DNA of 39,758 nt, taken from NCBI RefSeq assembly GCF_003261175.1, contig NZ_QLNP01000065.1, forward strand, positions 1 to 39,758, given 5' to 3'. Below the pieces are notes generated by a model that saw nothing but the letters and a program-made list of their open reading frames with translations, was not told where the DNA came from and did not search any database. The position numbers and the translations under genes were made by a program. Of this stretch, positions 1 through 39,758 are shown in pieces. Position 1 is the first letter of the stretch; each line of letters begins with the position of its first letter. This stretch comes from Arthrobacter globiformis (GTDB lineage: Bacteria > Actinomycetota > Actinomycetes > Actinomycetales > Micrococcaceae).

Positions 1-684
1 GGCGGCCCGCGGCCCGGCCCGCGGCCTGGCCCGCGCCCGGGTCGCGGCGGGTACGGCAACGCCGACGTCGATATGGGAGGCGACGTTGATTGGGAGGACC
101 TGCTCGGTGGCTGGTTCCGGCAACAGGCAGGGGGCCCGGCCCAGGGTGCAGACCACGAAGCGGAGCTTCGTCTGACCCTCGAAGAGGCGATCCGTGGCGG
201 AAGGCGCACCGTCCGCCTGGCCCAACCGGACGGCGAAACCCGGAACTATGACGTCGACGTCCCCCCCGGGGTGCTGGACGGCCAGCGCATCCGCCTCACA
301 GGGGAGGGCGCCGCAGGCCGTGAAGGGGGTCCGCCGGGGGACCTCTTCCTGACCGTACGCATCCAACCGGACGCCAGATACCGGCTCAAGGGCCGGGACA
401 TTCACTTCGACCTTCCCGTCACCCCGTCGGAAGCAGCTCTGGGGGCCAAGATCAAGGTCAACGCGCCTGCGGGACCGGTCACCATCACCGTTCCCGAGGG
501 GTCTTCCAGCGGGCGCAGACTTCGGCTTCGAGGCCAGGGAATGCCCGACCCGAGGGGCCAGCCGGGGAACCTCTACGCGGAGATCCGCGTCATGGTGCCC
601 CCGCGGCTGAGCAGTAAGGTGCGCAAGCTATACGAGCAGCTTGCCGACGTATCCGACTTTCACCCGAGGGAGGGCCTTCTATGA
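1..684 (+). CDS. cbpA: CbpA/DnaJ-type J-protein, C-terminal part (5' end outside window)
   Basis: Class B Hsp40 co-chaperone that delivers unfolded clients to DnaK in the cytoplasm. The reading frame is open from the first base, so the N-terminal J-domain lies upstream of the window. What is visible is a Gly/Pro/Arg-rich linker (bases 1-57), then the two DnaJ C-terminal beta domains: CTD I from about base 150 (ELRLTLEEAIRGG) and CTD II from about base 400 (FDLPVTPSEAALGAKI, then GQGMP). There is no CxxCxGxG zinc finger between them, which separates it from classical DnaJ and supports CbpA type. The stop overlaps the start of the CbpM-like gene by 4 bases, a normal cbpA-cbpM arrangement. An in-frame ATG at 73 is internal to the linker and is unlikely to be the true start. 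Confidence 0.9.
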   Translation, partial: GGPRPGPRPGPRPGRGGYGNADVDMGGDVDWEDLLGGWFRQQAGGPAQGADHEAELRLTLEEAIRGGRRTVRLAQPDGETRNYDVDVPPGVLDGQRIRLTGEGAAGREGGPPGDLFLTVRIQPDARYRLKGRDIHFDLPVTPSEAALGAKIKVNAPAGPVTITVPEGSSSGRRLRLRGQGMPDPRGQPGNLYAEIRVMVPPRLSSKVRKLYEQLADVSDFHPREGLL

Positions 685-995
685 GCCGAGAATATCCGCT
701 CGCCTATCCGTGGCGCCTGAATCTCGAGGCGGTGGCAGGCAGCAGCGGCGTACACCCCGACGTAGTTATGCGATTCGTAGACCTGGACCTGATCCGGCCG
801 CTGGGCGATGCCTCGGGCGGGCCCTGGTTCAGCCCTCGGGCCCCGGAGCTCATAGCCCGCGTCATGAGACTTCATTCGGAGTTGTCGCTGAACTACGCGG
901 CAATCCCGTTGGTACTCGATCTGTTGGTGCGGGTCGACTCGCTTGAACGACGACTGGTTGAAATCACGCAGGTCGAAGGGACCGGTTCACGATGA
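681..995 (+). CDS. CbpM/MerR-like chaperone modulator
   Basis: Small 104-residue protein directly after the J-protein gene and overlapping it and clpB by 4 bases on each side. Its N-terminal half ([30 protein letters not shown]) looks like a MerR-type winged-helix start, with residues about 13-45 forming helix-turn-helix, and the C-terminal half ([30 protein letters not shown]) is a helix, probably a coiled coil. This matches the CbpM family, which binds the J-domain of CbpA and inhibits it. The family assignment rests on shape, length and position; a DNA-binding role cannot be excluded. Confidence 0.75.
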
Positions 996-3628
996 ACATG
1001 GAGAGTTTGACGCAAAAGTCGCAGGAGGCCTTGGCAGAGGCTCAGCGGATAGCCCAACGCAGTGGGCACACTGAGACCGACGGTGAACACCTGCTGCTGG
1101 CCCTGCTGGAGCAGGAAAATGGCCTTGTCCCGCGCCTGCTCGTGGGCATGCAGGTGGACGTGGATGAGTTGAGGGCTGCCGTTGAAACCGAGCTGAGGCG
1201 CAAGCCAAAGGTCACCGGCCCGGGGGCGGCGCCGGGCCAGGTGTACGTGAGCCGCAGGCTGGGCGCACTCCTCGACGCCGCGGAACGAGAAGCCAAACGG
1301 CTCAAGGACGAGTACGTCTCGGTGGAACACCTGCTGGTCGCGCTGGCGGAGGAAGGCCGGTCGACGGCGGCCGGCAGGGTGCTGGCGGATCACGGCATCA
1401 CCCGTGAGGCGTTCCTCTCTGTCCTGACGCAGGTCAGGGGAAACCAGCGCGTCACCTCGGCAACGCCGGAGCAGACCTACGAGGCGCTGGAGAAGTACGG
1501 CCGCGACCTGGTGGCAGACGCCCGCACCGGAAAGCTGGATCCGGTCATCGGCCGCGACGCCGAAATCCGACGGGTCGTGCAGATACTTTCGCGCAAAACC
1601 AAAAACAATCCGGTGCTCATCGGCGAGCCTGGAGTCGGCAAGACAGCCATTGTGGAGGGGCTGGCCCAGCGGATCGTCCGGCAGGATGTGCCGGAAGGGC
1701 TGAAGAACAGGACTATCTTCTCGCTTGACATGAGTGCCCTCGTGGCCGGTGCCAAGTACCGCGGCGAGTTCGAGGAGCGGCTGAAGGCAGTACTGGCCGA
1801 GGTGCTGGCAGCAGAAGGCAGGATCCTGCTATTCGTGGACGAGCTGCACACCGTCGTAGGGGCAGGCGCGTCCGAGGGGTCGATGGACGCCGGGAATATG
1901 CTGAAGCCAATGCTGGCGCGCGGTGAGTTGCACATGATCGGCGCGACCACCCTCGACGAATACCGCAAACACATTGAATCTGATCCGGCTCTGGAGCGCC
2001 GTTTCCAGCCGGTCACGGTGGACGAGCCCGACGTCGAGGACGCTATTTCCATTCTCCGCGGGCTGCGGGAGCGGCTCGAGGTCTTCCACGGTGTGCGGAT
2101 CCAGGACAGTGCTCTGGTGGCGGCGGCCACTCTTTCCCACCGGTACATCACTGACAGGTTCCTTCCGGACAAGGCCATTGACCTCGTGGACGAGGCGTGC
2201 GCCCGCTTGCGGACGGAAATTGATTCGATGCCGGCCGAACTGGATGAGCTCACCCGAAGGGTCACCCGGCTCGAGATAGAAGAGGCAGCCCTCTCCAAGG
2301 AGACCGATCCGGCCAGCAAGAACCGACTCGAGGAGCTGAGGCGTGAATTGGCGGACCTCCGCGGTGAGGCCGACGCGAAGCGGGCCCAATGGGAAGCCGA
2401 GCGGCGGGCGATCCACAAACTGCAGGAAATCCGTAGCGAACTGGAGCGGGCGCGGCAGGAAGCTGAGGAAGCCGAGCGGAATTACGACCTCAATCGGGCG
2501 GCGGAGCTGCGGTACGGCAGACTTGCCGACCTTGAACGACGGCTGGCCGCCGAAGAGGAACGGCTGACCGCGAAACAGGGTGAAAAACGCCTGCTCCGCG
2601 AGGTGGTGACGGAGGACGAGATTGCCGACATCGTCGCGGCTTGGACAGGCATACCGGTCGCCCGGCTGAAGCAGGGCGAACGCGAGAAAGTCCTCCACCT
2701 GGACGAAATCTTGCGCGCCCGCGTCGTGGGGCAGGAAGAAGCGATTAGCGCTGTGTCCGATGCCATCATCCGGGCGCGTTCGGGTATCCGGGATCCCCGC
2801 CGGCCCATCGGCTCCTTCATCTTCCTCGGCCCGACCGGCGTCGGGAAGACTGAGCTTGCAAAGGCCCTGGCTGCGGCGCTCTTCGACAGCGAAAACGCAA
2901 TGATCCGGCTGGACATGAGCGAGTACCAGGAACGCCACACCGTTAGCCGCCTGCTGGGGGCGCCTCCTGGCTACATCGGTTACGACGAAGGAGGGCAGCT
3001 CACTGAAGCGGTACGCCGGAAGACCTACTCGGTAGTGCTGTTCGATGAGGTGGAGAAGGCCCATCCGGACATTTTCAACACCCTGCTGCAGGTGCTCGAC
3101 GACGGACGGATTACGGACTCGCAGGGCCGGACCGTCGATTTCCGCAACACCGTCATCATCATGACCTCCAATATCGGCTCCCAGTATTTACTGGAGGGTT
3201 CGACCGAAGGCGGAGCGATAACCGAGGAGGCGCGCGGCATGGTGATGGGGGAGCTCCGCGCGCATTTCCGCCCCGAGTTCCTCAACCGGGTGGACGACAC
3301 GGTCCTGTTCGCACCCCTGGGACTGCCGCAAATCGAGCGCATCGTTGATCTGCAGTTCCAACAGCTGCGACAGCGGCTGGCCGAGCAGCAAATAGAGCTG
3401 CACCTGACTGAGGAGGCGCGCCTTCTGATAGCCGAACGCGGCTTCGATCCGGTCTACGGGGCCCGCCCGCTCCGCCGCTACATTTCCCGCGTGGTGGAAA
3501 CGCAAGTGGGCCGGGCCTTGCTGCGTGGCAGCATCGCCGAGGGGGGAGTGGTCACGGTGACCGCAGCCGGAGGGGAACTAGTGGTTGACTACAGCACGAT
3601 GGAACTGGAAGGGGCCGGAAGCGCATGA
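992..3628 (+). CDS. clpB: ClpB disaggregase (Hsp100 AAA+ ATPase)
   Basis: Hexameric ATP-driven disaggregase that works with DnaK and its co-chaperones to rescue aggregated proteins. The 878 residues match the usual ClpB length of about 860-880. In order: Clp N-domain (residues 1-145, [15 protein letters not shown]), NBD1 with Walker A GEPGVGKT at about 210-217 and Walker B LLFVDELH, a long charged coiled-coil middle domain at about 400-530 (the ClpB hallmark absent from ClpA), and NBD2 with Walker A GPTGVGKT at about 613-620 and Walker [12 protein letters not shown]. It starts 4 bases inside the CbpM gene and ends 4 bases inside the thioredoxin gene, so translation is coupled. Many actinobacteria carry clpB elsewhere, so this may be a second copy; the window cannot show that. 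Confidence 0.96.
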
Positions 3629-4053
3629 ACAAGGCCATCATCAAATGTCCCCATTGCGGCAAATCCAACCGCGTCCCGGCCGTCGCGGACGGCCGCCCAC
3701 GCTGCGGGAGTTGCCATCGGGAGCTTCCCTGGGTGGTTGAAGCGGGCGACGACGACTTCGGCGAGATCGCCGAACGTTCCGGCGTTCCAGTGCTGGTGGA
3801 CTTTTGGGCTGTGTGGTGCGGACCGTGCCGGATGGTGAGTCCGGTGCTGGACCAGTTGGCGCACGAACGCGCGGGGCAGATCAAACTCGTAAAGGTCGAC
3901 GTCGACCACTCACCGCAGCTCTCCGCCAGATTCGCCATTCAGGCAGTGCCGACGTTGATGGTCATCGTCGACGGCAAGATCGTCGCGAGGCAGGCCGGCG
4001 CAGCTCCCGCGCCGGTGCTAAGGTCCTGGCTGGAGGGGGCACTCACCGCGTAA
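3625..4053 (+). CDS. trxC: Zinc-ribbon thioredoxin (Trx2/TrxC type)
   Basis: Cytoplasmic thiol-disulfide reductase of 142 residues. An N-terminal zinc ribbon (C8, C11, C27, C30 in CPHC and CGSC) precedes a thioredoxin fold with the canonical active site WCGPC at residues 64-68 and the cis-proline region AVPTLM. This is the E. coli Trx2 architecture; the zinc site is known there to be redox-responsive. It overlaps clpB by 4 bases and is the last gene of the chaperone operon, linking disaggregation to oxidative protein repair. A hairpin terminator follows within 32 bases of the stop. Confidence 0.93.
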
Positions 4054-4057
4054 AGCA

Positions 4058-4085
4058 AGAACAGCGGACGACGGCGGGCTGTTCT
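4058..4085 (+). terminator. Hairpin after the chaperone operon
   Basis: Inverted repeat AGAACAGC (4058-4065) / GCTGTTCT (4078-4085) with a 12-base loop, 5 bases after the thioredoxin stop. The following bases CTTCAT give only a weak U-tract, so it may be an imperfect intrinsic terminator. Confidence 0.6.
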
Positions 4086-4219
4086 CTTCATGCTCGCCCC
4101 CGGAGCGCGGGTGTTCCCGTTTCAGATGAGTTGAGAAGAATCCTGCAGTCTGCCCAGGAAGCAGCTAGGTCGGACGGGCACAGATGCCTGATGGCAAAAA
4201 GCTGACCCGCTTCTCAGGC

Positions 4220-4357
4220 TCAGTCGTTCGGATCGTCCGCAAGTGCTTCGCGATTGGATCCGTCATTATTTTGGGCAACCTGTTCGCGGTGGATGCGCTT
4301 CGGGGCGTCGACGAGGTCTGCGGGTACAGGAGGGTCCTTCTCATCATCGGAACTCAT
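4220..4357 (-). CDS. Small acidic hypothetical protein (45 aa)
   Basis: Possible 45-residue protein on the minus strand starting MSSDDEKDPPVPADLVDAPK. It is rich in D, E, N and Q and has no membrane segment or known motif. The start at 4357 is chosen because an AGG-containing Shine-Dalgarno-like stretch (CCTAGGATG) lies about 9-12 bases upstream; an alternative ATG at 4366 overlaps that stretch. Composition looks like a real cytoplasmic small protein rather than an antisense shadow, but I cannot name a family. It stands alone between the thioredoxin gene and the Lrp remnant. Confidence 0.4.
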   Translation of the reverse strand: MSSDDEKDPPVPADLVDAPKRIHREQVAQNNDGSNREALADDPND

Positions 4358-4537
4358 GAGGCTCATCCTAGGGCGATGTCCGGCGTCAGTGCACCCGACG
4401 CACTGAAGGCGAATGCCGCGGTCGTCAAAGCCCGGGTGACTGTAATGGTCCAACGCCCCAAGAAATCACAGCGCACTGCAACTGCACCACGGGCGCTCTC
4501 CCGGCCCAGCAACACCGGGCATTGTTTTGTTGGGGGC

Positions 4538-4960
4538 CTACAGCGGAACGTAGCCTCGATGAAGCCCCATTTCGTCAAGGACGTGGCCTTGGGTCTTCGC
4601 TGTCCGGGGCACGACCCATCGGTCGCGGACCTGCAGTCCCGGGAAAGCAGCCTGGAGCCGGTGTTCGATGGTGTCCAATTCCTGGAGTTCTTTCAGCCGC
4701 AGGGAAGCAACCAGGTTGGATTCGCCGCTGGTGGATGCGCACCACCTTAGTTGCGGAAGGCCGGTCAGGGCTGAAGCGGCCTGATTGATCTTGGCCTGCT
4801 CAATGCTCATCCAAAGCATTGCTGTGCACGACCAGCCGGCATAGGTGTAGGCGAAATCCACCCGCCATTTCACCCAGGGCACAGAGAGCAGCGTGTCAAT
4901 GTTCCGTGAGACGGACGACAACGACCCTCCCAGATGCCCCTGCAACGTGGACACGGGCAT
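4538..4960 (-). pseudogene. Lrp/AsnC-family regulator, C-terminal remnant
   Basis: The minus-strand frame encodes the second half of a dual-domain AsnC/Lrp regulator of the kind common in actinobacteria. Residues resembling a recognition helix (GGSLSSVSRNIDTLL) are followed by the linker WRVDFAYTYAGWSC and an AsnC ligand domain (TGLPQLRWCASTSGESNL, then FPGLQVRDRWVV and a final GHVLDEMGLHRG). Everything before about 4960 (the first HTH and ligand domains) is missing: the three minus-strand frames beyond that point do not continue the family pattern and meet stops. The gene is therefore judged 5'-truncated, with the exact breakpoint uncertain. The frame is open from 5011, but residues encoded by 4960-5011 look unrelated to the family. 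Confidence 0.6.
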
Positions 4961-5279
4961 CAACGAACTTATCGAACAACTGCTGCCGCCATTCCTGCAG
5001 CCCTGGCGCACGGTGACCGCCTATGTCCTACGGGACACCTTCGACGCAGCCGGCGTCACCGTGACGCCTCCAAAACACGCATGGGGAATCGCAACTCTGT
5101 CAAGGAACGGGCACGGCTGCGAACCTTTGCTGTGCCATGCAGAAGATAGCAACGACGGACGCGCCGAGGCAGCCGCCTGTGGTGGCCTGCGACTGCTCAC
5201 CTTCGAAGACGCCATGGCTGGTTACACAACCTGCCTAAGCCGGCTGATGCACGGGGCTGTCAATCCACAGCAGGCGTAG
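4893..5279 (+). other. Unrecognised coding fragment
   Basis: Open frame of 128 residues whose 5' third overlaps the Lrp remnant on the other strand, so only the portion after about 4955 (from NELIEQLLPPFLQPW) is likely to be real coding sequence. That portion uses mostly G/C third positions, as genes here do, and reads as an ordinary soluble protein (TVTAYVLRDTFDAAGVTV, GGLRLLTFEDAMAGY). I do not recognise the family. There is no convincing ribosome binding site at the ATG. It may be the 3' end of a gene joined here by a rearrangement that also truncated the Lrp gene. Confidence 0.3.
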
Positions 5280-5413
5280 ACCGAGAAAAGGTCCGCGACG
5301 GAAGATCCAACGGTTCCCCCATGCCATGTGCACACCCAGCCCGCCGCCGGTTGGGCGGCAGGTAGTTGAGCGTGTGCCGGTGGCCCGGTGTTCCGGTGAG
5401 GTTGGTTCCCTGG
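5280..5413. other. Intergenic, no gene seen
   Basis: Between the unrecognised fragment and the end of the SDR gene. Open frames here are only antisense extensions of neighbours. I see no clear terminator for the minus-strand operon that ends at 5414. Confidence 0.4.
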
Positions 5414-6163
5414 TCATGTTCCCATGCCGAGGTGCGCTCCACCTGCCACATCCAGACTGACGCCAGTGATGTAGCGGTTGTCGGGGTCGGTCAGGAAGAT
5501 GATGGCGCGGGCGACTTCGTCGGGTTCGGCGAACCGGCGCATTGGAAGTTGCGCGGCGCGTTTGGCCCGGTTGGCGATCGCGTCCGGGCCGGAGTCTTTT
5601 GCGAACTGCGCCCACATAGGAGTGTTCACGGGGCCGGGTGCAATGGCGTTGACGGAGATGCCGCGGGGTCCGAGTATTTCGGCGAAGGACCACATGATGT
5701 GAAGCACGGCGAGTTTGCTGGCGTTATAGGGCAGGTAGTTGCGGCGGGCTTCTTTGGCCGCGACGGAGGAGAGGATAACGATCGCACCGGCGGTGCCGGA
5801 CTCAATCATTGACTGTGCCGTTTCCCGGACCATTGAGAACGTGCCGGAGGAGTTGATCCGCATGACGGATTCGTATTCTTCCGTCGTGGTTTCCATGATG
5901 TCCGCGGTGGCGCCCAGGACTCCGGCGGCGTGAATGAGTGCGTCGATGCGCCCGTATTTGCTTGTGACATCCCGCACGACGGCGGCACATTGCTCTTCGG
6001 AGGTAACGTCGAGCGGGAAGAAGGCGGCCAACTTCTGGTCCTCTTTGGGGGCTCGGTCGGCTCCTATGATGAGGGCTCCCTCGGCTCTGAGCGCATCGAT
6101 GACTGCGTCGCCGATTCCGCCGCTCGATCCGGTCACGAGGACCACATGATCTTTGAGGCTCAT
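5414..6163 (-). CDS. SDR-family NAD(P)-dependent oxidoreductase
   Basis: Classical short-chain dehydrogenase of 249 residues. It shows the cofactor motif TGSSGGIG at 11-18, the catalytic N104, a serine at 132 or 133 and the YxxxK motif Y146/K150 (YNASK). The usual NNAG motif is changed to HAAG at 78-81. The acidic residue at the end of strand 2 (GADRAPK) favours NAD(H). It is the last gene of the six-gene minus-strand sugar operon and overlaps the preceding Gfo/Idh/MocA gene by 4 bases. The likely role is oxidation or reduction of a sugar-derived alcohol; the substrate cannot be read from the sequence. Confidence 0.9.
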   Translation of the reverse strand: MSLKDHVVLVTGSSGGIGDAVIDALRAEGALIIGADRAPKEDQKLAAFFPLDVTSEEQCAAVVRDVTSKYGRIDALIHAAGVLGATADIMETTTEEYESVMRINSSGTFSMVRETAQSMIESGTAGAIVILSSVAAKEARRNYLPYNASKLAVLHIMWSFAEILGPRGISVNAIAPGPVNTPMWAQFAKDSGPDAIANRAKRAAQLPMRRFAEPDEVARAIIFLTDPDNRYITGVSLDVAGGAHLGMGT

Positions 6164-7167
6164 TTAGTATCTCCGCTCATGGGCTGTGTGGCATGGCTTT
6201 CCCATTGCCGGCCTTGCTGTTCTTCCGCGGGCAGCCCGGAGGCTGCGAGGATCCGATCGAGCAACCGCTGGGTATGGACGGCCTCCCGACCCGAGGTGAG
6301 GGGCTGCGCCCTGTCGGCGACGCGGTCCAGGAAATGGTGGACGGCGGCGGAGAATCCGAGTGTGTCGGTCGCTGTGGCCCAACCGTAGGCCTCGGCGCTG
6401 AGCTCGCGTGATGTGGTGACTCCGCTGACGGTGGTCGCTACTGTTTCGGGTGCACGTACCTCCACGGTCTTTCCGTCGCCGTAGGCGTCCAGTTTCTCGT
6501 TCCAGGCACCTGCGGTTCGGGCTGCCATCAGCACTCCGGTGTTGCCGGTACTGAAGCGGATGATGGCTGCGACGCCGTCTTCTTCCCAAGGGTCATCGCC
6601 GGCTGAATGCGCGGCCACGTCCACGGGTTCGCCGCGGCAGTACCAGCGGAGCAGATCGACCATGTGAATGGCGTTCTCGAACGTCGCTCGGTATTCCGAA
6701 CCGGGGCGGTTCTTTTGGGCGACGCAGAAGGTAGCGCCCTTCTCACCGAACGCCTCGCGCCCTGCCATGTAGACAGGTGCGTAGCGGCGGTTGAAGTCGA
6801 CCATCAGGATCCGGCCGCGCTCATCGGCGAGGTCCGCCAGACGTTCCGCCTCCGCGGTGGCCGGAGCCAGGGGCTTTTCGCAAAACACGTCGACGTCGTT
6901 CTCCAGGCACAGCTGGACGGCGTGCGCGTGCTCCGAGCGCGGCGTGAGGACGAAGACGGCGTCCAGGTCCTGAGAGGCCAGCATGTCCTCGACTGTCCGG
7001 TACGCGGCACCAAAACCCCAGCGCCGGACCAGGTTGCCCGGATCCTCCCGCCGGGACACCAAGGCAGCCAAATCAACGTCGTCCCGCTGTACGAGTGTGG
7101 GCAATTGGGCAATGGAGGCGATATTTCCGGCGCCGATGACGCCGACGCGCAGACGCTGGGCGTTCAT
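6160..7167 (-). CDS. Gfo/Idh/MocA-family sugar dehydrogenase (1)
   Basis: NAD(P)-dependent oxidoreductase of 335 residues. The N-terminal Rossmann fold carries GAGNIAS (12-18) and the family's cofactor-end motif EKP at 97-99. The C-terminal beta-sheet domain holds the catalytic-type segment NAIHMVDLL with H168 and D171. The glycine-rich stretch usually found just before that histidine is missing (YRATFENAIH), a mild oddity. It overlaps the TIM-barrel gene before it and the SDR after it by 4 bases each. Members oxidise inositols, glycosides or keto-sugars; with the adjacent TIM-barrel gene, a polyol or sugar oxidation-isomerisation step is likely. Confidence 0.88.
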   Translation of the reverse strand: MNAQRLRVGVIGAGNIASIAQLPTLVQRDDVDLAALVSRREDPGNLVRRWGFGAAYRTVEDMLASQDLDAVFVLTPRSEHAHAVQLCLENDVDVFCEKPLAPATAEAERLADLADERGRILMVDFNRRYAPVYMAGREAFGEKGATFCVAQKNRPGSEYRATFENAIHMVDLLRWYCRGEPVDVAAHSAGDDPWEEDGVAAIIRFSTGNTGVLMAARTAGAWNEKLDAYGDGKTVEVRAPETVATTVSGVTTSRELSAEAYGWATATDTLGFSAAVHHFLDRVADRAQPLTSGREAVHTQRLLDRILAASGLPAEEQQGRQWESHATQPMSGDTK

Positions 7168-8066
7168 CGTGCCTCCTGCACTTCAGCGAGATCAGAGAGC
7201 ATTCCGCGCAGGGCGGCCGCTGATTCCCGGAACCCGTCCTCTGGGCTCGGGAGGTCTTGCGGGTGCCAGCGGTACTCATACTCGATGCTCAGCAGATCGT
7301 CGTAGCCGTGGCGCAGCAGCGCAGCGAGGATCTCGCGCCAGGGAAGGACGCCGGCGCCGATGACACGTGATCTTACGGCGCGCTCGGACGCATTGACGCG
7401 GGCCGTTTCCGTGGCGCGGAAGGCCGCCTTGGGATCGGTGAACACGAGATCCTTGACGTGTACGTGACCAATCAGGTCGCGTTGAACATCAAGGGCCTGT
7501 TCGAATGTCTCGTCGTGGGTGAAGGTCAGGTTGGCCTGGTCGTAGAGAACGCGGACAGCCGGATGGGCAATTTCCCGGACGAGGGCCGCGGTTTCGGACG
7601 CCGTCTGGGTCATGGTGCCGAAATGGTTCTCCACGCACAGGCGCACCCCGGCCTGTTCAGCCTCAGGTGCCAGGGTCTCCAATGCCTCACGCAGTTTTGC
7701 CCATCGCGCCGCATGGTCGTTGTCCCCGGGGTGCCAGGAACCAGCATAGACGCGCACCCGGTCGGCGCCGAGGAGATGCGCGGTCTCAATCGCGCCACGG
7801 AATTCGTCTACGCCGCCGCGCCATTCACTCTCGTCCAGAGCGTTGATGGCCGTGGTGTAGGGCGTAAGGCCAATGATGGGCAAGCCTTCGCCCTCTGCCG
7901 CCTTCAGTGCTTCAAGGACGGCGCGTCGGTCTCCCTGGGGGAGTCCTGATTTATAGCCATCCTGGTAGATGACTTCTGCGGCATCGAGCCCTGCGGCTCG
8001 AAAAAGCCTGATTGCCTGGGGGACCGTATGGTCCGGGGTGCCTAGTGTGTGGCCTGCGAGTCGCAT
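7164..8066 (-). CDS. Sugar-phosphate isomerase/epimerase-type TIM barrel (1)
   Basis: AP-endonuclease-2-like (xylose isomerase-like) TIM-barrel protein of 300 residues. The expected divalent-metal ligands are visible on successive strands: glutamate in RLCVENHFG, aspartate in RVLYDQANL, histidine in IGHVHVKDL and glutamate in LLSIEYEYRW. This superfamily includes tagatose/allulose 3-epimerases, inosose dehydratases, hydroxypyruvate isomerases and lyases acting on 3-keto-glycosides, so the reaction is not fixed by the motifs. The start at 8066 shares one base with the stop of the VOC gene, and the stop overlaps the next Gfo/Idh/MocA gene by 4 bases. Confidence 0.87.
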   Translation of the reverse strand: MRLAGHTLGTPDHTVPQAIRLFRAAGLDAAEVIYQDGYKSGLPQGDRRAVLEALKAAEGEGLPIIGLTPYTTAINALDESEWRGGVDEFRGAIETAHLLGADRVRVYAGSWHPGDNDHAARWAKLREALETLAPEAEQAGVRLCVENHFGTMTQTASETAALVREIAHPAVRVLYDQANLTFTHDETFEQALDVQRDLIGHVHVKDLVFTDPKAAFRATETARVNASERAVRSRVIGAGVLPWREILAALLRHGYDDLLSIEYEYRWHPQDLPSPEDGFRESAAALRGMLSDLAEVQEAR

Positions 8067-8638
8067 TATTGAACGTCCTTAGTGAAAGTGTCTTGAGTTG
8101 CTGCCCAGTCCGCGGGACCGACCAGGCGGGGCGGGGCTGCGACCCGGGATCGGTCGACGATTTCCATCAGCAGCCCCCAAGGGGATATGAAGTAAGTCCA
8201 GCGGTTGCCGGCCACGCGGGGACTGTCGCCGGCGACTTCCTTGCGTTCCCCGAGCACGCGCACTCCCGGGGTTTCCTGCAGCACGGCGATCGCTTCGTCG
8301 ACGTCGTCCACAACGAAGCACAGGTGGTGTCCGCCTGCGTCGCAGTGCCGTGGCGGGGTTTCCCGCCGTTCGGTGCTGCTCCATTCGAAAAGCTCGATGT
8401 TCAAATTCGGAGGCAGCCGCAGCATGGCGAGGGTGAGCCGGGCATCAGCAGGCACATCGAAGTTTGTGGGCATGAACTCGGCGTCGGGTCCGCGGTCGGA
8501 GCGGTACAGCTCCTCGGCGCCGAGTACCTCGACGAAGAACCTGACTGCGTCCTCGAGGTTCGGAACCGTCAGGCCGACGTGGTCGGTGTGCCGCAGCCCG
8601 GGCAGCCGGCGCAGCGTCCTTGTGCTGGCCCCGGTCAT
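8066..8638 (-). CDS. VOC-superfamily (glyoxalase/dioxygenase-like) protein
   Basis: 190-residue protein of the vicinal-oxygen-chelate fold. The first half starts HTDHVGLTVPNLEDAVRFFVEVLGAEELY, with histidine as probable first metal ligand. The second half contains GGHHLCFVVDDVDEAIAVLQ and ends RWTYFISPWGLLMEIV, giving a histidine and a glutamate ligand. Related proteins are lactoylglutathione lyases, epimerases and ring-cleaving dioxygenases. Inside a sugar operon an epimerase or lyase role is more likely than dioxygenase, but this is inference. It overlaps the LacI gene by 4 bases upstream. Confidence 0.85.
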   Translation of the reverse strand: MTGASTRTLRRLPGLRHTDHVGLTVPNLEDAVRFFVEVLGAEELYRSDRGPDAEFMPTNFDVPADARLTLAMLRLPPNLNIELFEWSSTERRETPPRHCDAGGHHLCFVVDDVDEAIAVLQETPGVRVLGERKEVAGDSPRVAGNRWTYFISPWGLLMEIVDRSRVAAPPRLVGPADWAATQDTFTKDVQ

Positions 8639-9630
8639 TTGCGCGGCCCTGAAGTGGAGGCGCGCACAAGAAGTTCAGGTTCCAGAACGACGTGGTCTAC
8701 CGATCCGTTCAGGTTCTGCTTTTCTGCCAGCTCGATCGCGATGTTTCCCATGTCAGCAATCGGCTGCCGCACTGTGGTCAGAGCCGGGTTGAACCGGGCG
8801 CCCAATGCCAGGCCGTCGAAGCCCATGACTGAAACGTCCTCTGGCACGCGGACACCGCTTTGGCCAAGGGCCGAGATCACCGCGAAGGCGACCATGTCAT
8901 TGGCGGCGATGATCGCGGTCGGGGGATTGTCCATCTCAAGAAAGTGCTTTGCCGCGCGCGCCCCTGCGTCGGGATCGGAGCCGCTGTCGAGTACGAGGGG
9001 CGTGCTGCTGCCTTCGGCTGACAGCTCCAGATAGGCGTCCATTCGGTCCTGGGCAGTGTGGGTCCCGGAGATACCGGAAACGTAGCCGATCGAGGTGTGC
9101 CCCAGGGAACGCAGGTGTTCCAGGGCCAGGACAATTCCGCGGCGGCTGTCGACGGTGACGGTCGGAACCGAGGAGTCGCCTTCCACGCGGTCGATCACTA
9201 CCACCCGGTGGCCAAAATCGAAACGCTTGAGGGCATCGGTATCGACTTTCGTCGAGGGCGCGACGATTCCGAAAGGGGCGTACATGGCCTGCATCGCCGT
9301 GAAGTACCCATCGGTCTTGGCAGCGTCACCGTTCGTGACACACAGCAGCAGCTGGTAGCCGCGCTCATCGGCGGCCTGCGTCATCGTCTTAGCAAGTTCT
9401 GCAAAGAACGGGTTGGTGATGTCAGGGACAATCAGGGGGATGAAGGTGCTGGTCTTTCGACGCAACGCCTGGGCGAGCGGGCTCATCGTGTAGCCGAGCC
9501 CCTCGGCGACACGGAGAATGTGCTCCCTGGTTTCGCTTTTTACGGCCTCCGGCCGGGAAAAAGCCCGGGAAACCGTTGAGCGGTGGACTCCGGCCGCCTT
9601 CGCGACAACGTCAATACTAAGGTCGGCCAT
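8635..9630 (-). CDS. LacI-family transcriptional regulator (1)
   Basis: 331-residue LacI/GalR repressor. The N-terminal HTH covers residues 5-30 (IDVVAKAAGVHRSTVSRAFS), followed by a hinge helix near 48-58 (MSPLAQALRRKT) and a periplasmic-binding-protein-like sensor domain (LIVPDITNPFFAELAKTM onward, ending near SVMGFDGLALGARFNPALTTVRQP). The start at 9630 is preferred over the upstream ATG at 9771 because GGAGGAAG lies 5-12 bases before it and because the HTH is then at the usual distance. It overlaps the preceding Gfo/Idh/MocA gene by 14 bases, so the regulator is cotranscribed with what it probably controls. The candidate operators are the five GCAACCGATCTCA-like sites near 10.6 and 12.0 kb. 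Confidence 0.93.
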   Translation of the reverse strand: MADLSIDVVAKAAGVHRSTVSRAFSRPEAVKSETREHILRVAEGLGYTMSPLAQALRRKTSTFIPLIVPDITNPFFAELAKTMTQAADERGYQLLLCVTNGDAAKTDGYFTAMQAMYAPFGIVAPSTKVDTDALKRFDFGHRVVVIDRVEGDSSVPTVTVDSRRGIVLALEHLRSLGHTSIGYVSGISGTHTAQDRMDAYLELSAEGSSTPLVLDSGSDPDAGARAAKHFLEMDNPPTAIIAANDMVAFAVISALGQSGVRVPEDVSVMGFDGLALGARFNPALTTVRQPIADMGNIAIELAEKQNLNGSVDHVVLEPELLVRASTSGPRK

Positions 9631-10600
9631 TTTCTCTTCCTCCATGGTCGTCATATGCCTGCCAAATCGGGCGCATCGCGTCTTCAAGCTGGGCCAGCGT
9701 TGGCAGCCCTCGGAATCCATCTTCCAGCGTTTCCGCGACACGGCGTACGAACGCATCGTAGAGAGGGTCACTGTCGACGTTGATCGTGGTGGACTCCGTG
9801 GCCCCGTCCACCGAGGTGAATGTGGCAGAACCGTCTGAGTTGACAGAGGCGAATCCGGCCTCGCCTGCCGACGTGAAGCTGCAGTAGCGCTTCAGCGGCG
9901 AATCGGGGAATGCGTACCCCACCTCGATGATGGCTTCGCGCCCGCCCGGGGTGGTAACGATGAGGCTGGCATGGTCCTCGACATCCGCACCGTGTAGTAC
10001 GGAGGAGAGCCGGGTATCTACTTTGTCCGCGGATTCGTTACTGCCATGCAGGAACAGATCGACAAAATGCGGTGCCAGATTCGCCAAGCAACCACCACCT
10101 GCAGCGGCAGGATCCAGCATCCAGGGGTTGCCGTTATGCAGGTAGCGTGAGGGCGGCCCGGCGATAAAGGAGGTTCTCTGGTAGGTCGGACGACCGGCCT
10201 TCGCAAGCCAGCGGTCGGTGGGACCGCCCCGCTGAACCAATGGGACCGTCACGGGCACGCCTGCTGCTTCCGCGGCCTTGCGTACTTTCGTAAGTTCCGC
10301 GAGCGAGGTGCCGAGGGGTTTCTCTACCACGAGCGGAATTCCGCGCTCGATCAGCGCGAGACACTTTTCCGCCATGCCGTTGTGCGGGCCGAAGACATAG
10401 GCAAGCCCGAGATCCGGCAGATCCACCAGGCTCCGCCAGTCAGCCTCAACGGGAGCGCTCCACGCTTCAGCAAGTCCCCGGACGAGCGATACGTCCTCGT
10501 CACTGATGCCGACGACCTCGTGTTCTTCGCCGATCGCCCGCGTACAAAGCGGGACGTGCCAGTGCGAAGCGCCAAGGATGATCGTGCGTGCTCTACTCAT
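9617..10600 (-). CDS. Gfo/Idh/MocA-family oxidoreductase (2)
   Basis: 327 residues, first gene of the minus-strand operon. The EKP motif is at 93-95 and a GGGCLANLAPHFVD segment gives H178/D181. The Rossmann loop is unusual: the expected GxGxxG is ILGASHWHVP (about 8-17), so nucleotide binding may differ from the other three paralogues in the window. A LacI gene follows with a 14-base overlap. The gene is divergent from the aldolase gene, and two operator-like repeats lie 23-50 bases upstream of its start. The substrate is unknown. Confidence 0.85.
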   Translation of the reverse strand: MSRARTIILGASHWHVPLCTRAIGEEHEVVGISDEDVSLVRGLAEAWSAPVEADWRSLVDLPDLGLAYVFGPHNGMAEKCLALIERGIPLVVEKPLGTSLAELTKVRKAAEAAGVPVTVPLVQRGGPTDRWLAKAGRPTYQRTSFIAGPPSRYLHNGNPWMLDPAAAGGGCLANLAPHFVDLFLHGSNESADKVDTRLSSVLHGADVEDHASLIVTTPGGREAIIEVGYAFPDSPLKRYCSFTSAGEAGFASVNSDGSATFTSVDGATESTTINVDSDPLYDAFVRRVAETLEDGFRGLPTLAQLEDAMRPIWQAYDDHGGRENGRP

Positions 10601-10622
10601 CTGCCAGCCCCTTTGCTAAGTA

Positions 10623-10650
10623 TGAGATCGATTGCTGAGATCGGTTGCAA
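10623..10650. promoter_or_regulatory. Tandem LacI-type operators between divergent operons
   Basis: Two head-to-tail copies with a 13-base period: TGAGATCGATTGC (10623-10635) and TGAGATCGGTTGCAA (10636-10650). Read on the minus strand the second copy is TTGCAACCGATCTCA, which fits a degenerate LacI-family operator TGnAAnCGnTTnCA at 9 of 10 fixed positions. They lie between the start of the minus-strand operon (10600) and the aldolase gene (10752) and could control both. The regulator is probably the LacI protein encoded at 8635-9630 (inference). Confidence 0.7.
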
Positions 10651-10751
10651 TAACAGTATGGATGGTGGGAGAGTTTGTCAACGACACTTCAACAGTGGTC
10701 CAGGGATCCTCCGGAACACGGAGGCTGCCTGGGTCAGAAGAAAGGCCAGCA

Positions 10752-11399
10752 ATGTACAAAAAACTTCGCACCCTGCAGACCATCGACGAATCCGGCGCCG
10801 TCCTCATCGTCCGCCTTGAGAACGCTGACGTGGCGGAACGCGTTGCCGAAGCCGCCATCGCCGGAGGCTTCCGCGCCCTTGAAATCACACTTTCGATCCC
10901 CGGAGCGGTCGATGTCATCCGCCGGCTCTCCGCCAGGCATGGGTCAAACGGAGTAGCGGTGGGCGCCGGAACGGTGCTGGACGAGCACTCGGCCTACGAG
11001 TGCATCCGCGCCGGCGCTGAATTCCTGGTCAGTCCCCAGCTGAACCCGGCAATGATTCGGATGGCCAACCGGTATCAGGTACCAACCGTCAGCGGGGCCT
11101 ACACGCCAACGGAGCTTGTTAACTCAGCCGAGGCGGGCGCTGACATCCTCAAGCTCTTCCCCACCGAGGCGGGCGGCATCCCCTACGCCAAGTCCGTGCT
11201 CGCCCCGCTCGCGCATCTGCCGATCATGCCGGCAGGCGGGGTAACCTTGGAGAACGTAGGCGAATGGTTTGCGGCGGGCGTTGTAGGTGTCGGAGTCGGC
11301 AGCTATGTAACAAAAGCTTGGCAGCAGGATGGCGACTTTACCCGCGTCACCAAAGCCGCCGAGGAGTTCCTGGCAGCAGTGGCAGAGGCCCGCCGATGA
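10752..11399 (+). CDS. eda: KDPG/KHG-type aldolase
   Basis: 215-residue class I aldolase that cleaves 2-keto-3-deoxy-6-phosphogluconate (or a related 2-keto-3-deoxy acid) to pyruvate and an aldehyde. It carries the general acid/base E44 (FRALEITL), the Schiff-base lysine K134 in DILKLFPTE and the phosphate-binding segment MPAGGV. The start at 10752 follows AGAAAGG with good spacing; an upstream ATG at 10632 would lie within the operator array and is rejected. It ends ATGA-coupled with a P-loop kinase. It could serve the glucuronate route of the second island, whose product is KDG, or a local substrate. Confidence 0.9.
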   Translation: MYKKLRTLQTIDESGAVLIVRLENADVAERVAEAAIAGGFRALEITLSIPGAVDVIRRLSARHGSNGVAVGAGTVLDEHSAYECIRAGAEFLVSPQLNPAMIRMANRYQVPTVSGAYTPTELVNSAEAGADILKLFPTEAGGIPYAKSVLAPLAHLPIMPAGGVTLENVGEWFAAGVVGVGVGSYVTKAWQQDGDFTRVTKAAEEFLAAVAEARR

Positions 11400-11944
11400 C
11401 AGTCCCCAGCGTCTTTATTGTTATCGGCCCGGCCGGCTCGGGGAAAACGACGGTTGCGCAGAAAACAGCAAGAGAAAACAACGCGGCATACCTGGACAAG
11501 GACCGGGTATGCGGACGCTTTGTCGAGTTCGCGCTGAAGGCAACCGGACACGACCCCACGGACCGGGAGTCCAACGACTACTATCGCGACAACCTGCTGC
11601 CCCTGGAGTACGAGACGCTCATGGATATAGCCGGAGCGAATCTGCGACTGGGACGATCCGTCGTACTCGATGCACCCTTCGGTGCGTACTTCGCCGAACC
11701 GGATTACCTGATGCGTGCCGCTGAACATTTTCACTGGCCCACCTCGGAGACCGTGGTGGTGCGGGTGCGCGTCCCCGAGGAAATGCTCCGGGAGCGTCTC
11801 ATTCAGCGGGGTCTTGAGAGGGACCGGTGGAAACTAGCGCATTGGGACGAGTACTGGGCATCGTATGGCAGCTTGAACTGCACCTGGTCGGGGGCCCGTT
11901 TCCTTGACGTCAACAATGAGAAGCCCCTGATCATTCAGGGATGA
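11396..11944 (+). CDS. P-loop small-molecule kinase (gluconokinase/AAA-like)
   Basis: 182-residue nucleotide-binding protein. It begins MTVPSVFIVIGPAGSGKTT, with Walker A at 11-19, then DKDRVCGRF as in gluconate/shikimate-type kinases, an acidic DAPFG segment and a lid-like arginine-rich stretch (RERLIQRGLERDRWK). Its start overlaps the aldolase stop (ATGA), so the two proteins are probably made in fixed ratio. By context it may phosphorylate the acid or keto-acid that the aldolase uses. A zeta-toxin-like or generic AAA-family kinase is the alternative. No PfkB-type KDG kinase is seen in the window. Confidence 0.75.
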   Translation: MTVPSVFIVIGPAGSGKTTVAQKTARENNAAYLDKDRVCGRFVEFALKATGHDPTDRESNDYYRDNLLPLEYETLMDIAGANLRLGRSVVLDAPFGAYFAEPDYLMRAAEHFHWPTSETVVVRVRVPEEMLRERLIQRGLERDRWKLAHWDEYWASYGSLNCTWSGARFLDVNNEKPLIIQG

Positions 11945-12255
11945 CCTCGGTTCTCTGAAGCGAAAAAATGACCATTGACAGGGCCGCCCAGCCTACGTAA
12001 TGTTGCTTGCAACCGATCTCAGCAACCGATCTCATTGGCGGAAGTGTTGCAACCGATCTCATTCGGGAAGGGCTGAACAGGCTTCTCTCCCACCACAAGT
12101 CAGGGCAGCGCCTCAGCGCTGTGCCGGCTGTTGGCCTCGGCGGCAGGTTGTTCCGTTGGGCCGAGTTACAGCCGGGCGAGACCGGTACACCGTGTCAGGT
12201 GTCCGGGGATAGTCCAATACCCCTCCGCAGCAAACGTGAAAATATGGAGAGTTCA
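11945..12255. other. 311-base intergenic region carrying operators
   Basis: Holds three operator copies (see next entry) and then about 190 bases without a recognisable gene. An open frame runs through it into the transporter gene, but its first 80 residues simply translate the repeats and show no transporter homology. Confidence 0.5.
12008..12061. promoter_or_regulatory. Three LacI-type operator copies upstream of the transporter
   Basis: GCAACCGATCTCA occurs exactly three times: 12009-12021, 12022-12034 (immediate tandem, 13-base period) and 12049-12061. They are inverted relative to the pair at 10623-10650. Copies 1 and 3 are preceded by T, giving the 14-base LacI-like form. They are 195-250 bases before the transporter start and 65-115 bases after the kinase stop, so they likely control the transporter promoter and could loop with the distal pair. 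Confidence 0.72.
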
Positions 12256-13674
12256 ATGAAGACCTCAAAAGAAGCTGTTGGCAGTCCAGACCCTTCGGAG
12301 ATTCCCGAAGTGCCTGGGCGCCCTCGCCGCAACCTCAATATGGTGGCAGGCACGATCGGCCACTTCGTGGAGTGGTACGACTGGTACATTTACGGGTTGC
12401 TGGCAGCCGTGTTCTCATCACAGATTTTTCCAAGTGATTCCCCGTTCGCCTCCCTTATCGCAGCGCTGCTCACCTACGCGGTCGGGTTTGTTGTGCGCCC
12501 GCTCAGCGGAATCATCGTTTCTCCACTGGCCGACCGTTTCGGCCGACGGCTCATCCTGACGCTGGCCATCTCCGGGATGGCGCTCGGTGCCCTGATCATC
12601 GGCCTCACACCTTCATTTGCGACCATTGGCTATGCAGCGCCCGTTCTCTTTCTGGTTGCACGCATTCTCCAGGGGATCTCGGCCGGCAGTGAGGCGCAGA
12701 GCGCCATCGCCTTCATGGTCGAACACGCTCCCGCGAACCGGAGGGGCCTGTTCGGTTCATTTTCCAACATGGCAAGCGGCCTCGCGACCCTCGCCGCGAC
12801 CGGCGCCGCGGCAATGGTGACATCCTCCTTCACTCCAGCGGACCTTGCCGCCTGGGGTTGGCGCATCCCGTTCGTCGCGGGAGGCATCCTCGGCGTCGTC
12901 GGCCTTATCCTGAGGGCCCGGGCAGAAGAGACCCCCGAGTTTGAGGCAACTGCCCTCGTCGATCAAAAGTCCGCCGCGGCCCGCCTGATGGACCTGCTTC
13001 GCGAACACCCGAAGGCGCTGCTGCAGGCAGCAGCACTTTCTGCCCCGGCCGTGGCCTACTACACCTGGGCCACCTTCCTTCCCACCTACGCCAAGCTGAC
13101 CACCGGCCGGGACCTGTCCTCCACACTTGCCGGGAACGTTATCGGGCTGGCCCTGCTCGTGGTCATCGTGCCGGTCTGCGGATACCTTTCCGACCGCCTC
13201 GGCCGACGTAAGATCTTCCCCATCATCGGCGCCATCGGCATGATCGTGCTCTTCTACCCCATGCTCCTGCTGCTGAACCAGCCAGGCTTCTGGGTATACG
13301 TCCTGGTATCGGCGTCCGGGTGGGTGGTTCTCGGTATCTGGCAGGCCGTCTACCCAACCATCCAGGCCGAACTGTTCCCAGCCGCCGTACGGGTATCCGG
13401 CATCGGGTTCGCACACCAGATCGTGATTGCCGTCTTCGGCGGCACCGCGCCGCTGGTCGCCGCTGCGTTCGTCGGCGCCGGGCAGCCAATGCTCGTCGCG
13501 GTCTACATGATTGTCGTTGTGGCCCTTTGCCTCGTCGTCTACTTCACGCTGCCGGAGACCGGCAACCGCGGTGACCGTGCCACCGTGGCGCTTGCTGACC
13601 CTGAAGTGCTCGAGGGCGAACACCTGGTCTCGAGCACCTCGTCGCCCGCCAACGAGGCTAATCGTTCACAGTAG
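12256..13674 (+). CDS. MFS transporter, metabolite:H+ symporter (MHS) type
   Basis: Inner-membrane proton symporter of 472 residues with about 12 hydrophobic segments. The N-terminus shows the MHS signature GTIGHFVEWYDWYIYG (33-47), followed by SPLADRFGRRLILT (MFS loop 2-3 motif) and its second-half counterpart GYLSDRLGRRKIFP. MHS members import organic acids such as shikimate, 2-oxoglutarate, citrate or betaine, so a sugar acid is a plausible substrate next to a KDPG-type aldolase. The start at 12256 is chosen because GGAG lies 7-10 bases upstream; ATG 12244 overlaps that site. It follows the operator array. Confidence 0.9.
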   Translation: MKTSKEAVGSPDPSEIPEVPGRPRRNLNMVAGTIGHFVEWYDWYIYGLLAAVFSSQIFPSDSPFASLIAALLTYAVGFVVRPLSGIIVSPLADRFGRRLILTLAISGMALGALIIGLTPSFATIGYAAPVLFLVARILQGISAGSEAQSAIAFMVEHAPANRRGLFGSFSNMASGLATLAATGAAAMVTSSFTPADLAAWGWRIPFVAGGILGVVGLILRARAEETPEFEATALVDQKSAAARLMDLLREHPKALLQAAALSAPAVAYYTWATFLPTYAKLTTGRDLSSTLAGNVIGLALLVVIVPVCGYLSDRLGRRKIFPIIGAIGMIVLFYPMLLLLNQPGFWVYVLVSASGWVVLGIWQAVYPTIQAELFPAAVRVSGIGFAHQIVIAVFGGTAPLVAAAFVGAGQPMLVAVYMIVVVALCLVVYFTLPETGNRGDRATVALADPEVLEGEHLVSSTSSPANEANRSQ

Positions 13675-13697
13675 GCACGCTCGCCCTTTGACACCGT

Positions 13698-13752
13698 GGC
13701 GGCTCGACCGGGCACAAAAGGGCACGTCTGCCCCGGGTCTCGTCGAGCCGCC
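13698..13752. terminator. Long GC-rich inverted repeat after the transporter gene
   Basis: GGCGGCTCGAC (13698-13708) pairs exactly with GTCGAGCCGCC (13742-13752), and the stem may extend inward through CCGGGCA / TGCCCCGG. It lies 23 bases after the transporter stop. There is no U-tract, so it may act as a transcript-stabilising or Rho-assisted end rather than a classical terminator. Confidence 0.6.
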
Positions 13753-13844
13753 TGGCGTAGTGAGCGCCCCCCGGCGAAGGATCGACATCGCGTTATGAAT
13801 GAAAACTCTTCTACATACGCGCAGAACCGAGAGGATGTTTACAA

Positions 13845-14666
13845 ATGAACCAGATGATTATCAACACATTTTCCTACTTGTGGTCATCTACTGCAATCGA
13901 TGCAATTGCAGAACTGGTCGATAATGGCTATTACGCCTTTGAAGTTCCGGTTAGCTCCCCACATTGTTGGCCGGATGAACTATCCAGCTCGGAGCGCTCG
14001 GCCATTTCTGCGAGGCTGAATGACTATGGCGCCAGGATCAGGTCACTGAACGCCGGCGGATACGACATCAATCTGGCGAGCCCCGGTGCCAATATGCGCC
14101 GCAAGAGTGTCGGGCACGTCAAATCGGTGATTGACCTGGCGGAAGCCTGGAAGGTCCCCGAAGTCGTCATATCCCCCGGCACAAGGCGTCCAATGATTTC
14201 ACCTTCACTCGAAAACGTTTACGGGTGGATGTACGAGAGCCTGGAGAATCTCATCCCGCTGGCCAAACAGGCTGGCACTCGCCTGCTTTTTGAAAACACC
14301 CCCTACTGCTTCACTCCCACCATCCAGGACCTGGCCGGTGTCGTAAACACGGTCAACGACGACGCGGTCAAGATTGTCTACGATGTCGCCAACGCTGCCT
14401 ACATAGGGGAGGACCCCGTTGAGGGTTTGCTCTCCAACCATGAATCAATTGGACTCGTGCATATTTCTGATACGAGTAGGGAAACCTGGGGGCATGATCC
14501 AATCGGCACTGGAGTGATCGACTGGAATGGACTGGGCAATGCCGTCCAAGAGACGTGCGGAGTCAATAACGTTGTTCTTGAGATCATTCGCGAAGAGAAT
14601 CCGTTGCACGAATTCAAGAAGGCGATGCAGGACCTCAGAAATCACGGCTGGGAGCTAGGGAATTAG
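13845..14666 (+). CDS. Sugar-phosphate isomerase/epimerase-type TIM barrel (2)
   Basis: 273-residue xylose-isomerase-like TIM barrel. Probable metal ligands are glutamate in RLLFENTPY, aspartate in KIVYDVANA, histidine in GLVHISD and glutamate in VVLEIIREEN. The last third contains GHDPIGTGVIDW, as in tagatose 3-epimerase/inosose-dehydratase relatives, where such a glycine-rich stretch precedes the final strand. It starts after AGAGGATG with about 8 bases spacing. The codon use is clearly more A/T-rich than in the flanking genes, which suggests separate acquisition. An SDR follows 57 bases later. The substrate is not evident. Confidence 0.86.
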   Translation: MNQMIINTFSYLWSSTAIDAIAELVDNGYYAFEVPVSSPHCWPDELSSSERSAISARLNDYGARIRSLNAGGYDINLASPGANMRRKSVGHVKSVIDLAEAWKVPEVVISPGTRRPMISPSLENVYGWMYESLENLIPLAKQAGTRLLFENTPYCFTPTIQDLAGVVNTVNDDAVKIVYDVANAAYIGEDPVEGLLSNHESIGLVHISDTSRETWGHDPIGTGVIDWNGLGNAVQETCGVNNVVLEIIREENPLHEFKKAMQDLRNHGWELGN

Positions 14667-14723
14667 CTTCAGATAGCTTAAGAACGGTCCCCCTGTGAAT
14701 CCCCATAAAAAGGAGTATGTGCG

Positions 14724-15515
14724 ATGAGAACTTTGGTCAGTGGCGGCAGTAGCGGGATAGGCGCGGCAACTTGCCTGAGAATCGCAGAGGCGGCCCTTGC
14801 CCGTGGCGAGCAGCCGATGATCGCTGTGTGTGGACATGAATTGAACGCCAGCCAGGAGCAAGTTGTTCGTTCGATCCAGTCAATGGGAGGTACCGCGATC
14901 GCACTGGCGGGCGACCTCGGCGATCCCGATGTGCCAAATCAGCTGGTGGCAGCTGCCGTGGCCGAATTTGGTGGCCTGGACTCGTTGATAGCAAACGCTG
15001 GAATCGCCAGCCCTGGTGCTATATGTGACCTATCCATTGAGGACTGGGACAGCATGTTTTCCGTTAACCTCCGCGGCGCGTGGCTTCTTGCCAAAGCCAG
15101 CCACCCGCATTTGAAGGAGAGGCGCGGTTCCGCTTGTTTCACCTCGTCAATGTCCGGCCAGCTGCCACATGCCGGATCAGGCGCTTACAGCCCTAGCAAG
15201 GCTGCACTGACAATGCTGGCCCAAACACTCGCATTGGAATGGGCACCTGAAGGCATCCGTGTAAACGTTGTGTCCCCGGGTATGACCCATACACGGATGA
15301 CCGAAAAAATGTACGCCGATCCCCAAATCAAGAAGGCACGGGAAGACATCATCCCAATGTCAAGGATCGGTGATCCCATGGACATTGCGAACGTGATCGA
15401 ATTCCTTGTGGGCCCGCTATCGGGTTACGTCACCGGTCAAGACATCTGCGTTGATGGTGGCTTCTCCAAATCCATTCTTAGCCATATTCCTGGCCGGCCC
15501 AGCTCCAAATCCTGA
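14724..15515 (+). CDS. SDR-family oxidoreductase (2)
   Basis: 263-residue classical short-chain dehydrogenase with GGSSGIG at 7-13, NAG at 91-93, N115, a serine at 141 or 142, and Y155/K159 in YSPSK. The C-terminal VTGQDICVDGG is typical of family members that reduce keto or oxidise hydroxy groups on sugars and acyl chains. A strong AAGGAG site lies 8 bases before the start. Like its TIM-barrel neighbour it is less GC-rich than the surrounding genes. The two probably form one transcription unit, ended by the hairpin at 15566-15595. Confidence 0.9.
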   Translation: MRTLVSGGSSGIGAATCLRIAEAALARGEQPMIAVCGHELNASQEQVVRSIQSMGGTAIALAGDLGDPDVPNQLVAAAVAEFGGLDSLIANAGIASPGAICDLSIEDWDSMFSVNLRGAWLLAKASHPHLKERRGSACFTSSMSGQLPHAGSGAYSPSKAALTMLAQTLALEWAPEGIRVNVVSPGMTHTRMTEKMYADPQIKKAREDIIPMSRIGDPMDIANVIEFLVGPLSGYVTGQDICVDGGFSKSILSHIPGRPSSKS

Positions 15516-15565
15516 AGTCCGGTGGCTGTCCCGTCGGGCCGGCTCGACCGTGCCGGTGCCCGTCG

Positions 15566-15595
15566 CCGCACCGCCGGGGAAGGCCGACGGTGCGG
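15566..15595. terminator. Bidirectional hairpin between convergent genes
   Basis: CCGCACCG (15566-15573) and CGGTGCGG (15588-15595) form an 8-bp stem with a 14-base loop between the convergent SDR (ends 15515) and MDR (ends 15599) genes. It lacks a U-tract. Confidence 0.55.
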
Positions 15596-15598
15596 GGG

Positions 15599-16648
15599 CT
15601 ACTGACCCGCGAAATCGTCCGGTTCCGATGGTGCGACGTCGATGAGCACCTTTCCGATGGTGCCGTGTTCCACGGCGTCATGGGCCGCGGCGGTCGCTTC
15701 GAGCGGGAAGCGGGTCAGCGGCAGGCCGTGTTCTTCACCGACGCGCAACGCACCGGCGTTCAGCGCCTCGGAGACGGCGGCCACGGCGTGCTGTTTCTGC
15801 TCCTCGGTGACGGTGTAGGTGAGGATGAACTGGTATCGGACGTTCTTTGTCATGCTTTCACGGATGGGAACCGTCACTGATTCTCCGGGATTGGCTGCGT
15901 AGATGGCTATGGTTCCGCTTGGTTTGAGCACCTGCACGTCGGAGTCGATGTTGGCTGGAGCGTTAACGTCAACGATGGTGTCGACACCGCCGGGGGCCGC
16001 CTCGCGGACTGTAGTCACGACGTCGTCGGTGCGGTAGTTGATGACTGTATGGGCTCCGGCGAGGCGTGCGAGTTCGGCTTTGTGGTCTCCACTGACTGTG
16101 GTGATGACGGTTGCGCCGGCCCAGTGCGCGAGTTGAATGGCAGCGTGTCCCACGGCGCCTGCGCCGCCGGTGACCAGTACCGTTCGTCCCGCGAGGGCTC
16201 CGGGGGAGAGCCTGGCAGGGCCGTCCTCGTTCGAGGTCAGCGCCCGGTGCGCTGTCAGGGCAGGGATGCCGATGGACGCACCTGTGTCGAAGGATTCCGT
16301 ACCCGGAAACGCCACTGCTTTGGCCGCCGGTACAACCGCATACTCCTGGGCGGTGCCTTCGTTGCTGCCCCAGGCGACGTCCCAGAGCCAGACGCGGTCG
16401 CCGATGCTGAGTCCTGTCACTCCGGAGCCGATTTCGTCGATCACGCCGGCGCCGTCCTGGTTAGGGACCTTCGGTGCTTCCAGCGGGGCGCTTCCTCCTC
16501 CGCCTGCCCGGGACTTCCAATCGGTGGGGTTCACTCCGGAGACGACCATGCGGACCCGGACCTCACCCGCGCCGGGATCAGCCAGCGGCTTGTCCTGAAG
16601 CTTCAGCACCGAGGACGAACCCGTCTCTTCGTACACAATCGCTTTCAC
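15599..16648 (-). CDS. Quinone-oxidoreductase-like MDR enzyme (zinc-independent)
   Basis: 349-residue medium-chain dehydrogenase/reductase. A GroES-like domain (GVNPTDWKSRAG, then VPNQDGAGVIDEIGSGV) precedes a Rossmann fold with GGAGAVG at 161-167. It lacks the cysteines that bind catalytic and structural zinc, which points to an NADPH:quinone reductase or enoyl/zeta-crystallin type rather than an alcohol dehydrogenase. The likely role is NADPH-dependent reduction of quinones or reactive carbonyls. It reads toward the sugar island, convergent with the SDR gene, and is not obviously part of that island. Confidence 0.88.
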   Translation of the reverse strand: MKAIVYEETGSSSVLKLQDKPLADPGAGEVRVRMVVSGVNPTDWKSRAGGGGSAPLEAPKVPNQDGAGVIDEIGSGVTGLSIGDRVWLWDVAWGSNEGTAQEYAVVPAAKAVAFPGTESFDTGASIGIPALTAHRALTSNEDGPARLSPGALAGRTVLVTGGAGAVGHAAIQLAHWAGATVITTVSGDHKAELARLAGAHTVINYRTDDVVTTVREAAPGGVDTIVDVNAPANIDSDVQVLKPSGTIAIYAANPGESVTVPIRESMTKNVRYQFILTYTVTEEQKQHAVAAVSEALNAGALRVGEEHGLPLTRFPLEATAAAHDAVEHGTIGKVLIDVAPSEPDDFAGQ

Positions 16649-16992
16649 GTCTTCTCCAATGAGTCGGTTTGCCCGCGGCCGGACTTACCGAACAAACCTA
16701 TCGAAGGATGGGGGCCCACTGCCGGTATCTTTGGCACGTAATCATGGCGCCGTGCCGAGTTGACTACAGCAGGCGCGAAGTCCAAGAGCTCGTCGCGTTT
16801 CCCGTCCGCACCGAAGTGTTCCTTGGCAAGCCCGCGCACCAGCAGCATTCCTTGGCAAGCCCGCGCACCAGCAGCATTCCTTGGCGCGAGAACCCGAGAC
16901 AGCATGCCGATATCAAGATCCTCGGCCAGGGCCCGGGGAGCGTGGCTCGTGCTGAAGCGCGTGCACGCGCCTGCACGGAAAACGCAACAATT
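16649..16992. other. 344-base region without a confident gene
   Basis: A minus-strand frame of 86 codons (16645-16905) crosses it and includes MLLVRGLAKEHFGADGK with fair G/C third positions, but it runs through a 29-base tandem repeat and has no family resemblance. It could be the debris of a lost gene. The only firm element is the repeat. Confidence 0.35.
16819..16885. repeat. 29-bp tandem repeat, 2.3 copies
   Basis: Two identical 29-base units start at 16819 (TTCCTTGGCAAGCCC...) and 16848, followed by the first 9 bases of a third (16877-16885). Being 29 bases, the unit shifts frame in any coding sequence. Its perfect identity suggests a recent slippage duplication. Confidence 0.9.
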
Positions 16993-18582
16993 TTACGGGA
17001 GGGGGGCGTCTCCGCCCGGGTCTGGCTCCGCCGGCGCGGGGGATACCTTTCGGCCCGGTGGGGTGCGGAGCAGGGCGCGCAACGTCTGGATGGTATCGGC
17101 CTCCGCGGCCGTCTTGTCGTCACGGTAGCGCTTGACGCGTGCGAACCGAAGGGCGATTCCACCCGGATAGCGGGAAGAGCGCTGGACGCCGTCGATGGCG
17201 ATCTCGACCACGGTGACCGGCTCGGTCCAGACCGTCCCCGCGGTGCGCCGCACCTCCAACTCCTGGAACCTTTCGGTCTGCCATTGCAGCAGCGCGTCGG
17301 TGAGGCCCTTGAAAGTCTTGCCCACCATCACGTAACCGCCGGGTTCGCCGAACTCGCCAACAGGGTCCAGGGCTCCGAGGTGCAGGTTCGACAACAGCCC
17401 GGTGCGCCGCCCTGACCCCCATTCGCAGCCGAGCACCACCAGGTCGTAGGTGAGGACCGGCTTCACCTTGATCCAGTTCGAACCCCGCCGCCCGGCGGCA
17501 TAGGCCGAGCCCACCGCTTTCACGACCACGCCCTCATGGCCGGCGGCAAGCGCATCGCGCGACACTCCCTCGGCGATAGCCGCATCCGCAGTGATTTTCC
17601 CCGGCATGCGGTAACCGGGGGCGATGCGCTCGAGCACGCCTATACGTGTGGACAGCGGTTCATCGAGCAGGTCACGCCCGTCGATGTGCAGCACGTCGAA
17701 AAACCACGGATGCAGCAGCGTGGCGCGCGCCGCGTTCGCTCCGAACCGGGACATGGTCTCCTGGAACGGCCGGGGGCCGCCGTCCTCGTCGAGGGCCAGC
17801 GTCTCGCCGTCGAGGATCACATCGCGCGCGGGCAGCCCGCGCACCACCTCTACCACTTCAGGCAGTCGGTGGGTCACCTCGGCCAGGGTGCGGGTGTAGA
17901 TGCGCACGTCGTCGCCCGCACGGTGCACCTGGATGCGTGCGCCGTCGAGCTTGTATTCCACCGACGCTTCCCCCGTCACCTCCAGCGCCTCGCTGGCACT
18001 GGCCGCGGTTGCGGCGAGCATGGGCTGCACGGGACGCCCGACGACGAGGCCGACCGCGTCAAGCTGGGCTGCGGTGCCCGTGATCGCCAGCAGTGCGGTC
18101 CCGCCGAGATCGCCGGAGAGCATCGCTGCGCGGCGTACGGCCCCGACCGGCCGGCCGGCGGCGCGGGCGACCGCATCCGTCAGGACGCCTTCGAGTGCAC
18201 CGGTACGAAGTTCACCGAGCAGAACGCCGGCGATGAAGGCCTGCTCCCGCTCGGTGGCTTCCGCCATCAGAGTCCGAAGGGTGGCGGCGCGTTCCACGGT
18301 CGAGCCAGCGCCTGCGGCTGCCAGCAGCCGGTCCAACGCAGCGTCGAGGTGGGCGATAGTGAGGTTCGGCTCAGGAGCGGGCTCACCCCTGGCCGCCCTC
18401 ATTCCGCTCCACCCGACCCCGACTCGGCCCTGGCGTGGCCTGGCGGTGAGCAAGCCGACCGCCGTCGGGATGTCCGCGGGGTCGAGCCGGACCAGCAGAC
18501 CTGCCAGTTCGTTGATCTTGGCGAGCCGGGAGCGGGTGGCCGCAACGGCTTCCGAGGTCCTCACGAGCTCATCGAGCAGCAT
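16993..18582 (-). CDS. ATP-dependent DNA ligase
   Basis: 529-residue ATP-dependent ligase similar in layout to mycobacterial LigB and archaeal Lig: an N-terminal alpha-helical DNA-binding domain (1-185), then the adenylation domain with motif I EYKLDGARIQVH (nucleophile K211), FFDVLHIDG (motif III), EGVVVKAVGSAY (motif IV) and WIKVKP (motif V), and a C-terminal OB fold ending in a flexible tail. It seals nicks as an accessory to the NAD-dependent LigA. It is divergently placed from the dihydrofolate-reductase-like gene and has no evident link to the sugar islands. Confidence 0.95.
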   Translation of the reverse strand: MLLDELVRTSEAVAATRSRLAKINELAGLLVRLDPADIPTAVGLLTARPRQGRVGVGWSGMRAARGEPAPEPNLTIAHLDAALDRLLAAAGAGSTVERAATLRTLMAEATEREQAFIAGVLLGELRTGALEGVLTDAVARAAGRPVGAVRRAAMLSGDLGGTALLAITGTAAQLDAVGLVVGRPVQPMLAATAASASEALEVTGEASVEYKLDGARIQVHRAGDDVRIYTRTLAEVTHRLPEVVEVVRGLPARDVILDGETLALDEDGGPRPFQETMSRFGANAARATLLHPWFFDVLHIDGRDLLDEPLSTRIGVLERIAPGYRMPGKITADAAIAEGVSRDALAAGHEGVVVKAVGSAYAAGRRGSNWIKVKPVLTYDLVVLGCEWGSGRRTGLLSNLHLGALDPVGEFGEPGGYVMVGKTFKGLTDALLQWQTERFQELEVRRTAGTVWTEPVTVVEIAIDGVQRSSRYPGGIALRFARVKRYRDDKTAAEADTIQTLRALLRTPPGRKVSPAPAEPDPGGDAPLP

Positions 18583-18645
18583 GGCACCAGTCTGTCACGG
18601 CCGCTGGCTATGGACAGCGATGAGGCCCTGTTCCAGAATGGGCGC

Positions 18646-19248
18646 GTGGGAATCATCGTCGCCAACCTGTTTGTCACCCTCGACGGCGTCTACCAGGCCC
18701 CGGGCGGCAGCGAAGAAGACACCACCGACGGATTCGCCTTCGGCGGCTGGCAGGCGCCGGTGTCCGATGACGAGGCTGGCGCTGCCATCGGCGAGGAGAT
18801 TGGCCGCATCGACGCCCTGCTCCTCGGCCGGAAGACCTACGACATTTTCGCGGCCTACTGGCCGCACCAGTCCGGCGAGATCGGCGGCACGCTCAACCGG
18901 GTGCCCAAGTTCGTCGTTTCCAATTCACTGGTTGCTCCGGCGTGGACGGGCACCAAGGTGCTGCCAAATGCAGAGGCAGCGGGCCGGCTCCGTGAAGAGT
19001 TCGACGAGGTGCACATGTTCGGCAGCGGCGTCCTCATCCGGTCGCTACTGGCGGCGGACGTGCTCGACCGCCTCCACCTCTGGCTCTATCCGATCACCCT
19101 CGGGCAGGGCAAGCGCATCTTCGACGCCGGGACCATCCCCGCCTCCTTCCGCCTCGCCGAGCCGGCGCGCACCTTCCCAAAGGGGGCAGTGTCGCTGGTC
19201 TACGAGCGCGCGGGCAGAGTGGCCACGCAGGACATGCCGGGCGCCTGA
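18646..19248 (+). CDS. Dihydrofolate-reductase-like (RibD C-terminal) protein
   Basis: About 200 residues of the RibD-C/DHFR-like fold: IIVANLFVTLDGVYQAPGG at the start, DALLLGRKTYDIFAAYWP for nucleotide binding, VHMFGSGVLIRSLLAADVLDRL and LYPITLGQGKRIF. Such proteins bind NADPH but rarely have known substrates. A GTG start at 18646 places the conserved IIVANLF at the usual N-terminal position. An in-frame ATG at 18610 would add 12 residues; neither has a clear ribosome site. The open frame running far upstream to 17536 is antisense to the ligase and is not coding. Confidence 0.85.
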   Translation: MGIIVANLFVTLDGVYQAPGGSEEDTTDGFAFGGWQAPVSDDEAGAAIGEEIGRIDALLLGRKTYDIFAAYWPHQSGEIGGTLNRVPKFVVSNSLVAPAWTGTKVLPNAEAAGRLREEFDEVHMFGSGVLIRSLLAADVLDRLHLWLYPITLGQGKRIFDAGTIPASFRLAEPARTFPKGAVSLVYERAGRVATQDMPGA

Positions 19249-19287
19249 TGGGTAAGGTTATCGCGGCCGTCACTACGTCATTTTGAC

Positions 19288-19316
19288 GGCGTTATCGCCG
19301 GGCCTGACGACAGGCC
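19288..19316 (+). terminator. GC-rich hairpins after the DHFR-like gene
   Basis: GGCG-TTAT-CGCC (19288-19299) and GGCCTG-ACGA-CAGGCC (19301-19316) are two adjacent small stems 40-70 bases past the stop. The second has a tetraloop and stable GC pairs; no U-tract follows. Confidence 0.45.
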
Positions 19317-19463
19317 GGGGTGCGGGCAGCAGCGTTAAACAACTGCCGGACAGCCCAGTAATCCAGGGCCGCAGCCCGGACCGACCGCACGGTGATGTCT
19401 TGTTGTTGGTTGTCGTGTGCGGGAACCTTGGTGGGTCAGGTCACGTTCTACCGGGAGACCGCC

Positions 19464-20426
19464 GTGTCATCCACTCACGCCAACGTAGCGCTCCACGTCT
19501 CGGAGGAGGTGGCCGCCGCAGTTGCTGGAGGGCGCCCTGTCGTCGCTTTGGAATCGACCATTTTCACTCACGGACTTCCGCGTCCGCGCAATCTCGAAGT
19601 TGCTGTGGAAGCCGAGGAACGCCTCCGCAGTCAAGGGGTCGTGCCCGCAACGATCGGTGTCTTCGCCGGCGCTCCGACGGTTGGGCTCAGCCGTGAGCAG
19701 ATCACCTCGCTCTCCAATGACGGTGCAGTGAAGAAAGTCAGCCTCCGCGATCTTCCCGTAGCCGCTGCTCTTCGGCTCCACGGCGGCACCACGGTAGCAG
19801 CGACGGCGTTCCTGGCACACCGCGCCGGCATCACTGTGTTCTCAACCGGCGGCTTGGGTGGAGTTCACCACGGTGCGGCAACATCCTTCGATGAATCTGC
19901 CGATATGACTACCCTGGCTAGTATCCCCATCGTCGTCGTCAGCGCCGGCGTGAAATCCATCCTGGACGTCGCGGCCACACTTGAACGGTTCGAAACGCTC
20001 AACATCCCGGTCGTCGGTTACAAGACCAAGAAGTACCCTGGCTTCTACGTTTCGGACTCGGGGTATGCGCTCGAGTACGCGGTCAACACTCCGGAGGAAG
20101 TCGCAGCAATCTGCAGCGCACGTGATGCCCTGCACATCCAATCGGCCATCCTGTTGGCAAATCCGATCGCGGAGGACAAGCAGTTCCCTCCGGCCAAGCT
20201 CGACGACATTCTCTCCCGGGCATGGGCGCAGGCAGAGAAGAACGGGATCAAAGGCAAGGACACCACACCGTTCCTTTTGGACTTCATTCAGCGCGAGACG
20301 AATGGCCGGAGCGTGAATGTAAATGTCGAGGTGTACCGAAGTAACGTGTCCCTCGGTGGCGAAGTCGCCATCGCGCTGACCCGCTTACCCGGAGGAATGA
20401 CGATGCCGTCCACTTCCGAGGCATAG
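19464..20426 (+). CDS. psuG: Pseudouridine-5'-phosphate glycosidase
   Basis: 320-residue enzyme that reversibly splits pseudouridine 5'-phosphate into uracil and ribose 5-phosphate, breaking a C-C glycosidic bond. The family motifs are complete: E30 in ALESTIFTHGLP, K91 in KKVSLRDLP, the metal-site region STGGLGGVHHGA with TSFDESAD (D143), and K164 in SAGVKSILD; NPI near the C-terminus is also kept. The GTG start at 19464 follows GGGAG with 6 bases spacing; the upstream ATG at 19392 gives an unrelated tail. The usual partner pseudouridine kinase is not adjacent. The last residues (after IALTRL) look unlike the family and run into an amidohydrolase scrap read on the other strand. Confidence 0.94.
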   Translation: MSSTHANVALHVSEEVAAAVAGGRPVVALESTIFTHGLPRPRNLEVAVEAEERLRSQGVVPATIGVFAGAPTVGLSREQITSLSNDGAVKKVSLRDLPVAAALRLHGGTTVAATAFLAHRAGITVFSTGGLGGVHHGAATSFDESADMTTLASIPIVVVSAGVKSILDVAATLERFETLNIPVVGYKTKKYPGFYVSDSGYALEYAVNTPEEVAAICSARDALHIQSAILLANPIAEDKQFPPAKLDDILSRAWAQAEKNGIKGKDTTPFLLDFIQRETNGRSVNVNVEVYRSNVSLGGEVAIALTRLPGGMTMPSTSEA

Positions 20427-20515
20427 GGCAGTCCTGTGGCTTCAGCGACCGGCAGCGCGTCCATGTCCGCCCGCGCCAGTACTGCGGGTCCGTGTCCGTC
20501 CCCGCTGGCCGGCAC
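20395..20515 (-). pseudogene. M20 amidohydrolase (hippurate hydrolase-like) fragment
   Basis: The minus-strand frame reads GPAVLARADMDALPVAEATG then LPYASEVDG, the diagnostic strand of M20/hippurate-hydrolase amidohydrolases in which RADMDALP carries a metal-near aspartate. Only this 35-40 residue piece exists; before it the sequence runs into the LacI gene end and after it into psuG antisense. It is a relic of a gene removed by rearrangement. Confidence 0.65.
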
Positions 20516-20527
20516 GCTGCAGGGTGC

Positions 20528-21553
20528 CTAGTGCATTCCCGGCGCTGGACCCGTGGAGCCCCGGACCGTGAGGTGGGTGGGCATCACGGAGCGGCTGCGT
20601 GTAACGCCGCCCGCCACAGGGTTCAGCTGCGCCAGCAGCATGGAGACCGCCACGCGGCCCGCCTGCTCGATGGGCGATGCCATGGTTGAGAGCGGCGGGT
20701 TGCAGAAGTCGGCCCCGAAAATGTCGTCGCAGCCCACAATGCTCATGTCCTCCGGTACACGGATGCTGCGCTCGCGCAGGCGCTGGAGCATGCCGATGGC
20801 TATGAGGTCGTTGAACACGATGCAGGCCGTCACTCCGCTGTGCACGGCGGCGTCGGCGGCGACTGCGCCGGACTGTGTCTTGGGCGCGAACGGTCCGAGC
20901 GCGCGCACTTCCACCCCGCGCTCCTTCGCCGCCTCCGCCAGGGCAGTCCAGCGGCGGGTGCTGGACTGCGAGGTGAGCGGCCCGGCCATGTAGGCGATGT
21001 CGGTGTGGCCCAGCGAGATGAGATGGTCAAGGGCCTGGGTGGTGGCGGACGGGGTGTCGATGAGGACTGCGGGGACCCCGGGGACGTCGCGGTTGACCGT
21101 AACCATCGGCATCTTCGCTGCAGCGGCAAGCAGGGCCTCGTCGCTCAGCCGGGAGGCAGCCACCACGATTCCATCCGCGCTCTTGCGCAGCTGCTCCATG
21201 GTGCTGGCTTCGACTTCGTCGGACTCCTCCGTATCCACCAGCAGCTGCGTGTACCCGGCGGCCTTGAGCTGGAGCTGAGTACCCCGGATGAGGTCGAAGT
21301 AGAACGGGTTGGTGATGTCGGGTACCAGCACTCCCACGGCACCGGTCCGCCCGGAGCTCAGCGCTTTGGCCTGGCTGTTGGGGATGTAGTTTAGCTGCGC
21401 AGCGGCCGCCTCGATCCGTTGGCGCGTCCGGATATTGACGCGGTCCGGCGTGGAGAGCGCCCGGGAAACGGTGGAGGCCGCCACGCCGCAGAGGGCTGCG
21501 ATGTCGTGGATGGTGGGCGGGCGGTCCACTGCTGCTGCTTGCGTCGTAGCCAC
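20528..21553 (-). CDS. LacI-family transcriptional regulator (2)
   Basis: 341-residue LacI/GalR repressor. HTH residues are about 14-33 (TIHDIAALCGVAASTVSRAL), the hinge is near SQAKALSSGRT, and the sensor domain runs from GVLVPDITNPFYFDLIRG to CDDIFGADFCNPPLSTM. The GTG start at 21553 is preceded by AGAGGAG with 5 bases spacing; the ATG at 21682 would overlap the operator and is rejected. It is divergent from the TIM-barrel/Gfo pair, with operator 21666-21681 between them, so it probably represses both itself and that pair. It is closely similar in design to the LacI at 31282 and may share operators with it. Confidence 0.93.
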   Translation of the reverse strand: MATTQAAAVDRPPTIHDIAALCGVAASTVSRALSTPDRVNIRTRQRIEAAAAQLNYIPNSQAKALSSGRTGAVGVLVPDITNPFYFDLIRGTQLQLKAAGYTQLLVDTEESDEVEASTMEQLRKSADGIVVAASRLSDEALLAAAAKMPMVTVNRDVPGVPAVLIDTPSATTQALDHLISLGHTDIAYMAGPLTSQSSTRRWTALAEAAKERGVEVRALGPFAPKTQSGAVAADAAVHSGVTACIVFNDLIAIGMLQRLRERSIRVPEDMSIVGCDDIFGADFCNPPLSTMASPIEQAGRVAVSMLLAQLNPVAGGVTRSRSVMPTHLTVRGSTGPAPGMH

Positions 21554-21665
21554 GGCGCTCCTCTCTGAACGTGGTGGCCGGACCGTTCTGGCCAGATCCA
21601 ACGGGCTCTCCTGTGACTGCCGCCACAGAACCTGTCCGCCAAGAATGCCACAGCTGACAAGGTAT

Positions 21666-21681
21666 TGGCAACCGGTTGTCA
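21666..21681. promoter_or_regulatory. LacI-type operator, divergent promoter region
   Basis: TGGCAACCGGTTGTCA is a near-perfect palindrome centred on CCGG. It lies between the divergent LacI gene (start 21553) and TIM-barrel gene (start 21792). On the plus strand TTGTCA (21676-21681) could be a -35 with TAAGCT (21700-21705) 18 bases on; on the minus strand TTGCCA (21671-21666) could pair with CATTCT (21647-21642). An occupied operator would block both. Confidence 0.82.
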
Positions 21682-21791
21682 TTTCGCCGCAGTCGTAGCT
21701 AAGCTGGGGTGGACATCGTTTGTAAACTGCCTCACCGCACTGGAGCTGGAATGCGAGCTGCCCGCGCGGCGGCGAATTTCAGGAGATCCGC

Positions 21792-22640
21792 GTGAGCATA
21801 ACAACGACAGCAGTCTGGCCGCTCTCAGGCTTCGGCGATGAAATAGACCCGGACCCCGCGGTGCAGGCCGCGGTATTACTGGCGTTGGGCGCAAGCCACA
21901 TCGAGGTGCGCAGCGCGTGGGGGACCAACGTCTCGGAGCTGGAACCGCAGCAGGTTGCCGCACTCAAGCAAGTCCTCGATGAAAAGGGCCTGAAAGTCTC
22001 GGCCGTGGCCAGCCCCATCGGCAAGGTGGACGTGAGCCTGCCGGTGGAACACGAACTGGACCGGCTCGGCCAGATCATCTCCGTCGCCAAGGGCCTGGAC
22101 GCCAAATACGTCCGCATCTTCTCCTTCTTCCGGGCCGAAGGCCAGAGCGCGGAAGACATCCGCGACGACGTCATGGTGCGCATGGGCGCGCTGGCGGCCC
22201 TCGCCGCGGAAGCCGGCGTCGTGCTTCTGCATGAGAACGAAAAGGGTATCTACGGCGACACCCCAGAGCATGTCCTCGACATCATGGAGACCGTGGACTC
22301 CCCGGCGCTGCGGATCGCCTGGGACAACGCGAACTTCGTCCAGGTGGGCATCAAGCCCTACACCGAGGGCTACGCCATGCTGCGACCGTACCTCGAGTAC
22401 TTCCAGGTCAAGGACGCACTTGCCGCCACCGGGGAAGTGGTGCCCTCCGGCGAGGGCGACGGCGAACTGGACGCCACCATCGCCGCCCTGAAAGCGGACG
22501 GCTTCACCGGCTTCGCCTCACTGGAGCCCCACCTGGCCAGCGCCCACGAGCTCGGCGGCTTCTCTGGGCCGGCGGCCTTCGGTGTTGCAGCCCGCGCCTT
22601 CGGAGCGCTTGCGGCGAAAAACGGGGTTGAACTCTCTTGA
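21792..22640 (+). CDS. Sugar-phosphate isomerase/epimerase-type TIM barrel (3)
   Basis: 282-residue xylose-isomerase-like TIM barrel. Probable metal ligands are E148 (LLHENE), D178 (AWDNANF) and E245 (SLEPH); the usual strand histidine appears as YFQVKD (Q205), so one ligand seems replaced. That change occurs in some family lyases and epimerases and may alter chemistry. Its stop overlaps a TTG start of the next gene (TTGA), and the pair (TIM barrel plus Gfo/Idh/MocA) behaves as one unit behind operator 21666-21681. The reaction is unassigned; 3-keto-sugar elimination, hydration or epimerisation are the leading options by analogy. Confidence 0.88.
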   Translation: MSITTTAVWPLSGFGDEIDPDPAVQAAVLLALGASHIEVRSAWGTNVSELEPQQVAALKQVLDEKGLKVSAVASPIGKVDVSLPVEHELDRLGQIISVAKGLDAKYVRIFSFFRAEGQSAEDIRDDVMVRMGALAALAAEAGVVLLHENEKGIYGDTPEHVLDIMETVDSPALRIAWDNANFVQVGIKPYTEGYAMLRPYLEYFQVKDALAATGEVVPSGEGDGELDATIAALKADGFTGFASLEPHLASAHELGGFSGPAAFGVAARAFGALAAKNGVELS

Positions 22641-23647
22641 GGACGACGGTGGCTGTCATCGGCTGCGGCGACGTGTCCACCGTGCACTTCGAGGCGGTGG
22701 CAAAGCTCGACGGCGCCGCGCTCGTTGCGGTGTGCGAAGCGGACCCGCAGCGGCTGGCCTCCGCGATTGCCGCCTGGGGCGTCCCCGGCTACGCCGACCA
22801 CCTGGCCCTCATCGAGGCCGTTAAGCCTGACGTGGTGCACATTTGCACTCCGCATGACCAGCACGCGGCGGTGGCCGTCGACTGCCTGGAGCGCGGCGTC
22901 AACGTCATCGTGGAGAAGCCGCTGGCCCACACCCTTGCGGAAGGCCGGCGCATGGTCGAAGCTGCCTCGGCCGGCGGGGCCAAAATCGCCGTGTGCTTCC
23001 AGAACCGGTACAACGCGACGTCGCAGGCCATGCACGCTCTGCTGTCAACGGGCGAACTGGGGGCCGTTGTCGGAGCGTCGGCAACAGTGATGTGGCAGCG
23101 CTCCGCCGAGTACTACCAAAGCCGGCCGTGGCGCGGGACCTGGTCCGGCGGCGGGGGAGGCCTGCTGATGAACCAGGCCATCCATACCGTCGACCTGCTC
23201 CAATGGCTGGTGGGCGACGTCGTCGCGGTCACCGGAAACGCGTCCACCCGCTTCCTGGCCGAGGCCATAGAGGTTGAAGACACCGCGGAGTTCGTGGCAG
23301 AACATGCCGGCGGCGCCCGGAGCGCGTTCTATGCCACGCTGGCCAACGCCTTCAACGCCCCAGTGACACTCGACGTGGTCACCGAGAAGGCAGTCCTGAG
23401 CCTCCGGGGCGACCTCACAGTGACGCACTCCGACGGACGCGTGGACATCGTACCCGAGGGCACGGGCGCCTCCGGCGGCCGGTCCTACTGGGGCGTTTCC
23501 CACGAACTGCTGATCAAGGACTTCTACGCCCGCCTGGACGACGCCGATCCGTTTTGGATCAGCCCTGCCGAGGCCGAAAAATCGCTGCGCATCATCAAGG
23601 AGATCTACCGGCAAAGCTACCCGGAGTCCACCCACGCGGTCTCCTGA
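22637..23647 (+). CDS. Gfo/Idh/MocA-family dehydrogenase (3)
   Basis: 336-residue NAD(P)-dependent oxidoreductase: GCGDVST (9-15) for nucleotide, EKP at 93-95, and the active-site segment GGGGGLLMNQAIHTVDLLQW with H183 and D186. The TTG start overlaps the previous stop by 4 bases; GTG at 22649 is an alternative but would remove the first strand. The glycine-rich stretch before the histidine is typical of sugar and glycoside dehydrogenases in this family. It follows the TIM-barrel gene and precedes the ABC importer operon. Confidence 0.9.
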   Translation: MRTTVAVIGCGDVSTVHFEAVAKLDGAALVAVCEADPQRLASAIAAWGVPGYADHLALIEAVKPDVVHICTPHDQHAAVAVDCLERGVNVIVEKPLAHTLAEGRRMVEAASAGGAKIAVCFQNRYNATSQAMHALLSTGELGAVVGASATVMWQRSAEYYQSRPWRGTWSGGGGGLLMNQAIHTVDLLQWLVGDVVAVTGNASTRFLAEAIEVEDTAEFVAEHAGGARSAFYATLANAFNAPVTLDVVTEKAVLSLRGDLTVTHSDGRVDIVPEGTGASGGRSYWGVSHELLIKDFYARLDDADPFWISPAEAEKSLRIIKEIYRQSYPESTHAVS

Positions 23648-23734
23648 GCCTTGCATGGGGCAACCGCATATCGCGGTCCACTGGCCTGACCAGACAGCTG
23701 TCCAGTCGGCCATATGAAGTTGTTGCAGCTTTTT

Positions 23735-23773
23735 TGACAATCGGTTGCCAAGCACGGCAACAACCCGTACTCT
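23735..23773 (+). promoter_or_regulatory. Operator overlapping promoter of the ABC importer operon
   Basis: TGACAATCGGTTGCCA (23735-23750) matches the operator at 21666 read on the other strand, except at two positions. TTGCCA (23745-23750) is a plausible -35, and 17 bases later TACTCT (23768-23773) a plausible -10, so repressor binding would occlude RNA polymerase. Confidence 0.75.
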
Positions 23774-23784
23774 GGTGTGACCCA

Positions 23785-23810
23785 GCCGGTGTGGTCCACA
23801 CCACACCGGC
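23785..23810 (+). other. Perfect 10-bp hairpin at the 5' end of the importer mRNA
   Basis: GCCGGTGTGG (23785-23794) and CCACACCGGC (23801-23810) form an uninterrupted stem with a 6-base loop. From the predicted promoter, the transcript would begin a few bases before the stem. The solute-binding gene starts 42 bases after it. A leader-stabilising or regulatory role is possible. Confidence 0.6.
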
Positions 23811-23851
23811 CTTCGTCTGCAAGTCACGTTCCACAGATTCAGGAGCCAACA

Positions 23852-25375
23852 ATGAAGTTAGGTCCCAAGGCGGCAGCAGCCGCCCTTGTTCTCAGCGCAA
23901 CCCTCGCGCTGACCGGTTGCGGCGGTGCTGCCAACTCCGGTTCGGCTGCCGGCGCTGCCACGGCACTGACCCTCGGCACTGTCCAGGACGTACGTTCATG
24001 GGACCCGGCCCAGGCGCACGTCGGCCATGTTCTGCAGCCGTACCAGGCGGTGTATGACACGCTGATCCTGCGCGAACCGGACGGCAAACTCAGCCCGATG
24101 CTGGCCACGGCGTGGAAGTACAACGCCGGCAACACCAAGCTCACCCTGGACCTGCGCACGGACGTGACCTTCAGCGACGGCGCCAAGTTCGACGCAGAGG
24201 CCGCCAAGGCGAACATGGACCACTTCAAAAAAGCCAACGGTCCACAGATGGCACAGCTCGCTTCGGTCAGGGACGTGACTGTGGTGGACGCCGACACCAT
24301 CGACGTCAACCTCACTGCCCCGGACCCCGCGCTGGAATACTTTCTGAGCCAGGCCGCAGGCCTGATGGGCAGCCCCAAAGCCCTGGACAGCGAAGGCATC
24401 AAGACCGAACCGGTCGGCTCGGGCCCCTATGTCATGGACAAGGCGGCGTCGGTCAAGGACTCACAGACGGTTTTCAGTGCCCGCAAGGATTACTGGAACA
24501 AGGACCTGCAGAAGTACCAGAAACTGACGTTCAAGGTCCTGACCGACCTCACCGCCCGCACCAACGCGCTGGTCTCCGGGCAGGTAGACGCCACCATCCT
24601 GGACCCCAAGAACGGCAAGCAGGCCGAGGGCGCCAAGATGAAACTGGCCGCGAATGAAGTTGACTGGCAGGGGCTGCTCCTCCTGGACCGTGAAGGTGCC
24701 AAGAACCCGGCGCTAGCAAACGTCAAGGTCCGCCAGGCCATCAACTATGCCTTTGACCGCAAAACCATCCTGGACCAGGTCATGCTGGGTCAGGGCACCC
24801 CGACGTCGCAGCCGTTCGGCAAGGCCAGCGGCGCCTGGACGGAAGAACTGGAAAACTACTACACCTACGATCCGGCCAAGGCCAAGCAGCTTCTCAAGGA
24901 AGCAGGCTTTGAAAAGGGCGTCACCCTGGAGATTCCGAGCGTGCCCGGGTTCGAAACCCAGATTTCCGTCATCACGCAGCAGCTGGCGGACGTCGGTATC
25001 ACCCTGAAGGTCGGCGCGGCGCTGACCAACACGTACACGGCCGATATTGCCGCGCAGAAGTTCACCACCATTTTCTTCTCGCTCTTCCAGGGCCAGCCCA
25101 CGGTTGCCATGGACCAGATCGTCTCCACCAAGGCGCTCTACAACCCCTTCAAGAACTCGACGCCGGAGCTGGACGCCAAGATCGCGGCCGTGCGCAACGG
25201 CGGCGCCGATGCAGGCAAACTGGCGCAGGAAGTGAACAAGTACGTTGTTGAACAGGCGTGGTTCGCTCCGCTGTTCCGGGTCAACCAGATGTATTACCAC
25301 AACTCCAAGGTGAACGTGACTCCGCAGATCCAGCAGGCCGTTCCTTCCATCTACAACTACTCCCCGGCCAAGTAG
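23852..25375 (+). CDS. ABC importer solute-binding lipoprotein (SBP family 5)
   Basis: 507-residue extracytoplasmic binding protein of the peptide/nickel/oligosaccharide class. A signal peptide (basic MKLGPK then hydrophobic 8-20) ends in lipobox LTGC, with lipidated C23. The family core follows: DVRSWDPAQAHVGHVLQPYQAVYDTLI, DVTFSDGAKFDAEA, VGSGPYVMD, VRQAINYAFDR. AGGAG lies 7-11 bases before the ATG. Class 5 binding proteins take peptides, but also opines, cellobiose-type and plant oligosaccharides. Because this operon shares its operator with glucuronide genes, glycosides are a stronger guess than peptides here. Confidence 0.93.
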   Translation: MKLGPKAAAAALVLSATLALTGCGGAANSGSAAGAATALTLGTVQDVRSWDPAQAHVGHVLQPYQAVYDTLILREPDGKLSPMLATAWKYNAGNTKLTLDLRTDVTFSDGAKFDAEAAKANMDHFKKANGPQMAQLASVRDVTVVDADTIDVNLTAPDPALEYFLSQAAGLMGSPKALDSEGIKTEPVGSGPYVMDKAASVKDSQTVFSARKDYWNKDLQKYQKLTFKVLTDLTARTNALVSGQVDATILDPKNGKQAEGAKMKLAANEVDWQGLLLLDREGAKNPALANVKVRQAINYAFDRKTILDQVMLGQGTPTSQPFGKASGAWTEELENYYTYDPAKAKQLLKEAGFEKGVTLEIPSVPGFETQISVITQQLADVGITLKVGAALTNTYTADIAAQKFTTIFFSLFQGQPTVAMDQIVSTKALYNPFKNSTPELDAKIAAVRNGGADAGKLAQEVNKYVVEQAWFAPLFRVNQMYYHNSKVNVTPQIQQAVPSIYNYSPAK

Positions 25376-25381
25376 GACACC

Positions 25382-26323
25382 ATGATCAGGTTCATTGCGA
25401 AAAGGCTGGGCAGCGGGCTGGTGGTGCTGTTCGCTGTCTCGGCCCTCACGTTCTTCCTGCTGTACGTCTCCAGCGGGAGCATCGCCAGGAACATCCTTGG
25501 CGACCAGGCCACTGCGGAGCAGGTGGCGATGAAGGAACACGAGCTGGGGCTGGACCAGCCGCTGGTGGTCCGCTACTTCTCCTGGGTAGCCGACGCGCTG
25601 AGTGGAAACCTTGGTGCCTCGTGGTTCACGTCCGAGCCGGTGGCCAACTCGCTGGCCACCCGGATTCCGGTGACCATGACCATGGTCTTCGCCGCAATGA
25701 TCCTGATAGCAGCCTGTGCCGCTCTCATTGGTGTAGTCGCTGCCGTCAAGCGCGGCTGGGTGGACAGGGTGGTCCAGGTTGGCGCCATTGTCGGAGATTC
25801 CATCCCGGGGTTTGTGATCGGTGTCATCCTGGTCACCATCCTGGCCATCCAGCTGGGCCTCTTCCCGGCGACCAGCACCATCTCCCCTGAAGCCGGGCCC
25901 GAGGCGTGGGTCTATTCCATGTCCCTGCCGGTGATAGCCCTGCTGGTCAACGGCGTCACAGGCGGCGCGCAGCAGATCCGCAGCGCCGTTATCAAGCAGC
26001 TCGAGCGGGACTACGTCCGCACCCTGCGGAGCCGCGGCATCGGCGAGCGGGAGATCCTGTTCAGGCACGTGCTGCGCAGTGCCGCCCCGGCCGGCCTGAC
26101 GGTCCTCAGTCTGCAGCTGATCGGCATGCTTGGCGGTGTGGTCATCATCGAGCAAATCTTCGCTCTCCCGGGCATGGGTCCTCTGGCGGTCGCTGCCACC
26201 GGCCAGTCGGATCTTCCGGTGGTGATGGGCGTCGTGATGTACACGGTGGTTGTCGTCATCGTGGTGAACCTGCTGGTGGACATTCTCAATGGCTGGCTCA
26301 ACCCGAAGGTACGTGTGTCATGA
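25382..26323 (+). CDS. ABC importer permease, DppB type
   Basis: 313-residue inner-membrane permease, with the typical start MIRFIAKRLGSGLVVLFAVSALTFFLLY and about six membrane spans. The EAA-loop-like region RSRGIGEREILFRHVLRSAAP lies near residue 215, and QLIGMLGGVVIIEQIFALPGMG is the conserved segment after it. It starts 6 bases past the binding-protein stop and overlaps the DppC-DppD fusion by 4 bases. Confidence 0.94.
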   Translation: MIRFIAKRLGSGLVVLFAVSALTFFLLYVSSGSIARNILGDQATAEQVAMKEHELGLDQPLVVRYFSWVADALSGNLGASWFTSEPVANSLATRIPVTMTMVFAAMILIAACAALIGVVAAVKRGWVDRVVQVGAIVGDSIPGFVIGVILVTILAIQLGLFPATSTISPEAGPEAWVYSMSLPVIALLVNGVTGGAQQIRSAVIKQLERDYVRTLRSRGIGEREILFRHVLRSAAPAGLTVLSLQLIGMLGGVVIIEQIFALPGMGPLAVAATGQSDLPVVMGVVMYTVVVVIVVNLLVDILNGWLNPKVRVS

Positions 26324-28173
26324 GTGACTCTGTAGAAACCGCGGCAGTTGCCGCACCTGCGCCCTCCCTTCATACCGGGCAGAGCGGCACAGTGGTCCGC
26401 TCCACCGTGATCCGGCGCCTGCTCAGGAACCCGCTGGGCATCATTGCCATAACCCTTTTGCTGGCGATCTCGCTGCTGGCCGTCCTGGCTCCGGTCCTGG
26501 CGCCGTTCCAGGAGAATTATTCCAACATCGCCAAGACGCTGGCCGCCCCGGACTCGGTGAATATTTTGGGAACGGACAGCGCCGGGCGCGATGTCTGGAG
26601 CCGCCTGCTGTTCGGTGCGCAGCTGACGCTGCTTTCCGCCTTGCTGTGTGCCGGCGTCGCCATTGCCATCGGGCTGCCGGCAGGCCTGATCGCCGGCTAT
26701 TACGCCGGCAAGTTTGAGGCAGTTTCCAACTGGGTGGTCAGCATCCTCATGAGCCTGCCGGGCCTAATTGTGCTGCTGACGATCCGGGCGGCCTTCGGCC
26801 CCTCGGTATGGATTTCCATGATCGCGTTCGGCATCCTCATCAGCCCGTCCTATTTCCGGTTGACCCGCACCGCCGTCCAGTCTGTGCGCAACGAACTGTA
26901 CGTTGACGCTGCCAGGGTTTCCGGGCTTTCGGACCTGAGCATCATCGCCCGCCACATCTTCTCCGTGGTCCGGGCACCTATCATCATCCAGACGGCGGCC
27001 ATTGCAGGCGTAGCCATCGCCATCCAGTCCGGGCTGGAATTCCTGGGCCTGGGCGACCCCACCAAGGCAACCTGGGGCGTCATGCTCTCGGAGGGCTTCA
27101 AGAACGTCTACCTGAACCCGACCCTGCTCTTCTGGCCGGCACTCGCCATGGCGTTGACCATCGGTGGGCTGGTCCTGCTGGGCAACGCCATCCGCGACGC
27201 CCTGGAAGACGGCGAAAAGATCAAGCACCGCAAGAAGGTCGCACTCACAAAAGGCACGACGGCGGCACCCGCCAGGGCGGGCCAGCAGCGCAAGTCTGTA
27301 ACCGCCGTCGATCTTGGAACTGAGCACCACCTCGTGAAGGTGACTAACCTCGGCGTCGGGTACCCGCAGGCCGACGGCTCCGTCAAGAAGGTGGTGGACG
27401 ACGTTTCCTTCCACGTGGACCGCGGCGAGATTCTCGGCATCGTGGGCGAGTCCGGTTCAGGCAAGTCCCAGACGGCGTTCTCCATCCTGGGTTTGCTTCC
27501 GGATAACGCCCGCATTGTGGCCGGGTCCATTCAGTTCGACGGCAACTACACCGTCGCCCCAGGCGAGGACCGGGTCGATCAGGCACGGCTGTCCAGGCTT
27601 CGCGGCAAGAGGATCTCCTACATTCCGCAGGAACCCATGAGCAACCTGGACCCGGCTTTCACCATCGGCTACCAGCTCGTGACGCCGATGGTGCGCGTCC
27701 TCGGAATCCCCAAGGAAGAAGCCCGCAAGCGCGCGCTGAAACTCTTGGCCGACGTCGGAATCGCCAACCCTGAACGGACCTTCAGCGCCTACCCGCACGA
27801 GGTCTCCGGGGGCATGGCCCAGCGTGTGCTGATCGCCGGTGCCATCAGCTGCGAACCGGACCTGGTGATTGCCGATGAGCCCACCACGGCTCTGGACGTC
27901 ACCGTGCAGGCCGACGTGCTCGACCTCCTGCGCGAGCTCCAGCAGCGGCTGAACATCGGCGTCATCCTGGTGACCCACAACTTCGGCGTGGTGGCAGACC
28001 TCTGCGACCGCGTGGCCGTCATGCAGAACGGCCGCCTGGTCGAGGAAGGACCCGTCCGGGACATCCTCCGCAACCCCAAAGAGCAGTACACCCGGACCCT
28101 GCTGGCGTCCATGCTCGAAGGCAAAACCCCCATGTCCATGCTTGTATCCAGCCAGAAGGAGCCGGTCGCATGA
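26320..28173 (+). CDS. ABC importer DppC permease fused to DppD ATPase
   Basis: 617-residue single polypeptide. Residues 1-300 are a DppC-type permease (RNPLGIIAITLLLAISLLAVLAPVLAPF, then NILGTDSAGRDVWSRLLFGAQ, and EAA loop VDAARVSGLSDLSIIARHI). Residues 330-617 are a DppD-type ATPase with Walker A GESGSGKS near 376-383, Q-loop YIPQEPMSNLDP, signature VSGGMAQRV near 495, and Walker B LVIADEPTTALDVT. A basic linker (KHRKKVALTKGTTAAPARAG) joins them. Such fusions are known in actinobacteria. There is no frameshift; the fusion frame is continuous. It fixes one permease half to one ATPase half of a heterodimer. Confidence 0.94.
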   Translation: MSDSVETAAVAAPAPSLHTGQSGTVVRSTVIRRLLRNPLGIIAITLLLAISLLAVLAPVLAPFQENYSNIAKTLAAPDSVNILGTDSAGRDVWSRLLFGAQLTLLSALLCAGVAIAIGLPAGLIAGYYAGKFEAVSNWVVSILMSLPGLIVLLTIRAAFGPSVWISMIAFGILISPSYFRLTRTAVQSVRNELYVDAARVSGLSDLSIIARHIFSVVRAPIIIQTAAIAGVAIAIQSGLEFLGLGDPTKATWGVMLSEGFKNVYLNPTLLFWPALAMALTIGGLVLLGNAIRDALEDGEKIKHRKKVALTKGTTAAPARAGQQRKSVTAVDLGTEHHLVKVTNLGVGYPQADGSVKKVVDDVSFHVDRGEILGIVGESGSGKSQTAFSILGLLPDNARIVAGSIQFDGNYTVAPGEDRVDQARLSRLRGKRISYIPQEPMSNLDPAFTIGYQLVTPMVRVLGIPKEEARKRALKLLADVGIANPERTFSAYPHEVSGGMAQRVLIAGAISCEPDLVIADEPTTALDVTVQADVLDLLRELQQRLNIGVILVTHNFGVVADLCDRVAVMQNGRLVEEGPVRDILRNPKEQYTRTLLASMLEGKTPMSMLVSSQKEPVA

Positions 28174-29054
28174 GCACTGTGGAAGTTCAAGAAATTGCCC
28201 CGTTCCTGACAGTAGAGAACCTGGTGGTCGAGTACCCCAGCAAGAAGTTCCGCGCCAAGCCGTTCCGAGCACTCACGGACATCAACATCTCCATCGGCCA
28301 GGGCGAGACCCTTGGCCTGGTGGGGGAGTCCGGTTCGGGAAAGACAACCCTGGGCCGTGCCGTCCTTGGCCTGGCTCCCGTAGCGGCCGGAAGGATCACG
28401 TTCGAAGGCCGGGACATCAGCCACGCCACCCGCAAGCAGCGGCGGTCCCTGAGCCGGGACCTCCAAGTGGTCTTCCAGGACCCGTACACCTCCCTGAACC
28501 CGGCCCTCGAAATCGGCGCCATCCTCGCCGAACCCCTTGGAGTGCAGGGCCTGGAGCAGACAGCGGCCAGGAAGCGCGTCAAGGAACTGCTTGACCAGGT
28601 GGGGCTGCCCTCGGACGCCATCCACCGCCTGCCACGGGAGTTCAGCGGCGGCCAGCGCCAGCGCGTGGCCATCGCCCGGGCACTCGCGCTCTCACCGAAA
28701 CTGATCGTCTGCGACGAACCCGTCAGTGCACTTGACCTGTCCACGCAGGCACGTGTCCTTGACCTGTTCCTGCAGATCCAGAAGGACACCGGCGTTTCCT
28801 ACCTCTTCGTCTCCCACGACCTGGACGTCGTGCGGCACATCAGCCACCGCGTGGCCGTCATGTACCACGGCGAAATCGTCGAAGAGGGGCCTGCGGACGT
28901 GGTAACCCTGGACCCCGAGCACCCCTACACCCAGCGTCTCCTGCTGGCGTCCCCGGTGCCCGATCCGGACCGGCAGGAGCAGCGCCGGGCGGACCGTCAC
29001 CGGCTGCTGGACATCCAGCGGCATCAGAACGAACAGGCCGGCGTCTCCGCCTGA
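28170..29054 (+). CDS. ABC importer ATPase, DppF type
   Basis: 294-residue ATPase with Walker A GESGSGKTT at about 52-60, Q-loop VVFQDPYTSLNP, signature EFSGGQRQRV near 152-161, and Walker B LIVCDEPVSALDLS. The C-terminal TQRLLLASPVPDP is the usual DppF/OppF tail. It pairs with the DppD half of the preceding fusion to power import, and overlaps it by 4 bases. Confidence 0.94.
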   Translation: MSTVEVQEIAPFLTVENLVVEYPSKKFRAKPFRALTDINISIGQGETLGLVGESGSGKTTLGRAVLGLAPVAAGRITFEGRDISHATRKQRRSLSRDLQVVFQDPYTSLNPALEIGAILAEPLGVQGLEQTAARKRVKELLDQVGLPSDAIHRLPREFSGGQRQRVAIARALALSPKLIVCDEPVSALDLSTQARVLDLFLQIQKDTGVSYLFVSHDLDVVRHISHRVAVMYHGEIVEEGPADVVTLDPEHPYTQRLLLASPVPDPDRQEQRRADRHRLLDIQRHQNEQAGVSA

Positions 29055-29082
29055 GGGCACCGTCAACACTGAAAGGACCACC

Positions 29083-29952
29083 ATGGCCAACACAGCCACC
29101 ATCGGCGTACAAGCGATGATGCTCAAAGAGAGCTTCACCGAACTCGGGGCGTTCGAAACGCTCCGGAAGGTCAGCGCGATCGGCTACAACGCCGTCGAAA
29201 TCTCCCAGATCCCGATGACAGCGGGGAACGTCACCGAACTGGACCGGTCCCGGAGTGAACTGGGCATGGAGATTGCGGCGTTGTCGGTCGCAATGGAAAC
29301 CCCCAAGGGCATGCCCGGCGATTCGCTGAAGGACCATTTCGACAAGATCGTTGACGACGCGAAACGCCTCGACACCAGGCTCCTGCGGATCGGGATGCTT
29401 CCCTTCCCGGCCATGAAGTCAATCGGCGCGGTGGTCGACTTCGCCAAAGAAGCCAACGAGTACGCGGAGCGCCTGCAGGAGCACGGCATCGGCCTGTACT
29501 ACCACAACCACCACATCGAGTTCGCGAAGTTCGACGGCAAATACATGCTGGACATCATCGCCGAGAACTCCCCGGCCATGGGCATGGAAATCGACGTCCA
29601 CTGGGTGCAGCGCGGCGGACTTGACCCCGTCCGGACCCTCGCGAAGTACGCCGGACGCACCGCCATGGTGCACCTGAAGGACTACCGCATCGGCGAGCTG
29701 CCCCAATCGGCCTTCGGGCTCCTGGAATCCGGGGACGTCACCGGCTTCATGGCCGAGTTCAAGGACGTGGTCCAGTTCGCCGAAGTGGGCGAAGGCAACC
29801 TGGACTTCCCGGCCATCATCCCGGCCGCGCAGGCCGCCGGCGCCCAGTACTTGCTCGTGGAGCAGGACCAGCTGTACGGCCGCACCGTCTGGGACGCGCT
29901 GCAGACCTCCCATGACAACCTGGTGGCCATGGGCCACGCCCACCTTTTCTAG
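29083..29952 (+). CDS. Sugar-phosphate isomerase/epimerase-type TIM barrel (4)
   Basis: 289-residue xylose-isomerase-like TIM barrel. Candidate active-site residues are the HNHH cluster (141-144), E146, D171 and H173 (MEIDVHWVQRGG), H197 (VHLKDY) and E260 (LLVEQD). The WVQRGG and HNHH features are shared with members acting with Gfo/Idh/MocA dehydrogenases on inosose or 3-keto-glycosides (family knowledge, not shown here). It follows the ABC ATPase with GAAAGGACCACC before its ATG, and the dehydrogenase gene follows 16 bases later. So the operon reads importer, TIM barrel, dehydrogenase. Confidence 0.9.
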   Translation: MANTATIGVQAMMLKESFTELGAFETLRKVSAIGYNAVEISQIPMTAGNVTELDRSRSELGMEIAALSVAMETPKGMPGDSLKDHFDKIVDDAKRLDTRLLRIGMLPFPAMKSIGAVVDFAKEANEYAERLQEHGIGLYYHNHHIEFAKFDGKYMLDIIAENSPAMGMEIDVHWVQRGGLDPVRTLAKYAGRTAMVHLKDYRIGELPQSAFGLLESGDVTGFMAEFKDVVQFAEVGEGNLDFPAIIPAAQAAGAQYLLVEQDQLYGRTVWDALQTSHDNLVAMGHAHLF

Positions 29953-29968
29953 ATAGGGAGAACCATAA

Positions 29969-31135
29969 ATGAGTAAGAAAGTACGCCTCGGCATCATCGG
30001 CCTGGGCCAGCAGGGCGGCGCCTACGCCAAATTCATCACCGACGGACTGGTTCCCAACATGGAAATCGGCGCCATCTGCGACACCGACCCCGCCAAGAAG
30101 GAACTCGCGGCTTCCCAGTACCCGGACGCGCCCTTCTACGAGGACTACATCGCCATGCTGGAAAGCGGCGACGTGGACGCCGTCGTCACCTGCGTCCCGC
30201 ACTTCCTGCACCCCGAAATGGGCATCGAAACGCTCAAGCGCAACATCCATGCACTCGTTGAGAAACCGGCCGGCGTCTACACCAAGCAGGTCAAGGAACT
30301 CAACGAGTTTGCCGCCAGCAAGCCCGAGCTGTCCTTTGCGATCATGTTCAACCAGCGCAACAACCCGCTGTACCAGAAGCTCAAGGAGATCGTCGAGAAC
30401 GGCGAGATCGGCGCCATTCGCCGCACCAACTGGATCATCACCAACTGGTGGCGGCCACAGGGCTACTACAACTCCAGCGAATGGCGGGCCACCTGGGGCG
30501 GCGAGGGAGGCGGCGTCCTGGTCAACCAGGCACCACACCAGCTGGACCTGTGGCAGTGGATCTGCGGCGTTCCGAAGTCTGTCTACGCGAAGGTGGCCTA
30601 TGGCTTCCGCCGCGACATCGCCGTCGAAGATGAAGTCACCGCAGTGGTGGACTACGGCGACGGCGCCACCGGCGTTTTCGTCACCGCTACCCACGACCTG
30701 ACCGGCACGGACCGCTTCGAGATCCTGGGCGACCAGGGCAAGATCGTCGTCGAAGGCTCCAAGACTGCCACCGTGACCCGCCTGGTCAAGCCTGAGCGCG
30801 AACTCAGCGACGGCATGGGCATGGACGATGTCCGCAAGCTCTTCATGGGTGAGCTGAACCCCGAGGAGTACTACAGCACCGAAGTAGTGGAGTTCGAATC
30901 CGCCTGGGGCGCCCAGCACTCTGGCGTCCTGGAGAACTTCGCCGCCAACATCCTGGACGGCACCCCGCTGCTGGCTCCGGGGTCCGACGGCATCAACGGC
31001 GTCCGCCTGGCCAACGCCATTCACCTCTCCAGCTGGACCGGTAGGGAAGTGGGACTGGACTTCGACGAGGACGAATTCCTTGCCGGGCTCAACAAGCGCA
31101 TCGCCGAGGAAGGGAAGTTCCCCGAGCGCTCGTAG
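29969..31135 (+). CDS. Gfo/Idh/MocA-family dehydrogenase (4)
   Basis: 388-residue oxidoreductase: GLGQQGG (11-17), EKP at 98-100 and GGEGGGVLVNQAPHQLDLWQW with H190/D193. At 388 residues it is longer than the other three copies (327-336), with an extended C-terminal half that includes DGMGMDDVRKLFMGELNPEEYYS. Its start has AGGGAGA with 7-8 bases spacing. It is the last gene of the importer operon. Likely it oxidises an imported glycoside or a product of the TIM-barrel enzyme; the exact substrate cannot be told. Confidence 0.92.
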   Translation: MSKKVRLGIIGLGQQGGAYAKFITDGLVPNMEIGAICDTDPAKKELAASQYPDAPFYEDYIAMLESGDVDAVVTCVPHFLHPEMGIETLKRNIHALVEKPAGVYTKQVKELNEFAASKPELSFAIMFNQRNNPLYQKLKEIVENGEIGAIRRTNWIITNWWRPQGYYNSSEWRATWGGEGGGVLVNQAPHQLDLWQWICGVPKSVYAKVAYGFRRDIAVEDEVTAVVDYGDGATGVFVTATHDLTGTDRFEILGDQGKIVVEGSKTATVTRLVKPERELSDGMGMDDVRKLFMGELNPEEYYSTEVVEFESAWGAQHSGVLENFAANILDGTPLLAPGSDGINGVRLANAIHLSSWTGREVGLDFDEDEFLAGLNKRIAEEGKFPERS

Positions 31136-31157
31136 CCCGGCGCAATCTGGCCGGCCG

Positions 31158-31173
31158 CGGCAACCGCTGGCCA
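31158..31173. promoter_or_regulatory. Degenerate operator upstream of LacI (3)
   Basis: CGGCAACCGCTGGCCA matches the beta-glucuronidase operator TGGCAACCGCTTGCCA at 14 of 16 positions. It lies 109 bases upstream of the LacI start, so autoregulation is plausible. Confidence 0.55.
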
Positions 31174-31190
31174 CCCGTGAGGCAACTCCT

Positions 31191-31258
31191 GCCCAACTGA
31201 CTCGCAGTTAATGTCGTTTCGAAGGCTCAAAACGACAACTATTGCCAGTCAGTTGGGC
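31191..31258. repeat. Nested inverted repeats before LacI (3)
   Basis: GCCCAACTGACT (31191-31202) pairs exactly with AGTCAGTTGGGC (31247-31258); inside the 44-base loop GTCGTTT (31213-31219) pairs with AAACGAC (31230-31236). It may be a terminator for the importer operon, or two binding sites facing each other at the LacI promoter. Confidence 0.6.
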
Positions 31259-31281
31259 GGGTTCCTCGTTAGGATGGGGCG

Positions 31282-32343
31282 GTGACTGAACCCAAGAAGC
31301 CGGACGCGCCCGCAGCAACGGGCCGGGCCAATAAGCACGCCCGGGACGGGAAATCCAACCCCACCATCTATGACATTGCCAAGGTTGCCGGCGTGAACCC
31401 TTCGACCGTGTCACGGGCCCTCAGCAAACCCGGCAGAGTCAGCGCCAAGACCCAGAAGCTCATTGAGGATGCCGCCGCCGAGCTCAACTACCAGGTCAAC
31501 CCCTTCGCGCGGGCCCTGCCCACCGGGCGGACCAACACCTTCGGGCTGATCGTCGCGGATATCACCAACCCCACCTTCTTCGACATCATCCGCGGGGCCG
31601 AGACCACGGCCACGCTGCGGGACTACACACTCGTGCTGGCCGAGTCCGCTGAGTCAGCCGTCACCGAGCTCACGGCAGCCCGCCGGCTTATGGCCACCGT
31701 GGACGGCCTGATCCTCGCAAGCCCCCGCACGGACGACGACAACATCCGCGCACTTGCCCGCGACAAACCGGTGGTGGTCATCAACCGCGAGGTCGAGGGC
31801 GTGCCCTGCGTGGTTCCGGACGTAAACAAGGGCATCGGCGAGGCTGTGCGCAGCCTCGCCGCCAACGGGCACACAAAGGTTGCCTTTGTTGCCGGGCCGC
31901 CGCAGTCCTGGATGTCCGCCCGCCGCTGGGAAGGCGTCCGGGCAGCCTGCGAATGGTCACGGCTGGAGGCTGTGAGGCTGGATTCCACCAAACCCACGGT
32001 CGACGGCGGCAGGCAGGTGGCGCGCGACGTCCGGGCCAGCGGCGTCACGGCCGTGCTGACCTACAACGATCTCCTGGCCATTGGACTCATGCAGGAACTC
32101 CAGGCCGCGGGCATTGTGGTGCCGGACCAGATCAGCATCGTGGGTTTCGACGACATCTTCGGCGCTGACTTCACCACTCCGCCGCTGACCACCGTGCGCT
32201 CCCCGCTGGGGGAGTGCGGCTCGGGCGCGGCCACCCTGTTGCTTGACCTCCTGCACGGCATGGGGGAACCCGCAGGCACCCTGCGCGTGGAAACGGAGCT
32301 GGTGCTGCGCGGCTCAAGCGGCCGGTTGCTGCCCGCAGGCTAG
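31282..32343 (+). CDS. LacI-family transcriptional regulator (3)
   Basis: 353-residue LacI/GalR repressor with an N-terminal disordered basic stretch (1-26), HTH at about 28-48 (TIYDIAKVAGVNPSTVSRALS), hinge near ARALPTGRT, and sensor domain from GLIVADITNPTFFDIIRG to VGFDDIFGADFTTPPLTTV. The GTG start follows AGGATGGGG with good spacing. The hinge leucine is kept but a proline follows it (LPTG), unlike the usual LRTG. It is immediately upstream of the glucuronate genes and is the best candidate for the glucuronide repressor. Confidence 0.93.
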   Translation: MTEPKKPDAPAATGRANKHARDGKSNPTIYDIAKVAGVNPSTVSRALSKPGRVSAKTQKLIEDAAAELNYQVNPFARALPTGRTNTFGLIVADITNPTFFDIIRGAETTATLRDYTLVLAESAESAVTELTAARRLMATVDGLILASPRTDDDNIRALARDKPVVVINREVEGVPCVVPDVNKGIGEAVRSLAANGHTKVAFVAGPPQSWMSARRWEGVRAACEWSRLEAVRLDSTKPTVDGGRQVARDVRASGVTAVLTYNDLLAIGLMQELQAAGIVVPDQISIVGFDDIFGADFTTPPLTTVRSPLGECGSGAATLLLDLLHGMGEPAGTLRVETELVLRGSSGRLLPAG

Positions 32344-32355
32344 GTCCGGCTGCAG

Positions 32356-32398
32356 TGGCAACCCCCCTGCTTTGGCAATAAATGGCAACCGGTTGACA
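32356..32398 (+). promoter_or_regulatory. Operator region of the glucuronate isomerase operon
   Basis: TGGCAACCGGTTGACA (32383-32398) is a full palindromic operator ending 30 bases before the ATG of uxaC. Two extra half-sites TGGCAA lie at 32356 and 32373. The distal half TTGACA (32393-32398) could itself be a -35 element, but no good -10 is seen at 16-18 bases. Confidence 0.78.
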
Positions 32399-32428
32399 AA
32401 TGGGGCGTAAAAGCTCGACCATTGAGCT

Positions 32429-33835
32429 ATGTCACAGTCGATTGCCGCCAACCCAGACCGGCTCCTGCCCGCTGATCCCGGAACGCGCAGCATTGCGCGT
32501 GACCTCCTGCAGCGCGCCCAGGACCTCCCCATCATTTCCCCGCACGGGCACGTTGACGCCGCAGTCATCGAGCACAACAGCCCCTTCCCGGACCCGGCAG
32601 CGCTGCTGGTCAGTCCGGACCACTACGTCACCCGGCTGATCCACGCCAGCGGCGTTCCGCTGGACCGGCTGAAGGGCGCGGCAACCGGGAAACCGGACTC
32701 CCGCGCCGTCTGGCACGAGTTCTGCAAGGCCTGGCCGCAGTTCGAAGGCACTGCCTCCGGCTACTGGCTGCGCACCCAGTTTGACAGCGTCTTCGGCCTC
32801 CAGCAGGGGATCAGCGCGGAGACCGCCGACGCCAGCTACGATGCGATTTCCGCCAGGCTGCGGGAACCCGGCTTCCGACCGCGCGAGCTCTTCAAGGACT
32901 TCAACATCGAGGTGCTGGCCACCACTGACGACCCCCTGGACAGCCTCGCCAGCCACAAGGCCATCGCCCAGGATCCCACGTTCCACGGCCGCGTCCTGCC
33001 CACCTTCCGCCCGGACGCCTACCTGAATATCGCCCACCCGGAATGGCAGGCGAACGTGGACCGCCTCATAGCGGCAGCGGGCGAGGGCGGCACAGGCTAC
33101 GCCGGCTATCTCACCGCCCTGCAAAACCGGCGTCGTTATTTCGTGGAACACGGCGCAGTCTCCGCTGACCACGGCGTCCGCACTCCCGCAACGCTCAAGC
33201 TGGACGACGGTGCGGCGGCGAAACTCTTCGACCGTGCCCGCGCCGGCCGGGCCACGGCGCAGGACCGCGACGACTTCGAAGCCCACATGATGTACCAGAT
33301 GGCCCGGATGTCCGTTGAGGACGGCCTGGTCATGACCATCCACCCCGGCTCCTACCGCAACCACCATGAACCAACGTTCAACGCGTACGGTGCCGACACG
33401 GGCCATGACATCCCGTTCGCCGTCAACTACACCGAGGCCATCCGCCCGCTGCTGCAGGACTTCGGCACCGCCAAGGACTTCCACCTGGTGCTCTTCACGC
33501 TGGACGAGACCGTGTTCTCCCGTGAACTCGCGCCCCTTGCGGGCTTCTACCCGTCCGTGTTCCTCGGAGCCCCGTGGTGGTTCCTTGATGCGCCGGACGC
33601 CATGCTGCGCTTTCGTTCGGCCGTCACCGAGACCGCCGGGTTCTCCCGCTCGTCCGGGTTCATCGATGACACGCGTGCGTTCTGCTCCATCCCTGCGCGC
33701 CATGATGCCTCCCGCCGGATCGAGGCCTCCTTCCTGGCCAGGCTTGTGGCGGAACACCGGGTCAGCGAGGAACGCGCCCACGAACTGATCGTCGACATCG
33801 TCGACGGCTCGCCCAGAAGGGTCTTCAAGCTGTGA
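32429..33835 (+). CDS. uxaC: Glucuronate isomerase
   Basis: 468-residue uronate isomerase that converts D-glucuronate to D-fructuronate (and galacturonate to tagaturonate). It is an amidohydrolase-fold TIM barrel; the N-terminal PHGHVD gives the HxH metal motif, and EVLATTDDPLDSL, HPGSYRNHHEP, FPVNYTEAIRPLL-type segments and DDTRAFCSIPARHD near the C-terminus follow the family pattern. Length agrees with the usual 465-475. The stop overlaps the GTG start of the fructuronate reductase gene by 4 bases. Confidence 0.94.
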   Translation: MSQSIAANPDRLLPADPGTRSIARDLLQRAQDLPIISPHGHVDAAVIEHNSPFPDPAALLVSPDHYVTRLIHASGVPLDRLKGAATGKPDSRAVWHEFCKAWPQFEGTASGYWLRTQFDSVFGLQQGISAETADASYDAISARLREPGFRPRELFKDFNIEVLATTDDPLDSLASHKAIAQDPTFHGRVLPTFRPDAYLNIAHPEWQANVDRLIAAAGEGGTGYAGYLTALQNRRRYFVEHGAVSADHGVRTPATLKLDDGAAAKLFDRARAGRATAQDRDDFEAHMMYQMARMSVEDGLVMTIHPGSYRNHHEPTFNAYGADTGHDIPFAVNYTEAIRPLLQDFGTAKDFHLVLFTLDETVFSRELAPLAGFYPSVFLGAPWWFLDAPDAMLRFRSAVTETAGFSRSSGFIDDTRAFCSIPARHDASRRIEASFLARLVAEHRVSEERAHELIVDIVDGSPRRVFKL

Positions 33836-35271
33836 GCACCGAACTGCAATCCGCCGAAGGGGAAGCATCCGCCGTAGACCTTCCGCAGCTGGGCCGCAGC
33901 CTGCGGCCTGTCGCGAAGGCGCCGGTCCGCATCGTCCACCTGGGGCTGGGTGCCTTCCACCGCTCACACCAGGCCTGGTACACGTACCAGGCCGGCGACG
34001 CCGCGGACTGGGGCATCGCCGCCTTCACCGGCCGCCGCCCCGACGCGGCGCTGGCCCTGGCGGAGCAGGACGGCCTGTACACCGTGGTGGAACGTGCCGA
34101 AGGCGGCGACTCGTTTACCGTAGTCAGCAGCATTGTTGAAGCGGTAGACGGCGCCGACATGCAGCGTCTGGCGGAACTGATAGCGGCCCCCGCCACCGCG
34201 GTGGTCACCCTCACCATCACCGAGGCGGCATACCGGCTCGGCGCCGACGGGCAACTCGACCGCACTGCGGCCGACATCGTGGCGGACCTGGCGCTGCTGA
34301 AGTCCGGCAACGGAACCCCGTCCACGCCGCTGGGCAGGCTGGTGCTGGCCCTCGCCGCCCGCCGGACTGCCGGTTCTGGCCCGCTCGCCGTGGTCTGCTG
34401 CGACAACCTCTCCAACAACGGCACCGTGGCGCGCAACGCCCTGGTGGGCATGGCCGGGGCGTGGGACGAAGGCGTGGCCGGATGGATCGACGCCACCGTC
34501 AGCTTCGTCAGCACCTCCGTTGACCGCATCACTCCGCGGACCACGGAGGCGGACCTTGCTGCCGTGGAAGCCGGCTGCGGCTACCGCGACAATTCCCCCG
34601 TGGTGGCCGAACCCTTCACCAACTGGGTGCTCAGCGGGGACTTCCCGGCGGGCCGGCCGCGCTGGGAAGACGCGGGTGCCGTTTTCGTAGACGACATCGA
34701 ACCGTATGAGAACCGCAAGCTGTGGCTCCTCAACGGCGCCCACTCCTTGCTGGCCTACGCTGGCCAGCTTCGGGGACACTCCACGGTGGCCCAGGCCCTG
34801 GCCGACCCGGTGTGCCTGGGGGCTGTTGAAGCGTTCTGGGACGAAGCCGAGGCAAACCTGTCCGGCTTGGAGGGCGCTGCCGCTGACCTGCAGATCCCGG
34901 CGTACCGGGCTGCGCTGTTGACACGCTTCAGCAACGCCCGGATTGCGCACCATCTTGCGCAGATCGCAATGGACGGCAGCACCAAGCTGCGGATGCGGGC
35001 TGTTCCGGTGCTGCGGGCCGAGCGTGCCGCGGGACGGTCAGGAGCCGCCGCTGCGCTCATGATTGCCGCCTGGATGGACTTCAGCGCTGCCGCAGCCACA
35101 GTCCACGATCCGCTGGCCGAAGAAATCGCTGCCGCGAACCGGCTGGGCGGTTCCGAGCGGATCCGGGCGCTGCTGGACCTGGTGGATCCGGCCCTGGCAG
35201 GGGGCACGGCCGTCGTGCACCTGATTGAAGGCCTGCGCGGAACGTTCGCGGAGCCGGCTGTCTCCCCATAA
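33832..35271 (+). CDS. uxuB: Fructuronate reductase (mannitol dehydrogenase family)
   Basis: 479-residue NAD(P)-dependent polyol dehydrogenase: Rossmann start RIVHLGLGAFHRSHQAWYT and the family's catalytic triad K296, N301, H304 in KLWLLNGAHSLLAY. It reduces D-fructuronate to D-mannonate in the second step of glucuronate breakdown. Altronate or mannitol dehydrogenase are sister functions, but the position right after uxaC and before a mannonate dehydratase supports UxuB. Start GTG at 33832 overlaps uxaC. Confidence 0.9.
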   Translation: MSTELQSAEGEASAVDLPQLGRSLRPVAKAPVRIVHLGLGAFHRSHQAWYTYQAGDAADWGIAAFTGRRPDAALALAEQDGLYTVVERAEGGDSFTVVSSIVEAVDGADMQRLAELIAAPATAVVTLTITEAAYRLGADGQLDRTAADIVADLALLKSGNGTPSTPLGRLVLALAARRTAGSGPLAVVCCDNLSNNGTVARNALVGMAGAWDEGVAGWIDATVSFVSTSVDRITPRTTEADLAAVEAGCGYRDNSPVVAEPFTNWVLSGDFPAGRPRWEDAGAVFVDDIEPYENRKLWLLNGAHSLLAYAGQLRGHSTVAQALADPVCLGAVEAFWDEAEANLSGLEGAAADLQIPAYRAALLTRFSNARIAHHLAQIAMDGSTKLRMRAVPVLRAERAAGRSGAAAALMIAAWMDFSAAAATVHDPLAEEIAAANRLGGSERIRALLDLVDPALAGGTAVVHLIEGLRGTFAEPAVSP

Positions 35272-35289
35272 CGTCTTCGCACATGCGGT

Positions 35290-35325
35290 ACTGCCCGGCT
35301 TCCGGACCATAGGGAGTCGGGCAGT
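35290..35325 (+). terminator. Hairpin after uxuB
   Basis: ACTGCCCG (35290-35297) pairs with CGGGCAGT (35318-35325), 18 bases after the stop, and separates the uxaC-uxuB unit from the beta-glucuronidase unit. There is no marked U-tract. Confidence 0.6.
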
Positions 35326-35352
35326 GCTGTGTGGAGAACTTTCAAGGAATAT

Positions 35353-35392
35353 TTGGCAACCGCTTGCCAAACGATTGCCAAGTGACTAGGAT
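35353..35392 (+). promoter_or_regulatory. Overlapping operators and promoter of the beta-glucuronidase operon
   Basis: TTGGCAACCGCTTGCCAA (35353-35370) is an almost perfect palindrome, overlapped by a second, weaker site TGCCAAACGATTGCCA (35365-35380), offset by 11 bases. A -35 TTGCCA (35364-35369) lies within both, 17 bases before -10 TAGGAT (35387-35392). A small stem CCGGC-GCACT-GCCGG (35411-35425) sits near the predicted 5' end of the transcript. Confidence 0.82.
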
Positions 35393-35480
35393 TACAGCAC
35401 GAGCAGAAACCCGGCGCACTGCCGGTCTTTCCAAGAATCCCCCTCCGGCTCAGCCCGCAAAGACGCGTTAGGACCCCCAA

Positions 35481-37304
35481 ATGCTCAAGCCCCAGGCCAG
35501 CGAAACCCGCGAGTTGGTCAACCTCGACGGCATCTACCGCTTCAAGGTGGACTTCGACCGTGCGGGCCACCGCCAGGAATGGTTCAAGACGGCGCTGGAG
35601 ACCGACCTCGAAATGGGTGTCCCGGCCAGCTACAACGATGTCTTCCCGGACAAGGCAATCCGCAACCACGTGGGCTACGTCTGGTACCAGCGTGAGGTGC
35701 GCGTGCCGCGCGGCTGGGCAGGGGAGCGGATCCATGTGCGCCTGGACTCCGCCACCCACGAGGGCATGGTCTGGGTCAACGACGTGCTGGTGGCCGAGCA
35801 CACCGGCGGGTACATGCCGTTCAGTGCCGACATCACCGAGCACGTCACCCCTGGCCAGGTTTTCCGGCTGACCATCTCCGTGAACAATGAGCTAACCCAG
35901 GCCACCATTCCGCCGGGCAGCATCACCGTCACAGAGGACGGGCGCCGCCAGCAGAGCTACCTCCACGATTTTTATAACTATGCCGGACTGCACCGCAGCC
36001 TCTGGCTTTACAGCACCCCTTCCGTCGCCGTGGATGACGTCACGGTGGTGACCGGCTTCGAAGGCACCACCGGCACGGTCGGCTACGCGATCGCCACCGC
36101 CGGAGGCACCGGAAACGAAACCGTCAGGGTTCTCCTGCGCGATGCGGACGGCGCTGAAGTCGCCGCAGCAGAAGGCGCCGAGGGCGCCCTGGTAATTGAC
36201 GGCGTCGTGCTCTGGAAACCCGGTGCGGCCTACCTGTACAGCCTCACCGCTGAGATCCACGACGGCGGCCGGCTGGTGGACGCATACACCCTCCCCGTGG
36301 GAGTCCGGACAGTCGAGGTCAGCGGCAAGGAATTCCTCATCAATGGCGAACCCTTCTACTTCACCGGCTTCGGCATGCACGAGGACCACGTGGCTATCGG
36401 TAAGGGCCACAGCAACGCCCAGATGGTCAACGACTTCCAGCTCCTGGACTGGGTGGGCGCCAACTCCTTCCGCACCTCGCACTACCCCTACGCCGAAGAA
36501 GTCATGGAGTTTGCCGACCGGCACGGCATCCTGGTGATCGACGAAACTGCGGCCGTCGGGCTGCACCTCGGCTTCGGTGCCGTGTTCGGTGGCATCGCCA
36601 AGCCGACGTACGTCGACGGCGGGGTGGACGCCAACACCGCGGCGAACCACCGCCAGGCCATCAGGGAGCTCGTGGCCCGCGACAAGAACCATCCCTCGGT
36701 CGTGATCTGGTCGATCGCCAACGAACCCAACGGCTCCGAGGAAGGCGCCCGGGAATACTTCCAGCCCCTGGCCGAACTCACCCGGCAGCTGGACCCAACC
36801 CGTCCCGTGGGCTACGTCAACGTCATGTTCGATACCCCGGACAAGGAACTGCTGGGCGACCTTTTCGACGTCATCATGCTCAACCGCTACTACGGCTGGT
36901 ACCTGAACAACGGGGACCTGGAAACAGCGGAGCAGGTCCTGGAAAAGGAACTGCGCGAATGGGAAGCCAAGTACGGCAAACCCATGATCATGACCGAGTA
37001 CGGGCCGGACACCATGCCGGGCTTCCACTCCATCTATGAGCAGCCCTGGAGCGAGGAATACCAGGCCGCGTTCCTGGCCATGTACCACCGGGTCTTTGAC
37101 CGCGTGGATGCCATGGTGGGTGAGCAGGTCTGGAACTTCGCGGATTTCCAGACGTCCAACGGCATCATGCGCGTGGACGGCAACAAGAAGGGTGTGTTCA
37201 CGCGGGACCGCCGGCCCAAGCCAGCAGCGTATGCCCTCCGCCAGCGCTGGACCGCACTGGCCGGTGTCAAAAACGGCAGCGACAAGTCGATCACCAACCG
37301 GTAG
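35481..37304 (+). CDS. uidA: Beta-glucuronidase (GH2)
   Basis: 607-residue cytoplasmic glycoside hydrolase, no signal peptide, closely resembling E. coli GUS (603 aa) along its length. Domains are sugar-binding jelly roll (1-180), immunoglobulin-like (180-275) and TIM barrel. The acid/base is E415 in IANEPN and the nucleophile E506 in MTEYGPDTMPG, at offsets of two from the E. coli residues. The asparagine-lysine pair that grips the glucuronate carboxylate is present (N568 and K570 in GNKKGVF), so the enzyme should be a true glucuronidase rather than a galactosidase. It releases glucuronate that uxaC then uses. The loop after AAVGLHLGFGAVFGG is short, as in enzymes acting on small glucuronides. 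Confidence 0.96.
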   Translation: MLKPQASETRELVNLDGIYRFKVDFDRAGHRQEWFKTALETDLEMGVPASYNDVFPDKAIRNHVGYVWYQREVRVPRGWAGERIHVRLDSATHEGMVWVNDVLVAEHTGGYMPFSADITEHVTPGQVFRLTISVNNELTQATIPPGSITVTEDGRRQQSYLHDFYNYAGLHRSLWLYSTPSVAVDDVTVVTGFEGTTGTVGYAIATAGGTGNETVRVLLRDADGAEVAAAEGAEGALVIDGVVLWKPGAAYLYSLTAEIHDGGRLVDAYTLPVGVRTVEVSGKEFLINGEPFYFTGFGMHEDHVAIGKGHSNAQMVNDFQLLDWVGANSFRTSHYPYAEEVMEFADRHGILVIDETAAVGLHLGFGAVFGGIAKPTYVDGGVDANTAANHRQAIRELVARDKNHPSVVIWSIANEPNGSEEGAREYFQPLAELTRQLDPTRPVGYVNVMFDTPDKELLGDLFDVIMLNRYYGWYLNNGDLETAEQVLEKELREWEAKYGKPMIMTEYGPDTMPGFHSIYEQPWSEEYQAAFLAMYHRVFDRVDAMVGEQVWNFADFQTSNGIMRVDGNKKGVFTRDRRPKPAAYALRQRWTALAGVKNGSDKSITNR

Positions 37305-37363
37305 CATTTTTCACTATTTTTGGCTGCCCCCTGGGCAGACACTTGGGTAAAGGAGCCCACCTC

Positions 37364-38806
37364 ATGAAAAAGCTGAACAAGCTCAGCATCATCGGCTACG
37401 GCGCCGGCGATGCCGCCAACAACCTGGCCTTCACCACCGCCACCATGTTCCTGCTGGTCTACTACACCGACGTTGCGGGTATTTCAGCGGCAGCCGCAGG
37501 CACACTCCTGCTGGTCGTGAGGATCTTCGATGCGTTCGCCGATGTCCTTGCCGGCCGCATGGTGGACCGAAACTACAGCAAGCGCTTCGGGAAGTTCCGT
37601 CCGTTCATCATGTTCGGCTCCATCCCGCTGCTGCTCCTGAGCGTGGCAACCTTCTCCGTCCCGCAGCTGGGCGAGTCCGGAACCCTGCTGTACGCCTACG
37701 TCACCTACGCAGCCCTCGGCCTGGCCTACAGCCTGGTCAACATCCCCTACGGCTCACTCGCAGGCGCCATGACCCAGGATCCGGGCGACCGGGCCAAACT
37801 GGGATCTGCCCGTATGGTGGGCGGTCTGCTGGTCGGTTCCGCGCTCGGCATCTTCGTGGCACCCCTCATCAAGCCGGGCGCCGACCTGCAGGCAACCTTC
37901 ACCACCATCACCCTGGTGTTCGTCGGCATCGGCACGGTCCTGTACTTCTTCACCGTCCTCACCGCCAAGGAACGCGTCCACCGCGCCGTACCGAACGTTT
38001 CCCTCAAACAGAGCATGGAAACCCTGAAGGGCAACAAGCCCCTCCTGATGCTGTGCATCAGCTCGTTCCTCTTCCTCTCCGGCTACCTGGCACTGACCTC
38101 CGTGCAGCTGTACTACCTGCGGGACGTCCTCGGCCGCCTGGATCTGTACCCGGTGCTGTCCATCATCCAGCTTGTCCTCACCTTCGTCCTGGCCGCGTTT
38201 ATGCCCAAGTTGGTCCGCAACATCGGCAAGAAGCACGTCTACATTTACTCCTCCCTGATCACTGTCGCCGGCGGTGTGGTTATCTTCTTCACGCCGGCTA
38301 GCCAGGTCATGATCGGCTTTGCCGGCCTCGTGCTCAGCCTCGTGGGTGTCCTCGCGATGAGCATCGTGGTGTGGGCCCTCGAGGCCGACACCGTGGAATA
38401 CGGCGAATGGAAGACCGGCGTCCGCACCGAAGGCATCACCTACGCGCTGTTCTCCTTCACACGCAAGACCGGCCAGGCCGTGGGCGGAGCCCTCGCCGCG
38501 TACGCACTCGCATGGGGCGGTTACAAGTCCGGCGGGGTCGTCCAGACCCCGGACGCGGTATTCGGCATTCAGGTCGCAGCCGGTGCACTGCCCGCCGTAC
38601 TGACAATCCTCGCGGTATTGGTCATGAGCAGGTACACGCTGACCGATGCCAAGCACGCCGAGATCCTCGCAGAGATCCGGGCCCGCCGCGAAAGCGGCGA
38701 TGCCCCTAAAAAGGCCGATGCCGCCGTTGAGCCCTCCAAAGACGACACAGACGGCACCACCGAAACAGCCACCTCCCACCAGCCGCACGCGGCGCCAACC
38801 AACTGA
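37364..38806 (+). CDS. uidB: Glucuronide:cation symporter (GPH family)
   Basis: 480-residue membrane transporter with about 12 spans, similar to E. coli UidB (GusB): starts [23 protein letters not shown], includes [17 protein letters not shown] and the central [13 protein letters not shown], and [22 protein letters not shown] near the C-terminus. The last 45 residues are hydrophilic and rich in E, K, T and S. AAAGGAG lies 8-14 bases before ATG 37364. It imports intact glucuronides for the cytoplasmic beta-glucuronidase encoded before it. Confidence 0.92.
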
Positions 38807-38838
38807 CCCCTGAACCAGTCCATCCGAAAGGACCTGTT

Positions 38839-39758
38839 GTGAAAATTATTGCCGCGGAAGTCTTCGTGACAAGCCCCTCCCGTAACTTCGTGACGCTGCG
38901 GATCACCACCGAGGACGGTGTGACCGGCATCGGTGACGCCACCCTGAACGGGCGTGAGCTTGCCGTTGCTGCCTATTTGAAGGAGCACGTCGCGCAGCTG
39001 CTGATCGGGAAGGACCCGCACCGGATCGAGGACACCTGGCAGTTCCTGTACCGGTCCTCGTACTGGCGCCGGGGCCCGGTGACGATGGCCGCGATCGCCG
39101 CGGTGGACATGGCGTTGTGGGACATCAAGGGCAAGCTGGCCGGCATGCCGGTGTACCAGCTGCTCGGCGGGGCGTCCCGGAACGGGCTGCGGGCGTACGG
39201 GCACGCGTCCGGTTCGGACATCCCCTCGCTGTTTGACTCGGTCCGGGAGCACCTGGAGCTCGGGTACAAGTCGGTGCGGATCCAGACCGCGGTGCCCGGG
39301 ATCAAGGCCGTGTACGGGGTGGCCGCGCAGGCCCAGGCGTCGGGGGAGCGGTACGACTACGAACCGGCCGGGCGCGGTGCGTTCCCGGTGGAGGAGGACT
39401 GGGACACCCGGGCCTACCTGCGCCACCTGCCGTCGGTGTTCGAGGCGGTCCGGAACGAGTTCGGACCGGAACTGCCTTTGCTGCATGACGGGCACCACCG
39501 GATGACGCCGATCCAGGCCGCGAAGCTGGGCAAGGCCCTGGAGCCGTATGACCTGTTCTGGCTGGAGGACTGCACCCCGGCGGAGAACCAGGAGGCGCTG
39601 CGCCTGGTCCGCCAGCACACCACCACCCCGCTGGCCATCGGTGAAATCTTCAACACCGTGTACGACTACCAGACCATCATCAAGGAACAGCTGATCGACT
39701 ACGTCCGGGCAGCCTCCACGCACTTCGGCGGGATCAGCCCTTTGAAGAAGGTCATGGA
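38839..39758 (+). CDS. manD: D-mannonate dehydratase, ManD type (3' end outside window)
   Basis: 306 of about 400 residues of an enolase-superfamily dehydratase that turns D-mannonate into 2-keto-3-deoxygluconate. The residues match the ManD family in place: N37, H122 (YGHASG), Y159, metal ligands D217 (LLHDGHHR), E243 (WLEDCTP) and E269 (IGEIF), plus H219 and H295 (STHFGG). This is distinct from the UxuA-type mannonate dehydratase. The GTG start has AAAGGA 8-13 bases upstream. It belongs to the uidA-uidB unit and closes the glucuronate-to-KDG route. Confidence 0.93.

Follow-up and report, generated by a model that had tools for sequence, protein, structure and literature searches.

Why should an ABC importer of the peptide/nickel class be encoded among genes of glucuronide breakdown? 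This question is raised by a locus of Arthrobacter globiformis, which was analysed over a stretch of 39,758 nucleotides (NZ_QLNP01000065.1, positions 1 to 39,758; hereafter the window). On the basis of sequence comparison, we consider it quite likely that the locus represents a glucuronide regulon under LacI control, which would join a shared operator, a family-5 importer, two cleavage routes and the steps of UxaC, UxuB and ManD to KDG. The chemistry is already known elsewhere; the way in which the regulon is assembled appears to be new. Among open papers, this assembly was not found in print, and nothing was found on a LacI glucuronate operator in Arthrobacter or on a family-5 solute-binding protein (SBP) with a glucuronide.

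The pathway genes, all on the plus strand, were assigned by profile scores. Glucuronate isomerase (uxaC, 32429..33835) reached 569.8 bits with PRK02925 (cut-off 387), beta-glucuronidase (uidA, 35481..37304) 880.6 bits with PRK10150 (cut-off 544) and the glucuronide symporter (uidB, 37364..38806) 640.4 bits with PRK09848 (cut-off 528). All three exceed the curated NCBIfam cut-offs, in which the locus resembles the uid operon and hexuronate pathway of E. coli; it differs in that ManD replaces UxuA and LacI-family control replaces that of the TetR/GntR type. The uxuB-like fructuronate reductase gene (33832..35271) gave 261 bits with PRK15037, which was the best of 12 families and lay under the curated cut-off of 603. 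The mannonate dehydratase gene manD (38839..39758) is cut by the contig end, and the remaining fragment (306 of about 409 aa) scored 521.4 bits with NF043051 against a cut-off of 550. The first 827 bases of contig C37 are identical to the end of the window, and C37 continues to the end of the manD frame.

Near-palindromes of the form TGGCAACCGGTTGCCA had been listed in the original prediction. All of them exist in the window, at 21666 (1 mismatch), 23735 (2), 32383 (1), 35354 (1; given before as 35353), 35365 (3) and 31158 (3). These six matches compare with 0.38 expected, and none of 100 shuffles reached six. When the whole 4.88-Mb genome was scanned with up to 2 mismatches, five places were found, four of them in the locus (21666, 23735, 32383 and 35354) and the fifth (C79:96008) inside a 442-aa ORF of a simple ORF caller. 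A degenerate 16-bp palindrome pattern, TGRCAAYCGVTTGHCA, was written from the conserved sites; it occurred at four places in the genome, all within the window, and the reversed control gave one. The random spread over the genome that had been named beforehand as the refuting outcome was thus excluded for close matches (≤2 mismatches; TGRCAAYCGVTTGHCA). At ≤3 mismatches the motif was not enriched genome-wide (24 places versus 33 for the reversed control), so that sites with 3 mismatches carry little weight on sequence grounds only. The motif itself is genuine and specific to the locus, and the candidate operators, palindromes with a central CG at or near promoters, have the form expected for the LacI family.

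Conservation in relatives confirmed the operators at 21666, 23735, 32383 and 35354. In an alignment of 21–23 related loci, counting the window, conservation reached 97–100% in the columns of the operators, compared with 50–62% for most flanks; the operators were kept before TIM1, SBP, UxaC and UidA/UidB in 23, 23, 23 and 21 loci, respectively, and the central CG was invariant across 90 operator sites. The footprints of operators 1–3 leave out L081 and L085-L091, and that of operator 4 also L075 and L077 (with neither uidA nor uidB); L070, at a contig end of 3.6 kb, was dropped from every locus count. Operator 1 (21666..21681, TGGCAACCGGTTGTCA, 1 mismatch) is common to LacI-A and TIM1-GFO1, and its form TGGCAA[CT]CGGTTGTCA was found in 23/23 loci. 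Operator 2 (23735..23750, TGACAATCGGTTGCCA, 2 mismatches) lies ahead of the importer operon, and its form TGACAA[TC]CGGTTGCCA was present, exactly or one change off, in all 23 loci; in the footprint, L068 is represented by a neighbouring match. Operator 3 (32383..32398, TGGCAACCGGTTGACA) precedes uxaC with the same sequence in 23/23 loci. Operator 4 (35354..35369) reads TGGCAACCGCTTGCCA, as in 18 of 21 loci, and is followed by an extra TTGCCA half-site at 35375-35380; the 35365 match is better read as this extra conserved half-site.

At three of the sites, TANNNT was found 17 bp (56 cases) or 18 bp (10 cases) past the right half in 66 of 67 cases, compared with 7% in shuffles. The distance was 17 bp in 20/21 loci and 18 bp in 1/21 for operator 4; for operator 3, TANNNT was found at 14–20 bp in 0/23 loci. 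The right half of the operator lies at the expected place of the −35 box in three of the four promoters. All sites had been placed outside coding regions, which holds if LacI-A starts at the GTG at 21553; the longest ORF, from the ATG at 21682, covers 21666.

An operator had been claimed before each of five transcription units; four of them were supported, and the one resting on 31158, that of LacI-B itself, was not. The weak match ahead of LacI-B (31158..31173, 3 mismatches) is unsupported as an operator and was rejected as a fifth one, as it is not conserved among the 23 loci (window included). In the corresponding gap, a 3-mismatch match occurred in 6/23 loci at varying distances, although two of these loci come from close relatives of the window, and the remaining 17/23 loci had at least 5 mismatches. 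Because none of 2000 shuffled gaps reached 3 mismatches at this position, a weak operator there is possible in some strains.

Of the 50 genus genomes that have a uxaC orthologue (≥70%), 41 carry TGRCAAYCGVTTGHCA, compared with 0 of the 11 that have none (Fisher p = 4e-7); an exact match was absent in nine genus genomes with uxaC. The surroundings of the pattern were examined in three of eight single-site genomes (L165-L167), with domains scanned in L166, and G043 and G054 were left out here. In L081, the motif was absent from the 420 bp ahead of each of SBP, UxaC and UidA and stands only before its LacI gene, which opens the row. In the wider scan anchored on GFO2, for which the best 80 of 568 relatives were kept, the motif (≤2 mismatches, within 420 bp upstream) preceded SBP in 33/37 and UxaC in 33/35 importer loci; it was absent before SBP in L197, L227, L249 and L256, and before UxaC in L237 and L249. 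The loci with the motif include those of Microterricola, Okibacterium, Cryobacterium and Rhodococcus hoagii, whose SBP and UxaC proteins share 47–77% identity with those of the window. Genes were counted by tblastn; the simple ORF caller misplaced some of them. The conserved operator offers a cheap handle to find more glucuronide genes across Actinomycetota.

The importer operon encodes, on the plus strand, a family-5 solute-binding lipoprotein-like protein (SBP, 23852..25375, PF00496) with glucuronides as proposed cargo, a DppB/OppB-like permease (25382..26323, PF00528/PF19300), a 617-aa fusion of an OppC-like permease with an ATPase in a single ORF (26320..28173, PF12911 + PF00528 + PF00005) and a second, OppF-like ATPase (28170..29054, PF00005). 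The genes uxaC-uxuB were present in 24/24 readable importer loci of the genus and uidA in only 12; in the wider scan, uxaC and uxuB were each found in 35 of the 37 importer-bearing loci. Since much of the gene set recurs in relatives, the real cargo of the importer is probably glucuronides. When SBP was searched against 394 genomes of the class, the matches outside G000 and G002 did not exceed 36–43% (21 rows, E-value limit 1e-90), and their loci of about 4.5 kb show SBP and permease only and are uninformative on linkage.

The strongest competitor, which we hold to be less likely than not but a serious one, is that the importer takes uronic-acid-bearing oligosaccharides or mixed-sugar glycosides, leaving simple glucuronides to UidB. 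This would agree with the presence of UidB in 22/37 importer loci of the scan (within the DNA examined) and with the GH3 gene that follows manD in contig C37 and in all four relatives with a scanned downstream ORF (L155, L156, L162 and L168). A second importer lineage (SBP 31–34%) lies within about 7–12 kb of uidA in G045 and G049, which supports the regulon as proposed here; its place in G045, among GH2, GH1 and hydrolase genes, would agree with the competitor. Yet in G060 and G033 (L075/L181 and L077/L182) the stretch from LacI-A to manD showed no uidA and no uidB, which leaves the importer as the sole transporter of these loci, and the nearest match of GFO2 is a glucuronide dehydrogenase; both observations speak against the competitor.

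The two candidate repressors are LacI-A (20528..21553, minus strand, 341 aa from the chosen GTG at 21553, PF00356 + Peripla_BP_3), divergent from TIM1, and LacI-B (31282..32343, plus strand, PF00356). The proteins are 42% identical, and both combine the PF00356 HTH with the PF13377 sensor domain of the LacI family. Both recognition helices end in STVSRAL, that of LacI-B being V[NS]PSTVSRAL in 18 of the 18 homologues listed. Eight genus genomes with a LacI-A type and without LacI-B (best match 41–43%) carry the motif. Conversely, eight records of other genera, of unstated completeness, have LacI-B without LacI-A (best match 43–46%); operator 3 was exact in seven of them and one change off in the eighth (L242). 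Because each lineage occurs without the other beside the operator, LacI-A and LacI-B both probably read it. These two sets of genomes, together with the common STVSRAL, make it unlikely, if still worth keeping in mind, that one LacI protein alone reads the operator and the other acts through a different site, as could be suspected from the lack of a conserved operator of this kind ahead of LacI-B.

Sugar-acid regulons under LacI-family control have been described for the ExuR, KdgR, UxaR and UxuR groups (PMC4052901), and they share with the present locus a LacI-family repressor, a palindromic operator and hexuronate catabolic genes. The present locus differs from them in that two paralogous repressors appear to share the operator, and in that its genes extend to a family-5 importer and a Gfo/TIM module. 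The words 'Arthrobacter' and 'Micrococc' are absent from the main text of that paper. As an example from nature, the locus offers two repressor paralogues that probably share one operator.

Four further plus-strand genes encode TIM barrels and Gfo-type oxidoreductases. TIM1 (21792..22640) is a xylose-isomerase-like TIM barrel (PF01261) and a proposed lyase or hydratase, with HENEK, D178, KD and EPH invariant in 22 aligned sequences. GFO1 (22637..23647) is a Gfo/Idh/MocA oxidoreductase (PF01408/PF22725) and a proposed 3-keto-glucuronate reductase, its best PDB match being 3q2i (E=1.3e-43) and its third 8tdi (3.3e-31). TIM2 (29083..29952), another PF01261 TIM barrel and a proposed hydratase or lyase, matched 8bvk, 8tct, 8tcs and 8tcd. 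GFO2 (29969..31135), the proposed glucuronide-3-dehydrogenase, matched 8TDI over its full length (E=1e-151, 508 bits, residues 3-387, 237/383 identical, 62%); 'P2B11 Glucuronide-3-dehydrogenase' is the depositors' label for this entry. The Gfo/TIM proteins look like a second, non-hydrolytic glucuronide cleavage, which had escaped the original prediction.

All four enzymes are encoded together in 23/24 importer loci of the genus. In the importer-less genus loci they form one row before LacI-B and uxaC-uxuB in 4/5 cases (L156-L159); the fifth, L155 (G051, 16 kb), has GFO1 and GFO2 and neither TIM1 nor TIM2. Among the 22 importer-less uxaC loci of the scan, which include L206, a contig piece still holding the importer's ATPase, TIM1-GFO1-TIM2-GFO2 stood in one row before uxaC-uxuB in 10, all four were present but rearranged in 6, and at least one was missing in 6, some of them on short contig pieces. 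L081 (20 kb) has the importer, uxaC, uxuB, manD and uidA and none of the four enzymes, whereas the full set of four is present in the 12 genus loci that lack uidA; every one of the 24 readable loci therefore encodes one cleavage route or both. Because most of the uxaC loci without uidA or without the importer keep the four enzymes, a route of oxidation, elimination, hydration and reduction probably works beside or instead of UidA.

It is quite improbable that TIM1-GFO1 and TIM2-GFO2 are independent modules for other, inositol-like polyols, co-regulated and outside glucuronide cleavage. Among NCBIfam families, both Gfo proteins score best with IolG (96 and 103 bits), but both are far under its cut-off of 355; and although the window has two separate TIM/Gfo pairs and L155, L219 and L236 are without one or both TIM barrels, the 508-bit match of GFO2 to 8TDI and the importer-less loci with four genes in one row argue for a joint function. 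Moreover, GFO2, GFO1 and TIM2 are kept in 8/9 Firmicutes loci (Arthrobacter-type L221 excluded).

The four-enzyme route has two precedents. A 2024 Nature paper by Nasseri and colleagues is said to describe 8TDI and a redox-elimination glycan pathway; from their codes, 8TDI, 8tcd, 8tcs and 8tct are presumably entries of one study. The likeness lies in the 62% identity of GFO2 and in TIM2, a weak relative of 8tcd, 8tcs and 8tct, whereas in the present locus, from Actinomycetota, the module is linked with an importer, with a uronate pathway and with control by LacI proteins. The redox-elimination chemistry would thereby become part of a catabolic programme that, in soil bacteria, is both complete and regulated. 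For levoglucosan, a four-enzyme scheme of LgdA, LgdB1, LgdB2 and LgdC was shown biochemically (PMC7676230), likewise with two oxidoreductases and two sugar-isomerase-like proteins for oxidation, elimination, hydration and reduction. It differs in that no Gfo protein here reaches the cut-off of levoglucosan dehydrogenase LgdA (NF052479, 650 bits; GFO1 83.7 and GFO2 53.7 bits) and the proposed product is glucuronate, not glucose.

By its SBP_bac_5 domain and Opp-type permeases and ATPases the importer is of family 5. A true peptide or nickel importer merely under the same repressor, as suggested by the Opp/Nik-like profiles and by the nickel-, dipeptide- and peptide-binding proteins among the nearest PDB chains of SBP, is nevertheless very improbable, given that SBP is far under the curated equivalog cut-offs (DppA 75.3/1005, NikA 130.6/393, GsiB 121.2/594), that uxaC and uxuB are neighbours in every readable importer locus of the genus, that importer paralogues of 42–45% identity had no uronate gene and no motif in 7/7 examined loci (two overlap), and that G006 (L166) has a family-1 sugar importer at the corresponding place under the same motif. 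Conserved operators, linkage to uxaC/uxuB, the GFO2-8TDI identity and the unlinked paralogues all support the earlier view that the glucuronide programme includes the importer as well as the two TIM/Gfo modules. The regulon suggests a cargo, open to testing, for a family-5 importer which profiles would file under peptide/nickel.

The following scheme would accommodate these results. The 16-bp palindrome is probably the common target of LacI-A and LacI-B, and repression would last until an inducer from glucuronide breakdown appears. The family-5 importer would take up glucuronides or larger glucuronosides, and UidB may be a second entry route. Glucuronate would be released either through hydrolysis by UidA or, as homology and gene context suggest, through oxidation of the glucuronide C3 by GFO2, elimination of the aglycone by one TIM barrel, hydration of the enone by the other (in either order of TIM1 and TIM2) and reduction of 3-keto-glucuronate by GFO1. 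UxaC, UxuB and ManD would then convert glucuronate to KDG. For the more specific version, in which a peptide-class importer feeds intact glucuronides into two interchangeable routes (UidA; GFO2-TIM-TIM-GFO1) and two LacI paralogues on one operator integrate two inducers, we see the chances as evenly divided. As a counterpoint to the importer role, UidB alone could import glucuronides.

A wider regulon in the genome was also considered and rejected, as TGRCAAYCGVTTGHCA had no match outside the locus, and membership of KDG kinase and aldolase is thus unsupported; six KDPG-aldolase matches were found in the genome. Off-locus matches of the pattern were observed next to Nramp-like and DapD-like genes in G058 (L170) and, in the case of G013 (L188), between ORFs close to NAD synthase and an enoyl-CoA hydratase.

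Read from its sequence, the locus is a genuine, conserved regulon, with four supported operators rather than the five originally predicted. The 16-bp near-palindromes at 21666 (operator 1, before the TIM-barrel gene TIM1), 23735 (operator 2, before SBP, the family-5 solute-binding protein of the ABC importer, 23852..25375, + strand), 32383 (operator 3, before uxaC) and 35354 (operator 4, before uidA/uidB) were found to be conserved; the weaker match at 31158, before the LacI-family gene LacI-B, is not a conserved operator. An SBP orthologue at at least 60% was present in 25 of the 61 genus genomes searched, including the window's own, and leaving out a cut contig (L070) gave 24 readable importer loci. 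Conservation was calculated over 23 loci for operators 1–3 (window included, L081 excluded) and over 21 for operator 4. The operators were 97–100% conserved. Mean conservation of the left flank was 51–62% at all four, and that of the right flank was 54%, 73%, 62% and 87% at operators 1, 2, 3 and 4, respectively; a promoter box seems to lie at the right flanks of operators 2 and 4. Each promoter had its own version of the operator, kept across loci, for example TGGCAACCGGTTGACA before uxaC in 23/23. TANNNT followed the right half in 23/23 loci at operator 1, 22/23 at operator 2 and 21/21 at operator 4, with a spacing of 17 bp in 56 and 18 bp in 10 of the 66 cases (7% in shuffled flanks); at operator 3 it was found at this spacing in 0/23 loci. 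Two operators have an additional conserved half-site next to them: TGGCAA lies roughly one helical turn 5' of operator 3 (32374–32398), and at operator 4 TTGCCA follows 11 bp further on (35354–35380). These half-sites could accommodate a second repressor dimer.

At up to three mismatches, six motif matches were found in the window (0.38 expected), and 24 places in the whole genome against 33 for the reversed control; because these were fewer than in the control, only closer matches count. At up to two mismatches the genome had five places, four in this locus and the fifth within an ORF. The pattern TGRCAAYCGVTTGHCA, composed from the conserved sites, occurred at four places in the genome, all within the window (reversed control, one). 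It was present in 41 of the 50 genus genomes with a uxaC orthologue at at least 70% and in 0/11 without; nine genomes with uxaC lacked an exact match. A few matches adjoined other genes (L170, L188).

The proposed membership of the importer and both TIM/Gfo modules in the glucuronide programme stands, given the conserved operators and the presence of uxaC and uxuB in 24/24 readable genus importer loci. TIM1, TIM2 and the Gfo/Idh/MocA oxidoreductases GFO1 and GFO2 were all present in 23/24, the remaining locus (L081) having none of them within its 20 kb; uidA was present in 12/24. Named genomes were also searched with GFO2, and the 80 best of 568 relatives, including many from Arthrobacter, were compared. 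SBP at at least 40% was found in 37 of these 80; UxaC and UxuB were each found in 35/37 with SBP, versus 22/43 and 23/43 without it. Within 420 bp upstream, the motif at up to two mismatches preceded SBP in 33/37 (not in L197, L227, L249 or L256) and UxaC in 33/35 (not in L237 or L249). It reached Microterricola, Okibacterium, Cryobacterium and Rhodococcus hoagii, with SBP and UxaC 47–77% identical to those of the window. A record titled Sporosarcina beigongshangi (L221) contained an Arthrobacter-type locus with operators, by contamination or recent transfer. With this record left out, the motif was found in none of nine Firmicutes loci, and GFO2, GFO1 and TIM2 were found in eight.

The importer consists of SBP, a permease, a permease-ATPase fusion and an ATPase, and scored far below the profile cut-offs of dipeptide, nickel and glutathione importers. 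The fusion is one 617-aa ORF (26320–28173), and also one tblastn match in most relatives. The loci of two genomes (G060 and G033) yielded no uidA and no uidB, which leaves the importer as the sole transporter between the LacI-family gene LacI-A and manD. Eight genus genomes had a single motif site. In the three examined (L165–L167) it lay between a LacI-A-like gene (63–69%) and a three-ORF row, with TIM1-like and Gfo genes beyond; in L166 the three ORFs encode a family-1 SBP and a pair of permeases. In G003 uxaC, uxuB and manD came next, and in G006 uxuB and manD, with uxaC 6.3 kb from the site. Another family-1 SBP gene adjoined a site in G058 and G013 (L169, L171). These family-1 importers suggest that a constant uronate core is combined with different transporters at the importer position. 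Neither uronate genes nor the motif were found at seven loci (two overlapping) of family-5 importer paralogues with 42–45% identity. A second family-5 lineage (SBP 31–34% identical) was observed within about 7–12 kb of uidA and other glycosidase genes in G045 (L160) and G049 (L163).

Four of the five importer-less genus loci (L156–L159) had an unbroken row TIM1-GFO1-TIM2-GFO2, then LacI-B and uxaC-uxuB, with operators 1 and 3 kept. Among the best 80 of 568 GFO2 relatives, 22 uxaC loci lacked the importer: 10 had the same four-gene row, 6 had all four genes rearranged, and 6 were without at least one of the four in the DNA examined. From this gene order, the importer seems to be an optional element inserted between the halves of a single module, which is sometimes incomplete. 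In the fifth genus locus (L155, G051), neither TIM barrel was found within 16 kb; GFO1, GFO2, LacI-B, uxaC, uxuB, manD and both operators were retained.

GFO2 matched PDB 8TDI, deposited as P2B11 glucuronide-3-dehydrogenase, with 508 bits and 237 of 383 aligned residues identical. The nearest PDB chains of GFO1 were 3q2i and 3q2k, dehydrogenases that act on a UDP-sugar acid at its C3 position. TIM2 was distantly related to 8bvk and to 8tcd, 8tcs and 8tct, and TIM1 had distant matches only. The levoglucosan pathway likewise relies on two oxidoreductases and two sugar-isomerase-like proteins, which carry out oxidation, elimination, hydration and reduction (PMC7676230), and in Agrobacterium a related set cleaves a flavonoid O-glucoside (PMC10628242). 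By analogy, the GFO/TIM enzymes would perform the same four steps on glucuronides, a probable second cleavage route overlooked in the original prediction.

Both repressor genes, LacI-A and LacI-B, are present in the window. In eight genus genomes the best LacI-B match was 41–43%, and in the three examined this match proved to be the LacI-A-like gene. For eight records from other genera (completeness not stated) the best LacI-A match was 43–46%; in L238, the case traced, it was LacI-B itself. The motif was carried by both groups, and the recognition helices were V[AT][APT]STVSRAL for LacI-A-type (13 listed) and V[NS]PSTVSRAL for LacI-B-type proteins (18 listed). Both lineages therefore probably read one operator code.

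The genome comprises 4.88 Mb in 88 contigs, and the window is the entire contig C33; the closest named locus by GFO2, among the best 80 of 568 relatives, was that of Arthrobacter ipis (98%). The window end interrupts manD, and the first 827 bases of contig C37 are identical to it. C37 holds the remainder of manD and then a GH3 gene (L274, 1127–3412), likewise 3' of manD in the four relatives scanned; the substrate of this enzyme might reveal the partner sugar. A second cluster, at window 5414–15515, encodes two each of Gfo-type proteins, TIM barrels and SDR dehydrogenases, together with a LacI regulator, an MFS transporter, a KDPG-type aldolase and a small AAA_33 protein; the shared motif was absent from it. 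Between GFO2 and LacI-B, a long hairpin was observed at 31188–31261, with 35-nt arms that are 80% complementary (−46.3 kcal/mol, z −9.1); it is one copy of a palindromic intergenic repeat found at about 18 distinct places in the genome.
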